The position numbers and the translations under genes were made by a program. This document shows, in pieces, positions 1 to 64,000 of a stretch of 64,000 bases of DNA (position 1 is the stretch's first letter; every line of letters begins with the position of its first letter). The stretch lies in contig NZ_LMFO01000031.1 in NCBI RefSeq assembly GCF_001426865.1, positions 1-64,000 on the forward strand, written 5' to 3'. This DNA comes from Paenibacillus sp. Root52 (GTDB lineage: Bacteria; Bacillota; Bacilli; Paenibacillales; Paenibacillaceae). The notes beneath the pieces are model-generated. The model did not search any database, was not told where the DNA came from, and saw nothing but the letters and a program-made list of their open reading frames with translations.

Positions 1-134
1 ATCCACTGGTGTAATGTACTTTTTGGAATGTTGAGTTCTTCTGCCAAGTCTCCGAGTGTCTTGGTCTGTTCTTGGATAAATTTTACCGTTTGTTTCTTAA
101 ATTCTTCATTGTATCGTTGCCGCTGTTCTCCCAT
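1..134 (-). CDS. IS3-family transposase OrfA, N-terminal part (cut by window edge)
   Basis: Reading the minus strand from the ATG at 134 gives MGEQRQRYNEEFKKQTVKF and then a helix-turn-helix ending near STLHQW, the typical start of the small DNA-binding OrfA of IS3-family insertion sequences. OrfA binds the element's ends and is normally fused to the catalytic OrfB by frameshifting; OrfB would lie outside the window. An AACGGAGG ribosome binding site lies just upstream on the minus strand. About 44 codons are visible. Family assignment is from recognised sequence and is fairly secure; whether the full element is intact cannot be seen. Confidence 0.8.
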   Translation of the reverse strand, partial: MGEQRQRYNEEFKKQTVKFIQEQTKTLGDLAEELNIPKSTLHQW

Positions 135-192
135 GTGGACACACCTCCGTTAGCCTTATTATCCTTCTGTCCGTTATTGGGTGTCCACTTTT
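1..192 (-). mobile_element. End of an IS3-type insertion sequence
   Basis: The transposase start lies about 50 bp inside a GTGGACACCC-like end (plus strand gggtgtccacttttt, about 178-192), which probably marks the terminal inverted repeat. The opposite end lies outside the window, so the exact boundary and target duplication cannot be checked. GTGGACA recurs at 131-137, overlapping the transposase start. Confidence 0.55.
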
Positions 193-473
193 TATTCTAG
201 CTCCAGTAGGTTCGTTAGCGCTTAGAGTGAGTGAAGAGGGGGAATTCCTTTTGAGACAATCGCAACCCTTTTTCAGGTTAAGACGGGCGCGCTGTCCCAT
301 CCATACGTTTGTTTCGGATTACTGCACTTATATGAGTGGAAAGAGGACAGCTAACATGTTCTTTTTTACATGTCATGGTGAATTGTGTAACTTTTTCTCT
401 TCCGATGCGTTAAATACGTTTGTATGTAATGAAACGGCTCACCTAAGAGCTTGCAGAGAGGGAGGTTATCGGG
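193..473. other. Intergenic region between the IS end and the envelope operon
   Basis: About 280 bp without a convincing gene. It holds the promoter region of the downstream operon, including the ECF-type promoter candidate at 386-412, and a TTCGTTAG word resembling the dispersed intergenic motif seen at 18376-18570 and 46058-46150. An open frame from 227 lacks a ribosome binding site and family resemblance and is treated as chance. Confidence 0.5.
386..412 (+). promoter_or_regulatory. Possible ECF-sigma promoter for the envelope operon
   Basis: TGTAAC (386-391), 16 bases, then CGTTA (408-412) fits the AAC-N16-CGT pattern of SigW/SigM-class promoters, about 60 bases before the first gene of the operon. 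Match by eye only. An ECF promoter would suit an envelope-stress role, but this is inference. Confidence 0.3.
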
Positions 474-953
474 ATGTATTACTCATTGACGTATCGCAGC
501 TGGTCGGATGAAAAACAAGCAGAAACCGGTGTGCTGGAGCAGGCTTCAGTGACGCGAGATGAGCTGTTCATGCGTAAGTTGGTGGATGCTACACTAGTCA
601 AAAACAAACTGTGGGCACATCTGTCCAACGAGTGTCAGGATCAGCGGGAGCATGCCGTTTATGTGACAGCTTATGATACACAGATGCCGGAGGGATACGG
701 TGGGGCAATTGCGGATACAGCGCTGGCCATGTGCAAAATGTCCTCTATGTACAGCCCAGAGTACATGCTGTGGAATGGACATTCCTTTGAGGAGCTAACG
801 CTCACAGAGTCCTCTGTTTACACGATGGAGATTGCCGAACAGCTCCTGGATCACTATATGGTTCGCAGTGGCAAGACGTATGAGTTCTTGTATTCGGTGC
901 TGGATGCAGATCGCAGGAAAGTGTTGTTTTTCATGAAGGAGGTGGATCTGTGA
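474..953 (+). CDS. Uncharacterised protein, first gene of envelope operon
   Basis: A 159-residue protein starting MYYSLTYRSW, with GGGAGG about eight bases before the ATG. No signal peptide, membrane segment or recognised motif is visible; it looks like a soluble mixed alpha/beta protein. Its stop overlaps the start of the lipoprotein gene, and the next three genes follow almost without gaps, so it is the promoter-proximal member of a tight four-gene operon with a lipoprotein, an ATP-grasp glutathionylspermidine-synthase-like enzyme and a DUF350 protein. Comparable Proteobacterial yjf operons also carry small unknown proteins, but I cannot match it to one. The function is unknown; translation looks certain. 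Confidence 0.8.
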   Translation: MYYSLTYRSWSDEKQAETGVLEQASVTRDELFMRKLVDATLVKNKLWAHLSNECQDQREHAVYVTAYDTQMPEGYGGAIADTALAMCKMSSMYSPEYMLWNGHSFEELTLTESSVYTMEIAEQLLDHYMVRSGKTYEFLYSVLDADRRKVLFFMKEVDL

Positions 954-1246
954 TGAACGAAGAAGAGCGTAACGACAGGGCGAAGCCAGGTTCCAAAGCG
1001 AAGCTGGTGGCATTCTCCCTAATGCTGGCTGTTCCTGCTGTACTGGCTGGATGTGGCAGCAACAATGATGAATGTGATCCGGAGTACGATACCGGATGTG
1101 AGTATGATTCGAGTAGTGGACATTATTATTATGGCGGTGGCTCCTCTTATCGCAGCAACAAGGACGGCAGTAGCTCATATAGCTCATCCACATCCAAATC
1201 CAAATCAAGCGGGTTTGGCAGCTTCTTCCGCAGTTCGGGAGGATAA
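950..1246 (+). CDS. Small lipoprotein, possibly YgiB/YjfM-like
   Basis: This 98-residue protein has a charged N-terminus, a hydrophobic stretch and a lipobox (VLAGC) with the lipidated Cys at about residue 35, so it should be anchored on the outer face of the membrane. The mature part is low complexity: an acidic Cys-containing patch, a Tyr/Gly stretch (GHYYYGGGSSYRSN), then Ser/Lys and a C-terminal GSFFRSSGG. In E. coli, DUF1190 lipoproteins (YgiB, YjfM) sit next to the same ATP-grasp partner and have similar Ser/Gly-rich tails, so I infer an equivalent role. The GTG at 950 overlaps the preceding stop; ATG at 953 is an equally good start. AAGGAGG precedes both. Confidence 0.75.
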   Translation: MMNEEERNDRAKPGSKAKLVAFSLMLAVPAVLAGCGSNNDECDPEYDTGCEYDSSSGHYYYGGGSSYRSNKDGSSSYSSSTSKSKSSGFGSFFRSSGG

Positions 1247-1250
1247 CTCA

Positions 1251-2663
1251 ATGAGGCAAGTGTATTCGTTGCCGTTCAGTCATGACGAGGTCTTTGGTGG
1301 TGAAGCAGGACAGCAGATTCCCTATCATCGCATGTATGGGAAGCAATATTGTGTTCCTGCACTGACGGTCTACAAACCATCCGAAGTAGAGGAGCTTCGT
1401 TCTGCGGCTGAAGCAGTGGACGCGATCTATTGCAAGGTGATGCGATTTATCCAGCGTTATATGCCTGATTCATTTCTAGAAAATCCGCTGGGCATCCACC
1501 CTGGACTTATTCCGGCAGCACGGATGGAGGCGGTCACTGGCGGGATCACCCGTCAGGACTGGATCATTGGCGAAGCTGGACTGAAGTGTATTGAAAATAA
1601 TACCGACACCCCTACGGGCATACCGGAGGCTGCTTCGCTTGAAGGTATTTTGATCGGGCTGGCTGAGGATTCTGCGTGGACTTCGCCATCTGCCGAGATG
1701 GCTGCCCGCATTCGGGAATGCTTCCAGTCATGGCTGTCCTTCTATGCAGAGCAAGGATTGCAGGGGCCGGTGACATTCACCTCTTACGGAGATCATGTGG
1801 AGGATCGCACCAATACAGCCTATCTGATGGAGCGCTGCCGGGAAGCAGGATACGAGACGTATTATGCGCCGCTGGAGGAATTGGAGATTATGCCAGGTGA
1901 GGCACTATATCATCAGGGCAGGGAGATTCGTCTTTTGTACCGTCTCTATCCTCTGGAATATTTGATCGATGATCGGGATGAGCGCACGGGTGTGGAAGTC
2001 GGGGCGGCACTGCTTGAGCTTGTACGCGAAGGCCAGCTGGGCTTGATGAATCCCGTACAGCATGTGCTGATGCAGAGCAAAGGCTTCATGGCAGCCATCT
2101 GGTCACTTTATGAACGGAACGAGCAGACCCCGGAATATTGCGGGTTCACGCTCTTTAACGATGCAGAGATGGAGGTCATCTCCCGTTACCTGTTACCAAC
2201 CTATTTCGCAGCTGAACCTTTCGAGCAGAGTGCACAGCCTTATGTAGCCAAGAGCTATTGGGGACGCGAAGGCCGAGGAACGCTTTTGCTGGATGGAGAT
2301 ACGAATCAACTTAGCCAACTACAGGATGTGTTTCAACCGCTGGACACTGTATTGGAGACCGCAGACTTAACCACTATTACAACCGATGAGAACGAAGCGA
2401 GTGAAGAGGAAGAGATTGCGGCCTATTATGACAACCAGCCCAAAATTTATCAGCAGATGGTTCCGATGGAGCAGGCCGTGATTCAGACTGAGGATGGGGT
2501 GTACAGTGGATATTTGCTCACAGGAGTGTTTGTCATTGGTGGGCGTTTTGCGGGTATGCTACCTCGGGTTGGAGAGAAGGTAACCGGAGATATGGCCTAT
2601 TATTGCGCTGCTGTGGTACGTGAACGGATGAACGATGAGGAGGAGAAGGAATGGAGAACTTAG
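1251..2663 (+). CDS. Glutathionylspermidine synthase-like ATP-grasp protein (YgiC/YjfC type)
   Basis: About 470 residues. The segment CIENNTDTPTG (residues 113-123) is the pre-ATP-grasp signature of the glutathionylspermidine synthase C-terminal family, and KSYWGREGRG near residue 334 plus the later IYQQMVPME and GGRFAGMLPRVG segments form the ATP-grasp part. The N-terminal amidase domain of true GspSA is absent, as in the E. coli paralogues YgiC and YjfC, so it probably ligates an amine to a carboxylate; the substrate is unknown. The ATG at 1251, with GGGAGG just upstream and 4 bp after the lipoprotein stop, is chosen over more upstream in-frame codons that overlap the lipoprotein. It overlaps the next gene by 13 bp. 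Confidence 0.88.
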   Translation: MRQVYSLPFSHDEVFGGEAGQQIPYHRMYGKQYCVPALTVYKPSEVEELRSAAEAVDAIYCKVMRFIQRYMPDSFLENPLGIHPGLIPAARMEAVTGGITRQDWIIGEAGLKCIENNTDTPTGIPEAASLEGILIGLAEDSAWTSPSAEMAARIRECFQSWLSFYAEQGLQGPVTFTSYGDHVEDRTNTAYLMERCREAGYETYYAPLEELEIMPGEALYHQGREIRLLYRLYPLEYLIDDRDERTGVEVGAALLELVREGQLGLMNPVQHVLMQSKGFMAAIWSLYERNEQTPEYCGFTLFNDAEMEVISRYLLPTYFAAEPFEQSAQPYVAKSYWGREGRGTLLLDGDTNQLSQLQDVFQPLDTVLETADLTTITTDENEASEEEEIAAYYDNQPKIYQQMVPMEQAVIQTEDGVYSGYLLTGVFVIGGRFAGMLPRVGEKVTGDMAYYCAAVVRERMNDEEEKEWRT

Positions 2664-3055
2664 GGTTGAACCTGGTGAATGTTGCGGTGGGTATAGGTAT
2701 TCTGCTCGTCGTACTGGTATGTGGATATTTTGCATTTAGCAAATTGACCCGCTATAACGATAGCGAAGAAATCGCTAAAGGTAATGAAGCGGCAGGCATG
2801 TACATGGGTAGCAAATTGTTAGGACTGTGTATCATTGTGGGTATGGTATCCTTCTCTACACATGCGTGGCTGGATATGCTCCTATGGTCGGTGCTGGGTA
2901 TCATTATTCTATGCCTGGTATATATTATATTTGATTTCCTGATTCCCAAAATGCGGGTATGTGACGAAATCGCACGAGGCAATATGGCGGTGGCGCAGCT
3001 GCTGCGTTCGGTGATCATTGGTGTTTCCATCGTCATCGGTACTTTTTTGATGTAA
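2651..3055 (+). CDS. DUF350 membrane protein (YjfL type)
   Basis: A 134-residue integral membrane protein with four predicted hydrophobic helices (about 7-29, 52-72, 74-95 and 113-133). The two halves resemble each other: FSKLTRYNDSEEIAKGNEAAGMY in the first corresponds to FLIPKMRVCDEIARGNMAVAQL in the second, the internal duplication expected of DUF350. The start overlaps the end of the ATP-grasp gene, so the two are probably translationally coupled. DUF350 proteins recur beside GspS-like ligases and YgiB-like lipoproteins in many bacteria, which supports a joint membrane role, but no biochemical function can be assigned. Confidence 0.88.
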   Translation: MENLGLNLVNVAVGIGILLVVLVCGYFAFSKLTRYNDSEEIAKGNEAAGMYMGSKLLGLCIIVGMVSFSTHAWLDMLLWSVLGIIILCLVYIIFDFLIPKMRVCDEIARGNMAVAQLLRSVIIGVSIVIGTFLM

Positions 3056-3118
3056 AATAAATCCTGACGTAAACGTTAATGTAGAACGAATCTTATACGG
3101 AAGAAGGAGCATTGCATC

Positions 3119-4066
3119 ATGAGAAGAGTCATCATCGATACAGATACAGCAGGAGACGATACGATTGCCATCCTGACCGCATTGCATCATTTTCAGGTGG
3201 AAGGCATTACGATTACAGGTGGAAACGTGCAGTTCGACCAAGAGGTTGAAAATGCCCTGTACACGGTACAGGTTGCTGGACATGGCGGCAAGGTGCCTGT
3301 ATACAAAGGGTGTGAGCGTCCCCTAATGGCATACGGGCAAGCACAGCACCGTACGGTGGAAGATGTGCATGGTGACGACGGTATGGGCGGCGCACATTTT
3401 CCGAAGGCAGATCAACGTCCCGAGCAGGGGCATGCGGTTGATTTTATCATTGAGAAGGTTCATGCTAATCCAGGTGAGATTGAGCTTCTGGCAATTGCCC
3501 CGTTGACAAATATCGCGATGGCGATCCAGAAGGACCCCACCATTATTCCAGAGATTGCGCACTTGTATATCATGGGCGGAACGAATAATGCATTAGGCAA
3601 TATCACACCGGCGGCAGAATATAATTTTTACGTCGATCCGGAAGCGGCCAAGATCGTACTGCATGCAGGCATTCCAATCACCATGGTAGGCTGGGAGATG
3701 TGTACCCAATATTCTGTCATGGATGATGACGATCATGCAGAGATCGCGGCGCTTGGCACATCTGGTGCCAATTTCTTCACGGCGATTAACAAAGTCGTCA
3801 TGCAGTTCAACAAGTCAGTACATAAACTGAACGGCACTACACATCCGGATACATTGTTGATGGCTGTAGCCGCAGATGAATCACTTATGACGAAATCTGG
3901 TCAGTATTATGTGGATGTGGAAGCTGCGGGAGAACTGACGCGTGGATACAGTGTGGTGGATATCAACGGACGTTTCGGTAAAGCGCCAAATGTACGTGTA
4001 TGTGAGGCGATTAACCGTCCTCAGTTCAAGTCCATGCTGCTGGATGTGCTATCAGCTATTCAATAA
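3119..4066 (+). CDS. Inosine/uridine-preferring nucleoside hydrolase
   Basis: A 315-residue protein beginning MRRVIIDTDTAGDD. The DTDTAGDD motif at residues 7-14 is the Ca2+-binding signature of the IUNH family, which splits N-ribosides into base and ribose. Other family features include the asparagine-containing PLTNIA segment, the IMGGT strand, and a C-terminal D(I/V)NGRFG segment. The length is normal. AGAAGGAG stands about ten bases before the ATG, and a strong terminator follows. It seems monocistronic. Substrate preference (purine, pyrimidine or other riboside) cannot be read from sequence. Confidence 0.93.
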   Translation: MRRVIIDTDTAGDDTIAILTALHHFQVEGITITGGNVQFDQEVENALYTVQVAGHGGKVPVYKGCERPLMAYGQAQHRTVEDVHGDDGMGGAHFPKADQRPEQGHAVDFIIEKVHANPGEIELLAIAPLTNIAMAIQKDPTIIPEIAHLYIMGGTNNALGNITPAAEYNFYVDPEAAKIVLHAGIPITMVGWEMCTQYSVMDDDDHAEIAALGTSGANFFTAINKVVMQFNKSVHKLNGTTHPDTLLMAVAADESLMTKSGQYYVDVEAAGELTRGYSVVDINGRFGKAPNVRVCEAINRPQFKSMLLDVLSAIQ

Positions 4067-4082
4067 ACGAAAGAACAACATC

Positions 4083-4112
4083 AACCGTACCTATAACAGG
4101 TACGGTTTTTTT
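4083..4112 (+). terminator. Rho-independent terminator
   Basis: CCGTACCT (4085-4092) pairs perfectly with AGGTACGG (4098-4105) around a 5-base loop and is followed by seven Ts. It ends the nucleoside hydrolase transcript. Confidence 0.92.
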
Positions 4113-4155
4113 ATGTCTTTTTTACGATTCACGGTATTGTGAGTACAGAGTTCTT

Positions 4156-4635
4156 CTAGCCTTCTTGCAACAAAAATGAGCGAATGCCAGTGGTGACCAA
4201 ATCATGGTCTTCCTCATCGGGCAAGCCCGAAACGGTGATTGTACCCACTTGTCCCTCATCTTCAAAGATCAGTGGGAAAGCACCACCGGCTAGTACATAG
4301 TCTGCGTCAGCCAGGTTATAATTTTGCTCAAGGGATTGGTTCTCGTTTCTCAGCCGCAGGGCGGTATGCCAAGAGCTGGAGGAGAAGTGGTTCACCACAT
4401 TATTTTTACGTCTAATCCAGTTTTCGTTATCAGGATGTGTCCCCTCCATCGCATGCAAAAATAGACGGTGTCCCTTCAATGTGATGTCGATGGTTACGGC
4501 TTGTGCACGGCGTTTGGCTTCTGCGACGAGATGTAGGCCTAGCTGGAGTGCTGTTTCTGAATTAAACGTATGGAAGATCAAGTCCTTTTCTTCCTTCTGC
4601 ATTCCCTTTAATTTTTCTGTCAGTGGTAGATTCAA
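4156..4635 (-). CDS. UPF0303 / HbpS-GlcG-like protein
   Basis: 159 residues on the minus strand. The order of segments (FNSETALQLG, AVTIDITLKGHRLFLHAMEGT, NWIRRKNNVV, SSW, YVLAGGAFPL, VGTITVSGL) matches the UPF0303 family, related to heme-degrading HbpS and GlcG folds. The molecular role is not established; family members have been linked to heme or redox handling. The TTG at 4635 is chosen because GAGGAG lies ten bases upstream on the minus strand and no ATG precedes the conserved core. It stands alone, convergent with the nucleoside hydrolase. Confidence 0.85.
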   Translation of the reverse strand: MNLPLTEKLKGMQKEEKDLIFHTFNSETALQLGLHLVAEAKRRAQAVTIDITLKGHRLFLHAMEGTHPDNENWIRRKNNVVNHFSSSSWHTALRLRNENQSLEQNYNLADADYVLAGGAFPLIFEDEGQVGTITVSGLPDEEDHDLVTTGIRSFLLQEG

Positions 4636-4911
4636 ATTAAGGTAGCTCCTCTTCAGTATGATTGTTGTCTACATTCGACATGGCTCGGGTCGGTACCTGC
4701 TGAGTGCAGATGGACGAGACAAGCACATCAAAGGTCGTGAACTGTGTTGCACCTCAGGGCAGTCATTTGGAGACCGTGTATCCACTGTGGTAAAGTAAGG
4801 GGAACGTAATAGACAACATTTTAAATATTAGAACTCATTTTAGGGCAGGTCCTAATAATCCTAAAGTAGTTATCACTTAGAGTTGCGCAGTAGACAGGAG
4901 GAGAGGGCACG

Positions 4912-5394
4912 ATGCTGTTTTATTTTGTGGCACTGCTGGTGACATTAGTGGATCAAGGAACCAAGATCGCAGTGAGGATGTATATGGAAGTTGGAGATGT
5001 GATGAGACTCGGCGACTCTGGCATGCAGCTCCAACATTACGAGAACACCGGCATGGCCGGCAGTTTATTTCAGGGAAATGCACGCTTATTCGGCGTGATT
5101 GCTGTCCTGTTCATTGCAGGCATTTTATATTACCGCAGAAAAGGGGAGATTCGTGGTTTCTGGATGCAGGCTGGCGCAGGCTTCATGGTAGGTGGAGCGC
5201 TCGGTAATGCGCTCGACCGATTCATTTACGCCCGGGTAACGGATTTCCTGGTGTTCCCTTCTGGACGCGGCATCTTGAATCTCGCAGATGTTGCGATCAA
5301 CATCGGTGTAGTGATGATTCTTATCGGCATGTTAATCCGTGCATTTCAGGGTTATCGCGCTAAACGATTACGTAATGCTTTGCCCAAAAATTGA
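4912..5394 (+). CDS. lspA: Lipoprotein signal peptidase (signal peptidase II)
   Basis: A 160-residue polytopic membrane protein with all LspA marks: DQGTK at residues 14-18, HYENTGMAGSLF (normally NTGAAFSLF), GGALGNALDR with catalytic Asp102, VTDFLVF, and NLADVAIN with catalytic Asp126. It is an aspartic peptidase that removes signal peptides from diacylglyceryl-modified prolipoproteins, of which this window encodes several. AGGAGGAGAG precedes the ATG. The N-terminus is somewhat short and the ENTGMAGS box is less canonical than usual, so it may be an additional paralogue rather than the housekeeping copy, which is often found next to pyrimidine genes. Confidence 0.93.
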   Translation: MLFYFVALLVTLVDQGTKIAVRMYMEVGDVMRLGDSGMQLQHYENTGMAGSLFQGNARLFGVIAVLFIAGILYYRRKGEIRGFWMQAGAGFMVGGALGNALDRFIYARVTDFLVFPSGRGILNLADVAINIGVVMILIGMLIRAFQGYRAKRLRNALPKN

Positions 5395-5451
5395 ACGTCC
5401 GTAACGTATAGAATAACAGCAGGTTGTTATAGGCCGTAAAGCTACTAAATG

Positions 5452-5486
5452 AGAGACATTGGATGAATTCCGATGTCTCTTTTTTG
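5452..5486 (+). terminator. Rho-independent terminator after lspA
   Basis: GAGACATTGG pairs with CCGATGTCTC (one G-T wobble) around a 7-base loop, followed by six Ts. It separates lspA from the sugar ABC operon. Confidence 0.9.
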
Positions 5487-5678
5487 GTTGTTTTCCATCC
5501 CTTGAGTAGAATAGATCGCTTGATTCATTTTAACCGAAATCGTTTTAGAAATAAGAAAGGGCATTTTATGTCGATTGATGTAAGTACAGAAGTGTGTAGA
5601 GCGAATGGAAGAATTGCACATGGTTCCTCCAAGCACTCTATGGGTATGTATTTACATATTACGCAAAGGAGGTACAAC

Positions 5679-6917
5679 ATGAGAACATCAATTACTAAGG
5701 CTCTCGGGGCGCTATTGCTGTGTGGAATGATGGCTGTACTTCTATCTTCCTGTACGAGCAGAGATAGCGCGAATGGCAAAGTGCAGATTGAATTTTTTCA
5801 GAACAAGCCTGAGGCGAAGGCAACATTTGACGATCTGATCCAAACCTTCAACGCAGCGCATGCTGATATCCAGGTCACTCAGGTCAATCCTCCAGATGCC
5901 GAGACGGTTTTGAAGACGAGGGTTGTTAAGAATGACATACCCGATATTATGGCGATGGGTGCGACCGATACCTATTCCACGCTGGCTCAAAGCGATATTT
6001 TCACCGATCTGACAGACAGCTCCCTAGTCCAAACGATTGACCCCAATTACATACAGATGCTAAAGGACGTTACGGGAATGGATGAAGTGACAGGTATTCC
6101 TTACGCAACAAATGCAAACGGCATCATGTACAACAAAACGTTGTTTAACGAAATGGGACTGGACGTGCCCAAGACATGGGATGAGCTCATCGCTACAGCC
6201 CAGCAAATTAAGGATGCAGGCAAAATTCCCTTTTACTTCACATACAAAGATGACTGGCAGACCAATCTTCCGTTCAATGCACTGGGGCCTAACCTCGTTG
6301 GCATCGATTTCTATCTGGAACGTCGCGAGAATAAGGTGACCTTCAAGGAGAAGTACCGTGAGGTTGCGGAGAAACAGCTTGAACTGATGAAGTATGGTCA
6401 TAGCGATAACTTCGGTAAAGCTTATTCGGATGGTAACCGGGCGTTTGCTAATGGTGAAGCTTTCATGTACATCCAAGGAACCTGGGCTATCCCAGAGATT
6501 CGTAAGGCGAATCCGAATGTGGACATTGGCTTCTTCCCGTTCCCAACCGGTAATGATGCAAGTCAGATCAAGCTTGTAAACGGTATCGATTCGTTGTTTA
6601 CCATTGCGGCGGATACACCAAACCGTGCACAGGCCGAGGAGTTCATTGCCTTTTTGCTAGAGCCTGAGAATATCGGAAGATATATCGACGAACAGACATT
6701 GTTCTCTGCGGTAGAGGGCGTCAAGCAGGATGATCCTGCCGTGCAGGAATTGATGCCATATATTGAGCAGGGCAAGGTCATCGACTTCGCCGATCACTAT
6801 ATTCCAGCCGCTGTGCAACTAAATTCCATCGTGCAGTCCTTTTTGCAAAATCAAAATATCGATAACTATCTAGATACACTCGACAAAGAATGGGACAAGG
6901 TAGCGAACCGGCGTTAA
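5679..6917 (+). CDS. Sugar ABC transporter, extracellular solute-binding lipoprotein
   Basis: About 412 residues with a lipoprotein signal (MRTSITKALGALLLCGMMAV, then LSSC with lipidated Cys25) and the family-1 solute-binding layout: an IEFFQNKPEAK strand, IPDIMAMGA, GIPYATNANGIMYN, and DVPKTWDELIATAQ. Such proteins capture oligosaccharides or other sugars outside the cell for a CUT1 importer. The ATG at 5679 has AAAGGAGG six bases upstream; the open frame extends further 5' but that part overlaps the preceding terminator. It is followed by two permease genes. No ATP-binding gene is in the operon, so a shared MsmX-type ATPase is likely. The substrate is unknown. Confidence 0.92.
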   Translation: MRTSITKALGALLLCGMMAVLLSSCTSRDSANGKVQIEFFQNKPEAKATFDDLIQTFNAAHADIQVTQVNPPDAETVLKTRVVKNDIPDIMAMGATDTYSTLAQSDIFTDLTDSSLVQTIDPNYIQMLKDVTGMDEVTGIPYATNANGIMYNKTLFNEMGLDVPKTWDELIATAQQIKDAGKIPFYFTYKDDWQTNLPFNALGPNLVGIDFYLERRENKVTFKEKYREVAEKQLELMKYGHSDNFGKAYSDGNRAFANGEAFMYIQGTWAIPEIRKANPNVDIGFFPFPTGNDASQIKLVNGIDSLFTIAADTPNRAQAEEFIAFLLEPENIGRYIDEQTLFSAVEGVKQDDPAVQELMPYIEQGKVIDFADHYIPAAVQLNSIVQSFLQNQNIDNYLDTLDKEWDKVANRR

Positions 6918-6941
6918 CCCTTGTCCGTAGGAGGATGGCAT

Positions 6942-7808
6942 ATGAACAAACGCATGGCACCTTATTATTGGATGACCGTTCCGGCGGTCGTATTGTTCTT
7001 CGTATTTATGACGCTGCCGGCGATCCAAGGGATCTATTATTCATTCACGAACTACAATGGTTTCGGTAAACAATATGATTTTGTCGGATTCAAAAACTAC
7101 TTCAATCTATTTCGGGATGACAATGTGGGTAATGCCTACTGGTTTACCTTTAAATTCGCGATCGTGGTCACGATCTTAACGAATATCCTTAGCCTGCTTA
7201 TTGCCCTTGGGCTCAATGCCAAGATTAAGTTCCGTAACTTTTTCCGTGGTATCTACTTTTTGCCCAATATTCTAAGTGTATTGATTGTAGGTTACATATT
7301 TAACTACCTGTTCTCCAACGTATTTCCGATCTGGGGACAGAACCTCGGCATCAACGCACTATCAACGAACATTCTGGGTAGCGAAAGCTTAGCCTGGATC
7401 GGAATCGTCATTGTGGCGGTGTGGCAGTCGGTGGCGTTAAACACCATTCTGTATTTGGCCGGTTTGCAAACGATATCACCAACACTGTATGAGGCATCAA
7501 GTATTGACGGTGCAGGAAAATGGCGTGAGTTCTGGAGTATTACCTTCCCGCTTATTGCACCATTCTTCACGATTAATATGGTGCTCGCGATGAAGAACTC
7601 GCTCATGGTCTTCGACCAAATCGTAGCGTTAACTAACGGTGGCCCCGGACGGGCAACGCAGTCAATCTCCCATCTAATCTACACAGGAGGATTCGAAGGC
7701 GGCGAATATGCATATCAGTCTGCGAACTCGGTTATTTACTTCATCGTTATTGCGGTGATTTCCATTCTACAAATCCGGTTCCTGCAAAGAAGGGAGATGG
7801 ATCTGTAA
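6942..7808 (+). CDS. Sugar ABC transporter permease, MalF/UgpA type
   Basis: 288 residues with about six membrane helices. The EAA loop (LYEASSIDGAGKWREFWSITFPL, near residues 185-207) that docks onto the ATPase is clear. It begins at ATG 6942 with GGAGG seven bases upstream, 24 bp after the binding-protein stop. Its TAA overlaps the ATG of the second permease by one base, so the two are co-translated. It forms the first half of the membrane channel of a CUT1-family importer. Confidence 0.93.
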   Translation: MNKRMAPYYWMTVPAVVLFFVFMTLPAIQGIYYSFTNYNGFGKQYDFVGFKNYFNLFRDDNVGNAYWFTFKFAIVVTILTNILSLLIALGLNAKIKFRNFFRGIYFLPNILSVLIVGYIFNYLFSNVFPIWGQNLGINALSTNILGSESLAWIGIVIVAVWQSVALNTILYLAGLQTISPTLYEASSIDGAGKWREFWSITFPLIAPFFTINMVLAMKNSLMVFDQIVALTNGGPGRATQSISHLIYTGGFEGGEYAYQSANSVIYFIVIAVISILQIRFLQRREMDL

Positions 7809-8635
7809 TGAAAAGCCGTCTAGGTACGAACTGGCTCGTGATGTTACTTGTTGTGCTAGGCACATTGTTTATCTTGTTCCCACTGTATATGACCGTTACG
7901 ATTGCTCTAAAAAATCCAGAGCAGATGGCACAGTCGGTATTCGCCATTCCGACAACACTCCACTGGGAGAACTTCGCGAGTGCGATTGATATGACGAACT
8001 TCTTCCAGTCGTTCCGCAATAGTGCTATGGTGACCGCATCGACGGTTGTGCTCACACTTCTGAGTAACTCTATGGTCGCTTATGCGATATCACGTAATAT
8101 GGAGAAACGAAAGTTTTTCAAAGGGCTATACTACTACTTCGTCAGTGCAATGTTCATTCCGTTTCCCATCATCATGCTGCCGATTGTTAAGTTGACGTCT
8201 TCGCTTGAGATGACTAACTTACTCGGTCTTACTTTGTTGCATACGGTCTATGGACTTGCCTTTAACGTATTTGTGTATGTGGGGTATATCCGTTCGATTC
8301 CGGTGACGCTGGAGGAGGCGGCATTTGTGGATGGTGCGACGACTTGGGGCACGTTCTGGCGGATCATTTTCCCGTTAATGGCACCGATCAGTGCCACCGT
8401 CGGTATTCTGACATGTCTGTCGACGTACAACGACTTCTTGCTGCCACTCGTCATTATCAGCGATCCGTCTCAATATACACTGCCACTGGTGCAGTATGTG
8501 TTCCAGGGTCAGTTCAATACAGATTTCAACCTAGCGTTTGCCTCCTATCTGCTCGCATTGTTGCCGATGATTATCATTTATCTATTCGCGCAGAAGTGGA
8601 TTATTAACGGGGTGACACAAGGTTCTATTAAATAA
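7808..8635 (+). CDS. Sugar ABC transporter permease, MalG/UgpE type
   Basis: 275 residues, again about six membrane segments, with the EAA motif TLEEAAFVDGATTWGTFWRI in the second half. The N-terminus (helix followed by TVTIALKNPEQM) and the C-terminus ending in NGVTQGSIK are typical of MalG-type subunits. It is the last gene of the operon and is followed by a terminator. A regulator gene is not adjacent, unlike many Paenibacillus CUT1 loci that carry a YesM/YesN two-component pair. Confidence 0.93.
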   Translation: MKSRLGTNWLVMLLVVLGTLFILFPLYMTVTIALKNPEQMAQSVFAIPTTLHWENFASAIDMTNFFQSFRNSAMVTASTVVLTLLSNSMVAYAISRNMEKRKFFKGLYYYFVSAMFIPFPIIMLPIVKLTSSLEMTNLLGLTLLHTVYGLAFNVFVYVGYIRSIPVTLEEAAFVDGATTWGTFWRIIFPLMAPISATVGILTCLSTYNDFLLPLVIISDPSQYTLPLVQYVFQGQFNTDFNLAFASYLLALLPMIIIYLFAQKWIINGVTQGSIK

Positions 8636-8651
8636 ACAGCTCTATTCTTCA

Positions 8652-8680
8652 AGTCTGAACCAACGGGTTCAGGCTTTTTT
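8652..8680 (+). terminator. Rho-independent terminator after sugar ABC operon
   Basis: AGTCTGAACC pairs with GGTTCAGGCT (one G-T wobble) around a short loop and is followed by six Ts. Confidence 0.9.
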
Positions 8681-8698
8681 GTTGCATGTAAATATTAT

Positions 8699-8776
8699 GA
8701 AAAAGCATCTTTTTCCATTCATTTTCAAAATTTTTGAAAAAAATAAAATTATTTTCGTAAAAGCGGATGCTTTTTC
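8699..8776. repeat. AT-rich inverted repeat upstream of the MATE gene
   Basis: GAAAAAGCATC (8699-8709) and its exact reverse complement GATGCTTTTTC (8766-8776) enclose a very AT-rich core that itself contains a small palindrome (TTTTCAAAATTTTTGAAAA). An outer pair, CATGTAAA near 8685 and TTTACATG near 8803, is nested around it. It lies about 110 bp before the MATE start and may be an operator region or leader structure. No known riboswitch class was recognised. Confidence 0.6.
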
Positions 8777-8884
8777 AGAAAGTCTATGCTACTATACCCC
8801 TTGTTTACATGTTGAAACATCAAGATTCAATGTCGGAAGTTTAAGTGCAATTATTTATTTTATGGAGATTAAAGAGGTGACATC

Positions 8885-10294
8885 ATGAGTGCAGCCGTTA
8901 CGGAAACAGGGACACAGCAACAGGGCAAATCGCTTAATCTGTTCGCATTAACCTGGCCGATTTTTCTGGAATTATTTTTGTTTATGTTAATGGGTACGGT
9001 CGATACGTTGATGATTAGTTCCGTGTCAGACAATGCAGTAGCTGGAATCGGAGCTTCGAATCAGATCATTACGATAGCTATTTTGCTCTTGGAGGTTGTC
9101 GGTAACGGAGCTGCGATTGTTGTTGCTCAATATATCGGATCGAAGAAGCTGTATGAAGCAGCCAAAATTACAGGTATGGCGATTACGCTGAACCTCATCG
9201 TGGGTCTATTGCTTAGCGGGGCTTTCCTTGTGTTCGGCGGAATGTTGCTAGAGAGAATGAACGTGCAGGGTGAGATTCTAGTCTATGCCAAAGCGTACAT
9301 GCACATTGTCGGAGGCGCTATCTTCCTTCAAGCGTTGATTAATTCCTTGGCTGCGATTATTCGTACGTATGGATTTACCAAAGAGACGATGTATGTCTCC
9401 GTATTTATGAACGTGCTTCACGTTGGTTTGAACTACGTTCTCATCTTTGGTCACTTTGGCATGCCAGCACTTGGGGTAGAGGGTGCGGCGATCTCAACGA
9501 TTGTGAGCCGTTTTGCCTGTCTGTTGATCTTCTTCTGGTTGATGTATCGTGTGACCGAAGTACGGGTGGAGATCAAGTTCTACCTGCAATTTACGAAAAA
9601 CTATGTAGCGAAGATTCTGAAGATTGGTATTCCATCCGCAGTAGAGCAGATTATGTACCACTCTTGTCAGCTTGTCTTTTTCTTCTATGCTACGTTCCTG
9701 GGTGCAGAAGCACTGGCTTCTCGCCAATATGCGCATAATATCTCGTCTTATATCTATCTATTCAGTATGGCGATTGGTATGGGTACAGCGATTATGGTGG
9801 GACGACTGGTGGGTGCCAAGCAGCAAGAGACAGCTTACCAGCGTGTTTGGAAAAGTGTAAAGTGGGCCATGATTGTGACCATCGCCGTCGATCTCGTGGT
9901 GATTGCATTCCGTGTGCCACTTGTAGGCTTGTTCACGGATAACCCGGAAGTGATTCGTATTGCTGCACAGGTGATCCTGCTCAGTATCGTGCTCGAAACA
10001 GGACGCACGACCAACATCGTTATCATTAACTCCCTTCGTGCGGCAGGAGATGCTAAGTTCCCCGTATACATGGGACTGATCTCGATGGTCTGCCTAAGCT
10101 TGCCGCTAGGATACCTGTTTGTATTCCAACTGAACATGGGTCTGGCAGGAATCTGGCTAGCCATTGCAGCCGATGAGTGGACACGAGCCTTCATTATGTA
10201 CTTCCGCTGGAAGAGCCGCGCTTGGGAGAAACACGCCCTTGTGGATCATGACGAGGATGATTCGATCGGAGCGCAGCCCGTTCCAGCGGTATAA
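8885..10294 (+). CDS. MATE family efflux transporter
   Basis: A 469-residue protein with about twelve membrane helices. The N-terminal block (LNLFALTWPIFLELFLFMLM, GTVDTLMISSVSDNAVAGIG) is typical of MATE/NorM proteins, and the two six-helix halves are visible, the second starting with KILKIGIPSAVEQIMYHSCQ. MATE proteins export cationic drugs or metabolites in exchange for Na+ or H+. The ATG lies after TTAAAGAGGTGACATC, giving a good ribosome binding site. The gene is flanked by terminators and stands alone; the substrate cannot be inferred. Confidence 0.93.
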   Translation: MSAAVTETGTQQQGKSLNLFALTWPIFLELFLFMLMGTVDTLMISSVSDNAVAGIGASNQIITIAILLLEVVGNGAAIVVAQYIGSKKLYEAAKITGMAITLNLIVGLLLSGAFLVFGGMLLERMNVQGEILVYAKAYMHIVGGAIFLQALINSLAAIIRTYGFTKETMYVSVFMNVLHVGLNYVLIFGHFGMPALGVEGAAISTIVSRFACLLIFFWLMYRVTEVRVEIKFYLQFTKNYVAKILKIGIPSAVEQIMYHSCQLVFFFYATFLGAEALASRQYAHNISSYIYLFSMAIGMGTAIMVGRLVGAKQQETAYQRVWKSVKWAMIVTIAVDLVVIAFRVPLVGLFTDNPEVIRIAAQVILLSIVLETGRTTNIVIINSLRAAGDAKFPVYMGLISMVCLSLPLGYLFVFQLNMGLAGIWLAIAADEWTRAFIMYFRWKSRAWEKHALVDHDEDDSIGAQPVPAV

Positions 10295-10359
10295 GGTAGA
10301 AGCTAATATTAACTATTCGCCGAAATAGGATGACTGATGTCGTCCAGTTCGATAGTAGA

Positions 10360-10399
10360 GCCGATTATAGGGAGTAATGTTCCTATAGTCGGCTTTTTT
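10360..10399 (+). terminator. Rho-independent terminator after MATE gene
   Basis: GCCGATTATAGG pairs with CCTATAGTCGGC (one wobble) around a 10-base loop, followed by six Ts. Confidence 0.92.
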
Positions 10400-10500
10400 C
10401 TATGGTTTGCTGTCGCTAAACATAAATGTAGCAAAAATGATCAAAACGATTACGTCTCATTTCCGTATAGTACAGATATAGAAGGGGGCTGCACTTCAAT

Positions 10501-11397
10501 TTGAATCTATACAGTGAAATGGTTCAGCAAAGTCTGTATTTTATTGAGACTCGTCTGTACGAAGATATAGGGCTTGAAGAAGTGGCTTCAGAAGCTGGAT
10601 TATCGCCCTATCACTATCACCGGGTATTTCGGAAAGAGGTAGGTATGACCGTTGTAGAATATATTCGCAACCGCCGTTTGAGTGAGACTTCCACCATACT
10701 TAGATCTACCAATATAGGAATCTTGGACATTTCCCTTGGGTGTGGGTTTGAAAGCCAGGAAGCATTCACGCGTGCATTTAAAAAGGTGTACGGACTGCCA
10801 CCAGGTCGATTTCGCAAATTGTTTAACCTGAAGCTATTTAAAGCTAAATCTAGAGGAGGAGAATTAAGGATGAATGAAACATCAACTGTTCAAGGATGGA
10901 TCTTAACAGGAGGCCACCCACAAAATTATGAAATGGGCATAGATCCTACAATGGTACATCAAGGTAAATCCTCAGGGTATTTGAAATCCATCACACCGAT
11001 GGAGATGAATGAGTTTGCTACGATGATGCAACAATTCAAAGCAGATAAGTATGTAGGCAAACGGATGAAGTTCTCTGGATTCGTCATGACCGAAAAGGTT
11101 GAGCACTTCTGTAGCCTATGGATGCGGGTGGATAATAACGTTCAGGATGTTCTCCAGTTTGATAACATGCATGATCGGCCGATTTCTGGCACACAGCCTT
11201 GGAATCAATACCATATTGTACTCGATGTGCCAGAGGGCAGTGCAGTTATATCATTTGGGGTTATTTTATACGGGAAAGGAAAAGTGTGGGTGGATAGCTT
11301 CCGTTTTGAAGAAGTGGATCGTAATACGCCAGTTACCCACATGGATACCGAATATGAGATGATGGATGAACCGGTGAATCTGTCATTCGAAGAATAG
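10501..11397 (+). CDS. AraC-family regulator with C-terminal sensor-like domain
   Basis: 298 residues. The AraC/XylS DNA-binding domain is at the N-terminus (about 8-110; LEEVASEAGLSPYHYHRVFRKEVG and ILDISLGCGFESQEAFTRAFKKVYG are the two HTH units). The rest (about 120-298) is not the usual GyrI/SOUL effector domain but a beta-rich module (KRMKFSGFVMTEKVEHFCSLWMRVD, GSAVISFGVILYGKGKVWVDSFRFEEVD) resembling carbohydrate-binding jelly-roll folds seen in some Bacillus regulators. No ATG precedes the HTH, so the TTG at 10501 is taken as start; the GAAGGGGG upstream is rather far (about 12 bases). The inducer is unknown. Confidence 0.85.
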   Translation: MNLYSEMVQQSLYFIETRLYEDIGLEEVASEAGLSPYHYHRVFRKEVGMTVVEYIRNRRLSETSTILRSTNIGILDISLGCGFESQEAFTRAFKKVYGLPPGRFRKLFNLKLFKAKSRGGELRMNETSTVQGWILTGGHPQNYEMGIDPTMVHQGKSSGYLKSITPMEMNEFATMMQQFKADKYVGKRMKFSGFVMTEKVEHFCSLWMRVDNNVQDVLQFDNMHDRPISGTQPWNQYHIVLDVPEGSAVISFGVILYGKGKVWVDSFRFEEVDRNTPVTHMDTEYEMMDEPVNLSFEE

Positions 11398-11427
11398 AAG
11401 ATGTGTACTATACTTTGTGCATAGTAT

Positions 11428-11458
11428 AGCCAACCTGATACACGGGGTGGCTCTTTTT
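11428..11458 (+). terminator. Probable Rho-independent terminator
   Basis: AGCCAACC pairs with GGGTGGCT (one mismatch) and is followed by CTTTTTG, about 30 bp after the AraC-type gene. A second small inverted repeat, TACTAT/ATAGTA, precedes it. Confidence 0.7.
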
Positions 11459-11879
11459 GTCGTTCGTGGGGTATAAAACAAGGGAAACAAAGCTCAAGCT
11501 GGGGAATATGGATGTCAGGCGAAGGTGGGTACTTAGGTGTGCAGATGTGAATCAGGCTGCATAGCCAATTTGCCAAACCCTTGGTACCATATATCTATGA
11601 ATCGTTTTGATGTGATATCAATCAACAGAAATTTACACGAGAGCGAAGAGGATGGAAATAACCTGAAGAAGCAGAGCGGTCGGCTGAAAGCTTTCTGTAA
11701 GAAAGCTGCATCGGAAGCATATGCTATCCCCGGATTTCACCTTTGAACAAGGGAATCAAAAAAATCTGGGGATAACAGTGATCGGAAGGTTGTTCCATCA
11801 TCGTAGTGGCAAGTGTAAATGTTCTTTTGTTCAATAAACACAGAAGTAACTGATGAAATAACGGAAGAGGATGAATCCG
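11459..11879. other. Intergenic region before the two-component system
   Basis: About 420 bp in which I see no convincing gene. A short open frame (11537-11746) has no ribosome binding site or recognisable product. The region presumably contains the promoter of the response regulator gene, but no clear -35/-10 pair or operator stood out. Confidence 0.4.
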
Positions 11880-12590
11880 ATGAATAAAAAAGTGCTGGTT
11901 GTGGATGACGAAACAAGTATTGTCAGTGCCATCGCCTATGCTTTGCGCCGGGAAGGCTATGAAGTGGAGACGGCCAATGATGGGGAAGAAGCACTGGAGA
12001 AGGTGGCAACGTTCCATCCGCAGGTTATGATTCTAGACGTGATGATGCCGAAGCTCGATGGCTACGGTGTATGTCGTAGACTTGAGGATCGGGAGGATAT
12101 TGGCATTATTTTATTAACGGTTAAAAATGATATTGTAGACAAAATCGTGGGCCTGGAAATGGGCGCCGATGATTATATGACGAAGCCGTTCGAGATTCGC
12201 GAACTGCTGGCCAGAGTGAAAGCCCTGATGCGCCGTGTGGAGAAGAGCAGTCCACCACCTGAGGATCAGAAGAGCCAAGCGATTATTAATGGAGCTCTGC
12301 GTATTCATGTTGCTCATCGCACCGTCACTGTAAATGATGAGAAGCTGGAGCTTACGCCAAAGGAGTTCGACCTACTTACGATTCTGATGTCCAATCCAGA
12401 ACGCGTATACACCCGCGATGATCTGCTGGATCGAGTATGGGGGATGGAGTATGCAGGGGGTACCCGTACGGTGGATATCCATATTCAGCGTCTTCGCAAA
12501 AAAATTGGTGATACGGATCAGGAGAAGCTACAGACCGTCTACGGGATCGGATATAAGGCATCTGCTCCCGAAGCGAGTGGACGGATATGA
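11880..12590 (+). CDS. OmpR/PhoB-family response regulator
   Basis: 236 residues. The receiver domain has the acidic pair VVDDE at 7-11, the phospho-acceptor Asp53 (ILDVMMPKLDG), the Thr/Ser switch (ILLTVKND) and Lys in MTKPFE. A winged-helix DNA-binding domain follows (ELTPKEFDLLTILMSNPERVYTRDDLLDRVWG ... RTVDIHIQRLRKKIG). The ATG at 11880 is preferred to that at 11871 because GGAAGAGG ends directly before 11871 and gives normal spacing only to 11880. The stop overlaps the kinase start (ATGA), so the pair is co-expressed; a beta-propeller lipoprotein follows. Confidence 0.93.
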   Translation: MNKKVLVVDDETSIVSAIAYALRREGYEVETANDGEEALEKVATFHPQVMILDVMMPKLDGYGVCRRLEDREDIGIILLTVKNDIVDKIVGLEMGADDYMTKPFEIRELLARVKALMRRVEKSSPPPEDQKSQAIINGALRIHVAHRTVTVNDEKLELTPKEFDLLTILMSNPERVYTRDDLLDRVWGMEYAGGTRTVDIHIQRLRKKIGDTDQEKLQTVYGIGYKASAPEASGRI

Positions 12591-14095
12591 GAGTGAGCAT
12601 CAAACTGAAATTCAGTGTTTTCCTCGCAGCCTTGCTGATTCTCACGGTTGTCGTGCTCAGCTACCTCGTATTACGCGGTATCGAGCGCAACCAGCAAACG
12701 CAGATCGAGGACATTCTGTCACAACAGACCCGTCTAGTGAATCTGAACGTACGACAGTCCTACTATACGGAGTCGATCCACCTGGAGCCCGATGCATTTT
12801 TACAACAGAGCGGTCGCCGGCTTGCCCAGGAACTTGCTAACTCCACAGGGCTTCCTATCGCTCTATATGATATGAAGGGGCAACAGGTGGGCTCATCCAT
12901 CACAACCGGAGAACGTACAGAAGATATGACGGAGACGCTGAATTATGTGCTTCAAAATAAGATCGTGTATCGGGAGCAGGGGGAGACGCTTCTCTATGTT
13001 GCTCCACTTGATGGGCCAGATGGACAGATGGGTGCTGTGCGAATGCAGTATTCCATCCAGAGTTATCACGAATTCTACGCTCGAATCTTGAATTTATTTA
13101 TGTGGGCAGGAATTGCCGTGGTAGGGTTGAGCTTTATTCTCGGTTATCTTTTCTATAATCGATTTGCTGTGGCGATCACACGCTTGAAGAAGTCGGCGGA
13201 TTCCATTCGCGAAGGGGATTATATCGAAGCATCGCCTGTGAAACGGAAGGATGAGCTGGGGGAGCTAGGTCAGGGCATTTATTATATGAGCAACTCCATT
13301 CGTCAGAATATTACAGCGATGCATGATGAGCAGCAGAAACTGAAGCTAGCCATCGAGAAGCTTCAAGCGCTCGAACAACAGCAGAAACAATATATCGGGA
13401 ACATTAGTCATGAGTTCAAGACACCGCTCACCTCGATCAAGGCCTATGTTGAATTACTGAATATGTACAAGGACGATCCTCAGTTATTGGAGGATGCGAC
13501 CAATAACATTGGCAAAGAAACAGAGCGATTGTATGAGATGGTAGAGAAGGTGCTGCACATCTCGGCACTGGAGAAGTATGATTTTGAGAATCAGGCTGAG
13601 GATGTCGAAGTTCGGGCATTATTGGAGGATGCTTGTGGACGGATGCGCGGCAAAGCGGAGAAATTCGGGCTTGCGATGGAACTGAATCTAGAGTCTGCAA
13701 CCATTCACAGTGACCGGGAGAATCTAATGCACATCTTCATCAATCTGTTGGACAACGCTATTAAGTATAACGAACCAGCCGGTGTGATTCGTGTCTACAG
13801 TGAACCACGTGTGGAAGAACAGAAGGCGATTATTCGTATCTTCAACTCGGGCACACCGATTCCAGAAGAGTCACGTGAGAAGATATTTGAACCTTTTTAC
13901 ACCGTTAACAAAGATCGAGCCAGAAAGACCGGGGGCACAGGCCTGGGGCTGTCACTCGTGAAGCAATTTGTAGAAAAACAGGGCGGAACCATTCGGCTAG
14001 TACCGCTGCATAAGGACGAAGAAGAAGGAACAACGTTTGAATTGACTTTTCCACTTGTGAATCCAAGTTTACAAGTTGGAAACAATTTTGAATAA
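12587..14095 (+). CDS. Membrane sensor histidine kinase
   Basis: 502 residues. A first membrane helix (about 8-29) and a second (about 169-191) bracket an extracytoplasmic sensor of about 140 residues; a HAMP linker follows, then HisKA with the phospho-acceptor His in GNISHEFKTPLTS (about residue 274), and a HATPase domain with N box (LMHIFINLLDNAIKYNE) and G boxes (FEPFYTVNKD, GGTGLGLSLVKQFVE). It partners the overlapping upstream response regulator. The extracellular ligand is unknown; the lipoprotein encoded next may be an accessory sensor or a target. Confidence 0.93.
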   Translation: MRVSIKLKFSVFLAALLILTVVVLSYLVLRGIERNQQTQIEDILSQQTRLVNLNVRQSYYTESIHLEPDAFLQQSGRRLAQELANSTGLPIALYDMKGQQVGSSITTGERTEDMTETLNYVLQNKIVYREQGETLLYVAPLDGPDGQMGAVRMQYSIQSYHEFYARILNLFMWAGIAVVGLSFILGYLFYNRFAVAITRLKKSADSIREGDYIEASPVKRKDELGELGQGIYYMSNSIRQNITAMHDEQQKLKLAIEKLQALEQQQKQYIGNISHEFKTPLTSIKAYVELLNMYKDDPQLLEDATNNIGKETERLYEMVEKVLHISALEKYDFENQAEDVEVRALLEDACGRMRGKAEKFGLAMELNLESATIHSDRENLMHIFINLLDNAIKYNEPAGVIRVYSEPRVEEQKAIIRIFNSGTPIPEESREKIFEPFYTVNKDRARKTGGTGLGLSLVKQFVEKQGGTIRLVPLHKDEEEGTTFELTFPLVNPSLQVGNNFE

Positions 14096-14150
14096 CTTTG
14101 GATGTAACCCATCGGTATGATTGATCTATAGACAGCATTCAGGGGGGAAC

Positions 14151-15260
14151 ATGATGAATTGGAAACAGATGGCTTTAGGTGCGGTTGGGGCGATAACACT
14201 CTTGTCTTTAGTGGCATGTGGGGGAAATACAGGAACGAACGGTAGCATGGGGAGTGGCGCAGGAGGGACAGATATCGTCGTTAAAGATAATACGAATCCA
14301 TCCGTATACCAGAGCTTCAAGCTTGAGAAAATCGATAAAATCGCAAATATTCGCGGTGTGGATTGGTTATCGTCAGATTTAATTTTGCTAGATAAGCCAA
14401 ATCAAGATCTTAAGCCAGTCACGGTTGAGGGAGAAGAGCGGTATCCGCACAATATATATATGCATGACCTTGCAAAAGGAACAGATACGTTGATAAAAGA
14501 GAGCGATGTAAGTCTTGCGGCGCCAATGGCTTCACCGGATGGGCAATATGTTTTCTATCGTGAGCCTGAGGAGAGTGTAGGCAAAGGCTTCATTCTGAAT
14601 CTGAATAATGGCGAGTCTGTACTGACGGGTAAAGATATGGGATTTGTAGGTGAGGGTGCGTGGCTGGATAATACACATGTTGCGTATCCGAATATGGATG
14701 GCAATCTGGTCTCGGCCGATGTCGAAGGCAACACCAAAGTATTAGTCGAGGTAGGTAGCTTCAACATTCGTAGTGTAGAGGTTACCGGCAGCACAGTATA
14801 CTACATTACGGGTGAGGACGGTCAACTGAACGCTTACGATGCGGAGACAGGCGAAGTGAAACAGGTTCTGAAAAGTGTGGAGTGGGTTATTCCGTCCAAC
14901 GATGGTACGAGACTAGCTATTGTGAAGAAAACAGCCGATACGAAGCGTGCGCTAGTGATTACTGATCTAGAAGGCAATGAGAAAGCTACGCTTGCGCGCG
15001 GCACGCAAATATTTGGCACAAGCTGGTCGCAAGATGATTCCAAAATTGCCTATACAATCAATTCCGAGAGTGATAACGAAAAAGGATTGTTTGTGTCTAA
15101 CACCGAGTCGGCCGAACAATTCCAGATCTCTGCGGACATGGATAACGTGTCTGATCCGCTTGCTTGGAGCCCAGAAGGCAGTAAAATATTGCTGTCACAG
15201 TCTGTGCTGGACAGTGCAGGTTATCACTTTGAGACCTCTATAATTACCATCTCAGAGTGA
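14151..15260 (+). CDS. Beta-propeller (TolB/WD40-like) lipoprotein
   Basis: About 369 residues starting MMNWKQMALGAVGAITLLSL with lipobox VAC-GG. The mature protein is a series of repeated strands of the TolB/PD40 kind (GVDWLSSDLILLDKP, LAAPMASPDGQYVFYRE, DNTHVAYPNMDGNLVSADVEG, GTSWSQDDSKIAYTINSES, DPLAWSPEGSKILLSQS), indicating a beta-propeller outside the membrane. GGGGGGAA lies upstream of the ATG at 14151; the earlier in-frame ATG at 14121 lacks a binding site. It is 55 bp behind the kinase gene without a terminator, so probably the third gene of that operon. The function is not known. Confidence 0.85.
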   Translation: MMNWKQMALGAVGAITLLSLVACGGNTGTNGSMGSGAGGTDIVVKDNTNPSVYQSFKLEKIDKIANIRGVDWLSSDLILLDKPNQDLKPVTVEGEERYPHNIYMHDLAKGTDTLIKESDVSLAAPMASPDGQYVFYREPEESVGKGFILNLNNGESVLTGKDMGFVGEGAWLDNTHVAYPNMDGNLVSADVEGNTKVLVEVGSFNIRSVEVTGSTVYYITGEDGQLNAYDAETGEVKQVLKSVEWVIPSNDGTRLAIVKKTADTKRALVITDLEGNEKATLARGTQIFGTSWSQDDSKIAYTINSESDNEKGLFVSNTESAEQFQISADMDNVSDPLAWSPEGSKILLSQSVLDSAGYHFETSIITISE

Positions 15261-15556
15261 GTTGAATCGATCAATGGAAGGGAAAGGTCCAGCATAATTC
15301 CATAACTTGCTTGCCTTTCTATACATTTATATTGACTAAGTCCTTGCGCTTCCGATAAACTAGAATGCAGGAATTAAAGTCGAATGTTGTGCAGCAGTTC
15401 GAGACATTTGTTTCGGGCGGCTGTTTCTTTTTCTTTTTGACAAGTATGCATATGCATAGTCGATTGGGACGATTAGGTTACGAAGCAAGGGCACACCGTT
15501 GTCGGCATGCCGGGAATCCGGCCAATATCAACATGGAATAGGAACAGGTGATATAC
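15261..15556. other. Intergenic region before trhO
   Basis: About 300 bp. No gene, strong terminator or known RNA element was recognised. It should hold the trhO promoter and the end of the lipoprotein transcript. Confidence 0.35.
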
Positions 15557-16444
15557 ATGTGTAACAGCGCGTACCGCGTGCTTTTATATTATAAGTTCGT
15601 GAAGATTGAAGACCCAGAAGCATTTACGCAAGAGCATTTGCAATATTGTAAGGATCTAGGTGTAAAAGGTCGTATTCTCATTGCTGCTGAAGGCATCAAC
15701 GGAACGGTGTCGGGAACACCAGAACAGACCGAGCAATACATGAAGGACATGCATGCGAATCCGTTGTTCAGCGATATGGTGTTTAAGATTGATGATGTAG
15801 AAGAGCATGCATTCAAAAAAATATTTGTTCGTCACAAAGCAGAGTTGGTCACCTTCCGTGTGGACGAAGAGCTTGACCCCAATGTGGTTAGCGGCAAACG
15901 CCTCTCACCGAAGGAGTTCCACGAGCATTTGCAACGTGATGACGTTATCGTGATCGATGGGCGTAATGACTATGAATACGAAATTGGTCACTTCCGCGGA
16001 GCGATCCGTCCGGACGTCGAGTCGTTCCGTGAGTTTCCAGAGTGGATTCGAGAGAATCTCGGCGACATGAAGGACAAAAAGATCATTACCTACTGCACGG
16101 GCGGTATTCGTTGTGAGAAACTGACTGGATTCATGATTAATGAAGGGTTCCAGGATGTAGCTCAACTTGAGGGCGGCATTGTAACGTATGGTCAAGATCC
16201 AGAAGTACAAGGTCGTTTGTTTGACGGTAAATGTTATGTATTTGATGAACGTATTTCCGTACCAATCAATCGTACAGACGAAGATATTGTGATTGGTAGC
16301 TGCTATCACTGCGGAACAACGCATGACCGATATATTAATTGTCCAACCTGCAACCTACAGCATGTAAGCTGTGAGGATTGTGAAGAGACGCATAACCGCT
16401 TTTGCTCGGATGCTTGCCGGGAGGCAGCACCAGTACACGCATAA
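15557..16444 (+). CDS. trhO: tRNA uridine(34) hydroxylase (rhodanese-family)
   Basis: 295 residues with the complete TrhO/UPF0176 layout: an N-terminal domain ([34 protein letters not shown]), a rhodanese domain with active-site Cys near residue 180 ([13 protein letters not shown]), and a C-terminal Cys-rich segment ([24 protein letters not shown]) that could bind zinc. TrhO makes 5-hydroxyuridine at wobble position 34 of tRNAs using oxygen. ATG 15557 is chosen with AGGTG seven bases upstream; GTG 15548 is an in-frame alternative. The next gene starts 22 bp later on the same strand. Confidence 0.93.
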
Positions 16445-16466
16445 GCAGGGAGAGCAGGTGCTGCAC

Positions 16467-17105
16467 GTGAAACGTGAAGATGAAATGACGACGCGTGAAC
16501 GGATCTTGTTCATGCTGAAGCGACAAGGCACGTTGACCGCGAGGGAGATAACGGCTGAACTGGGGCTGACAGGTATGGCTATTCGCCGTCACCTTACGTC
16601 ACTGGAGCAAGAAGGGCTAATTGAGGTTCACGAAGCCCGTGCTACAGCAGGACGCCCGTCATCGGTGTATCATCTGACGGGGCTGGGAGATAATTTTTTC
16701 CCGAAGTCCTATCCTTCGCTTACACTGGAGTTGTTAGAGGAACTATCGGAATCTGCGGGAAGTGGCATTGTAGATACGTTGTTTGAGAGCCGCAGGGATA
16801 AACTGTTGCGTAATGGTTTGCCTCAGATGGAGGGTCAGGATCTGGCTGGACGTGTAGAGGAACTGGCGCGTATTCAAAATAACAACGGATATATGGCAGA
16901 TGCTTCGCAAGAGGATGACGGTACTTATGTCATTACGGAACTGAACTGTCCAATTGTGCAGGTGGCAAGTGTCTATAAACAGGCGTGTCGCTGTGAATTA
17001 GAGTTGTTCCGTTCGTTGCTGAAGGCTGATGTGGAGCGCACAGAATGTTATGCCGATGGTGGCAAGAAATGCACATATCAGATTCGTGAAGCATCGGGAA
17101 ATTAA
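16467..17105 (+). CDS. SufR-like HTH regulator with C-terminal cysteines
   Basis: About 212 residues. An N-terminal winged helix (TTRERILFMLKRQGTLTARE, TGMAIRRHLTSLEQEGLIEV) of the DeoR/MarR-like type is followed by GRPSSVYHLTGLGDNFFPKSY, the hallmark of the SufR-type Fe-S biogenesis regulator group. The C-terminal part holds Cys in ELNCPIVQVA, QACRCELELF, ERTECYADGGKKCTYQI, placed as in SufR, which coordinates an Fe-S cluster. I infer a metal or Fe-S responsive repressor. GTG 16467 (AGGTG upstream) and ATG 16485 are both possible starts. It lies 22 bp behind trhO and is probably co-transcribed. Confidence 0.82.
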   Translation: MKREDEMTTRERILFMLKRQGTLTAREITAELGLTGMAIRRHLTSLEQEGLIEVHEARATAGRPSSVYHLTGLGDNFFPKSYPSLTLELLEELSESAGSGIVDTLFESRRDKLLRNGLPQMEGQDLAGRVEELARIQNNNGYMADASQEDDGTYVITELNCPIVQVASVYKQACRCELELFRSLLKADVERTECYADGGKKCTYQIREASGN

Positions 17106-17139
17106 TGATGCTGAGTTAACATGAATAGGTTAAATATAA

Positions 17140-17172
17140 GATTGTTTCGATCTGTCGAAACAGTCTTTTTTT
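17140..17172 (+). terminator. Rho-independent terminator
   Basis: GATTGTTTCG pairs with CGAAACAGTC (one wobble) around a 6-base loop, then seven Ts. It ends the trhO-regulator transcript. Confidence 0.92.
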
Positions 17173-17313
17173 GTTTGGGGAATACGTAATTACGCTTTTT
17201 GAAGACTTGGTTACGTGTTATAATGAAACAAGCATCCGGTGCTTTTCTACATCTATATATTTGTTGGAAACTCAACTTATATATTCTGTTAATTTTGCAC
17301 ATAGGAGTGAACA

Positions 17314-18186
17314 ATGATGAATGAACTGCTTGATCCCAAGAATGATTACGTATTCAAACGAATCTTTGGAAGTGAGGATAATAAGGATGTACTTCTGGCC
17401 TTCCTTAATCAGACGTTCAAGAATGCAGGGGAGTCCCTGCTAACAGAAATTGTTTTACTTAATCCATATACGGACAAGAACACACCGAGAGAAAAGCAGT
17501 CCATACTGGATATTCACGCAAAAACAGATAAAGGCAAACTAATTAATGTGGAAATGCAGTTGTTTAACCAGTATGATTTAGAGAAAAGAACTTTGTTTTA
17601 TTGGGGAAAACAATTCTCTGGACAATTACTTGAGGGTCAGCGTTATAGTCAGCTCAAAAAATGTGTGACAATCAATATTATAAATTTTTGCATGCTTCCA
17701 AATGACCAGTACCACAACGTATTTCATTTGAGAGAAGATACTACACATATACCGTTGACAGATGATTTAGAAATTCACTTTATGGAGATTCCTAAGTTAA
17801 ACGATACCAACATCAAGATGGAAGACGGATTAGTGCGCTGGTTATTATTTCTTAAAGGAATAACAAAATCTAGCTGGGAGGCGTTAATGATGCATGAATT
17901 GGAACCTGCATTGAAGAAGGCCATGAGTGTGTTGGAGTTTCTAAGTCAAGATGAGCAGGCGCGTCAACAATACGAGGCACGGCAAAAGTTTTTGCGCGAT
18001 GAGGCATCAATGATTGAAGGTGCACGTGAAGAAGGATTGAAGAAAGGCATGAAAGAAGGAGAAGCAGAGAGTAAACGCAAGATCGCACAAAATATGCTTT
18101 CCATGGGTCTTGACCAAGGTACCATTATGAAAGCCACAGGACTAACCTCTGCTGAATTAAAAGTGATACAGGAAGAGCAGAACTAA
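17314..18186 (+). CDS. Rpn-family PD-(D/E)XK nuclease (former putative transposase)
   Basis: 290 residues. The N-terminus (LLDPKNDYVFKRIFGSEDNKDVLLAFLN) is diagnostic for the Rpn/PDDEXK_2 family, and the catalytic core is visible as Asp66 in ILDIHAKT and Glu80-x-Gln82 in NVEMQ. E. coli Rpn proteins promote RecA-independent recombination and are DNA endonucleases. The C-terminal 70 residues are a highly charged helix (REEGLKKGMKEGEAESKRKI) followed by a small helical module, as in many family members. AGGAG precedes the start. Such genes are often in variable regions, and a repeat-rich gene-free stretch follows. Confidence 0.9.
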   Translation: MMNELLDPKNDYVFKRIFGSEDNKDVLLAFLNQTFKNAGESLLTEIVLLNPYTDKNTPREKQSILDIHAKTDKGKLINVEMQLFNQYDLEKRTLFYWGKQFSGQLLEGQRYSQLKKCVTINIINFCMLPNDQYHNVFHLREDTTHIPLTDDLEIHFMEIPKLNDTNIKMEDGLVRWLLFLKGITKSSWEALMMHELEPALKKAMSVLEFLSQDEQARQQYEARQKFLRDEASMIEGAREEGLKKGMKEGEAESKRKIAQNMLSMGLDQGTIMKATGLTSAELKVIQEEQN

Positions 18187-18773
18187 ACACACTACTATAT
18201 AGAGGAATCGAATTGCATGATCGGTGTCCTTTGGTGCACGATCTCAAGTGATACTGAAAATATTATATGAAACTAGAAAGTGTCTGAAAACTAATAAATA
18301 ATCTGAATAAAACGAGTAAGGTAACGAGGGGATAAAGTATATTCATCAACGAGCCTTTCTCCCTACACCGTCGATGTTAACGAATCTGAGAGACCTTATT
18401 CAGCCATATAACGACCAATGGAAATGGTAACGAATCTGAGAAACGTTATATGACGAAATACAGCGTAATGGATCTAATCCTAGCCCTAAAAAGTCGTATT
18501 AGCGTGTCAACGATTCGTTAGAATTTCCTGAATGCAATTTTACCGCGAATAAGGCCGACTGAGTTCGTTAGAGGTGGAGCATGATCGAAAGCCGTGATTC
18601 TCACATCTGACGCTAACTTAAGTGCACTGTCTACCTTTTATCGTTCGTCGCCTTCTCAACCCTAGTGCATCACTTTCCCTTGATGTACTCCAGCATGCCC
18701 GCGGTAAACGTCCTTGCTTGAACCAGACATTCATCAAACCTGCTTTTTTAAGAACCTTTCTAGTCACGTCCTA
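18187..18773. other. Gene-free region with dispersed TAACGAATC motifs
   Basis: No gene supported. It contains two direct copies of TAACGAATCTGAGA (18378-18391 and 18428-18441), each followed by a CTTAT/CGTTAT block, and inverted ATTCGTTA-like copies near 18513 and 18563. Related motifs recur at 46058-46150. The rest shows no clear open frame and may be decayed sequence. Confidence 0.5.
18376..18580. repeat. Cluster of dispersed intergenic motif copies
   Basis: TAACGAATCTGAGA at 18378 and 18428 and reverse-oriented TTCGTTAGA at 18515 and 18564. The second copy continues with AACGTTATATGACGAAATA; the 46058 copy reads TAACGAATCATAGA followed by GTCGTTATTTCGTCGAA. The same unit is thus present at two loci 27 kb apart. 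Confidence 0.6.
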
Positions 18774-18806
18774 GACAGCCCATGTAACTTATGGGTTGTC
18801 TTTTTG
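18774..18806 (+). terminator. Orphan Rho-independent terminator
   Basis: GACAGCCCAT pairs with ATGGGTTGTC (one wobble) around a 7-base loop and is followed by five Ts. The nearest upstream plus-strand gene ends almost 600 bp earlier, so it may end a small RNA or a lost gene. Confidence 0.75.
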
Positions 18807-18915
18807 GTTTGTGTAATGTTTTCTATCACCGATAATCAATTAATCCAAATTGGAAGCGGTTCAACCATTGACGGGAAGGAAGACGCCCCTTAATATTAGG
18901 GAAACAATATAAGAG

Positions 18916-19121
18916 GTTGTTCAAAAGTCCGCTTTTGATTACGAAGTATGCCTAATGGCATGATCAGCATCGAATATGGAATTCAGCCGAAATAAGTGGA
19001 TGCTTACGAAGGTCTTTCCTTCGGAAACAATGTAGTTGCTCACGTAGCTTGATCTACGCTCGCTACTCCATTTCTAGCTTCATCCCATCTTCTCGGTACT
19101 GAAAACCGACTTTTTGAACAC
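18916..19121. repeat. MITE-like repeat, copy A
   Basis: A 206-bp element starting GTTGTTCAAAAGTC and ending GACTTTTTGAACAC, so its ends are inverted repeats. It is closely similar along its length to copy B (25647-25853), and its outer parts match copy C (35008-35084). It has no coding capacity. It sits just upstream of the TrpX-type ABC operon. Confidence 0.85.
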
Positions 19122-19295
19122 ACAATAAAAGACAAACATCGGTCATGGTCATCAGTCACATGGAGGATCGTCTGCATTTGTCTGCTTTTGTCGATAAAAG
19201 CAACAATGCGTTGATGCGTTCGCTATGTCCCGCCCTATCGTGTCAACAGAGTGATGAGGGCAACAACATTTTATTCGATGGAGAGGGGTTCTCAC

Positions 19296-20345
19296 ATGAA
19301 AAAGAAATTTTGGTTGTCTCTAATGATGGTTGCATCGATGATCGTAGCAGCTGGTTGCGGTAATAATGGCGGTACAGCTACTGAATCTGAGGGCACTGGC
19401 GGCAGTGCAGGCGAAGGAAGCGCAGAGAAATCATATCGCATCGCTATCTCACAAATCGTAGAACATCCTTCACTTGATGCTACACGTGAAGGATTCATTG
19501 CAGCGCTGAAGGATGCAGGGATCGAAGAGAACAAGAACCTCAGCATTGACTATAATAATGCGCAAGGCGATTCAACGAATAATCTATCCATTGCTCAGAA
19601 AATTTCAGGAGATTCCAAAAATGATCTTGTACTTGGGATCGCTACACCATCTGCATTAGCCTTGGCTCAGCAAGTGAAGGAGAAGCCATTACTCTTCGCA
19701 GCGGTAACCGATCCACTGGGGGCTAAACTGGTGAGTGACATGGACAAGCCGGGTGGCAACATAACGGGGGCATCCGACACCAACCCAGCAGCCATTGTGC
19801 AGCTGGCTGATTTTATTGCTAAACATCTAACGGATATCAAAACGGTAGGTCTTGTCATTAACGAAGGTGAACCGAATGCAGTGGTTATGGCGAAAAATGC
19901 GGAAGAGGCTCTTGCGAAGCATGGCATTACGCTAGTTAAAGCCCCTGTGACCAATACATCTGAAGTTAAACAAGCGACGGATTCCCTGGTGGGTAAAGTC
20001 GATGCTTTCTATATCACACTCGACAACTCTGTCGTTAGCGCGGTAGATACGATCATTCAGACGGCAAACAAAAACCAAATTCCGTTCTTCTCTAGTGACC
20101 GGGATACTGTTGAAAAGGGTGCTTTTGCAACCGTTGGCTTCAAATATTATGATCACGGATATCAAGTGGGAGAAATGGCTGCGGATATTCTGAAGAACGG
20201 CACAAACCCAGGAGATATGAAAGTAACCGTTCCAGATAAGCTGGATCTAATTCTGAACCTGAAAGTAGCTGAAGCTCAAGGTATCACAGTTACCGATGAG
20301 ATGAAGGCAGAAGTGAAGGATCAGGACAATAACATTATTCAATAA
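19296..20345 (+). CDS. ABC transporter substrate-binding lipoprotein (TrpX/ABC_sub_bind type)
   Basis: 349 residues. Signal MKKKFWLSLMMVASMIVAAG is followed by the lipidated Cys and a Gly/Ser/Glu linker. The mature domain (YRIAISQIVEHPSLDATREGF, IDYNNAQGD, LVLGIATPSALALAQ, PLLFAAVTDPLGAKLV, PGGNITGASD) is the ABC_sub_bind/TrpX fold, known for tryptophan/tyrosine-type and other small ligands. GAGAGGGG lies seven bases before ATG 19296. Permease and ATPase genes follow. No T-box or other amino-acid-responsive leader was seen, so a tryptophan substrate is not supported by regulation here. Confidence 0.92.
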   Translation: MKKKFWLSLMMVASMIVAAGCGNNGGTATESEGTGGSAGEGSAEKSYRIAISQIVEHPSLDATREGFIAALKDAGIEENKNLSIDYNNAQGDSTNNLSIAQKISGDSKNDLVLGIATPSALALAQQVKEKPLLFAAVTDPLGAKLVSDMDKPGGNITGASDTNPAAIVQLADFIAKHLTDIKTVGLVINEGEPNAVVMAKNAEEALAKHGITLVKAPVTNTSEVKQATDSLVGKVDAFYITLDNSVVSAVDTIIQTANKNQIPFFSSDRDTVEKGAFATVGFKYYDHGYQVGEMAADILKNGTNPGDMKVTVPDKLDLILNLKVAEAQGITVTDEMKAEVKDQDNNIIQ

Positions 20346-20377
20346 TTGAACCGGGGCATAACCGGGTGAGTGGAACG

Positions 20378-20412
20378 AGGCGAACATGCAGGTCGGTTCG
20401 CCTTATTCTTTT
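20378..20412 (+). terminator. Weak terminator or processing hairpin inside the ABC operon
   Basis: AGGCGAAC pairs with GTTCGCCT around a 10-base loop, followed by TATTCTTTTC. It lies between the binding-protein and permease genes and would leave more binding-protein than membrane-component transcript, a common arrangement. Confidence 0.6.
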
Positions 20413-20434
20413 CAATAAATAGGGAGGAAGCAAC

Positions 20435-21364
20435 GTGAGTATAAGCTGGAGTTCAATTGAAGGAGCGATAGAGCTCGGTCTGTTATATGCATTAATGGCA
20501 CTCGGCGTATATATTACGTTCCGAATCCTCGACTTCCCCGATCTCACCGTTGACGGAAGTTTCACAACAGGAGGAGCCATTGCGGCGGTGATGATCTCGA
20601 ACGATTTCTCTCCTTGGCTCGCCTGTCTTGCAGCAATGGGTGGTGGCATGTTGGCTGGTATATGTACGGGATTACTTCATACGAAGGGTAAGATTAATGG
20701 CTTGTTATCCGGTATCCTGATGATGATTGCCCTGTACTCTATCAACCTGCGTATTCTAGGCGGGGCGCCGAATAAGTCCATTATGGGTATGGACAGTCCG
20801 TTCTCGGGTGAGCATGTCATGGTCATCATTATCATCGTTGTACTGCTATTCAAGATCATGCTGGATCTGTTTATGAAAACAGATATCGGACTTGCGCTTC
20901 GTGCAACAGGGGATAACAAACGTATGATCCGAAGCTTTGGAGCCAATACCGATGTAACGACAATTGTTGGTGTCAGCCTGTCCAATGGATTGGTTGCTTT
21001 GTCTGGAGCATTTATTGCGCAGCAAGCTGGCTTTGCAGATATTACGATGGGGATTGGTATGATCGTTATCGGACTTGCCTCAGTTATTATCGGAGAAGCG
21101 ATTCTAGGGGCAAGAACTGTATTCTGGGCAACCCTGGCGGCTGTGGTCGGTTCAATCATATATCGGATTGTTGTGGCAATCGCACTTGAAGTGCCTTGGT
21201 TCGATACGTCTGACATGAAATTGATTACTGCTATTATTGTTATTATTGCTCTCGTGTTCCCTTCCCTGCGCCGCTCGATGAAACAAAAGAAGCTGGCACG
21301 CAGAAGAATGCAAGAGCTGATGCAATCGACAGGTCATCAGACGACGACGAAGGGAGGCATGTGA
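20435..21364 (+). CDS. ABC transporter permease (branched-chain/TrpY type)
   Basis: 309 residues, about eight to nine membrane helices, in the LivH/ABC-2-like permease family that accompanies TrpX binding proteins (GLLYALMALGVYITFRILDFPDLTVDGSF at the N-terminus is characteristic). The C-terminus is basic (RRSMKQKKLARRRMQELMQ). It starts at GTG 20435 with AGGGAGGA nine bases upstream. Its stop lies within the start region of the ATPase gene (ATGTGATCATG), so translation is probably coupled. Confidence 0.92.
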   Translation: MSISWSSIEGAIELGLLYALMALGVYITFRILDFPDLTVDGSFTTGGAIAAVMISNDFSPWLACLAAMGGGMLAGICTGLLHTKGKINGLLSGILMMIALYSINLRILGGAPNKSIMGMDSPFSGEHVMVIIIIVVLLFKIMLDLFMKTDIGLALRATGDNKRMIRSFGANTDVTTIVGVSLSNGLVALSGAFIAQQAGFADITMGIGMIVIGLASVIIGEAILGARTVFWATLAAVVGSIIYRIVVAIALEVPWFDTSDMKLITAIIVIIALVFPSLRRSMKQKKLARRRMQELMQSTGHQTTTKGGM

Positions 21365-21366
21365 TC

Positions 21367-22161
21367 ATGCTGGACATTACACAAGTCACCAAGCTGTTCA
21401 ATCCAGGCACAACGGATGAGAAGACGGCACTGGTTGGTGTGAATCTAACGATGAACCCGGGAGACTTCGTCACCGTAATTGGTAGTAATGGAGCAGGAAA
21501 GTCCACGCTGATGAACATCATATCAGGCGTGATGAAACCGGATATGGGCGATGTGCTGATCCATGACCGTTCGATCAAAAACCTGCCAGAGCATAAGCGT
21601 AGCAGTTGGATCGGTAGGGTGTTCCAGGATCCGATGGCAGGTACCGCACCGCATATGTCCATTGAAGAAAATATGGCGATGGCCTATAAGCGTGGCAAGG
21701 GACGTGGACTTGGCTTTGGGGTTACCCGTGCAAGACGGGAAATTTTCAATGCTCAGCTAGAGAAGCTGGGTATTGGACTCGAGAAACGGCCGAATGCCAA
21801 GGTAGGTCTGTTGTCTGGCGGGGAGCGTCAAGCACTTAGTCTGCTCATGGCCACATTCACGCAGCCGCAGATTCTGCTGCTCGATGAGCACACGGCAGCG
21901 CTTGATCCTTCACGGGCGGAACTGATTACGGAGCTAACCGAGACGCTGGTTCGTGAGATGAGACTGACTACGCTTATGGTCACGCATAACATGGAGCAGG
22001 CGATTCGCCTGGGGAACCGTCTGATCATGATGGACAAAGGCCGAATTATTCTGGATGTTAGCGAAGAACGCAAGCGCACACTGACCGTCTCTGAGCTGCT
22101 TGGCGAGTTCGAACGCATTAGTGGTAAGAAAATGGCAGACGACCGCGTAGTACTGGGATAG
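21367..22161 (+). CDS. ABC transporter ATP-binding protein (TrpZ type)
   Basis: 264 residues with Walker A GSNGAGKST, signature LSGGERQA, Walker B ILLLDEHTAALDP and the switch His in MVTHNMEQA. It energises the importer formed with the two preceding gene products. ATG 21367 is chosen because GGGAGG stands ten bases upstream; GTG 21361, only four bases from it, is the alternative. A strong terminator follows directly. Confidence 0.93.
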   Translation: MLDITQVTKLFNPGTTDEKTALVGVNLTMNPGDFVTVIGSNGAGKSTLMNIISGVMKPDMGDVLIHDRSIKNLPEHKRSSWIGRVFQDPMAGTAPHMSIEENMAMAYKRGKGRGLGFGVTRARREIFNAQLEKLGIGLEKRPNAKVGLLSGGERQALSLLMATFTQPQILLLDEHTAALDPSRAELITELTETLVREMRLTTLMVTHNMEQAIRLGNRLIMMDKGRIILDVSEERKRTLTVSELLGEFERISGKKMADDRVVLG

Positions 22162-22169
22162 ATGATGAG

Positions 22170-22198
22170 AACCTTTTGCGAGAACGCAAAAGGTTTTT
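22170..22198 (+). terminator. Rho-independent terminator after ABC operon
   Basis: AACCTTTTGCG pairs perfectly with CGCAAAAGGTT around AGAA and runs into Ts. Confidence 0.93.
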
Positions 22199-22264
22199 GT
22201 GTGTTAAGATGATGGAGTTTATAAGATCTTAATCTCATAGGAATTACAGGTAGGAGGAAGACGC

Positions 22265-23413
22265 ATGTCATTGCAGTTTGAGGAAAGTACATATACGGTC
22301 TCCCGGCGCACCGACTCGGTGCTTTTGCTCGCGAAGGAGTTTGCTTTGCTTCATTTTCTCTATGAAAACAGGGGGAAAGCATTCACTCGCAGTCAGCTTC
22401 TAGATCGCGTGTGGCCGTTAGAATATCCTGTCGAGCGCACTGTGGATGATCATGTCTATCGTCTTCGGAAAAAGTTAAAGCCCTGGGATGAAGTTAGGCT
22501 GGATACAGTACGCGGGTATGGTTACCGACTCACTCTTCAAGAGAACCGATCCGCCATACCTGATAATCCCTCTATGTACGACCAGGGTATGCGGGAAGTT
22601 ATACAAGGATTGTTTCGCAAATATCATTTATTTGGGCAAGGAAAGTCGCTACTTACCTTAATGAATCAGCAGGAGGTATTAGGCATTCAGATGGATGCGT
22701 ACTACCGCATCTATATTCATTTTATCCAAGGTGATCTGGAATGGCTAATAACAACGGGAGAGATCACATTTGAGGAGCGTCTATACTGGCTGCTGGTCTT
22801 TGTACATGCACTTGTTGAGCCTGCTGAAGCATTACGATTATACGAAATGGCTCTACATTCATCCGCATTATCACCGGAACAGCAAGAGGAGCTTCGTATT
22901 CTTAATATCATCGAAGTTTATGCAGAGGTAGGACAGTATGCCCGAGCTAAGAAGCAATTACAAGAAACGTATCGCGTCATTGAAACGGATGAGATGGTTA
23001 ACTTCCAATTACCTGTAGGGCTTGCTGAGCTGTATGTAGAGTTGTGGGGCGGGAGTGCCGAAGCGGTGGAAGCCCAGATCGCTATGCTTCGTTCCGGATT
23101 GAAGGATGCTCCATACCTACGTGAGATCGGACGATTTCAGATCATGGAAGGGCTATGGCTGCTTAGACAAGGACGAGATCGAGAGGCAGAACCGAGATTG
23201 GATGATGGCCTAGACGTACTCAAAATGACCTTGAATGCACCGTTATGCCTGAATTCGTCCAAACAGGTGCTATTGTTTATGGCGCATCATCGGATCGAAG
23301 GACGTTTGTTCAAGAAATATAGTCAGCTCTATGAGGACATCGCCAAAATGTATGGGGTACCGCGATACGGCTCGCTCATTGTAGATGAAGTTCAACAATT
23401 TCTGTCCCGTTAG
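22265..23413 (+). CDS. Winged-helix transcription factor with helical-repeat C-terminus
   Basis: 382 residues. The first ~95 are an OmpR-type winged helix (LLLAKEFALLHFLYENRGKAFTRSQLLDRVWPLE, ERTVDDHVYRLRKKL, DTVRGYGYRL), but there is no receiver domain. The remaining ~285 residues are helical with TPR-like character (AYYRIYIHFIQGD, LRLYEMALHSS, IEVYAEVGQYARAKKQLQETY). This resembles SARP/AfsR-like or ToxR-like layouts in which the repeats sense a ligand or partner. It is followed by an MFS exporter gene that it probably controls. A ribosome binding site AGGAGGAAG precedes ATG 22265. Confidence 0.87.
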   Translation: MSLQFEESTYTVSRRTDSVLLLAKEFALLHFLYENRGKAFTRSQLLDRVWPLEYPVERTVDDHVYRLRKKLKPWDEVRLDTVRGYGYRLTLQENRSAIPDNPSMYDQGMREVIQGLFRKYHLFGQGKSLLTLMNQQEVLGIQMDAYYRIYIHFIQGDLEWLITTGEITFEERLYWLLVFVHALVEPAEALRLYEMALHSSALSPEQQEELRILNIIEVYAEVGQYARAKKQLQETYRVIETDEMVNFQLPVGLAELYVELWGGSAEAVEAQIAMLRSGLKDAPYLREIGRFQIMEGLWLLRQGRDREAEPRLDDGLDVLKMTLNAPLCLNSSKQVLLFMAHHRIEGRLFKKYSQLYEDIAKMYGVPRYGSLIVDEVQQFLSR

Positions 23414-23429
23414 TCCCCTAATCGCAATT

Positions 23430-23524
23430 CCTCTGATCTTCCTCTGATATAACTCCACTATGATTACAACCAAGTACCACGTGTTCTACTCATCGCGAGT
23501 GCACGGTTGTAATCAGAGGAGGAG
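23430..23524 (+). promoter_or_regulatory. Structured leader covering the MFS ribosome binding site
   Basis: GATTACAACC (23462-23471) pairs exactly with GGTTGTAATC (23505-23514), directly before the ribosome binding site AGAGGAGGAG. In addition CCTCTGAT occurs twice (23430-23437, 23441-23448), and each copy is the exact complement of ATCAGAGG (23512-23519), which overlaps the binding site. Alternative pairings could hide or expose it. A 29-codon frame (23460-23549) overlapping the MFS start has no good ribosome binding site. Confidence 0.5.
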
Positions 23525-23532
23525 CTACTACA

Positions 23533-24885
23533 ATGACGACTATTTCTAATCTATCAAATGAATCTTTAGATGGTTCCGCTGTACCTAAGACACCACCCAC
23601 CACATTAAAATCAAATGCTACATTTATGCGGATGTTTGTCGCCTATGCACTGGCGACATTTGGGGACTGGTTCGATACACTTGCTATTCAGGTGATGGTT
23701 GCCTATCGCTGGGGAGTCGATCCATTCATCATCGCACTTATTCCGGTATGCATGGCGGTTCCGGGGATATTACTCGGCTCACTCGCAGGTACACTGGCCG
23801 ATCGTGTACAGAAGGTGAGGATCATGTTACTATGCGATGCGATTACGGTGGTGCTGACCATGGCCATTTTATTTGCCCCAAGTGCATTATGGCTGCTCCC
23901 GCTTCTGGCGCTTCGAGCTACGATGGGTGTACTGCATGTTCCAGCCCAACAGGCATTGACGCGCCAGGTTGTGGCCGAGGAGCATCTATTCCAGGCATCT
24001 GCCATGAACGGATTCATCGCACAGTGCTCCAAAGTTGCAGGGCCGCTGCTTGGCGCCGTGATACTTACGTTATTTTCACCTCAAGTGTGTATTGTCGTTA
24101 ACGCGGTCACCCGCCTGATATCTGGTGCAATCTTATGGCCGTTACGACAGTTGTCCGAGAACACTGAGTCATCAAGTGCTCTCAATGGTAACGCGGAGAC
24201 AACGGAAACTAAAGCTCAATATGAACTTCGAAATGAAACTCAGCCAGAGTCGTTTCGTGCACAATGGCGGGAGGGTTGGAGGTTTATCCGAGACAGCCGC
24301 AGAATTATGAGTACGATGGTGTTTGGCTGTATGGGTCTGATGGCGATCCTGATGATCGATTATCAGTTCACCACACTGTTTCGTGAGATCAAACCAGGTC
24401 ATGAAGCTATGGTTGGTTGGCTTGGTTCATCCGCAGGTGCGGGTGCGGTAGCCATCATTTTGCTCATGAATCGGTTGCCACGAATCGGTTATGGATGGGG
24501 ACTTGGAGGAGGTTATCTGCTCATCGGTGCCGGCATTGCTGCCTTGGGCTGGATCGGTTCAGAGACTGCTCTATTCTGGATCATCGTATGGGGACTATGC
24601 ATTGGGGTAGGCAATGGACTCTTTATGGTTACACTGAATTATCTGTTGCAAAAGGAAACCCCTCCTGCCTTCACAGGCCGAGTGTTCGGTATTCAAAATT
24701 CTTTATCCAGTGTGGTGCTGGTTGTTGCTCCTCTTGTAGGGGGGATTTTGATTCGGTCGGCCGGGGCGAGCCCAGCGTTCCAATACATCGGTATCGCCAC
24801 ATTTATGATTGGGATCATAGGCATCGTACTGCAACGTGTCTTATGGGCAGAGGGGAAATCTCCCGTAGCTACCTTACAAGAATAA
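23533..24885 (+). CDS. MFS transporter, probable drug or metabolite exporter
   Basis: 450 residues, about twelve membrane helices. The N-terminal half starts ATFMRMFVAYALATFGDWFDTLAIQVMV and holds the MFS-A loop GTLADRVQKVRIM between helices 2 and 3; a long cytoplasmic loop (about 205-240) separates the halves. It matches the MFS_3/enterobactin-exporter-like group of Bacillales. ATG 23533 lies after GAGGAGGAG. A winged-helix/TPR regulator is encoded upstream, and the leader carries an unusual hairpin over the ribosome binding site. Confidence 0.92.
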   Translation: MTTISNLSNESLDGSAVPKTPPTTLKSNATFMRMFVAYALATFGDWFDTLAIQVMVAYRWGVDPFIIALIPVCMAVPGILLGSLAGTLADRVQKVRIMLLCDAITVVLTMAILFAPSALWLLPLLALRATMGVLHVPAQQALTRQVVAEEHLFQASAMNGFIAQCSKVAGPLLGAVILTLFSPQVCIVVNAVTRLISGAILWPLRQLSENTESSSALNGNAETTETKAQYELRNETQPESFRAQWREGWRFIRDSRRIMSTMVFGCMGLMAILMIDYQFTTLFREIKPGHEAMVGWLGSSAGAGAVAIILLMNRLPRIGYGWGLGGGYLLIGAGIAALGWIGSETALFWIIVWGLCIGVGNGLFMVTLNYLLQKETPPAFTGRVFGIQNSLSSVVLVVAPLVGGILIRSAGASPAFQYIGIATFMIGIIGIVLQRVLWAEGKSPVATLQE

Positions 24886-24946
24886 GTTTGACCCGCTATC
24901 GTTTGCGACCAACTTGATCACGATGGGATGCTGTAAATTAAAACAT

Positions 24947-24988
24947 GAACAGCCGCTAGTTGGTTTTCACCAGAAGCGGCTGTTCTTT
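24947..24988. terminator. Bidirectional terminator between MFS gene and surface island
   Basis: GAACAGCCGCT (24947-24957) pairs with AGCGGCTGTTC (24975-24985), with further TGG/CCA pairing inside. It lies between convergent genes (MFS on plus, surface protein on minus) and could stop both transcripts. Confidence 0.8.
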
Positions 24989-25041
24989 GGCATGCGTAGC
25001 GTAGCATGCAGCAGAGTAGCAAGAAGAAGTGTTTTACCATG

Positions 25042-25623
25042 TTACACTTCCCACCAAGCAAAGTAAGCAGTTGAGGCTAATAAGCCGGCAACGGAAAGGG
25101 AGCCACTAACAGTCAGGTTGATCGACTGACCTGCGGGAACAACATATTGCCCCCATACACTCGATGCAAATGGCCCAGCCTGTAGAGGCATCGTCATGAT
25201 TGTAGTCGCTCCAGTGGGAGCGGAAGCAGAGGTACGTACTGTTGCAACGCTGGTATTCGTGCTGGATAGATTGCTGTTCACTGCGGCTATGGTGGTTGGT
25301 GAGGTTAGTGTACCATTAGCGCTTAGTATCATCGAACCACTAAATGAAGACAGAAGGTTGAGTCCTACCGTAATCCCGCCAGAGAGTCGTGATACATACA
25401 GGGTTCTACCGCTACCCACAGGATTAGTTAGTTGTACCGTCGCAATAACGCTGCCTCCTAACAATCCAAGCGTTGTTGAGTTGGTTGAACCCGCGTTATA
25501 TAGATTACCTGTGTTACCGGCATCCGTCTCAGGTGGAGCAACAATGCCGGGGGAAGTAAAGGTGTTTGTATTGGAGGTATAGACGGGCTGACTTAAAGGG
25601 TTGAATACATTATTATTCGGCAC
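25042..25623 (-). CDS. Ser/Thr-rich beta-strand surface-like protein 1
   Basis: About 193 residues, beginning PNNNVFNPLSQPVYTSNTNTF and ending AYFAWWEV. It is rich in Ser, Thr, Gly, Ala and Val with alternating strand-like patterns and almost no charged residues or Lys. The neighbouring minus-strand protein has the same plan (NVFN...NTF.(S/T)PGI.A, GSGRT(L/I).(V/I)S, ...WWE(V/F)), so they are paralogues. The start is taken as GTG 25623, eight bases after AAAGGTGG; the open frame runs further upstream only because it reads into a MITE-like repeat. No signal peptide is seen. I infer a spore- or cell-surface component; the family is not recognised. Confidence 0.75.
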   Translation of the reverse strand: MPNNNVFNPLSQPVYTSNTNTFTSPGIVAPPETDAGNTGNLYNAGSTNSTTLGLLGGSVIATVQLTNPVGSGRTLYVSRLSGGITVGLNLLSSFSGSMILSANGTLTSPTTIAAVNSNLSSTNTSVATVRTSASAPTGATTIMTMPLQAGPFASSVWGQYVVPAGQSINLTVSGSLSVAGLLASTAYFAWWEV

Positions 25624-25646
25624 AGTATACACCACCTTTATAAGAA

Positions 25647-25853
25647 GTTGTTCAAAAAGTCCGCTTTTGATTACGAAGGATGCCCTAAGGCATCTCAGCA
25701 TCGAAGTTGGGATTCAGCCGAAATAAGTGGATGCTTACGAAGGTGTTTCTTCGGAAACAATGTAATTGCTCACGTAGTTTTGCCTACGCTCCGCTATTCC
25801 ATTTCTATCTTCATCCCATCTTCTCGGTACTGAAAACCGTCCTTTTTGAACAC
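25647..25853. repeat. MITE-like repeat, copy B
   Basis: A 207-bp element from GTTGTTCAAAAAGTC to CTTTTTGAACAC with inverted ends, lying between the two surface-protein paralogues. It shares nearly all internal words with copy A, including the TTACGAAGG/CCTTCGG-like internal inverted pair. It carries TCCGCT at both 25659 and near 25790. Confidence 0.88.
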
Positions 25854-25867
25854 GTACTATAAGTAGA

Positions 25868-26425
25868 TTAGAATTCCCACCACGATAGATTGATTGCTGC
25901 GGTCTGATTCCCCGTACCAAGACTAATCGATAATGTTTGTCCCGGAGGAACAACGAGCGCACCATTAAAATCCAGCATATACATGCCAGCCGTTAGCGGA
26001 ATACTGATGAGACTTGTGAATGCGCCGCCGAGTGTACCTGTATTTTGCCTTGTGGTGACTACACTGGCGTTAGCATTACCAAGTAAGGTGTTGACTGGAA
26101 CGGGGGTGCTTCCTGCGGTCACTGTCCCTCCCGAATATATAACCAAGGTTGCCGCCGCTGTGGTGCCTCCAAGTATGCTTGATATCCGTATCGTTCTGCC
26201 ACTGCCAGCCGCATTAATGATCTGTAGCAGCAGGTTTTGGCCCGCGGGAATGGAGGAGTTATTCGTAGTCAGTGTAAAAAAACTACCAGCCGCCGCTGCT
26301 CCGCTTTCTGCCGAAGCCTCAATGCCAGGAGCGGAGAACGTATTCGTCAACTGTGTGAATAAAGGGCCGTTCGACTGATTGAACACATTATAGTTCGTTA
26401 TCTCTTCCACCTCCCTTACGACCAA
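25868..26425 (-). CDS. Ser/Thr-rich beta-strand surface-like protein 2
   Basis: Up to 185 residues, ending INLSWWEF, paralogous to the preceding protein (shared YNVFN, NTF, PGI, AGSGRTIRIS, WWE). The sequence is uncharged and strand-rich (LVIYSGGTVTAGSTPVPVNTLLGNANASVV). The start is uncertain: the frame opens at TTG 26425, but the strong GGGAGGTGG lies inside it (about 26409-26417) and the paralogue's start aligns to an ATA codon at 26401; GTG 26410 overlaps the binding site. It is divergent from the next gene. A surface role is inferred from composition and context. Confidence 0.72.
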   Translation of the reverse strand: MVVREVEEITNYNVFNQSNGPLFTQLTNTFSAPGIEASAESGAAAAGSFFTLTTNNSSIPAGQNLLLQIINAAGSGRTIRISSILGGTTAAATLVIYSGGTVTAGSTPVPVNTLLGNANASVVTTRQNTGTLGGAFTSLISIPLTAGMYMLDFNGALVVPPGQTLSISLGTGNQTAAINLSWWEF

Positions 26426-26606
26426 TAGATAACCCTATAGCTATAGAGATTGCTCCAAAAATCAGAATCAACAAGCTCTAGAACAAGCCTTCTCTCGTAT
26501 GCTTCATTGTACTTGCATTGTATGAGGGAAATGGATGAAGGGTTTGGGACAAAATGAGGAAAACTCGAAATAGCGGCAGATGCCGTGCCCGTATTTTGAA
26601 TAAAGG

Positions 26607-26614
26607 CATACGAT
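26607..26614 (+). promoter_or_regulatory. Possible sporulation-sigma -10 element
   Basis: CATACGAT resembles the SigE -10 consensus (CATACAnT) and lies about 32 bp before the ATG at 26646, but no convincing -35 is found at the right distance. A hint only. Confidence 0.2.
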
Positions 26615-26645
26615 GCGGAAGCACATTTTTTAAGGGGAAATTGAG

Positions 26646-27143
26646 ATGAGTCGAACAGCGAAGCGATGCAAGAAAAAAACGCATCCATCAACTAAATATG
26701 CAAACCGCCGCCAACCTCGTCGTTCCTGCCGCGCTAAATTGCTGAAACCCCCTTGTTCCCGGATTACGCGTCCTCGGTGCAAGCAGGGTACTTCCTCACA
26801 TATCAAACTCCCTGGTGCTACTCACTGTTTTACCGAGCATACGTATGTCGGAGCCGTGACCCAAAATACGACCCAACCTCTGCCGGCACAGGATACCTCA
26901 TCGCTCAGCATGTACACATATGGCATCGTGAACCGGGGTGAACATCCGGCCCTTGTGCAGATTCAAGTCAGCCCCAATGCCGTGGATTATGCCGTGGACA
27001 GCCAGGAGGTGATCGCGGGAGGTCAGACGAAGGCTTTGGTGCCACAGCGATTTTTACACTATACCCGGCTGGTTATTCAATCGGTTCAGCCAGATCAACC
27101 AACAAGGCTCGATGTTTATTTTCAGGCACAACGTGTGCGGTAA
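26646..27143 (+). CDS. Basic Cys-containing protein with DUF6385-like C-terminus
   Basis: 165 residues in two parts. The first ~55 are strongly basic with scattered Cys (KRCKKKTHPSTKYANRRQPR, then RSCRAK, KPPCSR, RPRCKQG), reminiscent of spore-coat proteins such as CotG-type basic segments. The rest (about 85-165) matches the C-terminal domain of the next gene product: YGIVNRGEHPALVQIQVSPN, then LVPQRFLHYTRLVIQS and a final DVYFQAQ. I identify that domain as DUF6385-like from memory. AAGGGGA precedes the ATG. The next gene follows after 45 bp. It is likely a component of a surface layer or spore coat. Confidence 0.75.
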   Translation: MSRTAKRCKKKTHPSTKYANRRQPRRSCRAKLLKPPCSRITRPRCKQGTSSHIKLPGATHCFTEHTYVGAVTQNTTQPLPAQDTSSLSMYTYGIVNRGEHPALVQIQVSPNAVDYAVDSQEVIAGGQTKALVPQRFLHYTRLVIQSVQPDQPTRLDVYFQAQRVR

Positions 27144-27188
27144 AGGGGTATATCAAGACAGATATGACCAGGGAGGAGGACGAGGCGC

Positions 27189-28721
27189 ATGCCTAACTTT
27201 ACAACGTTTAATACCAATCCCGATAACTTGCGAACCTTGATCTTCGGTCAGGATAGCACGGGGACAGCTCAACCTGTCAGAACCGATACAAGCGGCAATG
27301 TGGTCGGTATTATTTTGGACGGGACAATCAGTAACATCTCAGGTTTGACTACCGTTACGATTAATGCAGGAACGATTACGAACATTCTCAACGGAACCAT
27401 TACAAGTGTCCTTGGAGCAACGATTACAGCTGGTACCATCAATAGTGTGCTGGGAGCTACAGTGACGGCGGGAACACTGACCAATTTATTGAATGGTACA
27501 ATCACCAGCGTGCTAGGAGCAACGATCACGGCAGGAACGCTATCGAACCTGTTGGATGGTACGATCACGAGTGTACTTGGGGCAACCATTACAGCGGGAA
27601 CGATTACGAGTGTGCTCGGTGCGACCGTCACAGCAGGAACGCTGACCAACCTGTTGAACGGTACGATCACGAGTGTCCTTGGAGCAACGATTACAGCCGG
27701 AACGATCACCAGTGTACTCGGCGCGACGGTAACGGCAGGAACGTTGACGAACCTGTTGAATGGTACAATCACGAGTGTGCTTGGTGCGACCATCACAGCG
27801 GGAACGATTACGAGTGTACTCGGTGCGACGGTAACGGCAGGGACGTTGACGAACCTGTTGAATGGTACGATCACAAGTGTGCTTGGTGCGACCATCACAG
27901 CGGGAACGATTACGAGTGTCCTCGGTGCGACGGTAACGGCAGGGACGCTGACGAACCTGTTGAACGGTACGATCACGAGTGTGCTTGGTGCAACCATCAC
28001 AGCGGGTACGATTAGCAGTGTGCTTGGAGCAACGATTACCGCGGGAACACTGAGCAATTTGCTTAATGGTACGATCACAAGCGTTCTGGGAGCGACCATC
28101 ACGGCAGGGACGTTAAACAACTTGCTGAATGGTACGATTACAAGTGTATTAGGAGCAACGATTACCGCAGGAACGTTAACTAACTTGCTGAACGGCACCA
28201 TTACTAGCGTACTCGGAGCAACCGTGACTGCCGGAACGTTAACGAACTTACTGAACGGTACGATCACAAGTGTTCTGGGAGCAACCATCACGGCAGGAAC
28301 ATTGACCAATCTGCTCAATGGAACCATTACCAGTGTGCTTGGCGCAACCATTACAGCGGGAACGCTGAGCAGCGTAACTTCTATATCACAGAAGAGCTTT
28401 CAGGAATCACAGCTTATTGGTACACCTACCGCGAATGCTTTTACAGCCCTTCCAGCAGTGACCACCAGTGTATTCGGAACGTATTCCTTCTTCGTATATA
28501 ATCGAGGCCCAGGAGTCAATCGGGTCGATGCCCGCGTTGAGATCAGTGCTAACGGAACGAACTGGTACACCGATGTAACAACCGTCACAGGCATATTATC
28601 TGGATCGGTGGATGTATTGGTGCCACAGCGATTTCTCAAATATACACGCCTATCCTATCGTTCCAGTCTCGTCGGATCACCCACGACAATTGATGTCATC
28701 TTCAATGGACAAGGCACATAA
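27189..28721 (+). CDS. Large repeat protein with DUF6385-like C-terminal domain
   Basis: 510 residues. A short N-terminal region (TFNTNPDNLRTLIFGQDSTG, QPVRTDTSGNVVG) leads into about 360 residues (46-410) built from short units such as TITSVLGATITAG and TVTAGTLTNLLNG, with a dominant 34-residue (102-bp) period. It contains no Lys, Cys or aromatic residues and much Thr, Gly, Ala, Leu and Ile, which suggests a beta-solenoid or filament stalk. The C-terminal ~90 residues (FFVYNRGPGVNRVDARVEIS, LVPQRFLKYTRLSYRSS) repeat the domain of the preceding protein. GGGAGGAGG precedes the ATG. The abundant Thr would be candidate O-glycosylation sites for the enzymes encoded next. Confidence 0.85.
   Translation: MPNFTTFNTNPDNLRTLIFGQDSTGTAQPVRTDTSGNVVGIILDGTISNISGLTTVTINAGTITNILNGTITSVLGATITAGTINSVLGATVTAGTLTNLLNGTITSVLGATITAGTLSNLLDGTITSVLGATITAGTITSVLGATVTAGTLTNLLNGTITSVLGATITAGTITSVLGATVTAGTLTNLLNGTITSVLGATITAGTITSVLGATVTAGTLTNLLNGTITSVLGATITAGTITSVLGATVTAGTLTNLLNGTITSVLGATITAGTISSVLGATITAGTLSNLLNGTITSVLGATITAGTLNNLLNGTITSVLGATITAGTLTNLLNGTITSVLGATVTAGTLTNLLNGTITSVLGATITAGTLTNLLNGTITSVLGATITAGTLSSVTSISQKSFQESQLIGTPTANAFTALPAVTTSVFGTYSFFVYNRGPGVNRVDARVEISANGTNWYTDVTTVTGILSGSVDVLVPQRFLKYTRLSYRSSLVGSPTTIDVIFNGQGT
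27380..28376 (+). repeat. Tandem 102-bp coding repeats
   Basis: About 1 kb of in-phase repeats within the surface-protein gene. Four or five central copies (about 27590-28010) are nearly identical at DNA level (for example ACGATCACGAGTGT, GCGACGGTAACGGCAGG), while the outer copies differ at many synonymous sites, as expected from recent expansion or gene conversion in the middle. Confidence 0.88.
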
Positions 28722-28803
28722 CCCGATCGATCATCATATAGGTACATGGAGTCCGCTTTTGTGGGCTTCATGTATTTTTTTTGGCATAGGAGGTGATGGT
28801 GCT

Positions 28804-31077
28804 GTGAAGCAAGGGTTAGTCGGAATCCACATGATTGTGCAAAATGAAGAACATTACCTGCCCCGTTGTCTGGGCAGCTTCCAATCACTTGCAAGTGAAT
28901 GCTTTGTTACAGATACCGGCTCCATAGATCGCACGGTTGAGATTGCTGGACAACATCAGGCAACGGTGCTGCATGCGAAGTGGGATGAGGATTTTGCTTC
29001 TGCCCGTAATATCAGTCTGCCGCTGGCGAGTACGGACTGGATTCTGTGTGTGGATGCGGATGAATATGCCGTAGAAGGGATTGATGAGCTACTTGCGTTC
29101 CTTCCAACGGTTGAGCCTAGCATCACCAAATTACGAGTCACCATAATCAATCGAATCGGCGAACAGGAGCAAGCGAACGTGTTGTTTCAGCCTGTCCGTC
29201 TCTTCCGAGCAGGTCGAGGATACCGGTACAACGGACGGATCCATGAACAGCTCTTTCGTGGCACCACAGGAGATAAGGATAGGGCGATAACTGCGGGTGC
29301 AAGTGTAGAAAGCGAGCTGCCTACTGAAATAGCAAAAGGTGTATTCGTGGAGCAGGAACCTCTCGCTCCATTAGTTATCATGCATGACGGTTACTTGCCG
29401 TCTACTATGGCGACCGGACACAAACCACGTCGCAATCTCAAGCTGTTACAGAAGCAGCTTGCAGAACAACCAGAGCATCCTTTTCACCTCTATAATCTCG
29501 GTGTGACGTACTGCCAGCTTGGACATGTGGAGAGGGCGACAGAAGCATTCGCGCAATCTCTTCAATCTACTCCGCTGGAAGCCCCTTATCGTCCAACCTT
29601 AGTTCGAGACTATGGGAAGGTGCTTATCGTGCTGGAACGTTATGATGAAGCACATGGACTTCTGGCTGCGGAGAGACAGCATTATTGGGGCTATGCGGAT
29701 CTGCATCTATTGTTCGGGGAGACGTTGCAGCAGCAGGGTTTGGAAGAACGCGCATATCAGGTTTACGCAGAAGCAGTTGAGCATCATACAGACAATGGAA
29801 CATCAGAGAACATAGCGAAGATTGAATTGCAGAGCACTAGCGATAAAGGACATGGGGTTCAATCCGAGCCAGCTTATGTTACAGAGCAAGGTTCGACTAC
29901 CTATAAACCCTATACAGCGATGGGGCGGTTAGCACAGAAAAAAGGATTCCTGCAAGAAGCAGCTCAATTGTATAAGCTTGCGTTAGCTAAAATGCCAACC
30001 TATACACCAGCGTGGAGAGGTTTGGCTGATGTGCTGCAACAGTCTGGTGAGCCAGATAAACGGATTGCTGAACAATTGCAGATGCAATGGAAAGAGGGAC
30101 TGCAACGAGAGGACGTTGAAGTTAATCATCGCATAACGGAGGTTGTTCAAGCGCTTGCCTCCTGCGGAGCATACGAACAGGCACTTCACCTTCTGCAAGA
30201 ACAGGATCGCAACCATGGCATACCGGAAGCTGACCTCGTGCACTGGATGTTGTGTGTGAACAGGGTGTCCGCAGTGCAAGAATGGGCGGAAAGGCAGTAT
30301 AGGGATGGGGAAGATCATCTTGTATTTAAAGCGTCTGAGCTGAAAATGGACTGGGCAGTAGCGTGCTGGGCTCATGGCTCAGTGTTATCATCCTCATTTC
30401 TAGCTGTAATTGACCCAGAGGAAAGCTCTACATGGAGAGCATTGGACAGTCTACTTTGCGATCAGGATAAGTACATTATTCAGCAAGACGGAGATAGCCA
30501 AAAGATAATTACATCGCAAGTTGCAGCAGGCGTACGAACATTAGCAAAAACAATCATAGAACGGGCTGTACAGACAGGACAGTTATCCCTTGCGAAACGG
30601 TTGCATATGAAGATCGCAGAGCTGTATGTGGAACCTCATGAACGTTCATTGCACAAGCAATGGATCGCCGAGGTGCTGTATCGCACCGGATATACGATGG
30701 CAGCAGCCGAGATGTTAATTCAGTGTATGGCAGAAGGGGAGCTACAGGCGCAGAGTCTATTTATTCTGGGGGAAACGGTATATACCAGAGGGCATTACGA
30801 TCAAGCTCTAGTTCTGTTTCAACAAGCGCTGGAGCAAGAACCAGGATTACAGCGAGCCAGAGCAGGTGCATCTCTCTGTTATTTACAATTGGCTAAGGAG
30901 GTCATAGAGCAGGAGGTAACACGTTCTCCTTCCGTTGCTGAACTGAAAGCTCAATTGACGGTGCTGGAGCAAAAATTGCGACTTGCTGAGGGGCTTCCTT
31001 GGCGTACGGTCTTCCATGCAAAGGAAAGGAGGAATCATGTTGCCGAACAATCTCATTTCGCTATGCATGATCGTTAA
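28804..31077 (+). CDS. Family-2 glycosyltransferase with TPR repeats (1 of 3)
   Basis: 757 residues. The N-terminal GT-A domain has GIHMIVQNEEHYLPRCLGSF, TDTGSIDRTVEIA, WDEDFASARNISL and the metal-binding DxD in CVDADEY, then RIHEQLF. The rest is helical with TPR-like repeats (HLYNLGVTYCQLGHVERATEAFAQSL, YDQALVLFQQALEQEPGLQRARAG). The same layout occurs in SunS-type and other protein glycosyltransferases. GTG 28804, ten bases after AGGAGG, is chosen; upstream sequence in this frame overlaps the repeat gene. It ends 41 bp inside the next gene. It probably transfers a sugar to the surface proteins encoded beside it. Confidence 0.88.
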   Translation: MKQGLVGIHMIVQNEEHYLPRCLGSFQSLASECFVTDTGSIDRTVEIAGQHQATVLHAKWDEDFASARNISLPLASTDWILCVDADEYAVEGIDELLAFLPTVEPSITKLRVTIINRIGEQEQANVLFQPVRLFRAGRGYRYNGRIHEQLFRGTTGDKDRAITAGASVESELPTEIAKGVFVEQEPLAPLVIMHDGYLPSTMATGHKPRRNLKLLQKQLAEQPEHPFHLYNLGVTYCQLGHVERATEAFAQSLQSTPLEAPYRPTLVRDYGKVLIVLERYDEAHGLLAAERQHYWGYADLHLLFGETLQQQGLEERAYQVYAEAVEHHTDNGTSENIAKIELQSTSDKGHGVQSEPAYVTEQGSTTYKPYTAMGRLAQKKGFLQEAAQLYKLALAKMPTYTPAWRGLADVLQQSGEPDKRIAEQLQMQWKEGLQREDVEVNHRITEVVQALASCGAYEQALHLLQEQDRNHGIPEADLVHWMLCVNRVSAVQEWAERQYRDGEDHLVFKASELKMDWAVACWAHGSVLSSSFLAVIDPEESSTWRALDSLLCDQDKYIIQQDGDSQKIITSQVAAGVRTLAKTIIERAVQTGQLSLAKRLHMKIAELYVEPHERSLHKQWIAEVLYRTGYTMAAAEMLIQCMAEGELQAQSLFILGETVYTRGHYDQALVLFQQALEQEPGLQRARAGASLCYLQLAKEVIEQEVTRSPSVAELKAQLTVLEQKLRLAEGLPWRTVFHAKERRNHVAEQSHFAMHDR

Positions 31078-32935
31078 GGATGAGGAACAATGGCTGCCTC
31101 AATGCTTGGACAGTGTGCAAGCAGCGGTCGATGAAATCATTATTGTAGACACAGGTTCCTCAGATCGCAGTGTAGCGATTGTGGAGTCGTATGGAGCAAT
31201 GGTTGTGCATTTGGCGTGGAGCGATGATTTTGCCGCGGCACGTAATGCTGGACTCGCGCGAGCTTCCGGCGATTGGATTCTCTTTCTGGATGCGGATGAA
31301 GCACTGGATCAGGTTGCTCAGGAGCAGATCAGGAGCTGGACGGCAGTCAGCGGATGTGACGGATTGTTTTTAAATATCCATAACTATACAGGTTCGGGTC
31401 AGCAAGGGGCTACCGTTAATCCGGTGTTGAGACTATTTAGAAATGCGCCGGAACATCGGTTCGAAGGGCGGATACACGAACAGATCGCGGCATCTATCTG
31501 CCGGAAGAATCCAGAGGCTGCGTTTCACCTAACCGATATGGTCATCCATCATTATGGCTACCAGACAGCTGTGGTGGAGCACAAAGACAAAGTGAATCGC
31601 AATTTACGTCTGTTAGAACAAGCGGTCAAGGAAGAGCCGGATCAGCCGTTTCATCATTATAATCTGGGTGTCGAATATTTGCGTCTAGGTGAAGCGGAGC
31701 GGGCGCTAAAGACATTTGGTGTGGCTAAGGCGGGCATTGATCCAACGGTAACTAGCTATGCACATCTGCTATGCAAGTATGAGATTCGATGTCTGGAGTA
31801 TCTGAATCGCTGGCAGGAGGCATTGGAGCATATTGATGCAGCGCTGGAGCTATTCCCGGATTATACGGACTTACTCCATCATCGCGGGGTATGTGAAGAT
31901 GCGCTTGGACATGTAGAGAAGGCAGAGTTCTGGCTACGTGAAGCTATTCGGTTGGGAGCGCCGCCGCCGATGTACCATACCGAAGAAGGTCTCGGAACAT
32001 ATCAGACGTGGTACACGCTGGGCAGATTGCTGGAGGGGAAGGCAGATCTGGAGGGTGCAGTAGATGCCTACGTAGAGGCTGTTCGTGCCCAATCGAGCCT
32101 GTTGCCCCCGCTATACCGAATATTCCGTATCATGCGGGTATCGGGACAAGAGCAGCAGATCCCCGAGCTGATTAGAGAACGCTTTGCACTGGAATCGGAA
32201 GAAGCGATATACAAAGTGCTGGGTGTGATGGAGCAAAGTCGCTGTTATGAGGCAGCAGTCGAGTGGATAGCGGAACTTTCATCATCGGCAGATCCAGTTG
32301 AGAAGCGAGAACGACTATCCATGGCAGAGGCTCTGCTTCAGATTCAACGTGGGAAATGGAAGGCTGCCAGACTCAAACTGGAGCCAATTCAGCGTAAAAA
32401 AGGTCTGTACGCAGAGCAAGCATCCAGCTGGCTCGATCGATTACATTGGGCTCAAGGAAGATCCATAGAAGGTAAGGATGAACTATGCAATTGGCTGTAT
32501 CGTCATTCCCAGCCGGATGGACTAGGAGGAGAAAGGCATGAAGGCAAGGCTGAGGACAGTAACACACCTGTGACCAAAGGGGAATCAGCTAACGGCGGGT
32601 ATGACGGATGGCAGGCATTTGGGTTGCTGATGGAAGGATGTGTGCAATCAGGTCAATGGCAGGAGCTTCATACACTCATTCAGATGGGTCGGCAACAGCT
32701 CGCGACTGGGGTCTCACCGGGGGGAGAGACGCGTCAGGAGCAAGCAGAGGAGCCTTTTGCCGGGGTAGCTAATACGGTAGCGGGTACGAGTTGGCTGGTT
32801 CGTGGGCTCGTGAGTGCTGCAGATGAACAGCTCCGTGAGTGGAGTGAAGGAATAAATGGACAACGGCAGCAGTGTTGGCCGCTGGTGCAACGGCTTCGAT
32901 TGGAATTGCCGGGGCCGGATGGTTTCGGGTCATAA
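31037..32935 (+). CDS. Family-2 glycosyltransferase with TPR repeats (2 of 3)
   Basis: 632 residues. GT-A domain: ISLCMIVKDEEQWLPQCLDS, IIIVDTGSSDRSVAI, WSDDFAAARNAGLARASGDW, DxD in FLDADEA, then LRLFRN and EGRIHEQI; a TPR region follows (FHHYNLGVEYLRLGEAERALKTF, LEHIDAALELFPDYTDLLHHRG). ATG 31037 has AAAGGAGGAA upstream. The start is inside the preceding gene, indicating coupled translation. Similar in plan but not identical to genes 1 and 3, so these are old paralogues likely acting in sequence on one glycan or on different targets. Acceptor and donor unknown. Confidence 0.88.
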   Translation: MLPNNLISLCMIVKDEEQWLPQCLDSVQAAVDEIIIVDTGSSDRSVAIVESYGAMVVHLAWSDDFAAARNAGLARASGDWILFLDADEALDQVAQEQIRSWTAVSGCDGLFLNIHNYTGSGQQGATVNPVLRLFRNAPEHRFEGRIHEQIAASICRKNPEAAFHLTDMVIHHYGYQTAVVEHKDKVNRNLRLLEQAVKEEPDQPFHHYNLGVEYLRLGEAERALKTFGVAKAGIDPTVTSYAHLLCKYEIRCLEYLNRWQEALEHIDAALELFPDYTDLLHHRGVCEDALGHVEKAEFWLREAIRLGAPPPMYHTEEGLGTYQTWYTLGRLLEGKADLEGAVDAYVEAVRAQSSLLPPLYRIFRIMRVSGQEQQIPELIRERFALESEEAIYKVLGVMEQSRCYEAAVEWIAELSSSADPVEKRERLSMAEALLQIQRGKWKAARLKLEPIQRKKGLYAEQASSWLDRLHWAQGRSIEGKDELCNWLYRHSQPDGLGGERHEGKAEDSNTPVTKGESANGGYDGWQAFGLLMEGCVQSGQWQELHTLIQMGRQQLATGVSPGGETRQEQAEEPFAGVANTVAGTSWLVRGLVSAADEQLREWSEGINGQRQQCWPLVQRLRLELPGPDGFGS

Positions 32936-32968
32936 GTAGAGTAGAGGTGGATAAGGGCGGGGATAAAC

Positions 32969-35005
32969 ATGCGGATGGGAATCAGCTTATGCATGATCGT
33001 TAAGGATGAAGCGCAGCATCTTGAGCGGTGTCTGGACGCAGTCCGTGATGTGGTCGATGAGATCATCGTTGTGGACACAGGATCAACCGATGATACGCCT
33101 GATATTGCCCGTCGCTACGGTGCAATCGTAATGCATGCCACCTGGTCGGGGGATTTCGCTAGAGCACGCAACCAATCCCTCGCCTTAGCGACAAATCCGT
33201 GGATTTTAGTGCTGGATGCAGATGAAGTATGGCTGCCAACCGAGTCAATGCATACTGAGATGGGGCGTCTAGTATCAAGGGATCAGGATGAGATATGGGG
33301 ATATTGGATACAAGTGACGAGCCTGCTCGGTCACTCCGGTGAAGAACGAGTAACAGATATGGTGTGTCGTCTATTTCGGAACGATCCTCGGATTGCCTTT
33401 AAAGGGACGATTCATGAAGAGGTCGCTTCTTCTATCTATGCCTTCGCACCACAGGGGATTGCAGCGTGTGAGCTAGAGATTCTACATGATGGATATCTAG
33501 ATAGGGTCATTATGAGCAAAAATAAAATAGAGCGGAATATGCGGTTAATCCGCTCCGCTCTGAATCAAACCCCAGACCAACCTGAATTGTTGTATGCACT
33601 CGCTGCCGAGTGGTTTCAACAAGGAAATTATGAGGAAGCATTGCGGTTATTAGTTCCTCTACTAGCAGAACTAGAACCAGGGTGTGGCTACCACTCTGAT
33701 CTGGTGCTCAAGACGGCGTATGCCTGGCGAGAATACGGACATCCCGAACGGGCGCTAGCTATTGTGCAAGCCTGGGCACCGGTGTATGAGGACTTTCCTG
33801 ATCTGTTGGAGCTTGGAGCTGTGCTCCAGCTGGATCTGGGACATGAAGAAGATGCGCTGGATTGGTTGCGACATGCCAAGTCCGTTGCTGGATCAGGCTC
33901 AAAGTACACGTCCGTTTCGGGAGCTGGATCATATCGCAGCTTGATCTTAGAAGGCATGGCGTATGAACAGCTAGGTCAGTGGCAGCAGGCAGAAGAAGCC
34001 TACACTGCCGCAATTGCGACCAAGTCAGACAGCGTGGCCGCATGGCAACGGCTACTGTGGTTAGCTGCGGTTACGGAGCGGCCTAACGCGGTGGCACGCG
34101 TTGTTGCAAGGCATCACCTGCCATTAGTGGCATGGCAGGTGATGCTCCAGACTGCGCTGGATGCACACCGGCCAGAATGGCTGTTGCGCCATGCAGGCTC
34201 GCTCGCCGGTGTGATGCAGGCACAGCCGCTGGCATCGGGGCTTGCACTGGCTCAGCTCGGCGAAGATGCTGCCGCCGAGGTGGCGCTGCGCCCTTGGGCG
34301 TCGCATGCGCAGCACGGGCCAGCAGCAACGCTGGCGCTGTGGGCGCTCGCCTGCAAGCGGCGTGGTTTGCCTGCCGCAGCGTCAGGCGAGGCAGGCGATG
34401 CAGCAGGTGATGTAGGCGCATTAGCAGGCGAGGCAACAGGTGGTGCGCGTGCCGCTGGCCTCGCTCACCGCCATGGGGCTGCAGCGCAGTGGCCTGCGGC
34501 AGCCTGCGCGAGCCCGGCGCAAGCGCCGCAGGCCGCCGTGCACGCCGCCGCCGATGCGCTTGCGCGCACGGGCGCCTGGCCAGCGTGGCTGCGCCTGCTG
34601 GCGGCGATGCCGCCCGGCGCTGCACCGGCGCTGCTCGCGGCGCTTGCGCCTGCGGCACGCTGCGGGGTGCTGCGCGCACCCGCGAGCGTCCGCGAAGGGC
34701 TGCTTCAGATCTGCGGCGGCGAGCCTCCAGCCGCAGGGCAGCCCTTCGCGGACGAAGTGCCCGCCGCCATCCGCACAGCGGAGGCACTTGTGGCGGGCAC
34801 GCTCGCGTTGCTCGCAGGGCGGCGGCATGCCGCGCGTGCATGGGCCGAACTGGCCCAGCGCAGCTCGCTGCAAGCCACCGCCGCAGGCCGCCCGGCGACG
34901 ACCGTTACGCCGGGCGTACGTGCATTGTTGCGCCTGACAGCTCCTGGCGCAACCACTGCTGACAGCTATGCAGCGCAATGCCAGCTGCTGTGGGTACACT
35001 TATAG
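32969..35005 (+). CDS. Family-2 glycosyltransferase with TPR and GC-rich Ala-rich tail (3 of 3)
   Basis: 678 residues. The first ~230 are a GT-A domain (GISLCMIVKDEAQHLERCLD, IIVVDTGSTDDTPDIARRYG, WSGDFARARN, DxD in VLDADEV, KGTIHEEV). TPR-like helices follow up to about residue 385. From about 34130 the base composition changes abruptly: most of 34200-34920 is over 70 percent GC, up to about 80 percent near 34500-34560, and encodes an alanine-rich sequence (LACKRRGLPAAASGEAGDAA, PAWLRLLAAMPPGAAPALL). The tail still looks weakly helical-repeat-like. Neighbouring genes are near 50 percent GC. The frame stays open to a TAG-like end at 35005, followed by MITE copy C. Confidence 0.83.
   Translation: MRMGISLCMIVKDEAQHLERCLDAVRDVVDEIIVVDTGSTDDTPDIARRYGAIVMHATWSGDFARARNQSLALATNPWILVLDADEVWLPTESMHTEMGRLVSRDQDEIWGYWIQVTSLLGHSGEERVTDMVCRLFRNDPRIAFKGTIHEEVASSIYAFAPQGIAACELEILHDGYLDRVIMSKNKIERNMRLIRSALNQTPDQPELLYALAAEWFQQGNYEEALRLLVPLLAELEPGCGYHSDLVLKTAYAWREYGHPERALAIVQAWAPVYEDFPDLLELGAVLQLDLGHEEDALDWLRHAKSVAGSGSKYTSVSGAGSYRSLILEGMAYEQLGQWQQAEEAYTAAIATKSDSVAAWQRLLWLAAVTERPNAVARVVARHHLPLVAWQVMLQTALDAHRPEWLLRHAGSLAGVMQAQPLASGLALAQLGEDAAAEVALRPWASHAQHGPAATLALWALACKRRGLPAAASGEAGDAAGDVGALAGEATGGARAAGLAHRHGAAAQWPAAACASPAQAPQAAVHAAADALARTGAWPAWLRLLAAMPPGAAPALLAALAPAARCGVLRAPASVREGLLQICGGEPPAAGQPFADEVPAAIRTAEALVAGTLALLAGRRHAARAWAELAQRSSLQATAAGRPATTVTPGVRALLRLTAPGATTADSYAAQCQLLWVHL
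34130..34975 (+). other. Very GC-rich segment inside the third glycosyltransferase gene
   Basis: Line-by-line counts give 70 percent GC at 34201-34260, 82 percent at 34501-34560 and 77 percent at 34861-34920, against roughly half in the 5' part. It includes a perfect 17-bp inverted repeat: 34687-34703 and 34738-34754 (CGTCCGCGAAGGGCTGC and its complement), with a CTGCGGC/GCCGCAG pair nested inside. Several long shadow frames occur here for compositional reasons. Confidence 0.85.
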
Positions 35006-35007
35006 AG

Positions 35008-35084
35008 GGTGTTCCCAAAGTCCGCTACTCCATTTCAATATTCATCCCATCTTCTCGGTACCGAAAACCGATCTGTTTGAACAC
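35008..35084. repeat. MITE-like repeat, internally deleted copy C
   Basis: A 77-bp version: the left end (GGTGTTCCCAAAGTCCGCT) joins directly to the right part (ACTCCATTT ... CATCCCATCTTCTCGGTACC, then CTGTTTGAACAC). The junction falls at TCCGCT, which occurs at both ends of the missing segment in copy B. It lies between the convergent glycosyltransferase and methyltransferase genes. Confidence 0.8.
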
Positions 35085-35112
35085 GCACTTATAGATCCCG
35101 GCGTTCAATCGG

Positions 35113-35787
35113 TTAACTTTTACGAATGACTGCCCGAAAACAACGAATGGGGGTGCCATACATGTCAGACCAGATGGCATCCTCAGGCTCTTCCACGCTC
35201 AGCTTCCCATCAATCGTTAATCCAGTAACAGCCATGATGGTTTCCAGCAGGTCTGGGCGCATCTCTGGTACGTCAAACGTTGCGATTAACCTTCCATCTG
35301 GCTTCATGACTCGGGCGAACTCTCGAAACGCACGTAGCATCGTGCCTGTATCTAGATGCTCCAATACAGAGATACAGAAGACGCGGTCGAATGTGCTTGC
35401 TTGATAGGGTAACTGAGCGAGATTAGCCTGTGCACGGTGCAGTTTGGTTAGATAGAACTCAGGAAATTCACGTGCGGCTTCTTCGCCAAAGTCTGAGATG
35501 ATGTCCAGCCGGATGGCTTCCTCCGATAATATGCGATCATCCCAATCGCAGGCATGAACTTCCTGGCATTGCTCTGCGAGCCAAAATTTGAAGGGGTGTG
35601 AGATGCCACAGGCAGCGTCTAGAACAACGTCACTGGGACGAGCGAATTGACGAGCCCATTCGTATTCATAAGGTCTGCTCCACCATGCCGGATGTAAGGG
35701 GAATATCAGTGTATCGGTCTTAGGATCGTTACGTCGAACATATCTAGATTCCATTAATTCTGTCTGATCCGCTGCATCCATCATCAT
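35113..35787 (-). CDS. Class I SAM-dependent methyltransferase
   Basis: 224 residues. Motif I VVLDAACGISHPFKFWL, an acidic residue in VHACDWDD, and FDRVFCISVLEHLD plus FARVMKPDGRLIATFDVPE define a Rossmann-fold methyltransferase of the Methyltransf_11 type. It begins with an ATGA overlap of the upstream GT4 gene and is the last gene of the minus-strand glycosylation set. Probable job: methylating a sugar or the glycan end, which in other systems caps chains. Substrate unknown. Confidence 0.87.
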   Translation of the reverse strand: MMMDAADQTELMESRYVRRNDPKTDTLIFPLHPAWWSRPYEYEWARQFARPSDVVLDAACGISHPFKFWLAEQCQEVHACDWDDRILSEEAIRLDIISDFGEEAAREFPEFYLTKLHRAQANLAQLPYQASTFDRVFCISVLEHLDTGTMLRAFREFARVMKPDGRLIATFDVPEMRPDLLETIMAVTGLTIDGKLSVEEPEDAIWSDMYGTPIRCFRAVIRKS

Positions 35788-37193
35788 CGAACCCCTTCCT
35801 TCATATCTGCGTCAGCAAGAAATGTACGGAGTACCTCACTCCATTTGCGTTTCCATCGGGATAGGTCATAGGCGAGTGCTGTTTCGCGTGCATAGATGCC
35901 AAGACGTTCCCGCTCGGCTCTGTCTTGGACAAGTCGGACGAGAGCAGCAGTTAGCGCTTCTTGGTTTGGTGGAACGAGCAATCCGTTGAATCCATCCTGA
36001 ATTAGATCATTTAGTCCACCCACATTAGAGGCGACCACAGGTAACCCGCAGCTCATCGCTTCCAGACAGGCATAGGAGGTACCTTCCGAGAAAATCGTAG
36101 GAATGACCGCGATATCCGCGTGATGGTATGCCTCTCGGATATCCCTGAAATCATACGTACGGTGAAATATCCGATTGGCATGCGGGTGTGTGCGATGCCA
36201 GTAACGGAAGGAACGGCCTACAGTACTGCCTTCCACCAGTTCTCCGGCAAACTCGATCTCCAGATCTGGAAAGGCTCCAAGCAACTGATCTGCCGCCAGC
36301 ATCATCGGAATGATGCCACGTTCCAAGCTGACACGACGTGGATAGAGGATACGCACAGGGCGGGATACGGCATCTTGTTCGTTTACCTTATTAACTACTG
36401 CAAATCCATCATGCTGCTCCTCACTCTCTGCACTTTCTTCATTCTCTTCGTTCTGAACCTCAGGCTTCTGTTTAAGCATGTTCTCAGGTGTATCCCCATC
36501 TGTATGATGATCTTGCTCTAGACCGGGAGGTGAGGCATCAGACGTGCTAGAGATGAAGATACGATCTAAACGATCTTCATGCTGCTCCAAGTCTTCCTTC
36601 CACTGGGATAGCCACTGTGCTTCCTGTTCTTGCTGCATCTGACGCCGAGGAGGAGCAGGGGTGAAGTATGAGGTGTCGACTGCATTCGGAATCAAAATGA
36701 GCTGTGCAGGGTCACTGAACGTGCATGAAGCACGACAATAAGTCTGAAAATGAGAATCCACAGATACGATATTCAGCAGTCCATCAACGGCCTGCTGAAT
36801 ATGTTCGGCAACCTGTTGTTTTGTTTCAAGCGGTAGGCCGGGACGATCCCAGTTAATGCCGTGGCAGATACCGAGACTGCCGGGTTTATAAGCAATCGGT
36901 TGCCAGATGCAGCTAGCATAAATGATAGGGCCGCGTGCAGCATGGGCCATTCGGGCGAAGGCTTCAGGCACATCGTTCATATCGTATGGGTAACCGAAGA
37001 CGTCAATCTGTTCTGTACGTGTCTGAAAAGCTTCGAAATAGGATAGTTGATGCACTTCAGGGATATGTCCCATCTCATGTATGACACTGCATAGATCCAA
37101 AATATATCGTTCCAGTCCACCCCCGAACACCCGTGCAAACTCCCGGTTGTACCCGTCTGTGAAGCTGTGCGTTAGAATGCTGACTACCCCCAT
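35784..37193 (-). CDS. Family-4 (GT-B) glycosyltransferase
   Basis: 469 residues. The N-terminal half starts GVVSILTHSFTDGYNREFAR and has GGGLERYILDLCSVIHEMGH. The C-terminal half holds RILYPRRVSLERGI, the IAVIPTIFSEGTSYACLEAMSCGLPVVASNVGG motif with the catalytic E-x7-E pattern, and GFNGLLVPP. An acidic low-complexity insert (about 270-310; ENEESAESEEQ) separates the domains. ATG 37193 is preceded by GGAAGGAGGAG on the minus strand; upstream extension is not needed. It is 1 bp from the preceding GT2 gene and overlaps the methyltransferase by 4 bp. It transfers a nucleotide-activated sugar to an unknown acceptor. Confidence 0.9.
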   Translation of the reverse strand: MGVVSILTHSFTDGYNREFARVFGGGLERYILDLCSVIHEMGHIPEVHQLSYFEAFQTRTEQIDVFGYPYDMNDVPEAFARMAHAARGPIIYASCIWQPIAYKPGSLGICHGINWDRPGLPLETKQQVAEHIQQAVDGLLNIVSVDSHFQTYCRASCTFSDPAQLILIPNAVDTSYFTPAPPRRQMQQEQEAQWLSQWKEDLEQHEDRLDRIFISSTSDASPPGLEQDHHTDGDTPENMLKQKPEVQNEENEESAESEEQHDGFAVVNKVNEQDAVSRPVRILYPRRVSLERGIIPMMLAADQLLGAFPDLEIEFAGELVEGSTVGRSFRYWHRTHPHANRIFHRTYDFRDIREAYHHADIAVIPTIFSEGTSYACLEAMSCGLPVVASNVGGLNDLIQDGFNGLLVPPNQEALTAALVRLVQDRAERERLGIYARETALAYDLSRWKRKWSEVLRTFLADADMKEGVR

Positions 37194-37194
37194 G

Positions 37195-37986
37195 TCACTG
37201 CTCCTCCTTCCAAGGAACCAGCCGGGGTTCCGGATCAAGAATAGACTCATAGTGTTCGAGACTGCCCCATTGTCCATCTGGATCAATGCGCTTGTAACGC
37301 AGATATTTACGCACCCGATCTTCCAGACTACCTGCCCAGCCGAGGTGCTGTACTTTTAATTCGGTATTCATGCCAGGTAAGACCATGCAGGACAGGGGGA
37401 GACGGGGAACATGATGATTTTGCTGTGGATAGAAATAGGGATATTCAGGTATATATCGTACAAGTGAGGCTGTGTGCCTCTGGTGTAGCTTCCATAGCTC
37501 ATCCTCCCGATAGTGAGTACGCCCACCCCACATATCGTAGAAACGAAATGCTACCCAGTCCGCATGCTCTTGGTTAATGAGCTCCCGCATGGCTTGTTTG
37601 GCTTTTGTACCGTACAGCTCATCAGCATCGACAGATAGCAGCCAGTCTGGTGAGGTGCTCACAGCTGCTTGCCATAAGACGTTACGTAGACGCCATTCCT
37701 GAGCAAATAACGGTTGTTCAAGCACCTCTAAGCGGACAACCTTGGGATAAGATCGGCAGATGTCTGGCGTTCCATCTGTACTGGCATCATCCACAATCAC
37801 GATCTCATCTACAAAATCACTCAGATTGTGCAGCACTTCCTCCAGGTATCGCCCACGTTCGTTTCGAACCTGAAGTATTGCAGTCAGTTTGTTGTTTTGG
37901 CTTTTGCGGATTCGCCGGATGGAGGCTGGCTCTGTCTCGAGGATTGGCTCCCGCATATGCTGTCTGCGTTTCTTCGGATCAAACAT
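37195..37986 (-). CDS. Family-2 glycosyltransferase
   Basis: 263 residues. GT-A features: LTAILQVRNERGRYLEEVLHN, EIVIVDDASTDGTPDI, and DxD in LLSVDADELYG. No TPR extension. The gene overlaps the preceding 448-residue gene by one base and is followed directly by the GT4 gene, so it is in a four-gene operon. By position it probably adds one sugar of the glycan made by this island; specificity cannot be told. Confidence 0.9.
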   Translation of the reverse strand: MFDPKKRRQHMREPILETEPASIRRIRKSQNNKLTAILQVRNERGRYLEEVLHNLSDFVDEIVIVDDASTDGTPDICRSYPKVVRLEVLEQPLFAQEWRLRNVLWQAAVSTSPDWLLSVDADELYGTKAKQAMRELINQEHADWVAFRFYDMWGGRTHYREDELWKLHQRHTASLVRYIPEYPYFYPQQNHHVPRLPLSCMVLPGMNTELKVQHLGWAGSLEDRVRKYLRYKRIDPDGQWGSLEHYESILDPEPRLVPWKEEQ

Positions 37987-39332
37987 TAGGGCACCTCCCC
38001 AAGTAGCTGTTGTATCGCTTGATCCAGCAGTTCCATTTCGACAATTCGTTCAAGAGCATGCTCATCATCAAGAGCTGATTCTAGAAATAATGTAACTGCT
38101 CCATGGCGTTCTCCCCGCAGGGCTAGAGCGGTACCGGACAATTGGCGGTAATCTTGCTGGCTGGCTTGATCCACAATATCTGCGGCATGAACCAGTTTAA
38201 GTGCTTCCTCTACACGTCCAGTTTCCTGGAAAATGCGAAACTTCCAGTGCCGGGCCGTTTCTCCGCCGAGCTTATCGAGTACTTTTAAAGCCGTTCCATA
38301 ATCATCATTTAGACGTAGTAATTCTGCCTGAACGAGCTGATGCTCTCCAGCCTCCAACCAGCGACATAGCTGCTCGTAATGATGCCGTTCCTGATCCGTG
38401 GCGGCAGTCGTTCCATACACTTGCAGAGCATTCTCCACTTCCCCGGCTCTTGCCTGAATGGCGGAGAGGAAGCGGTAGTGTGATTGAAGACAGTCAGAGC
38501 GTCCACATGTGATCGCATGGGCAAACGCTTCTTGAACTGTTGCGGCCGCCCGCGAGTCTTCCAATATATATTCATAAGCAGCGAGCAAAAAGGAAATCGT
38601 CTCATGTGCGCCTGTTTTGGAACGGAGCTTCCGATAATAATCTGCTCTTAGCTTACATTGAAGCTGGGTAACCGTATCTGTGGCACTGCTATGGATCTGT
38701 TTGAGTGCGTGCAGAAACAGCATTTCGTAATCCCGCAGTGGAATTTCAAGCTCATCTTTTTGCATCATGCCAGTAGGTGTAGGGTCTTCCCCGCCTAGCC
38801 AGACGGTGCGGACACCTTGAAATACCAGCTTCATATAACGTGTCTCTGAGGACGTACATACCAGATTAGAAATGCCGACCAGCTTGCTAATACAGCTCTC
38901 CCAGAGCGGCGAGTCAGCTTCCTCTTGGACAGGTTCTGGCAGGAGCGTTATCAACAGATCAGGCTGAATGGAGGCTACTGCGGTAAGCCAGTACGGATGC
39001 GCAACGACTGCAACAGTACGAGGCTGTTGTAGCAGTGCTTCCGCCTCCAGTAAGGATATTAACGTAATCGCTGCAGGTAGATCGTCTGACCGTTCCAGAT
39101 GGCTAACATAGTAGACTGCTCCTTCAGCAGCCAGTAGTGCAGCAATGTCTGGATAAGGAAATGTCGACCATCCCCCTTTACGGGGAAATAGAACGTAGTG
39201 AATTGGAGAGAGGGACGTCTCTTTATATTGTTGAGCTGTCTCGTTCGGATGAATCTGACTCTCGCTGGATTGTACAGGTTCTTCCACGGGCTGGATCACC
39301 TCACTTTGTTTGCATTTATACTCGGATAACAC
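37986..39332 (-). CDS. Uncharacterised protein of the glycosylation island (TPR-like C-terminus)
   Basis: 448 residues, first gene of the minus-strand operon. The N-terminal half has a Rossmann-like pattern (IHYVLFPRKGGWSTFPYPDI, VAVVAHPYWLTAV, PDLLITLLPEPVQ, VCTSSETRYMKLVF), which resembles part of a GT-B enzyme; the second half is helical with TPR-like units (SRAAATVQEAFAHAITCGRS, EEALKLVHAADIVDQASQQD). No catalytic motif is certain. It may be an inactive or divergent glycosyltransferase or a scaffold. The start is uncertain: GTG 39332 opens the frame without a strong ribosome binding site. Confidence 0.7.
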   Translation of the reverse strand: MLSEYKCKQSEVIQPVEEPVQSSESQIHPNETAQQYKETSLSPIHYVLFPRKGGWSTFPYPDIAALLAAEGAVYYVSHLERSDDLPAAITLISLLEAEALLQQPRTVAVVAHPYWLTAVASIQPDLLITLLPEPVQEEADSPLWESCISKLVGISNLVCTSSETRYMKLVFQGVRTVWLGGEDPTPTGMMQKDELEIPLRDYEMLFLHALKQIHSSATDTVTQLQCKLRADYYRKLRSKTGAHETISFLLAAYEYILEDSRAAATVQEAFAHAITCGRSDCLQSHYRFLSAIQARAGEVENALQVYGTTAATDQERHHYEQLCRWLEAGEHQLVQAELLRLNDDYGTALKVLDKLGGETARHWKFRIFQETGRVEEALKLVHAADIVDQASQQDYRQLSGTALALRGERHGAVTLFLESALDDEHALERIVEMELLDQAIQQLLGEVP

Positions 39333-39505
39333 GGATATAATTCGTTGAACTCACTCCATATGTAAAAGCCTTTGTCGCACAAGGAATAGGTTGCCTGACA
39401 TTAACATATGGGCATTCCGTCTCAAACATGAGCAACTTCCGTGAATAGACGAAGTTGACAAGCGTCCCAAATAACAGAGAACCGTACTTTGAATTCGTAC
39501 TAATG
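39333..39505. other. Intergenic region upstream of the FNR-type sites
   Basis: Divergent region between the glycosylation operon and cydA. Apart from the two palindromes annotated separately, no motif or gene was recognised. Confidence 0.4.
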
Positions 39506-39521
39506 TGTGACCGTCGTCACA
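39506..39521. promoter_or_regulatory. FNR/CRP-type operator 1 upstream of cydA
   Basis: TGTGACCGTCGTCACA is a perfect TGTGA-N6-TCACA palindrome. Its centre is 41 bp upstream of the centre of operator 2. Confidence 0.75.
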
Positions 39522-39546
39522 TTTTTGTGGATTTTTTGACTAAGTT

Positions 39547-39562
39547 TGTGATTATTATCACA
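39547..39562. promoter_or_regulatory. FNR/CRP-type operator 2 upstream of cydA
   Basis: TGTGATTATTATCACA is a second perfect TGTGA-N6-TCACA site. If transcription starts near 39596 behind the weak -10 candidate ACAATA (39585-39590), this site is centred at about -41.5, the classical activating position for FNR. The start point is inferred. Confidence 0.75.
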
Positions 39563-39689
39563 TGTATAAAATAGGTAATCTGGCACAATACGTTCATCAA
39601 TGTATTTGGTGGACAGACAGCGAAGGTGCAGCTTCAATCCCAAGTACATACATAATAATGCGAATAGAAGAGAAAGAAGGGGGAACGGT

Positions 39690-41105
39690 ATGGATCCGAT
39701 CATGCTATCGCGAATCCAATATGCGCTCACAACGATTTTCCATTTCTTTTTTGTGCCGCTGTCCATCGGTTTAGTGCTGCTGGTAGCGATCATGGAGACG
39801 TTGTACGTCATGAAGGGGAAAGAAATTTACAAAACGATGGCCAAGTTCTGGGGCAAATTGTTCCTGATTAACTTTGCGGTTGGCGTCGTTACAGGTATCC
39901 TGCAAGAGTTTCAGTTCGGTATGAACTGGTCGGAGTACTCCCGCTTTGTTGGGGATGTATTTGGTGCGCCCCTGGCTGTTGAGGCCTTGCTGGCGTTTTT
40001 TATGGAGTCTACCTTTATAGGGCTATGGATATTTGGCTGGGATCGTTTGTCCAAAAAAGTCCATTTGGCCTGCATCTGGCTAGTGTTTGTCGGTACCTTC
40101 TTATCGGCACTGTGGATATTAGCAGCGAATTCATTCATGCAGCATCCAGTGGGCTTCGAGATCAACAACGGCCGAGCCGAGATGAATGATTTCTTCGCAC
40201 TGATTACCAATGGTCAGCTGCTCGTTGAGTTTCCGCATACGATCTTTGGAGCTTTAATGACAGGAGCGTTTGTTGTAACAGGAATCAGTGCCTATAAATT
40301 AATGAAAAAGCAGGACGTTGAGATTTTCCGCAAATCGTTCAATATTGCGATCATCATTGGTCTTGTATCCTCCTTCGGTGTAGCCTTCTCTGGGCACTTC
40401 CAGGCACAATACCTGGTTGAGACCCAACCGATGAAAATGGCAGCCAGTGAAGGAACGTGGACAACAACAGAAGACCCTGCACCATGGACGGTAGTTGCTT
40501 TCATCGATCCGGAGAAGCAGGAGAATTCAGGGGAGATCAAAATCCCAGGATTGCTGAGTTACCTTTCCTACAGTACATTTTCGGGCAGCGTCAAGGGTAT
40601 GAAAGAATTGAATGCAGAATACCAGCAGACTTACGGTCCTGGAGATTACATCCCACCGGTACGTACGACCTTCTGGAGCTTCCGTATTATGATTGCGGCG
40701 GGTGGTTTGATGATTGCACTTGCTCTATATGGTACTTACCTGGCTATGCGCAAGAAGCTGGAAGTGGCAAAGCCGTGGTTTATGCGTCTCATGGTATTTG
40801 CCATCTCTCTGCCGTTTATTGCGAACACTTCTGGATGGATCATGACCGAGGTTGGTCGGCAGCCTTGGACGGTATTTGGCTACATGACGACGGAGGCGGG
40901 TGTTTCACCGAATGTATCGGCAGGTATGATCTTATTCTCTACGATTGCATTCACGGCTGCGTACACCGTTCTGGGTATCGTGATGGTTTATTTATTTGTG
41001 CGTGAGATCAAAGCAGGGCCATATGCTGTAGATCAGCCAGAAGATCAGGACGAATCAGCCGATCCGTTCGGCGTGGATGGGGGGTATTCCGTTGTCACTA
41101 AGTGA
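39690..41105 (+). CDS. cydA: Cytochrome bd ubiquinol oxidase subunit I
   Basis: 471 residues with about nine membrane helices. His18 (TTIFHFFFVP) is the expected high-spin heme ligand, and GRQPW near residue 393 is conserved. The Q-loop is of the short Firmicute type. CydA carries hemes b558, b595 and d and oxidises menaquinol, reducing oxygen with high affinity. ATG 39690 has AAGAAGGGGG upstream; the open frame extends 5' without homology. It is the first gene of cydABDC and has two FNR-type sites upstream, fitting induction when oxygen is low. Confidence 0.96.
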   Translation: MDPIMLSRIQYALTTIFHFFFVPLSIGLVLLVAIMETLYVMKGKEIYKTMAKFWGKLFLINFAVGVVTGILQEFQFGMNWSEYSRFVGDVFGAPLAVEALLAFFMESTFIGLWIFGWDRLSKKVHLACIWLVFVGTFLSALWILAANSFMQHPVGFEINNGRAEMNDFFALITNGQLLVEFPHTIFGALMTGAFVVTGISAYKLMKKQDVEIFRKSFNIAIIIGLVSSFGVAFSGHFQAQYLVETQPMKMAASEGTWTTTEDPAPWTVVAFIDPEKQENSGEIKIPGLLSYLSYSTFSGSVKGMKELNAEYQQTYGPGDYIPPVRTTFWSFRIMIAAGGLMIALALYGTYLAMRKKLEVAKPWFMRLMVFAISLPFIANTSGWIMTEVGRQPWTVFGYMTTEAGVSPNVSAGMILFSTIAFTAAYTVLGIVMVYLFVREIKAGPYAVDQPEDQDESADPFGVDGGYSVVTK

Positions 41106-42105
41106 GCTGTGGTTTTTGTTGATCGCCGTATTATTTGTGGGGTTCTTTTTCCTTGAAGGCTTCGATTTTGGTGTAGGCATGTCATCAGGTATCATCGCCA
41201 AGACAGACCGGGAGCGTCGTACACTCATTAATTCGATAGGTCCGTTCTGGGATGGGAATGAGGTGTGGCTGATTACGGCAGGGGGTGCCATGTTTGCGGC
41301 CTTCCCGCACTGGTACGCCACGTTGTTCAGTGGTTTTTACCTGCCGCTAGTTGTGGTGCTGTTAGCTCTGATCGGACGCGGGGTGGCATTTGAATTCCGC
41401 AGTAAAGTAAAGCAGCAACAGTGGCGCAAAACGTGGGATATCATCATCGTTGTGTCCAGTGCTTTGCTGCCCTTCCTGTTCGGCGTTGTGTTCGCTACGC
41501 TGATGAAGGGTCTGCCGATTGATGGAGAGATGCAGCTTCGTGCAGGTTTTCTAGACATCGTTAATCCATATACGGTCGTAGGCGGTTTAAGTGTGACCTT
41601 ACTGTGTCTAGTTCATGGACTATTATTTGTCTCACTGCGCACGGTTGGCGACCTAAGAGAGCGTGCTCTCCATACAGCGCGCCAATTGATGCTTCCGCTT
41701 GCGGCTATGCTTGTCATTTACGCAGTGATGACCTATCTCATGACCGATATTTTCACTGTACGGGGTTGGGCACTCTGGATCATGGTGATCCTTGGGGCAG
41801 GAGCACTGGCTTTAGCGAATTATTTCGTTCGTCAGAAACGGGAAGGCTGGGCGTTTGGTATGACGGGAGCTGTAATCGCGATTTCTTTTGCTTCGGTATT
41901 TATCGGTCTGTTCCCAAGAGTGATGATCAGTTCGTTAGGCTCTGCATTTGACCTGACCGTATATAATGCTTCCTCGGGTGGGTACTCCTTGAAAGTGATG
42001 ACAATTGTAGCGTGCACCTTACTGCCGTTTGTCCTTGGCTATCAGATCTGGAGTTATTATGTGTTCCGCAAACGCCTGAACGAGCAGCACCACCTGGAGT
42101 ACTGA
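41092..42105 (+). CDS. cydB: Cytochrome bd ubiquinol oxidase subunit II
   Basis: 337 residues. The N-terminus LSLSELWFLLIAVLFVGFFF followed by LEGFDFGVGM is the CydB signature, and NSIGPFWDGNEVWLITAGGA is strongly conserved. About eight membrane helices. TTG 41092 is chosen because GGGGGG lies seven bases upstream and the family usually starts at MSLNELW; ATG 41077, inside cydA, is the alternative. It overlaps the end of cydA, so the two subunits are translated together. Confidence 0.95.
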   Translation: MSLSELWFLLIAVLFVGFFFLEGFDFGVGMSSGIIAKTDRERRTLINSIGPFWDGNEVWLITAGGAMFAAFPHWYATLFSGFYLPLVVVLLALIGRGVAFEFRSKVKQQQWRKTWDIIIVVSSALLPFLFGVVFATLMKGLPIDGEMQLRAGFLDIVNPYTVVGGLSVTLLCLVHGLLFVSLRTVGDLRERALHTARQLMLPLAAMLVIYAVMTYLMTDIFTVRGWALWIMVILGAGALALANYFVRQKREGWAFGMTGAVIAISFASVFIGLFPRVMISSLGSAFDLTVYNASSGGYSLKVMTIVACTLLPFVLGYQIWSYYVFRKRLNEQHHLEY

Positions 42106-42106
42106 T

Positions 42107-43960
42107 ATGGGACGCGGGCTGATGAAGCTGCCGGGCATCCGGCCAGTACTGGCGCTGGCTTCAGCGCTAGTAATGCTGCAGGCGATGACGATCATTATGC
42201 AGGCCAAATGGCTGGCACAGGCCATCACAGCTTTGTTTGAAGGTTCATCCGTAACAGAGCAGTACCCGGTACTGCTGCTGTTCCTGGCTGCTTTTGCTGC
42301 CCGCTATGCTATATCTTATTGGTTGCAGCTTGTAACCTCACAGTATGCTGAGCGAACGGGAACCGATCTACGAAGGCAGTTGGTGGAGCAATGGTTTCGG
42401 TTAGAGCCACGCTTTGCCAAGACGGAAGGCACAGGGCATCTGGTGACTTTGGCACGAGAGGGAATAGCTCAATATATAACGTATTTGGAACTATTCATTC
42501 CCCGAATGTTAGGGATGGGATGTATACCAATTGTGCTGCTGTTATATGTGTTCAAACTGGACGTGATGTCCGGGGTGATTCTCATGCTAACCCTTCCCAT
42601 TCTGATCACGTTCCTCATTCTGGTTGGTCTGGCTACGCAACGCAAAATAGATGGTCAGTTCAAATCGTATAAAGCACTAGCCAATCATTTTGTCGATACC
42701 CTGCGTGGGTTAGAAACATTAAAAACCTTGGGACAGAGCGAGCGGCATGCACAGACGATTATTCAAGTTAGTCAGCGTTACCGCAAAGCTACAATGTCTA
42801 CGCTACGAATGGCGTTTCTCTCATCGTTTGCACTCGATTTCTTCACGATGTTATCGGTGGCTTCGGTGGCGGTTGGTCTGGGACTGCGGCTAACGGAAGG
42901 ACATATGCTGCTTGGCCCTGCGTTAACGGTGCTTATTCTGGCGCCGGAATATTTTTTGCCAGTACGGATGGTCGGTGCGGATTATCATGCAACATTGGAT
43001 GGTAAGGAAGCAGGAGAAGCGATTCACCGGATGATTGAACGAGGTAAGCAAGCTGCACGTGAGCAGAAACAAGCCTACGATCAGGTGATCTTGCATACCG
43101 AAAGGGAGAACAAGCCGTCAGCAACGATGAAGATTCATCTTGCAGATTCTCAGCGATCGGCAGTTCAGCAGAAGCAATTAACACAAGAGGATAAGCCTCC
43201 AACCTATGATGGGTTATGGAGCAAGACCAGCCGATTGGCGTTAACGGATCTACAGGTTCGTCATGAAGAGGGTGCTCCTCCTTCGCTTACGGACGTAACG
43301 TTTCAGGTTTCGGGCACGAGCAAAGTTGGCATTATCGGAGCCAGTGGAGCGGGCAAATCCACCTTGATTGATGTATTAGCTGGCTTTCAGTTGCCCACCT
43401 CTGGTCGTATGGTCGTGGATGGGCGACCGATATCCCCAGATATGTTGAAGTCGTGGAGAAGTCAGACTGCGGTCATCCCGCAGCATCCCTATATTTTTAG
43501 CGGTAGTTTAGCGGATAACATTCGTCTCTATCGACCTGAGGCATCGAACGTAGAGCTGGCTGCAGCGATTCGTGCAGCAGGATTAAGTTCACTAGTGTCG
43601 TCATTGCCTCACGGAATGGATGAAAGGATTGGTTCTAGTGGTCGACAGCTCAGCGGTGGACAGGAGCAGCGTGTGGCTCTGGCGAGAGCTTTGTTAGGTG
43701 CAAGACCCATGCTGCTGTTAGATGAACCGACGGCACACCTGGATGTCGAGACAGAGTATGAGCTGAAGCAGACGATGTTGCCGCTATTCGAAGACAAGCT
43801 AGTCTTCCTCGCTACCCACCGTCTACACTGGATGCCACATATGGACTGGATTATTGTCATGGAAGCTGGAACCGTGGCGGAGACAGGCACGCATGCACAA
43901 TTGATGGCGCGTCAAGGCGTGTATTATCAGATGATTCAGGCTCAGATGGAGGCGGTGTAA
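42107..43960 (+). CDS. cydD: Cytochrome bd assembly ABC exporter, CydD
   Basis: 617 residues: an exporter-type membrane domain (first ~310) and an ATPase domain with Walker A GASGAGKST, signature LSGGQEQR, Walker B LLLDEPTAHLD and switch FLATHR. CydDC is a heterodimer that exports thiols (cysteine/glutathione) or moves heme, needed for cytochrome bd assembly. It starts one base after the cydB stop. A poorly conserved linker (about 315-375) joins the domains. Order in the operon (after cydB) and similarity place it as CydD rather than CydC. Confidence 0.93.
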   Translation: MGRGLMKLPGIRPVLALASALVMLQAMTIIMQAKWLAQAITALFEGSSVTEQYPVLLLFLAAFAARYAISYWLQLVTSQYAERTGTDLRRQLVEQWFRLEPRFAKTEGTGHLVTLAREGIAQYITYLELFIPRMLGMGCIPIVLLLYVFKLDVMSGVILMLTLPILITFLILVGLATQRKIDGQFKSYKALANHFVDTLRGLETLKTLGQSERHAQTIIQVSQRYRKATMSTLRMAFLSSFALDFFTMLSVASVAVGLGLRLTEGHMLLGPALTVLILAPEYFLPVRMVGADYHATLDGKEAGEAIHRMIERGKQAAREQKQAYDQVILHTERENKPSATMKIHLADSQRSAVQQKQLTQEDKPPTYDGLWSKTSRLALTDLQVRHEEGAPPSLTDVTFQVSGTSKVGIIGASGAGKSTLIDVLAGFQLPTSGRMVVDGRPISPDMLKSWRSQTAVIPQHPYIFSGSLADNIRLYRPEASNVELAAAIRAAGLSSLVSSLPHGMDERIGSSGRQLSGGQEQRVALARALLGARPMLLLDEPTAHLDVETEYELKQTMLPLFEDKLVFLATHRLHWMPHMDWIIVMEAGTVAETGTHAQLMARQGVYYQMIQAQMEAV

Positions 43961-43962
43961 GG

Positions 43963-45840
43963 ATGAGAGCTGGATATCAATCAATAGAGAAGGAACGTGA
44001 CCTCCGCTCGGAGAGAAAATGGGATTGGATCACGCCTTATGTGAAGCAGTATCGTTGGAGGTTCGTAGGGGTCATAGCGCTGGGCACGGCTGCGATGCTG
44101 TGTGCCGTATTATTGCTCTTCACTTCAGGATACCTCATCTCTGCATCTGCTCTTCGTCCTGAGAATATTCTGATGGTTTATGTACCGATTGTAGGCGTAC
44201 GTGCCTTCGGGATTTTCCGAGCGGTGTTCCGGTACGTCGAGCGATTGGCTGGGCATGATGCAGTACTGCGCGTGCTTGCGGATCAACGCGTGAAGCTGTA
44301 TCGGATTTTGGAACCACAGGCGCTATTTCTTCGTTCCCGCATGCAGACAGGAGATGTACTAGGGGCGCTTGCAGAGGATGTCGAGCGTCTTCAGGATATC
44401 TATCTACGAACCATATTTCCAGCGATTACGGCGCTTGTGATCTACGGTGCTGCAGTGATTACTTTTGGTACGATAGATGTTGGGTTTGCATGCTGGATGG
44501 GACTATATATGTTGTTTCTAATCGGTGTATGGCCTGCCATATCGCTCCAAGTCACCTGGAAGTTAAACGTGAGGCTGAAACGGGAAAATAGTAAGTTGTA
44601 CACTCGCCTTACGGATGGCGTTCTTGGTCTAGGAGATTGGATGGCAAGTGGTCGCGCTGTGGAATTTGTGCAACAACATGATGAAGAAGAAGGGCGAGCA
44701 GATGCCATTCGTCGCAGGTTGCGACAGTGGAGAAGATGGCGTGATCTCGTCGCCCAGCTTGTCATTGGGCTTATGGTTGTGTCCGTCACGGTATGGGCGG
44801 GCGGTGAAGTGGCGGCGATGCAACTGCCTGCGGTTATGATTGCAGCCTTTGTCTTGGTGTTATTCCCACTCACAGAAGCTATACTGCCTGTGGCAGATGC
44901 TGTGGAGCATATTCCGCAATATCGTGAATCGCTGAACCGTCTGCATTGGCTTGAAGCTCCTGAGGAGCAAGTCCTTTCGAAAAGGACGACGAATGGCCAA
45001 GAGCAGGAGAATGAGAACGAGACGAATCGACGTATTCGCTTGCGCATATCTCCTAATCTGAGAGCAGACATTGAGATTAACCGTATCAGTCACCGTTATA
45101 CTTCCAGTGATGCCGATGCTGTGCAGGAAGTGTCCCTCGATCTTCCCCAGGGGAAACGATTAGCCATTCTAGGACGTAGCGGTGGGGGCAAATCTACACT
45201 TTTAAAGCTAATTCAAGGTGCAATCGTACCGACGAGTGGACAGGTGCTCATCAATGGTTTAGCTGTGCCAACGCTTCGTGAAGACATGACGGATGCCATT
45301 TCGGTATTGAATCAAAGTCCACATCTATTTGATACAACGGTAGCGAATAACCTACGAATTGGACGTTTGGATGCTACGAATGAAGAGATTCGGCAAGTGG
45401 CTGCACAAGTAGGTCTAGCCGAGCTGATCGAGTCATTGCCACAGGCATATGATACACCGATGCTGGAGACGGGTTTACGTTTCTCGGGTGGGGAGCGGCA
45501 ACGGATTGCACTCGCACGGGTTCTGCTCCGTGAGACACCCATCGTGATTTTCGATGAACCAACCGTAGGGCTTGATCCGATGACGGAACGTGCACTTATG
45601 CGTACGATCTTAGACAGTATGCAGGGCAAAACGATGATCTGGGTGACCCATAACCTGATGGGTGCAGAGCAGATGGATGAACTTATTTTTATGGAAAAAG
45701 GAAAGATCGTCATGCAGGGTTCTCACGAACAATTGCTGGCAAGGGAAGAGCGCTACCGGCGGCTCATTGAACTTGATCGACCCGGATGGGCAGACCGGCA
45801 GAAACGGGAAAACCCATTATCACCTGTAGCTTTCAGATAA
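43963..45840 (+). CDS. cydC: Cytochrome bd assembly ABC exporter, CydC
   Basis: 625 residues, the second half-transporter: membrane domain with FTSGYLISASALRPENILMV and GVRAFGIFRAVFRYVERLAGHDAVLR (conserved in CydC), then Walker A GRSGGGKST, signature FSGGERQRIA, Walker B VIFDEPTVGLDP and MIWVTHN. It begins three bases after cydD and closes the operon. The linker before the ATPase domain is rich in charged residues. Confidence 0.93.
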   Translation: MRAGYQSIEKERDLRSERKWDWITPYVKQYRWRFVGVIALGTAAMLCAVLLLFTSGYLISASALRPENILMVYVPIVGVRAFGIFRAVFRYVERLAGHDAVLRVLADQRVKLYRILEPQALFLRSRMQTGDVLGALAEDVERLQDIYLRTIFPAITALVIYGAAVITFGTIDVGFACWMGLYMLFLIGVWPAISLQVTWKLNVRLKRENSKLYTRLTDGVLGLGDWMASGRAVEFVQQHDEEEGRADAIRRRLRQWRRWRDLVAQLVIGLMVVSVTVWAGGEVAAMQLPAVMIAAFVLVLFPLTEAILPVADAVEHIPQYRESLNRLHWLEAPEEQVLSKRTTNGQEQENENETNRRIRLRISPNLRADIEINRISHRYTSSDADAVQEVSLDLPQGKRLAILGRSGGGKSTLLKLIQGAIVPTSGQVLINGLAVPTLREDMTDAISVLNQSPHLFDTTVANNLRIGRLDATNEEIRQVAAQVGLAELIESLPQAYDTPMLETGLRFSGGERQRIALARVLLRETPIVIFDEPTVGLDPMTERALMRTILDSMQGKTMIWVTHNLMGAEQMDELIFMEKGKIVMQGSHEQLLAREERYRRLIELDRPGWADRQKRENPLSPVAFR

Positions 45841-45892
45841 GATTACTGGAGGTGATCTGGTAGGGATGGTATGTATGAAGTGATAGATAAAA

Positions 45893-45992
45893 AAAGGGCT
45901 GTCCCATAATGAAGTGCATCCCATATCATTACAGGCTATTATTATTTTACCTGTTTACGATATGGGGAGCACATCAGACGGGGACAGCCCTT
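45893..45992. repeat. Long imperfect palindrome, possible bidirectional terminator
   Basis: Three nested arms: AAAGGGCTGTCCC (45893-45905) with GGGGACAGCCCTTT (about 45980-45993), GTGCATCCCATATC with GATATGGGGAGCAC, and ACAGG with CCTGT. The whole 100 bp can fold as one long hairpin between cydC and the convergent transferase gene. It could terminate both or be a remnant of a transposable element. Confidence 0.75.
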
Positions 45993-46057
45993 TAGTTGCT
46001 TTTGAAGTAATGAAACTGACACATGCTATTAACTATCATTTTCCCGAATCAGAGAGC

Positions 46058-46150
46058 TAACGAATCATAGAGTCGTTATTTCGTCGAATCAGTTAATGTT
46101 GGAGTTTTAGACACCGTTTTATGACAGGATAGCGATACTGAGATTCGTTA
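46058..46150. repeat. Second locus of the dispersed TAACGAATC motif
   Basis: TAACGAATCATAGA then GTCGTTATTTCGTCGAA (46058-46086) and a reversed AGATTCGTTA (46141-46150). It matches the units at 18378-18450. Confidence 0.6.
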
Positions 46151-46176
46151 AATTTTGCATACGTAGATGATCCAAT

Positions 46177-47136
46177 TTACGTCTCTACCAGCAGTAGAAT
46201 AATAGACGATAGACAGAGGCATGTACTGATCAGATACAGGACAGCTACCACCTGTTTGTGATTTAAGCCTGCACGGAGAAGTCGGTAATGCGCCTGACTT
46301 GCATCTGCTTGATAGATTGCTTTGCCTTGGATGAACCGTTTGATGACAACAAAGATATTGTCAAAGATCGGCACGCCAAGCGCTAGAATTGGGATAAAGA
46401 GCGATAGTGTAGTGGCTTGCTTGAATGCTCCATCCAGAGCGATAACAGCCAGAATAAAACCAAGGAATGTAGCCCCTGCATCCCCCATAAATACTTTTGC
46501 CGGAGGTTTATTGTATTTAAGATAAGCCAAGGTTACACCCACTAGAATAATAGACATGAGCGCAGAATCACTCTGCCCTTTGACGACTGCAACGATGAAC
46601 AATGTAACTGCCGAGATTGCCGATAATCCCCCCGCAAGTCCATCCATACCATCCGAGAAATTAATGACAGTAGTTACACCGAAGATCCACAGAATCGTCA
46701 GTATGAACTGAAGCCAGATGGGGAGCATGATGTACTCGGAATTCAGTGGGTTAACGAATCCAGTAAACGCAATTCCCGAAAGGAACACAAGCACGGCTGC
46801 GGAGATCTGAATAATCATCTTAGGTAGCGCAGGAAAGTCTTTCCCTTTGGTTTTGTACCAATCATCGATGGTACCAATCGTTAACAGAAGTATACCGCCG
46901 GCCACGAGAGCCGCCGTTTCCCATGAGAGTTCTTTGGTAAACATAATATATGTAAGGAAAAATCCGACGAATATCGCGTAACTAGCTGTTAGTGGAATAG
47001 GCTGTCTATGTAATTTTCTCTCCACGTCTTCACGTGGCTTGTCTACAAAGTCCAGGCGATGAGCCAAACGACTGAGCGGCGGAATAAGCACCAGCACGAC
47101 AGCAAAAGACAACATAAATGCCACAAGATATATCAT
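46177..47136 (-). CDS. Undecaprenyl-phosphate sugar-1-phosphate transferase (TagO/WecA/MraY family)
   Basis: 319 residues, about ten to eleven membrane helices. Family signatures: DKPREDVERKLHRQPIP, GTIDDWYKTKGKDF (the DD pair binds Mg2+), NFSDGMDGLAGG, KVFMGDAGATFLG. These enzymes load a sugar-1-phosphate, usually GlcNAc-1-P, onto undecaprenyl phosphate to start teichoic acid or polysaccharide synthesis. The HIHH-type C-terminal motif of WecA appears degenerate (DASQAHYRLLRAG). ATG 47136 with AGAGAAG upstream is preferred to the longer frame. It could supply lipid-linked glycan but is not adjacent to the surface island. Confidence 0.9.
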   Translation of the reverse strand: MIYLVAFMLSFAVVLVLIPPLSRLAHRLDFVDKPREDVERKLHRQPIPLTASYAIFVGFFLTYIMFTKELSWETAALVAGGILLLTIGTIDDWYKTKGKDFPALPKMIIQISAAVLVFLSGIAFTGFVNPLNSEYIMLPIWLQFILTILWIFGVTTVINFSDGMDGLAGGLSAISAVTLFIVAVVKGQSDSALMSIILVGVTLAYLKYNKPPAKVFMGDAGATFLGFILAVIALDGAFKQATTLSLFIPILALGVPIFDNIFVVIKRFIQGKAIYQADASQAHYRLLRAGLNHKQVVAVLYLISTCLCLSSIILLLVET

Positions 47137-47322
47137 AACTTCTCTTGGTTCACTCCTATCTTCACATTTCCTCTTATTATACGAGCTTGGCAGGAAATCT
47201 GTCGATGTCATTATTGTAACCAGACTAGATTAAATGCGTGCTGAGGCACTTCAAGGGAAAATGACGCAGCAGGGTGCAAAAAGGCGGTGAAAGATGCGCT
47301 TCAGCGAGTTTTGAGAAACGCC

Positions 47323-48138
47323 CTAGAGAATCTCAGGCAGATACGGTGCAAAATAACGAAGAGCAGCATCTGTATTGTAGCCATCATCTCCTTGCCAGGT
47401 TGCGACAAATATAAAGTCGCCGGAGCCGCCTTTGCCTCTTCTCGGCTTATCTGTTGGAACGAGCAGACCGGCTGCGGCCCAAATCTCAAGTAGCGCATCC
47501 CGCTCTTGTTTGCTGGAAGGAAGGAGACCTTTCCACCGCTTCTCAAGTGAACGAGCGCTATCCTTCGGATCCCCAGTCTGTGCAGCTTCCAGAAGGCTCA
47601 CCAAGATAGCTTGATCTTCAGGGGTAACCTCGGAGATTGCATCAGTGTCCTTATATAGAAGCTCTAGATCCATCAGACAGTAGAGAAGCCAGCCGTGGCG
47701 AACGCCACCCCACTTGATCCGTTCAAAATTCAGTACATTCAAATCTGCGTTTACGTATTCTTGATCCGATTGAAGTCGCAAGAAATTACAATCTCCGCAG
47801 GCGCTAGTATTGGCGTGTACAGCTCGCCGCTCGAGATAGGTGTGCAGAGGAAGCTGTGAAGTCAATGCCCAACTGGACAGGGCACTGCGTAAATGTACAT
47901 TTTTGGTGGACAAACTATGTAGAAATGCAGTAACCACTCGTTCTTGGAGTGTATCGTCTTGATGAATTTCATGCAATCGTCGCACGATTTCGTCATGCGT
48001 AATCGTCAGCGGGTCGAACATCACGCCTTGGCTCTTGGCATAATCAAAGTCTTCCCCCGAGAAGGGAGTGGACACGGATTTCCAGCCTCCGCCGCCCCAG
48101 AACGTGCTCATCAGTATCTTAGCTGCTTTCTTGTCCAT
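47323..48138 (-). CDS. Uncharacterised protein with CGDC motif
   Basis: 271 residues starting MDKKAAKILMSTFWGGGGWK. No signal peptide or membrane helix. The only striking element is a C-x2-C pair in TSACGDCNFLRLQ near residue 114, which could bind a metal, followed by a Trp/Arg-rich segment (ERIKWGGVRHGWLLYCLMDL). AAGGAGG precedes the ATG on the minus strand. It appears monocistronic. I do not recognise the family. Confidence 0.75.
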   Translation of the reverse strand: MDKKAAKILMSTFWGGGGWKSVSTPFSGEDFDYAKSQGVMFDPLTITHDEIVRRLHEIHQDDTLQERVVTAFLHSLSTKNVHLRSALSSWALTSQLPLHTYLERRAVHANTSACGDCNFLRLQSDQEYVNADLNVLNFERIKWGGVRHGWLLYCLMDLELLYKDTDAISEVTPEDQAILVSLLEAAQTGDPKDSARSLEKRWKGLLPSSKQERDALLEIWAAAGLLVPTDKPRRGKGGSGDFIFVATWQGDDGYNTDAALRYFAPYLPEIL

Positions 48139-48224
48139 ACAGGATGCCTCCTTATTATAGCTGTAATTGAAGCTCGGCTTCTTGTTAAGTAGTTAAGTAG
48201 GTTAGTTTGGATCGGTTAGGTTAA

Positions 48225-48533
48225 TTATTCTTCTGTTGTATTCAGAATCATGTCTACAAGACCAGGAAACTGCGTATTCAAATCGTCCTTTCGTAGGGAA
48301 TAAAAGTGCTGTTTGCCTTCAATGCGTGGTTGAATTACACCAGCTTCACGCAAAATTTTGATGTGATGGGACAACGTGGATTTCGATATATGGTCTACTT
48401 CGAAGGCAGAACAGTTCTTCTCGCCGGAGCTGGCTAAGCAATGTGCAATTTTCATGCGAATCGGATCACCGAGTGCATTACACACTGTAGTCAACTTCAT
48501 TTCCGAAGCCATAGGAATAGTAGGAGTTCTCAT
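48225..48533 (-). CDS. ArsR/SmtB-family transcriptional regulator
   Basis: About 102 residues. Winged-helix core: KLTTVCNALGDPIRMKIAHC, FEVDHISKSTLSHHIKILRE, AGVIQPRIEGKQHFYSLRKDD. Only scattered Cys are present (VCN, AHCL, KNCSA), so metal binding is possible but no clear ArsR metal box is seen. The start is uncertain: ATG 48533 and TTG 48569 are both in frame and neither has a good ribosome binding site. It is divergent from a SnoaL-like gene, and an 18-bp palindrome stands beside each promoter. Confidence 0.85.
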   Translation of the reverse strand: MRTPTIPMASEMKLTTVCNALGDPIRMKIAHCLASSGEKNCSAFEVDHISKSTLSHHIKILREAGVIQPRIEGKQHFYSLRKDDLNTQFPGLVDMILNTTEE

Positions 48534-48570
48534 AGTTAAGACGTTATCATATTCAGCGTGTTCTTTCAAT

Positions 48571-48588
48571 GTTCGAAAAAATTCGAAC
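48571..48588. promoter_or_regulatory. ArsR operator, copy 1
   Basis: GTTCGAAAAAATTCGAAC: 7-bp arms GTTCGAA/TTCGAAC around AAAA. It lies just before the ArsR gene, downstream of its probable promoter (minus-strand TACAAT near 48609). Confidence 0.75.
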
Positions 48589-48635
48589 TAAGTATTGTTA
48601 TAGATTGTAAAGTGTGTTACATTTCTTTTTGTTCA

Positions 48636-48653
48636 TTTCGAAAAAAATCGAAC
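48636..48653. promoter_or_regulatory. ArsR operator, copy 2
   Basis: TTTCGAAAAAAATCGAAC matches copy 1 at 16 of 18 positions. It lies just downstream of the plus-strand promoter candidate TTGTTA-N17-TACATT (48595-48623), a place where bound repressor would block transcription of the SnoaL-like gene. Confidence 0.72.
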
Positions 48654-48687
48654 TAAAATATAAAGTTAACCTACTAGGAGGATTACA

Positions 48688-49062
48688 ATGACCACATTAT
48701 TAAACAACTATTTTCGCTTATTCGACGCTTCCCGAGCAGATGAGCGTGCGATGCAAGATCTATTGTCTCTCTTTACGCCTGATGCAGAGATTGTATTGAA
48801 CGGAACGAGTAGAAAAGGGTTTGAAGGTTTCATGAAGGCATTCTATGAGTACAACAGTGATGTTAAACATATGTGGGAGAAATGGGAGCTCCAACCGGAT
48901 GGCAGCTATCAGACCAATTGGGCGGTATGCGGGCAGTCTGCAGATGGTACTGTATATGCCAAAACAGGGATTGATATTGCTCGGTTGAATGATGCAGGAC
49001 AGATTGTATATCTGGAGAATGTGCAGAACGATAAGGATGCCTTCAGTAAATATAACCAGTAA
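48688..49062 (+). CDS. SnoaL/NTF2-like protein
   Basis: 124 residues: MTTLLNNYFRLFDASRADERAM, LFTPDAEIVLNGTSRKGFEGF, then strands ending in DIARLNDAGQIVYLENVQND. The pattern fits the NTF2-like/SnoaL fold used by small isomerases and polyketide cyclases, many of unknown role. AGGAGG lies seven bases before the ATG. It is divergent from, and probably repressed by, the ArsR-type regulator. Its ligand could be the same effector, but that is conjecture. Confidence 0.82.
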   Translation: MTTLLNNYFRLFDASRADERAMQDLLSLFTPDAEIVLNGTSRKGFEGFMKAFYEYNSDVKHMWEKWELQPDGSYQTNWAVCGQSADGTVYAKTGIDIARLNDAGQIVYLENVQNDKDAFSKYNQ

Positions 49063-49197
49063 GGCGGGTTAAATATCTATGGTAGGACTAGCCTCGCTTA
49101 GAGGTTGTTCCCCTAAATTCAGTGCTGATGATAAAAGAAGTCTATTTAACGGCATGATTCTCATTGAATGTGACTCAGCTGAATTATAAATAAGAAG

Positions 49198-49223
49198 ACT
49201 GCCTGCATAGGCAGTTTTTTTTT
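49198..49223 (+). terminator. Rho-independent terminator
   Basis: ACTGCCT pairs with AGGCAGT around GCAT, followed by eight Ts. Confidence 0.92.
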
Positions 49224-49366
49224 GCATACTCTACTTGCTGCCGAGCAGCAGAACTAGAGAGAGCCACTGGAGAGTCATTGAGGCGGTCTTAACGTAACGG
49301 ATATAGGAGAGATCGACATAGTTGTATGATATAATATAGACCAAATATATACAGCGGAGGTCTGAA

Positions 49367-49528
49367 TTGGAGAAGAACATGAAGTGGGTTTTATTGATTT
49401 TGGCGATGGCGGCAGGTAGCTTTTTTCTATCACTAACTCCATTTGAATGGTTAAATGTCATATACGATGTAGCTGTCATTATCACGATTATTCTTATTTA
49501 CGTTTTAGTTTTTAGGAAGAGAAAATAA
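49367..49528 (+). CDS. Small membrane protein (53 aa)
   Basis: A short frame from TTG 49367 with CGGAGG seven bases upstream encodes a 53-residue protein with two hydrophobic helices (WVLLILAMAAGSFFLSL and VAVIITIILIYVLVF) and a basic tail FRKRK. A TATAAT-like -10 sits near 49330. It resembles many unclassified small membrane proteins of Bacillales. An in-frame ATG at 49379 is an alternative start. Confidence 0.6.
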   Translation: MEKNMKWVLLILAMAAGSFFLSLTPFEWLNVIYDVAVIITIILIYVLVFRKRK

Positions 49529-49634
49529 GCAGAGCCTTGGGCGTGAATCCCAAAGGTTCAATAAAATAATGATTAGAATCACTATACGCAAGACGTACCC
49601 AAAGCGAAGAAGTTAACAAGAGAGTGAGGTTAAC

Positions 49635-49832
49635 ATGTATCTTATCGCGTTTATAACACTTGTTATTACAGGCTTGGTAGCTATACTTCATATCGTATTT
49701 GATCTCAAGGCATTGGGCGATGGCATTGCTCTGTTCGTGAAAATATCTAATTTGTTATTTTGGTTAGCCTTATTATTTTTTATTTATAAAATGCCCACGA
49801 AACCAGGGAAAAGGAATTCAAAGAAGCCGTGA
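49635..49832 (+). CDS. Small membrane protein (65 aa)
   Basis: 65 residues with two membrane helices (IAFITLVITGLVAILHIVF and LFVKISNLLFWLALLFFIY) and a basic C-terminus (PTKPGKRNSKKP). GTGAGG lies six bases before the ATG. It follows another small membrane protein gene on the same strand; their products share the helix-helix-basic tail layout but no clear sequence similarity. Function unknown. Confidence 0.65.
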   Translation: MYLIAFITLVITGLVAILHIVFDLKALGDGIALFVKISNLLFWLALLFFIYKMPTKPGKRNSKKP

Positions 49833-49871
49833 GGAAGAAGACGCCATCTGCGTAACAAACACAACAACAAA

Positions 49872-49912
49872 CAGGCCCCACTGTTCATACGCAGGAAGCC
49901 TGTTATTTATGT
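49872..49912. terminator. Weak bidirectional terminator
   Basis: AACAGGC pairs with GCCTGTT around a large loop (about 20 bases), between the small membrane protein gene and the convergent kinase gene. Weak and uncertain. Confidence 0.45.
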
Positions 49913-49957
49913 TGTTCAGTTGTTCAATGGTTGGTATCCCTTCTTGAACGAAAGTCC

Positions 49958-51508
49958 CTACGGATGCATCGTTTTATTCTGAAAAGCAGCAATGTCCGCG
50001 TATTCTTCCTCGAACTTGCGGGATATGCGGATGAAGATCGGCAACAGCTCGCGATACACCCGAACATGCTCCTGATCTGGCTTATGCCGATGTGTCGAGC
50101 CAATCATATTGGATACTACGCTGAGAGAATCGATCTCTCCAAGAGCATACAGTCCCAGCACCGCAGCTCCAAGGCAAGAGCTCTCAATGCTCTCGGGAAT
50201 GATCACATCCTGATCGAAGATATCTGCCATCATCTGACGCCAGAGCTCGGAACGAGCGAATCCGCCAGTGGCATGAATTTTGGTGGGACGACCAATTTTC
50301 TCTTCAATCGCAAGCATGACAGTATAGAGGTTGAACAGAACCCCTTCTAGTGCAGCGCGAATCATATGTTCCTTCTTGTGATGCAGCGTCAGCCCGAAGA
50401 AGGAGCCTCGTGCACTTGGATTCCAGAGCGGTGCACGTTCACCCGTCATATAAGGATGGAATAATAACCCTTCCGAACCGGCAGGTACATTTTCCGCGAC
50501 ACGGGTCAGCACTTCATAAGGATCGATCCCCAGTCGTTTCGCTGTCTCTACTTCGGAGGCGGCTAACTCGTCTCGAATCCAGCGGAAGATCACGCCGCCA
50601 TTATTCACAGGGCCACCAATCACCCATTGATTCTCCGTCAGTGCGTAACAGAAGAACCGACCCTTGGGATCCGTCACTGGTTGATCCACGACGGTACGGA
50701 TCGCCCCGCTCGTACCGATGGTTACAGCTACAACCCCGGGATCAATCGCATTTACTCCTAGATTGGAAAGCACCCCATCACTAGCTCCAATGACAAACGG
50801 TGTGGTCACCGCAATACCCATCTCCTTAGCATACTCTGGGTGCAGTCCCTGACGTAGCACATGTGTTGTCGGGACAAGATTGGATAGATGTTTTGGCGTA
50901 ATGCCTGCCACTTGCAGTGCTTCCTCATCCCAATCCAGCTTCTCTAGATTCATAAGCCCGGTAGCTGAAGCCATGGAATGATCAATCACATATTGGGAGA
51001 ACAATTTATAGAAAACATATTCTTTCATGGAGATCAATTTATGCGTTTGTTGGAACAATTCCGGTTGATCACGAGTGAGCCACATGATTTTGGTCAAAGG
51101 CGACATCGGATGAATGGGTGTTCCTGTTCGAAGATAAATGTCATGACCATTCATATCGGACTGGAGCACTTTCGTCCATTCGGCGCTGCGATTATCCGCC
51201 CACGTCATGGCTCGCATCAATGGTTTACCGTGTGCATCCACAGGCAGAATGCTGTGCATGGCAGAACTAAACGATACAAATAGGATCTCATCCGGCTTCA
51301 CCTTCGCCTTGGAGGTAGCCTGTTTAACCGATGCGATGACGGCTTGAAAAATATCCTCCGCATCCTGCTCTGCGATGGCAGGTGTTGGGGTGTGCAGCGG
51401 ATAATTCGCACTGCCTTGAGATACAATGGTTCCATTTTGCTCGAACAGAACCGCTTTGGTAGAGGTTGTGCCGATATCTACGCCGATCATATAGGGTGAA
51501 GAAGCCAT
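49958..51508 (-). CDS. FGGY carbohydrate kinase, gluconokinase/xylulokinase type
   Basis: 516 residues. The N-terminal phosphate-binding loop is MIGVDIGTTSTKAVLFEQNG; later FGGY signatures include MKEYVFYKLF, IGTSGAIR, GERAPLWNPSARGSFFGLT and IHATGGFARSELWRQMMADI. The HS(I/L)LPVDAHGKPL and MTWADNRS segments favour Bacillus-type gluconokinase. ATG 51508 has AGAGGGATG upstream. It is the last gene of a minus-strand group with a CUT1 sugar importer, so the transported compound is probably phosphorylated by it. Exact substrate uncertain. Confidence 0.88.
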   Translation of the reverse strand: MASSPYMIGVDIGTTSTKAVLFEQNGTIVSQGSANYPLHTPTPAIAEQDAEDIFQAVIASVKQATSKAKVKPDEILFVSFSSAMHSILPVDAHGKPLMRAMTWADNRSAEWTKVLQSDMNGHDIYLRTGTPIHPMSPLTKIMWLTRDQPELFQQTHKLISMKEYVFYKLFSQYVIDHSMASATGLMNLEKLDWDEEALQVAGITPKHLSNLVPTTHVLRQGLHPEYAKEMGIAVTTPFVIGASDGVLSNLGVNAIDPGVVAVTIGTSGAIRTVVDQPVTDPKGRFFCYALTENQWVIGGPVNNGGVIFRWIRDELAASEVETAKRLGIDPYEVLTRVAENVPAGSEGLLFHPYMTGERAPLWNPSARGSFFGLTLHHKKEHMIRAALEGVLFNLYTVMLAIEEKIGRPTKIHATGGFARSELWRQMMADIFDQDVIIPESIESSCLGAAVLGLYALGEIDSLSVVSNMIGSTHRHKPDQEHVRVYRELLPIFIRISRKFEEEYADIAAFQNKTMHP

Positions 51509-51587
51509 TTTGTCATCCCTCTTTCTGCGGTATTTATCTACAGATAAGAATATCAGAGTTGAGGGATGGATCAAAATATAATCATTC

Positions 51588-52415
51588 TTAGTCCTTCACC
51601 GCGCCTGCGGCAATATCCGAAATAAACTGACGGCTGATGAATAGAAACATAATGATCAAAGGGATGACAGCGAGCAGTGTACCTGCAATGACCATGGCAT
51701 AATCCGTGTTATACAGACCATTCAATTGAGAAAGGGCGATCTGCAGTGTATATTTTCGCTCATCTGTCAGTACGATCAAGGGCCACAGATAATCATTCCA
51801 CACCCCAATGAAGGTGAAGGCGCCAAGGAAAGCAAAGGCAGGTCGCAAAATGGGCAGAGCCACATTCCAATACAAGCGGAAGAAGTTGCAGCCGTCAATT
51901 CGACCGGCATCCAGCAGGTCGTTCGGAATAGACTCCGTCGCATACTGGCGAATCCAGAATATACCGAAGGCATTCACCATGCCCGGAATAATGAGTGCTT
52001 TGAAGGAACCAACCCAGCCAAACGTCGCCATGAGCACGAAGGATGGAACCAGGGATAGCTGCGAAGGTACCATCATGGTGGCGATGAGCAGCACGAAAAG
52101 CCATTTTTTGCCCGGAAATTCAAACTTCGCAAACGCAAACCCTGCCAAAGAATCAAAAAACAGTACCAATATAGTGACCATTCCAGCTACAAATAACGTA
52201 TTAAGAAAAGCACCCCAGAAGTCAATCTGCTGCAATACGCGCGTAATATTGTTCCACATCTCGCCCCCGAACCACAGCTTGGGTGGGAAGCTATAAATAT
52301 CCGACGTTGTCCGTGTAGACATCACGATTAGCCAATAGAACGGGAACATGGAAATGATCATGCCCCCGATGAGTCCGATATACAACACTACCGATTTGAG
52401 AGATCTGGACGTCAT
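51588..52415 (-). CDS. Sugar ABC transporter permease, MalG type
   Basis: 275 residues, about six membrane helices, with the EAA-type loop LLDAGRIDGCNFFRLYWNVA. ATG 52415 is chosen with GGGGG eight bases upstream; GTG 52421 is in frame just before it. It lies between the MalF-type gene and the FGGY kinase and ends 79 bp before the kinase start. Confidence 0.92.
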   Translation of the reverse strand: MTSRSLKSVVLYIGLIGGMIISMFPFYWLIVMSTRTTSDIYSFPPKLWFGGEMWNNITRVLQQIDFWGAFLNTLFVAGMVTILVLFFDSLAGFAFAKFEFPGKKWLFVLLIATMMVPSQLSLVPSFVLMATFGWVGSFKALIIPGMVNAFGIFWIRQYATESIPNDLLDAGRIDGCNFFRLYWNVALPILRPAFAFLGAFTFIGVWNDYLWPLIVLTDERKYTLQIALSQLNGLYNTDYAMVIAGTLLAVIPLIIMFLFISRQFISDIAAGAVKD

Positions 52416-52442
52416 GAGCACTACCCCCTTGTCATGGTCACA

Positions 52443-53396
52443 TCAGGATGATTTACCTTGAACGAGCTTCCAGTTCACGATCGAGAATAGAGCGATTATA
52501 AGGAACATTCCCCAACCTACAGCAGCACCATATCCAAAGTAATTGTTGATGAACGATTCGCGGTAGAGATAGAGGACAATCGTCATACCAGCAGCGCCAG
52601 CACCACCATCGTTGCCTACGAGAATCTGCGGTTCGGTAAATAACTGCATGCCCCCAATAGTGGAGGTGATCACGGTAAACAGAATGACAGGTCGTAGCAT
52701 CGGAATGGTGATTCGGAAAAAGGATTGAATTGCTGAAGCTCCATCGATCTTAGCAGCCTCATATAAAGTGTTGGGAATGCTCTGTAGTCCAGCCAGGTAG
52801 ATGACGGCATTGTATCCTGTCCAGCGCCAGACAACCATGGATGAGATGGCTACCTTAATGCCCCATGGTGCATTAAGCCATTCGACGACTGGAAGTCCGA
52901 CCGATTGTAGCAAATAATTGAGGAAGCCATAGTTGTTGGCAAATAACGCGCCAAAGATGATAGCGACAGCAACAATAGACGTTACGTTGGGGAGGAAGTA
53001 GCCCACCCGGAAGAGGGTTTTGAACTTCACAAACGGTGCATGTAGCAGGAAAGCTATGATTAAAGCAAAGAAGAGCATCGGAATTGTCGAGTAGATCCAG
53101 ATCATGAACGTATTGCCCACCGCTTGCCAGAACTCCACATCGGACAGCAGGTATTTAAAATTGTTAAGCCCGTTATACGTCATGACTCCGATGCCATCCC
53201 ACTTATGGAAGGCTAGGTATAGCGAGAAACCAATCGGAAATAAGCCAAAGACAGCAAACAATAGGTAGAATGGAGAGATGGCAATATATAGTGCCCGATG
53301 CTGCCAGATGCGTGACAGGAGTGACTTCTCTAGATTCAGATCTGGACGTGCTGCTCCAGGGTCTGGATTCATTCGCGTCGTTTCGGTTGCGGCCAT
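52443..53396 (-). CDS. Sugar ABC transporter permease, MalF type
   Basis: 317 residues. A soluble N-terminal segment of ~40 residues precedes six membrane helices; the EAA loop is TLYEAAKIDGASAIQSFFRI. ATG 53396 is preceded by AAAGGAGGAATTGAT. It partners the MalG-type subunit 27 bp downstream. No ATPase gene is present, so a shared ATPase elsewhere is likely. Confidence 0.92.
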   Translation of the reverse strand: MAATETTRMNPDPGAARPDLNLEKSLLSRIWQHRALYIAISPFYLLFAVFGLFPIGFSLYLAFHKWDGIGVMTYNGLNNFKYLLSDVEFWQAVGNTFMIWIYSTIPMLFFALIIAFLLHAPFVKFKTLFRVGYFLPNVTSIVAVAIIFGALFANNYGFLNYLLQSVGLPVVEWLNAPWGIKVAISSMVVWRWTGYNAVIYLAGLQSIPNTLYEAAKIDGASAIQSFFRITIPMLRPVILFTVITSTIGGMQLFTEPQILVGNDGGAGAAGMTIVLYLYRESFINNYFGYGAAVGWGMFLIIALFSIVNWKLVQGKSS

Positions 53397-53487
53397 ATCA
53401 ATTCCTCCTTTGCGGGTCACAATGACTTGGGTAAGACGTTAATGTTACTTCAACATTGATCAACATGGTCAACGGAACCGAGCCAAT

Positions 53488-54762
53488 TTATCGCTGCAAT
53501 TCTCGTTCAACGCGCTGTACCGTATCTGTCCACACTTGCTGAGGATCACTATTTTGCTTCGCAATGTCATTCAACCGCCGAGTAATGATATTGTGTACTG
53601 ATGGATAACGCTCCCCGAAAAAAGCATCCGGAACTTGCTGTGCTGAGGCAGCAAATACAGGTCCTGTCGCCTGCCCACCGAAGAAAGGCTCCTCCTCCTT
53701 CATCGCCGGTTGATCAAATACCCCCGGTGCCGATGGGAATAAGTTTAACGTTTGATATTGCTCAAGTTGATTTTCAGGGCTTTGCAGCCAGCGAATAAGT
53801 TCAAATGCTTCTTGGGGGTGTTTACTGGATTTCAAAATAGATAGAAATGAGCCGCCGTTATTACCATCACCGCCAGGTGCTCGCGTTACACGCCATTGAC
53901 CCGTTGTATCAGGAGCAGCCTCCTGCAACACCTGCTTCATCCACACCGCACCCACAAATGAGGCAATCTCACCATTATTCATCGCTGCATTCCAGGTTGG
54001 AGTCCAGCCATCTGCATTGGCGAGCAGACCTTTTTGCTTGAAGGTTACCGCAGTATCCCAGCTTTTGCGCACGAGGGGGGAATCCATGCCGATAAATGAA
54101 CCGTCAGGTCGGAAGTAACGTTCGGTACCTTGGGACAACACTTGGTTGTAAACGCTTCCAATATTATCGGTCAGAAAAACCTTGCCTCCGAATGCATCCT
54201 TAATCTTCTCTCCCGCTGCAGCGTAAGCATCCCAGCTATCCAATTGACGAGCAACCTCTTCCGGTTCTGAAGGAAGCCCGGCTTCCTTAAATAGATCGGC
54301 TCGATAAAATAGAGCGGTCGGTCCGGTATCCATAGGGAACCCAATCATCTGTCCACTTGGCGTGACGCCTTGTTTCCATTTCCACTCTAAATATTGATCT
54401 TCTATCTCACCTGCGCCAAGGTCATACAAATTATAAAAGCGATCTTCACTAGGGAAAAGCTCCATGATCCAATCGTTTAGGGCTACGATATCCGGCTCGC
54501 CTGAACGTGCAGCAAGTGTCGTCTTCAGCTTGGCTTTGAAATCACCGCCAATTTTCTGAGCAGTCAGCTCGATATTAGGGAACTTCTCTTTGGCCTTGGC
54601 AATCAGCTTGTCGTCGATGGAACGATTCCAATACCATAATGTAAGCGTTACCTTTTTGTTGTTCGCTGAATCATTTGGTTCCGACCAGATGGAGCATCCG
54701 CTCACCAGCAGGACGCAGACCAGGATGACAGCTAACCAGCATGTTCTTTTCCGGCGGATCAT
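53488..54762 (-). CDS. Sugar ABC transporter solute-binding lipoprotein
   Basis: 424 residues. Signal MIRRKRTCWLAVILVCVLLV with lipobox VSGC, then a family-1 binding-protein domain (VTLTLWYWNRSIDDKLIAKA, PDIVALNDWIMEL, MDTGPTALFYRADLFKEAGL, WDAYAAAGEKIKDAF). ATG 54762 is preferred to 54768 because GAGGGGG lies eight bases before it. It is the first gene of the importer-kinase operon. Within the gene, 54640-54653 (TGTAAGCGTTACCT) resembles a CcpA cre site with two mismatches. Confidence 0.92.
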   Translation of the reverse strand: MIRRKRTCWLAVILVCVLLVSGCSIWSEPNDSANNKKVTLTLWYWNRSIDDKLIAKAKEKFPNIELTAQKIGGDFKAKLKTTLAARSGEPDIVALNDWIMELFPSEDRFYNLYDLGAGEIEDQYLEWKWKQGVTPSGQMIGFPMDTGPTALFYRADLFKEAGLPSEPEEVARQLDSWDAYAAAGEKIKDAFGGKVFLTDNIGSVYNQVLSQGTERYFRPDGSFIGMDSPLVRKSWDTAVTFKQKGLLANADGWTPTWNAAMNNGEIASFVGAVWMKQVLQEAAPDTTGQWRVTRAPGGDGNNGGSFLSILKSSKHPQEAFELIRWLQSPENQLEQYQTLNLFPSAPGVFDQPAMKEEEPFFGGQATGPVFAASAQQVPDAFFGERYPSVHNIITRRLNDIAKQNSDPQQVWTDTVQRVERELQR

Positions 54763-55108
54763 GTGCATAACCCCCTCATCGATATGTTCAAGGCTTGATG
54801 TTACTTTGGACTACAACATAAGTGTATGAGTAGTTTCTAAACTCATACCCAATATTCCTCGAATGAAACAATAATTTGTGACGATATAAGAAGTTGTTCG
54901 GAAAGTTCATTGCACTTATTTTTATCAGTTACTTTAAATTTAAAAGTTACTTGACACATGATAATTTTTATTCTAAACTAACTTACATAAAGTAACTAAT
55001 GATGATAACAAAAATATAGATACGTACTGTATAATTTTCGAGTGATCCATTTTGGGATCTGTTACGAATGACTAAATACGATGAGATGGCTTAACAGGAG
55101 GAACGATC
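54763..55108. other. Divergent promoter region between sugar operon and ribA-like gene
   Basis: AT-rich. It holds the SigA promoter and repeated AGTTACTT-type motifs noted separately. A fragment near 54888 (AAGAAGTTGTTCGGAAAGT) resembles the left end of the MITE-like repeat. No gene seen. Confidence 0.5.
54927..55000 (+). promoter_or_regulatory. SigA promoter with repeated AGTTACTT-type operator motifs
   Basis: TTGACA (54951-54956), 17 bases, TAAACT (54974-54979) is a good SigA promoter for the GTP cyclohydrolase gene. AGTTACTT occurs at 54927 and 54945, overlapping the -35, and ACTTACATAAAGTAACT lies just downstream of the -10. A near-palindrome with related words stands before the DoxX gene (62024-62044), beside an HxlR regulator. 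Confidence 0.55.
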
Positions 55109-55858
55109 ATGATTAATTCACATATTATAAAGCTACTTGCCCCTAAAATTCAGACTTTTCCGAGTGGAAAAGACTTCATTTACCTCGTAGGACCGATTAA
55201 GCTTCCGGTCAACCTGGATGGAGAGACACGCACATTCCAGTGGTATAGCTGGTTGAAGTCTGACCAAGCGATGGAAAGTGGCGAACTGATTGAATCACTC
55301 GCCTCGGCGGAGCTTGCAGAGCGTCAACAATCCAGCGTATTGGTATACGGTGATTTTGCTGAAGCACAAGAAGCCTTGATTCGGATGCATAGCATCTGTC
55401 ATACAGGCGACATTTTTGGCAGCAAACGTTGTGACTGCGGCTTCCAACTGGAGCAATCCATGAAGATGATCGCTGCTCACGGTGCGGGTGCATTATTCTA
55501 CCTTGCTAACCATGAAGGTCGCGGCATTGGTCTGTTCAGCAAAGCTATGGCTTATCTGTTACAAGAAGAAGGCTTGGATACGGTCGATGCGAATTTGCAA
55601 CTTGGATTCACTGACGATTCACGTAATTATGATGATGCTATTGCTGTATTGCGTGCGCTTCGTTCAACACCGGTTACCTTGATCACGAACAATCCTCGTA
55701 AGCTTGCTGCACTGCAAGAGGCAGGATTGAACGTGGGTGGACGTGTTCCGCTGTGGGGCGATCGTTCAGCCTTTAACGAAAAGTATTTGCAAACTAAAGT
55801 GAGCCGTTCTGGTCACTTGGCTGATGTAGATACGTTGCTTCCGCACGCACAAGCTTAA
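55109..55858 (+). CDS. ribA: GTP cyclohydrolase II (stand-alone)
   Basis: 249 residues. MHSICHTGDIFGSKRCDCGF contains the three zinc-binding Cys of GTP cyclohydrolase II; HEGRGIGLFSKAMAYLLQE and the DDSRNYDDAIAVL and PVTLITNNPRKLAAL segments complete the family pattern. The enzyme opens GTP to 2,5-diamino-6-ribosylamino-pyrimidinone 5'-phosphate, the first riboflavin step. It lacks the RibB domain of the bifunctional RibBA usual in Bacillales riboflavin operons, so it is probably an additional copy. ATG 55109 has CAGGAGGAA upstream. A strong promoter and terminator make it monocistronic. Confidence 0.9.
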   Translation: MINSHIIKLLAPKIQTFPSGKDFIYLVGPIKLPVNLDGETRTFQWYSWLKSDQAMESGELIESLASAELAERQQSSVLVYGDFAEAQEALIRMHSICHTGDIFGSKRCDCGFQLEQSMKMIAAHGAGALFYLANHEGRGIGLFSKAMAYLLQEEGLDTVDANLQLGFTDDSRNYDDAIAVLRALRSTPVTLITNNPRKLAALQEAGLNVGGRVPLWGDRSAFNEKYLQTKVSRSGHLADVDTLLPHAQA

Positions 55859-55953
55859 CGTTTACGTTTCGGCTGGTGCCGTATTTGGAATGATCGGCAA
55901 GGGTTCCAATGATGGAATGCTTATCGTTAGAGTAAAGTGAGTTTAGGATAACT

Positions 55954-55996
55954 GCTGCTGTCATTCCCTCTTCGTGAGGGGGACGGCAGCTTTTTT
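55954..55996 (+). terminator. Rho-independent terminator before glpP
   Basis: GCTGCTGTC...TCCCTC pairs with GAGGGGGACGGCAGC (two-base bulge, one wobble) around TTCGT and is followed by six Ts. Confidence 0.88.
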
Positions 55997-56079
55997 GGGT
56001 CTGAACAACATGCATAGCTTGCCGTTAACAGAGCATGGAATATACAATATAGGCATCTGATTTACGTAGGGGGAGCCGC

Positions 56080-58157
<2,078 letters not shown>

Positions 58158-58383
58158 ATGGCAATAAGCAAAAAGGGTATTTGCACTTTATAATTAAACA
58201 TATGGATAAGCTGAGATTTAATGGTGGAAAATGATGCATAAATTACAGGGGATATCTTCCTGTGTAACTAAAACCATATACCCACAATTAGGAAAAGATA
58301 AGCCTTAGTGGATCAGATTGAAAATCCATCCTTGTCATTATGAAAAATTTAAAATTTTTTTGAATAATGTGTCATTTCAGGAC
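58158..58383. other. glpK-glpD intergenic region, upstream part
   Basis: About 230 bp, AT-rich, without a gene. Apart from AT runs near 58344-58362 nothing definite was recognised. The glpD promoter candidate and leader follow. Confidence 0.4.
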
Positions 58384-58412
58384 TTCACGCCACTCAAAAT
58401 GTGTGATAGGAT
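58384..58412 (+). promoter_or_regulatory. Candidate glpD promoter
   Basis: TTCACG, 17 bases, TAGGAT; both boxes match the SigA consensus at four of six positions. It would start transcription near 58419, about 130 bases before glpD, leaving room for the terminator leader. Confidence 0.4.
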
Positions 58413-58419
58413 TGGGTTA

Positions 58420-58504
58420 CAAGTTAAAAAATGATGTCTGGAGATCGGGAGAGACCACGTACCGCTCAGCAATTGCTGTAGCGAATGACGTGGTCTTTTT
58501 TTTG
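58420..58504 (+). terminator. glpD leader terminator, probable GlpP antitermination target
   Basis: AGACCACGT (58452-58460) pairs with ACGTGGTCT (58488-58496), with an inner CGCT/AGCG and AGC/GCT stem, followed by nine or ten Ts, 45 bp before the glpD start. A terminator placed inside a leader, with glpP two genes upstream, fits the B. subtilis glpD mechanism in which GlpP plus glycerol-3-phosphate allows read-through. Confidence 0.85.
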
Positions 58505-58548
58505 TTCTTTTGCGGCTAAAATATAGGGAATGAATGGGAGTGTAACGG

Positions 58549-60207
58549 ATGACGGCTTCTTTCTCAGCGATAGATCGTACGGAATATTTGCAAGACATGG
58601 CGAATGCACATTTTGACATCTTGGTCATTGGAGGTGGCATCACGGGGGCGGGTATTGCACTAGATGCAGCTTCTCGTGGATTGAAGACAGCCGTTGTGGA
58701 AATGCAGGATTTTGCTGCGGGAACCTCCAGTCGCTCCACCAAGCTGGTTCATGGCGGTCTACGGTATTTGAAGCAGTTTGAAGTGAAGATGGTCGCTGAG
58801 GTAGGTCGTGAGCGAGCCGTCGTTTATGAAAATGGACCGCATGTGACCACACCGGAACCGATGTTGTTGCCAATCTATACGGCAGGTACTTTTGGTCGGT
58901 TCAGCACCTCCCTCGGATTGATGGTGTATGACCGATTAGCTGGGGTGAAGTATAGCGAACGGCGCAAGATGTTAAATGCCGGGGCAACAGCAGACATGGA
59001 GCCTTTATTGCGTAAAGAGGGACTGCTAGGCAGCGGACTTTACGTTGAATATCGCACAGATGATGCAAGGCTGACCATCGAGGTAATGAAGGAAGCGGTA
59101 CGTTATGGGGCGCAGGCTGTGAACTATGTGAAGGCAGACGGATTCATTAAAGTAAACGGTCAGATCATCGGCATCCAAGCGACGGATCAGATTCATGGCC
59201 AGACCTATCAGCTTCGGGCAAGCAAGGTCATCAATGCTTCTGGTCCATGGGTGGATGAGCTGCGTAAGGCGGATGGTTCACGTGAAGGCAAGACATTGCA
59301 GATGACCAAAGGCATTCACTTAGTGTTCGACAGTTCACGATTTCCGTTAAGGCAGGCGGTTTATTTTGATACACCTGACGGACGGATGGTATTCGCGGTT
59401 CCACGAGATGGCAAAACCTATGTCGGCACAACAGACACCGTTTATACGGATGATCCGGCACATCCATTGATTTCTAAATCTGACCGAGATTACGTCATCG
59501 ATGCGATCAACGGTATGTTCCCTCAGATGAGCATTCGTGCAGAGGATGTAGAATCTGGCTGGGCAGGGGTGCGCCCGCTTATCCATGAAGAAGGTAAAGA
59601 TCCCTCTGAAATTTCTCGTAAAGACGAGGTTTGGGTATCGGCTTCAGGGCTGATTACGATTGCTGGAGGCAAACTAACGGGATATCGTAAAATGGCTGAA
59701 ATGGTCGTAGATTTGGCTGCCCGGCAGTTGGAGAAGGAAACAGGTCAATCGGTTAAGGCATGCTTGACCAAAAAGATGCCGATCTCTGGAGGCGATGTGG
59801 GCGGGTCTGCTGGATTCGAGTCCTATGCAGAACGTAAGATTAAGGATGGCGTTGCACTTGGTTTAGAGCGTCGTGCGGCTGAACGGCTGGCACGTACCTA
59901 TGGCTCGAATGTGGACGCTCTCTATGATCGGATGCCGGCTCCACGGACAAAAGCAGAGTGGCATGGGTTACCACCGGAGCTGTTGTTAATGCTCAAGTAT
60001 GCAATAGAAGAAGAGATGACGGTGACTCCTGCCGATTTCTTCGTAAGGAGAACGGGAGATTTATTTTTCCGTATTAACGAAGTCCGAGAGTGGAAGACCA
60101 CTGTTATCCGTTATATGAGTGAACGTTTATTGTGGACAGATGAACAGACGGAAGCATATAGGCAGGAACTGGATCGCTTGCTGCTGGAGGCATCTGGCAA
60201 AAAATAA
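58549..60207 (+). CDS. glpD: Aerobic glycerol-3-phosphate dehydrogenase
   Basis: 552 residues. FAD-binding loop VIGGGITGAGIALDAASRGL (residues ~26-45), AAGTSSRSTKLVHGGLRYLK, WVDELR, RDGKTYVGTTDTVY, WAGVRPLIHE and GGKLTGYRKMAE are all GlpD signatures. It oxidises glycerol-3-phosphate to dihydroxyacetone phosphate at the membrane and passes electrons to menaquinone, in this organism possibly to the cytochrome bd encoded at 39690-42105. GGGAGTG precedes the ATG. Expression should depend on GlpP. Confidence 0.97.
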   Translation: MTASFSAIDRTEYLQDMANAHFDILVIGGGITGAGIALDAASRGLKTAVVEMQDFAAGTSSRSTKLVHGGLRYLKQFEVKMVAEVGRERAVVYENGPHVTTPEPMLLPIYTAGTFGRFSTSLGLMVYDRLAGVKYSERRKMLNAGATADMEPLLRKEGLLGSGLYVEYRTDDARLTIEVMKEAVRYGAQAVNYVKADGFIKVNGQIIGIQATDQIHGQTYQLRASKVINASGPWVDELRKADGSREGKTLQMTKGIHLVFDSSRFPLRQAVYFDTPDGRMVFAVPRDGKTYVGTTDTVYTDDPAHPLISKSDRDYVIDAINGMFPQMSIRAEDVESGWAGVRPLIHEEGKDPSEISRKDEVWVSASGLITIAGGKLTGYRKMAEMVVDLAARQLEKETGQSVKACLTKKMPISGGDVGGSAGFESYAERKIKDGVALGLERRAAERLARTYGSNVDALYDRMPAPRTKAEWHGLPPELLLMLKYAIEEEMTVTPADFFVRRTGDLFFRINEVREWKTTVIRYMSERLLWTDEQTEAYRQELDRLLLEASGKK

Positions 60208-60274
60208 GGCAGGATTTCGACACTGGGGGTCGAATGGAACATGTAAGCGCGTAATTTAGAAAGGGGCTACATCC

Positions 60275-61279
60275 ATGACATTGCAGATCGGAATCATTGG
60301 AACAGGCTGGTTCAGTAAAGTTCATGCAGATATTCTGGCAAGAATGGAAGGTGTACGTGTCGCTGCGGTTCTTGGCACAACACAAGAGAAAGCGGAGGCA
60401 ATGGCTTCCGTATATGATGCTGCTGGTTATGGTGAGCTAGTGCATATGTTGGATGGGGAAAAGCTAGATGCTGTTTACATCTGTGTGCCTCCAATGTCTC
60501 ATGGTTCAATAGAAGCTGAACTGATACGTCGTAACATCCCATTCCTAGTGGAGAAACCACTCAGCACCGGCATGGATATCCCCAAACAGGTGTTGTCACA
60601 GGTACAAAATACGGGGTTATTAACTTCTGTAGGTTATCACTTCAGATACCAGGAGGCAGCTCAGGTACTACGGGAAGCGATCCAAGAGCAGACAGTTGGT
60701 ATGGCGCTTGGACGCTGGATGGGCGGTATGCCTGGCGTGGCTTGGTGGCGTAGACAAGAGGGTTCTGGAGGTCAATTCGTAGAACAGACTACACATATTG
60801 TGGATTTATTACGGTATTGCGCGGGTGAAGTGACTGAGGTGTATGCTGTTGCCGCGCAGCGTATTATGCATGAGAAGCATGACCATGTAACAGTATCGGA
60901 TGTAGCTAATGTATCCATCAAGTTGCAGAGTGGTGCGATTGCCAGTATTGCGAATACTTGCTTACTACCCGATGGTGAGGGCGGAGCAGGGCTACAATTC
61001 TATACAGAAGCAGGTGTGTGGGATTGGACACCGGAACGTCTTCTGCTTCCGAGTGCGGCTCGTCATGCAATGGCTGGACAAGAAATTCCAGCAGGGCATA
61101 ATCCTTATGAACGGGAAAATGAAGCATTCATCCACGCTCTTCGCACAGGGGATCGTTCACGCATTCTCTCCGATTATGCAGATGCATGTCGAACCCAAGA
61201 GATTACGACCGCAGCTTTAGCGTCAGCTGAATCTGGATTGCCTGTGAAATTGCAGCCCTTGAAGGAGCTTTCTCATTAA
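60275..61279 (+). CDS. Gfo/Idh/MocA-family oxidoreductase
   Basis: 334 residues. The N-terminal Rossmann domain has LQIGIIGTGWFSKVHADIL (GxGxxG) and the family motif PFLVEKPLSTG with Lys of the EKP motif. The C-terminal alpha/beta domain includes GGQFVEQTTHIVDLLRYC, with the His/Asp typical of the active site. Family enzymes use NAD(P) to oxidise or reduce sugars, inositols or related compounds. GAAAGGGGC precedes the ATG. It follows glpD by 67 bp without a clear terminator, so read-through from glp transcription is possible. Substrate unknown. Confidence 0.9.
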   Translation: MTLQIGIIGTGWFSKVHADILARMEGVRVAAVLGTTQEKAEAMASVYDAAGYGELVHMLDGEKLDAVYICVPPMSHGSIEAELIRRNIPFLVEKPLSTGMDIPKQVLSQVQNTGLLTSVGYHFRYQEAAQVLREAIQEQTVGMALGRWMGGMPGVAWWRRQEGSGGQFVEQTTHIVDLLRYCAGEVTEVYAVAAQRIMHEKHDHVTVSDVANVSIKLQSGAIASIANTCLLPDGEGGAGLQFYTEAGVWDWTPERLLLPSAARHAMAGQEIPAGHNPYERENEAFIHALRTGDRSRILSDYADACRTQEITTAALASAESGLPVKLQPLKELSH

Positions 61280-61359
61280 AGAGCATTAAAACTCGGTAAA
61301 GTGTAACTCATATTTTCTAGGTGTTAATTAACTTACATTGTTGAATATAAAAGTAATGA

Positions 61360-61414
61360 AAGACGCCTGACAGCGGAAGTGATCCGAGGATCTAGCCGCA
61401 GTCAGGCGTCTTTG
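61360..61414. terminator. Bidirectional terminator
   Basis: AAGACGCCTGAC (61360-61371) pairs perfectly with GTCAGGCGTCTT (61401-61412), with inner CAGCGG/CCGCAG and GATC/GATC pairing. It lies between the oxidoreductase gene (plus) and the HxlR gene (minus). Confidence 0.9.
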
Positions 61415-61504
61415 TGTTACACATATTCATTCAGCCAATCACTAAGCAAACTCAATAACGATAATTGCTTTAACGGAGAAGCTGGCTTAACCAACTGGAT
61501 GATG

Positions 61505-61828
61505 TTATCGTTTCAACCATTCAGACGACCATCCATAAATCTGGTTGATTACGGGCTCAATGGCTCTGCCTTTAGGTGTCAACTCGTATTCAACCCGAGG
61601 AGGAATTTCAGGATACATATGCCTTGTGACAATGCCTTCCGTCTCCATCTCTTTCAGACGCTCGGACAATAGTCGTCCGCTAATAGCCATCTCCGCTTCA
61701 AGCTCGGTAAACCGTTTGGGCCCGGATAAGAGTTGATACATGATCAACAGCACCCACTTCTTACCGATAATATCCATGGCTTGTGTGATCAGACAGGGAC
61801 TCGGCGACTTCACTTTTCTCAATTTCAA
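61505..61828 (-). CDS. HxlR-family transcriptional regulator
   Basis: About 107 residues. Core: SPCLITQAMDIIGKKWVLLI, LLSGPKRFTELEAEMAISGR, LLSERLKEMETEGIVTRHMY, PPRVEYELTPKGRAIEPVI; the Cys before the first helix (SPSPC) is the position used for thiol sensing in YodB/HypR-type members. TTG 61828 is chosen (GAGG eight bases upstream); GTG 61837 is in frame but too close to that site. It is divergent from a DoxX gene, a frequent partner, and probably represses it in response to quinones or aldehydes. Confidence 0.9.
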   Translation of the reverse strand: MKLRKVKSPSPCLITQAMDIIGKKWVLLIMYQLLSGPKRFTELEAEMAISGRLLSERLKEMETEGIVTRHMYPEIPPRVEYELTPKGRAIEPVINQIYGWSSEWLKR

Positions 61829-62229
61829 CGTGTTCACCTCGATTCAAAGAAGATTGATAACATAGTTCATGTATATAAAGAATTGGCTCTCTGCCACTCT
61901 AACAAAAATAAAGGACAATCAAGTCAACGCAAGTTACTACTAATAATACTGTAACATACCTTTTGTACGTATTATACACTATTTATCAAAAAATTACTTG
62001 ATTAAATAATCTTATTATTATATACTCACTTTATAAAAGTAAGTTAATGATTTTTAGTCTGTATTGTATGTATACATATAAATTATGCTGGGATGTATCA
62101 CCTTTAGCTGAAGCGAAAGATAGAGTTACCTCGGTAGCCTTTACATAGAATAAAGACGGAGAAACCTTTAGATTGAAGTACGATTAGTACAACATTCAAC
62201 ATGACATATAAAAATGGAGGAACATACAT
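61829..62229. other. AT-rich divergent regulatory region, HxlR to DoxX
   Basis: About 400 bp, without a gene. It contains GTTAC...GTAAC elements near 61932-61954 and the inverted repeat at 62024-62044. No strong -35/-10 pair stands out. Confidence 0.5.
62024..62044. promoter_or_regulatory. Candidate HxlR operator
   Basis: ACTCACTTT and AAAGTAAGT form 9-bp arms (one mismatch) around ATA. HxlR proteins bind such inverted repeats as dimers. Words ACTTTAT and TAAGTTA recur, in opposite orientation, upstream of the GTP cyclohydrolase gene. Confidence 0.5.
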
Positions 62230-62598
62230 ATGAGAATTTTAGGTTACATTTTACTGGTTGTGCTTGCAGGTGTATTTGTAATGACAGGGTATAACAAGGT
62301 TGTGGGTGCGGATATGATGGTACAGACCTTTGATAGCTTCTCTTATCCAAAATGGACCATGTATCTGATCGGTGGCGTTGAGCTTCTGAGCGCGGTTGGT
62401 TTATTAATTCCACGTAGCCGGGTTCTGGCTTCAGGTGCACTGACGTTTATCCTAATCGGAGCTGTAGGAAGCCATTTGATCTATGGACAATATGGGGCTA
62501 TTCCTTTCCCAGCGGTGCTGCTGGTGGCTAATATTGTTGTTCTGATTGTGAGTTTGCGTCAGATGGAAGATACGGATATTGAAGCGGTACAGGCTTAA
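62230..62598 (+). CDS. DoxX-family membrane protein
   Basis: 122 residues, four membrane helices (about 5-22, 43-62, 70-90, 95-113). ILLVVLAGVFVMTGYNKVVG and YLIGGVELLSAVGLLIPRSR are typical DoxX/DoxD-like segments. The family includes subunits linked to quinone reduction or thiosulfate:quinone oxidoreductase, and in Firmicutes often lies beside thiol- or quinone-sensing HxlR regulators, as here. GGAGG lies eight bases before the ATG; a strong terminator follows. Confidence 0.9.
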   Translation: MRILGYILLVVLAGVFVMTGYNKVVGADMMVQTFDSFSYPKWTMYLIGGVELLSAVGLLIPRSRVLASGALTFILIGAVGSHLIYGQYGAIPFPAVLLVANIVVLIVSLRQMEDTDIEAVQA

Positions 62599-62637
62599 CC
62601 TTCGGTCGCTGCGAATGCTAAGTATATGCAATATGCT

Positions 62638-62676
62638 AAGAGGATCACTGTTCTTACAACGGTGATCCTCTTTTTT
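62638..62676 (+). terminator. Rho-independent terminator after DoxX gene
   Basis: AAGAGGATCAC pairs with GTGATCCTCTT, with additional loop pairing, and is followed by six Ts. It could also serve the convergent AbrB-type gene. Confidence 0.92.
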
Positions 62677-62814
62677 GTGCGTGACAAAGTATATAGTAAG
62701 TTCGTAAACCAATATGCACAAAAAAAAGAACCCACAGTAATCAACGGGTTCTCTTGCAGCGGGCTTCCGGAATCGGAAGGTCTCCAAACAATATTAATAA
62801 TATATGCATTATAT

Positions 62815-63333
62815 TTATAGTAGTTTTTTGAGCTGAGAGACGCGTCCTTGGCTAATGCCTAACTTCTCGGCAATTTGCTGTTGGGCCAAACCTGGATTCT
62901 GTTCAACGATTTCCTTCATTTGTTGCAGCATACGTGCCGTTTTCGGACGAAGATCCGGGTATTCGGTTCCTGTAGCTGCTTGGCCTTCTTCCCATTCCGA
63001 AGATGAGCTAGTAGCAGGTTTGCCAGCAGGACGCTCCACGGGTGCAGGAGCCTGTTTGTTCTGAGGTACGAACCAGTCGGGAGTGTCATCTGGGTGTTTT
63101 AATTGAATTGCACAAGTCCGGCAGATGAATTGCTCTTTGAAATACATTTCCGTATCCACGTCACCGCAAAAAATACACAATGTTGATTTGTACTTTCTCA
63201 AAATCAACTCTTTCCCTTCAATGAAAAACTCGAGAGGATCGCCGATATGGATTTCCATCGTATCCCGCATTTCTTTGGGAAGGACAATTCGTCCAAGGCG
63301 GTCCAGAGATCTCTTCATTCCGGTTCTTTTCAT
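62815..63333 (-). CDS. AbrB/SpoVT-like regulator with zinc-binding Cys and C-terminal HTH
   Basis: 172 residues in three parts: an AbrB/MazE swapped-hairpin domain (RSLDRLGRIVLPKEMRDTME, residues 8-27, then IGDPLEFFIEGKELILRKY), four Cys placed as a zinc site (Cys53, 56, 71, 74), a Pro/Ser-rich linker, and a C-terminal HTH (PGLAQQQIAEKLGISQGRVS). Typical AbrB is about 95 residues, so this is a composite transition-state-type regulator. CGGGGGAGATG-like sequence precedes the ATG. Targets unknown. Confidence 0.87.
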   Translation of the reverse strand: MKRTGMKRSLDRLGRIVLPKEMRDTMEIHIGDPLEFFIEGKELILRKYKSTLCIFCGDVDTEMYFKEQFICRTCAIQLKHPDDTPDWFVPQNKQAPAPVERPAGKPATSSSSEWEEGQAATGTEYPDLRPKTARMLQQMKEIVEQNPGLAQQQIAEKLGISQGRVSQLKKLL

Positions 63334-63438
63334 CGCATCTCCCCCGCAATATTAGCAATTAAAACCTGTCCTTATTGTAAGGAAGAAAGGGCTTTAATAC
63401 AACAATAATATTTCAAAAAATAGGGATAATTCCATCTA

Positions 63439-64000
63439 TTATGGGAAAATAAGACTGGAGAGTATGGGAGCAACGGCTAAAGTGAACAATGCGGCAAGCA
63501 CCATGGAGATACTTGATATGGTTCCCGTCAACGAACTAAGCTCAAATGCCTTCGAGGTTCCCGTTCCATGGGCACCGGTTCCAAGGAGTGTTCCGCGAGC
63601 AATCTCTCCATCAATGCGAAGCATTTTAACGATCGAAGGCCCCATAATCGCGCCAAGTAGCCCTGTGATAATCACGAATACGGCGGTCACTGCCGGAATT
63701 CCACCAATCGTAGCCGAGACATTCATGGCAATCGGTGTGGTGATGGATCTTGGGATAAGGCTGTGCACCAGCCCGGGATCAAGACGCATCCATTTGGCGA
63801 GCAGAGCAGAAGAGAGAACGGCAACGACAGAGCCTGTCATGACACTGAAGACAATTTCGGAAATATGTTTTTTGAGAATATGGAAAAAGGTATAAAGCGG
63901 AACAGCAAAGGCAACCGTTGCAGGTTGTAATAATAGGCTAAGCCACTTACCGCCACTGCTGTAGGCAGCGTAATCTGTGCCGGTTGCAAGCAGTATACCA
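63439..64000 (-). CDS. lrgB: LrgB-like membrane protein (N-terminal part beyond window)
   Basis: The minus-strand frame stays open from the window end: GILLATGTDYAAYSSGGKWL, LLLQPATVAFAVPLYTFFHI, then SVMTGSVVAVLSSALLAKWM, SIPTPI-like PRSITTPIAMNVS, GLLGAIMGPSIVKML, ARGTLLGTGAHGTGTSKAFE. These are LrgB/CidB signatures. LrgAB modulates murein hydrolase activity and, in several species, exports or imports pyruvate. About 187 codons are present; the start and any lrgA partner lie outside the window. Confidence 0.9.
   Translation of the reverse strand, partial: GILLATGTDYAAYSSGGKWLSLLLQPATVAFAVPLYTFFHILKKHISEIVFSVMTGSVVAVLSSALLAKWMRLDPGLVHSLIPRSITTPIAMNVSATIGGIPAVTAVFVIITGLLGAIMGPSIVKMLRIDGEIARGTLLGTGAHGTGTSKAFELSSLTGTISSISMVLAALFTLAVAPILSSLIFP

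Follow-up and report, generated by a model that had tools for sequence, protein, structure and literature searches.

An eleven-gene locus of Paenibacillus sp. Root52 that links DUF6385 proteins to GT2-TPR glycosyltransferases, with a probable role at the spore surface

SunS-type glycosyltransferases attach sugars directly to polypeptides. The glycosylation of flagellin is ascribed to GmaR in the available part of its description (PMC9638930). For Clostridioides difficile, the available text on SgtA, an enzyme composed of a GT-A domain plus TPR, reports that O-GlcNAc was transferred in vitro onto Thr of BclA3 peptides, and that sgtA is located directly upstream of bclA3, which encodes a spore protein (PMC7157674). 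The subunits of endospore appendages (ENA) are portrayed, in the sections at hand, as beta proteins of the spore that carry an N-terminal docking arm, with putative O-glycans on F-ENA-4 (PMC11952670).

In this study, a locus at positions 25042-39332 of the window (the whole 64-kb stretch of DNA that was analyzed) was compared with these systems. As with SgtA and the spore-surface protein BclA3, a GT-A/TPR enzyme gene was found beside the gene of a Thr-containing tandem-repeat protein; however, as far as the available description goes, SgtA-BclA3 comprises a collagen-like acceptor and one enzyme, whereas the locus encodes a non-collagen DUF6385 repeat protein (D2rep) and three GT2-TPR enzymes plus a GT4, a GT2, and a methyltransferase (MT), and the likeness to SgtA is drawn from its description (PMC7157674). 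All three enzymes (GTA, GTB, and GTC) had a GT-A (GT2) domain fused to TPR, and the placement of an enzyme gene beside that of a Thr/Ser-rich repeat protein held across genomes. In GmaR and SunS, too, TPR repeats follow a homologous GT2 domain, but these enzymes differ from those of the island in their gene neighbors and presumed acceptors. Proteins of the BclA family, as outlined in the sources at hand, resemble D2rep in having a leader, a repeat stalk, and a C-terminal beta domain, and their genes were found near GT2-TPR genes in three Paenibacillus genomes (G063, G017, and G023); however, they possess collagen repeats and a BclA_C head, whereas D2rep has neither (Pfam, E up to 1) and carries a DUF6385 head instead. 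The idea that the island replaces BclA was rejected because BclA_C was present in 68 of 75 Paenibacillus genomes (64 over the cut-off), including that of Root52. ENA subunits, in the available text, resemble what is predicted for the island proteins in being spore beta proteins equipped with a docking arm at the N-terminus (PMC11952670). F-ENA membership was rejected, with 0 DUF4183 matches in the Root52 genome; neither S1 nor S2 matched an Ena chain of the PDB by sequence, and similarity of the S1 model to Ena2A/Ena1B (9i0y, Z 6.3; 7a02, Z 5.8) was middling, below the level that the tool trusts.

The term DUF6385 was absent from the open-licence literature searched (5.39 million papers), the locus was not mentioned in the literature found (judged mostly from titles and abstract openings), and no experimental work on these island proteins was found in the literature searched. 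Our analysis indicates that the enzyme set most likely puts sugars straight onto the repeat and beta-sheet proteins of the island, and that this pairing recurs in many spore-forming bacteria, yet is undescribed in the literature found.

Table 1. Features of the locus (positions in the window)
Feature	Position	Strand	Description
S1	25042..25623	-	193 aa, Ser/Thr-rich, few charges; predicted jelly-roll
S2	25868..26401	-	177 aa, paralogue of S1, 34% identity
sigmaK/E-like promoter of S2-S1	26517..26543	-	AC at 26543-26542, 17 nt, -10 CATACAAT
-10-like CATACGAT upstream of D1	26607..26614	+	within block conserved among aligned relatives
D1	26646..27143	+	basic Cys-containing N-terminus, then C-terminal DUF6385 (PF19912, E 2.3e-30)
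D2rep	27189..28721	+	MPNFTTFN N-terminal leader, Thr-rich repeats, C-terminal DUF6385 (E 8.2e-27)
Terminator-like hairpin	28740..28777	+	between D2rep and GTA; 17 pairs, then T run
GTA	28804..31077	+	GT2 plus TPR (Pfam); GTG start at 28804
GTB	30983..32935	+	GT2 plus TPR (Pfam)
GTC	32969..35005	+	GT2 plus TPR (Pfam); 3' part very GC-rich
MT	35113..35787	-	SAM-dependent methyltransferase, PF08241 1.6e-12
GT4	35784..37286	-	glycosyltransferase, PF00534 1.7e-24
GT2d	37195..37986	-	short GT2 glycosyltransferase, PF00535 1.9e-12
TPRx	37986..39332	-	448 aa, first gene of convergent operon, conserved in operon
-10-like CATATGTT upstream of TPRx	39403..39410	-	CATANNNT conserved in relatives

Layout and conservation of the island

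As shown in Table 1, the stretch contained eleven ORFs, and their order and strands confirmed the layout given in a preliminary description of this DNA. The DUF6385-like domain that it had noticed among four unusual proteins was identified as PF19912 in two of them, D1 and D2rep, and its three GT2-TPR enzymes were borne out by Pfam. In the convergent operon, the GT2, GT4, and methyltransferase were likewise recovered by Pfam, but the designation of TPRx as TPR-like found no support; this protein had no Pfam match above the cut-off and no NCBIfam match. Polymerase, flippase, and sugar-nucleotide genes were, as had been claimed, absent among the eleven genes (Pfam), and a capsule/EPS cluster was rejected on this ground. 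Describing the system as self-contained was too strong, because the island has no sugar-nucleotide genes and a BclA_C protein is encoded elsewhere in the genome. Outside the island, the ORFs of the window that were scanned included a MATE exporter (at 8885) and, 7 kb from the island, a sugar-phosphate transferase of family PF00953 (at 46177).

The full eleven-gene order was found in 32 of the 42 other DUF6385-positive Paenibacillus genomes fetched. Contig ends cut the island in 3 more, and D1 was missing in the remaining 7, which constitute a divergent clade (4 of these 7 also had no MT match). Fragmented island copies were observed in some genomes (G005, G037, and G054). In the main clade, the island was situated between the same neighbor genes and was lost patchily. 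Because fixed neighbors and patchy loss look like vertical inheritance, the earlier label "accessory island" fits poorly. When ten island genes were compared with those of four relatives (Nei-Gojobori), dN/dS was 0.02-0.30 (0.05-0.08 for S1), after one S2 value (not computable) and one GT4 value (21 codons, alignment artefact) had been dropped; synonymous sites were close to saturation in wider comparisons. For D2rep, the comparison was confined to the two ends (45 codons at the start and 110 at the end), which displayed very little amino-acid change. Where measurable, the island genes are under purifying selection.

Structural proteins and their shared N-terminus

The start of S1 was set at GTG 25623 by its SD sequence (AAAGGTGG) and by conservation; the additional residues of a longer ORF from 25701 derive from a repeated element. 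S2 starts at or near 26401, where the codon is ATA here and of ATG type in most relatives. Ser plus Thr accounted for 28.5% of S1 and 23.7% of S2, charged residues numbered 6 and 7, respectively, and both proteins were without Cys. Neither had a Pfam match above the cut-off or an NCBIfam match. When the PDB was searched with profiles, S1/S2 gave one match (E 0.54) and DUF6385 none, and comparison of the two profiles detected no relation. The AlphaFold2 model of S1 had a pLDDT of 81, with low values at residues 1-29; the N-terminus (MPNNNVFN...) was conserved and disordered. Foldseek returned no match to this model below E 0.001, and the best Z in a second fold comparison was 7.6, a middling value that indicated no single family. 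S1 matches were present in 47 of 75 Paenibacillus genomes, including 4 remnants. Since only 4 of the 145 class genera had relatives of S1/S2 (in two cases a remnant or a marginal match), S1 and S2 are not core.

Residues 1-80 of D1 contained 19 K/R, 1 D/E, and 5 Cys. The repeats of D2rep, the presumed glycan acceptor, were built of 8- and 13-residue modules, and residues 41-395 comprised 96 Thr, 25 Ser, 2 charged residues, and no Cys; the length of the protein varied from 332 to 566 aa among 36 complete relatives. Structure prediction for D2rep was poor (mean pLDDT 47; one run, 17 sequences). A DUF4099 match to the repeats (27.3 bits; cut-off 22) was rejected as a repeat artefact, with no individual stretch exceeding the cut-off.

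An MPNxxVFN-like N-terminus was common to S1, S2, and D2rep. This motif, which was defined after inspection of the sequences, was found in a DUF6385 ORF in 33 of 46 loci, compared with 9 of 1319 background ORFs (loci L149-L151, from which no DUF6385 ORF was recovered, were excluded), and never in two ORFs of the same locus among the loci listed. In the Root52 genome, the pattern gave 18 matches versus 12 with a reversed control and was rejected as a marker of further proteins. Among these 18, only S1 and D2rep combined an SD-like sequence with an ORF of at least 100 aa starting there; S2 was missed because of its ATA codon.

Glycosyltransferases and their linkage to the surface genes

The nearest solved structures to the GT domains of GTA, GTB, and GTC were GmaR and SunS-type enzymes. 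In PDB searches, GTA matched GmaR (4.3e-21), 7msk (2.6e-17), and SunS (4.8e-14); GTB matched GmaR (9.7e-39) and SunS (4.4e-18); and GTC matched GmaR (4.8e-35), 7msk (2e-21), and SunS (6.4e-21). The TPR part of GTA matched designed TPR proteins and eukaryotic OGT, and its DxD-type motif was present in 39 of 39 relatives. GC content in the 3' part of GTC was 0.727, versus 0.476 for the window. Membership in the SunS peptide S-glycosyltransferases was rejected for GTB, which scored 80.9 bits against the equivalog TIGR04195 (NCBIfam; cut-off 350). Eight loci with other GT2-TPR genes of Paenibacillus were chosen by hand and inspected; in 6 of them, these genes were located near collagen/BclA_C or flagellar genes, and the 2 loci without an acceptor-like neighbor were one in the Root52 genome (C3) and one in G074. 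The GmaR- and SunS-type matches, these 6 loci, and the SgtA-BclA3 precedent, in its available description (PMC7157674), support the proposal of the preliminary description that proteins are glycosylated, rather than a capsule made.

The co-occurrence check that it had suggested was carried out across Paenibacillus and showed the three GT2-TPR genes to be linked with the surface genes. Orthologs of GTB (E 2e-126 or better) were present in 43 of 43 DUF6385-positive genomes versus 0 of 32 negative ones (43 of 75 genomes being positive), the best match among the negative genomes being partial (3e-77). Each of the 80 named loci had one GT2-TPR gene or more, and 78 had three, the two with fewer being short; this set leans to close relatives because the search used the D2 domain. 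Beyond the genus, DUF6385 was detected in 51 of 398 class genomes, three of them with a match below the family cut-off, and in 56 of 398 phylum genomes. For other genera of the class, 26 of the 34 loci had GT2-TPR genes nearby (read at 150 bits; from 38 DUF6385-positive genomes outside the genus, with G094, G114, G433, and G451 left out), as did 11 of 15 loci from the rest of the phylum (hand-chosen from 51 matches), leaving 8 and 4 loci, respectively, without a strong match nearby. Some of these remaining loci were on short contigs or had weak DUF6385 matches, and in others neither was the case. The linkage of DUF6385 surface genes with GT2-TPR enzymes is strong.

The convergent operon was less tightly bound to the surface genes than had been supposed. 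GT2d orthologs (at least 60% identity) occurred in 54 of 75 Paenibacillus genomes and were kept in 11 of the 32 DUF6385-negative ones, in which the operon was whole or partial and without surface genes. Among these 11, traces of the deleted half were detected as S1 remnants in four and GTC remnants in two. GT4 was found in 45 and MT in 18 of 56 long named loci; MT is not a core part. A possible role of GT2d and GT4 is glycan extension, and MT could provide a glycan cap. A relative of MT was seen near a BclA_C gene in G063.

Promoters, spore setting, and alternative explanations

Promoter motifs were counted in relatives and in shuffles that preserved base composition only, and the counts are inflated because related genomes are not independent. 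Upstream of S2, AC-16/17-CATANNNT was found in 27 of 40 relatives (1.3 in shuffles) and CATANNNT alone in 36 of 40 (11.2 in shuffles). Upstream of D1, CATANNNT occurred in 35 of 35 relatives (9.0 in shuffles), and AC at sigmaK spacing occurred at the level of chance (1 of 35 versus 1.0); this spacing was confined to the S2 promoter. Upstream of TPRx, CATANNNT was present in 37 of 39 relatives (14.4 in shuffles), and in 25 of 39 it was preceded by ATA at 12-16 nt (1.9 in shuffles), an element absent from the window itself. CATA boxes at four neighboring genes were not above shuffles, and those upstream of S1, D2, GTA, MT, and GT4 were at or below shuffles, as expected because these genes are inside operons. 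A sigma-70 promoter scan was of no use (9 found versus 16.2 expected). The hairpin between D2rep and GTA is a possible attenuator; it stands out by size and place alone, because the region had 13 such sites versus 12.3 in shuffles.

No hydrophobic N-terminal stretch was found in S1, S2, D1, or D2rep (best 12-residue Kyte-Doolittle mean within residues 1-40, -0.23 to 0.53). Moreover, SpoIVA was present in 51 of 51 DUF6385-positive versus 217 of 347 negative class genomes, an association that was weaker when counted by genus (28 of 28 versus 95 of 117, P = 0.008). From the absence of signal peptides, the three CATA-type -10 boxes, and the co-occurrence with SpoIVA, we infer a spore location for the structural proteins, and the sporulation timing, the acceptor, the sugar, and the assembly are likewise proposed. 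The island probably serves to build a proteinaceous spore-surface layer or fiber and to decorate it; its reading as an appendage is tentative. In the mother cell, sigmaE/K-type promoters would drive S2-S1, D1-D2rep, and the TPRx-to-MT operon, and D1, D2rep, S1, and S2, having no export signal, would remain in the cytoplasm. There, GTA, GTB, and GTC would bind D2rep by its Thr/Ser repeats (and perhaps S1/S2 as well) through their TPR domains and would transfer sugars directly onto hydroxyl side chains, using nucleotide donors; the glycan would be lengthened by GT2d and GT4, and MT may methylate it. The decorated proteins would then assemble on the forespore, with the MPNxxVFN-type N-terminus shared by D2rep, S1, and S2 as a putative docking peptide, the D2rep repeats as a glycosylated stalk, DUF6385 as a distal or oligomerizing domain, and basic, Cys-containing D1 as a candidate anchor.

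An unlikely alternative is that these proteins and enzymes give rise to an S-layer- or adhesin-like, glycosylated surface layer on growing cells rather than spores. GT2-TPR relatives were indeed found in flagellar loci of G019 (adjoining flagellin) and G043, and the family is therefore not spore-only; however, the four structural proteins all lack a hydrophobic N-terminal stretch, and the CATA-type -10 boxes and the occurrence of SpoIVA in every DUF6385-positive class genome argue for spores. Somewhat less likely still, the glycosyltransferases might serve the synthesis of a distinct polysaccharide, or of a glycan attached to some other carrier, with the surface genes as mere neighbors. The survival of the MT-to-TPRx half without surface genes in 11 negative genomes fits such an arrangement, as does the sugar-phosphate transferase 7 kb away, whereas the gene content of the island (no polymerase, flippase, or sugar-nucleotide gene), the homology of its enzymes to polypeptide glycosyltransferases, and GTB orthologs that never occurred without DUF6385 among 75 genomes speak against it.

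Some coat proteins are basic and contain Cys. D1 shares these properties, and export signals are absent from the structural proteins, as would also be expected if they stayed inside the cell (e.g., as a parasporal or coat-internal glycoprotein) without ever reaching the spore surface. We regard this as the least likely of the alternatives: the long, almost uncharged, length-variable repeats of D2rep fit an exposed stalk, and BclA3 (PMC7157674) and the F-ENA subunits (PMC11952670) are, in their available descriptions, spore-surface proteins.

Returning to the decorated spore-surface layer or fiber, we tentatively put forward a broader proposal, which could well prove wrong: DUF6385 proteins and their GT2-TPR partners may represent an undescribed class of endospore surface fiber that is O-glycosylated, free of collagen, and spread across the phylum, in which a common MPNxxVFN docking peptide would recruit differing bodies (the repeat stalk and jelly-roll S1/S2) to one structure, and in which the repeats would diverge freely from lineage to lineage, with the leader, head domain, and glycosyltransferases retained. 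The surface of a spore influences adhesion, clumping, and persistence, yet many spore formers have outer proteins that are still unnamed. If correct, our reading would give a role to the whole DUF6385 domain family, so far of unknown function, and would make GT2-TPR enzymes testable together with their natural acceptors in non-pathogenic soil bacteria, where a conserved enzyme set facing fast-changing Thr/Ser repeats would constitute a natural experiment on polypeptide recognition.

Gene content and conservation of the island

The eleven-gene island is contained in a 6.6-Mb genome (G000, contig C31), where it is flanked by an ABC-transporter/regulator/MFS block on one side and by cydAB and two ABC-transporter genes on the other. 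The genes for the Ser/Thr-rich beta paralogues S1 and S2 (the S-family) are transcribed leftward, those for D1, D2rep, and the GT2-TPR enzymes GTA, GTB, and GTC rightward; TPRx (448 aa, no Pfam match over cut-off), GT2d, GT4, and the methyltransferase gene MT form a leftward overlapping operon. A C-terminal DUF6385 is common to D1 and D2rep. Residues 41-395 of D2rep, the Thr-rich protein, consist of 8- and 13-residue modules (GTLTNLLN, GTITSVLGATITA), and this stretch contains 96 Thr, 25 Ser, and 2 charged residues. Across 36 complete relatives, the length of the whole protein ranged from 332 to 566 aa. When compared with four relatives, ten genes gave dN/dS values of 0.02-0.30 (0.05-0.08 for S1); two unusable values were dropped, only the two ends of D2rep were compared, and synonymous sites were near saturation in wider comparisons.

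The start codons of S1, S2, and GTA were reassigned on the basis of conservation and ribosome-binding sites. Among the relatives listed, the S2 start position was I in 8 of 38 and M in the others. This species group also seems to carry a MITE-like element within its S2-S1 operon, because the ORF piece encoded by the element matches other places in G000 and in genomes G034, G037, and G064; the element seems to extend the S1 ORF artificially.

Local features of the window and of two further loci
Feature	Position (strand)	Observation
Segment between S2 and S1	window 25649-25852	~200 bp bounded by 26-nt inverted repeats, 81% complementary
S2 start	window 26399-26401 (-)	apparently ATA, preceded by strong Shine-Dalgarno sequence
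GTC 3' part	window 34150-35005	GC 0.727 (window 0.476; GTC 5' part 0.519); translation Ala-rich
PF00953 (MraY/WecA-type) sugar-phosphate transferase	window 46177-47211 (-)	7 kb from island; no other polysaccharide genes among ORFs scanned
GT2d paralogue (G000, contig C3)	L252 9843-12525	42% identical; together with double-GT2 TPR enzyme; apparent sugar-metabolism genes around; no acceptor-like protein seen at the locus
DUF6385 protein, D1-type partner (outside class)	L292 7400-8341	CBM96 carbohydrate-binding-type domain replaces basic N-terminus

DUF6385 was present in 43 of 75 genus genomes, and S-family matches were found in 47 (all 43, plus four remnants). All eleven genes occurred in order in 32 of the 42 other DUF6385-positive genomes, with 3 cut by contig ends; a single DUF6385 gene was found in 7 of the 42, all of one divergent clade. 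The island reported in the preliminary description was confirmed. That description had also linked the surface genes to the glycosyltransferases. In the co-occurrence comparison, GTB orthologs (E 2e-126 or better) exactly tracked DUF6385, being present in 43/43 positive and 0/32 negative genomes (best match in the latter, 3e-77). The linkage was looser for GT2d, whose orthologs were found in 43/43 positive but also in 11/32 negative genomes. In these 11 genomes the surface half was absent and the convergent operon was kept whole or in part; S1 remnants in four and GTC remnants in two indicate that the surface half was lost, at least in those genomes.

Enzymes and candidate acceptors

In GTA, GTB, and GTC, the GT domain matched GmaR best, followed by 7msk and SunS. 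For GTA, designed TPR proteins were among the overall best scores, and its TPR part also matched eukaryotic OGT. A DxD-type motif was kept in GTA (39/39), GTB (45/46), GTC (46/46), and GT2d (46/46), counting ORFs of 230 aa or more. GmaR transfers GlcNAc to flagellin (PMC9638930), and SgtA-BclA3 is the proven case of a GT2-TPR gene beside that of its polypeptide (PMC7157674). Eight further GT2-TPR loci, chosen by hand from outside the island, were inspected. Collagen proteins were nearby in four (BclA_C in G063, G017, and G023; a weak BclA_C match in G074). Two had a flagellar setting: the G019 locus adjoins flagellin, and in G043 the flagellar genes were identified by eye. The other two had no acceptor-like neighbour. 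The simplest generalisation is that GT2-TPR genes usually adjoin the gene of their polypeptide.

A parallel island was observed in G063 (L253), a genome lacking DUF6385. It encodes a pair of collagen-like proteins (BclA_C over cut-off in one), together with two GT2-TPR enzymes, one fused GT2-methyltransferase, and one MT relative.

Leader, predicted structure, and probable spore association

Similar N-termini were found in S1 (MPNNNVFN), S2 (ITNYNVFN in the window, MTNxNVFN in most relatives), and D2rep (MPNFTTFN); profile comparison gave no relation between the S-family and DUF6385. The leader motif, defined post hoc after the sequences were viewed, occurred on a DUF6385 ORF in 33 of 46 other loci (at most one ORF per locus among the matches listed) and anywhere in the sequence of 9 of 1319 background ORFs. 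This shared leader may serve as a docking or assembly peptide. S1 was modelled (pLDDT 81) as a beta sandwich, read as a predicted jelly-roll, with a disordered N-terminal arm; only weak matches to known folds, including Ena2A and Ena1B, were obtained. Structure prediction for D2rep was poor. On the tests applied, the island encodes neither a BclA nor an F-ENA system.

No hydrophobic N-terminal stretch was found in S1, S2, D1, or D2rep. CATANNNT, a sigmaE/K-like -10 box, occurred upstream of S2 in 36/40, D1 in 35/35, and TPRx in 37/39 relatives, compared with 11.2, 9.0, and 14.4 in shuffles, respectively; upstream of neighbouring genes it fell below shuffles (cydA, 5/36; MFS, 6/38; regulator, 8/38; ABC gene, 0/15). 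SpoIVA was present in 51/51 DUF6385-positive and 217/347 other class genomes (P 4e-10 by genome, 0.008 by genus). We infer a spore location for the island proteins.

Occurrence beyond the genus and overall reading

Of 398 class genomes, 51 carried DUF6385 (48 over cut-off; 28/145 genera), 40 of them with two matches; at phylum level, it was detected in 56 of 398 genomes. Of the 34 loci fetched from other class genera, 26 had GT2-TPR genes (>150 bits) near DUF6385, as did 11 of the 15 fetched from outside the class. In 80 loci from named organisms, which include P. amylolyticus, Cohnella endophytica, Bacillus methanolicus, a Kyrpidia MAG, and Hydrogenibacillus schlegelii, at least one GT2-TPR gene was always present and three were present in 78. 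The 56 of these exceeding 18 kb contained GT2d (45), GT4 (45), S-family (41), TPRx (35), and MT (18), some absences in the named loci being due to the 10-kb flank. The D2-type stalk varied widely between lineages (GTLDAVLGTTVSA, SNLQARVFQTAQ, NLTAASLLSQVS, and others), and the leader and DUF6385 remained recognisable across lineages despite this change.

No title or abstract opening in the literature searched mentioned the locus. The preliminary description had proposed surface or spore appendage proteins paired with dedicated protein-glycosylating enzymes, rather than capsule synthesis. Comparison strongly supports the reading of the island as surface proteins with dedicated protein glycosylation, which, by analogy, would work in like manner to SgtA-BclA3.
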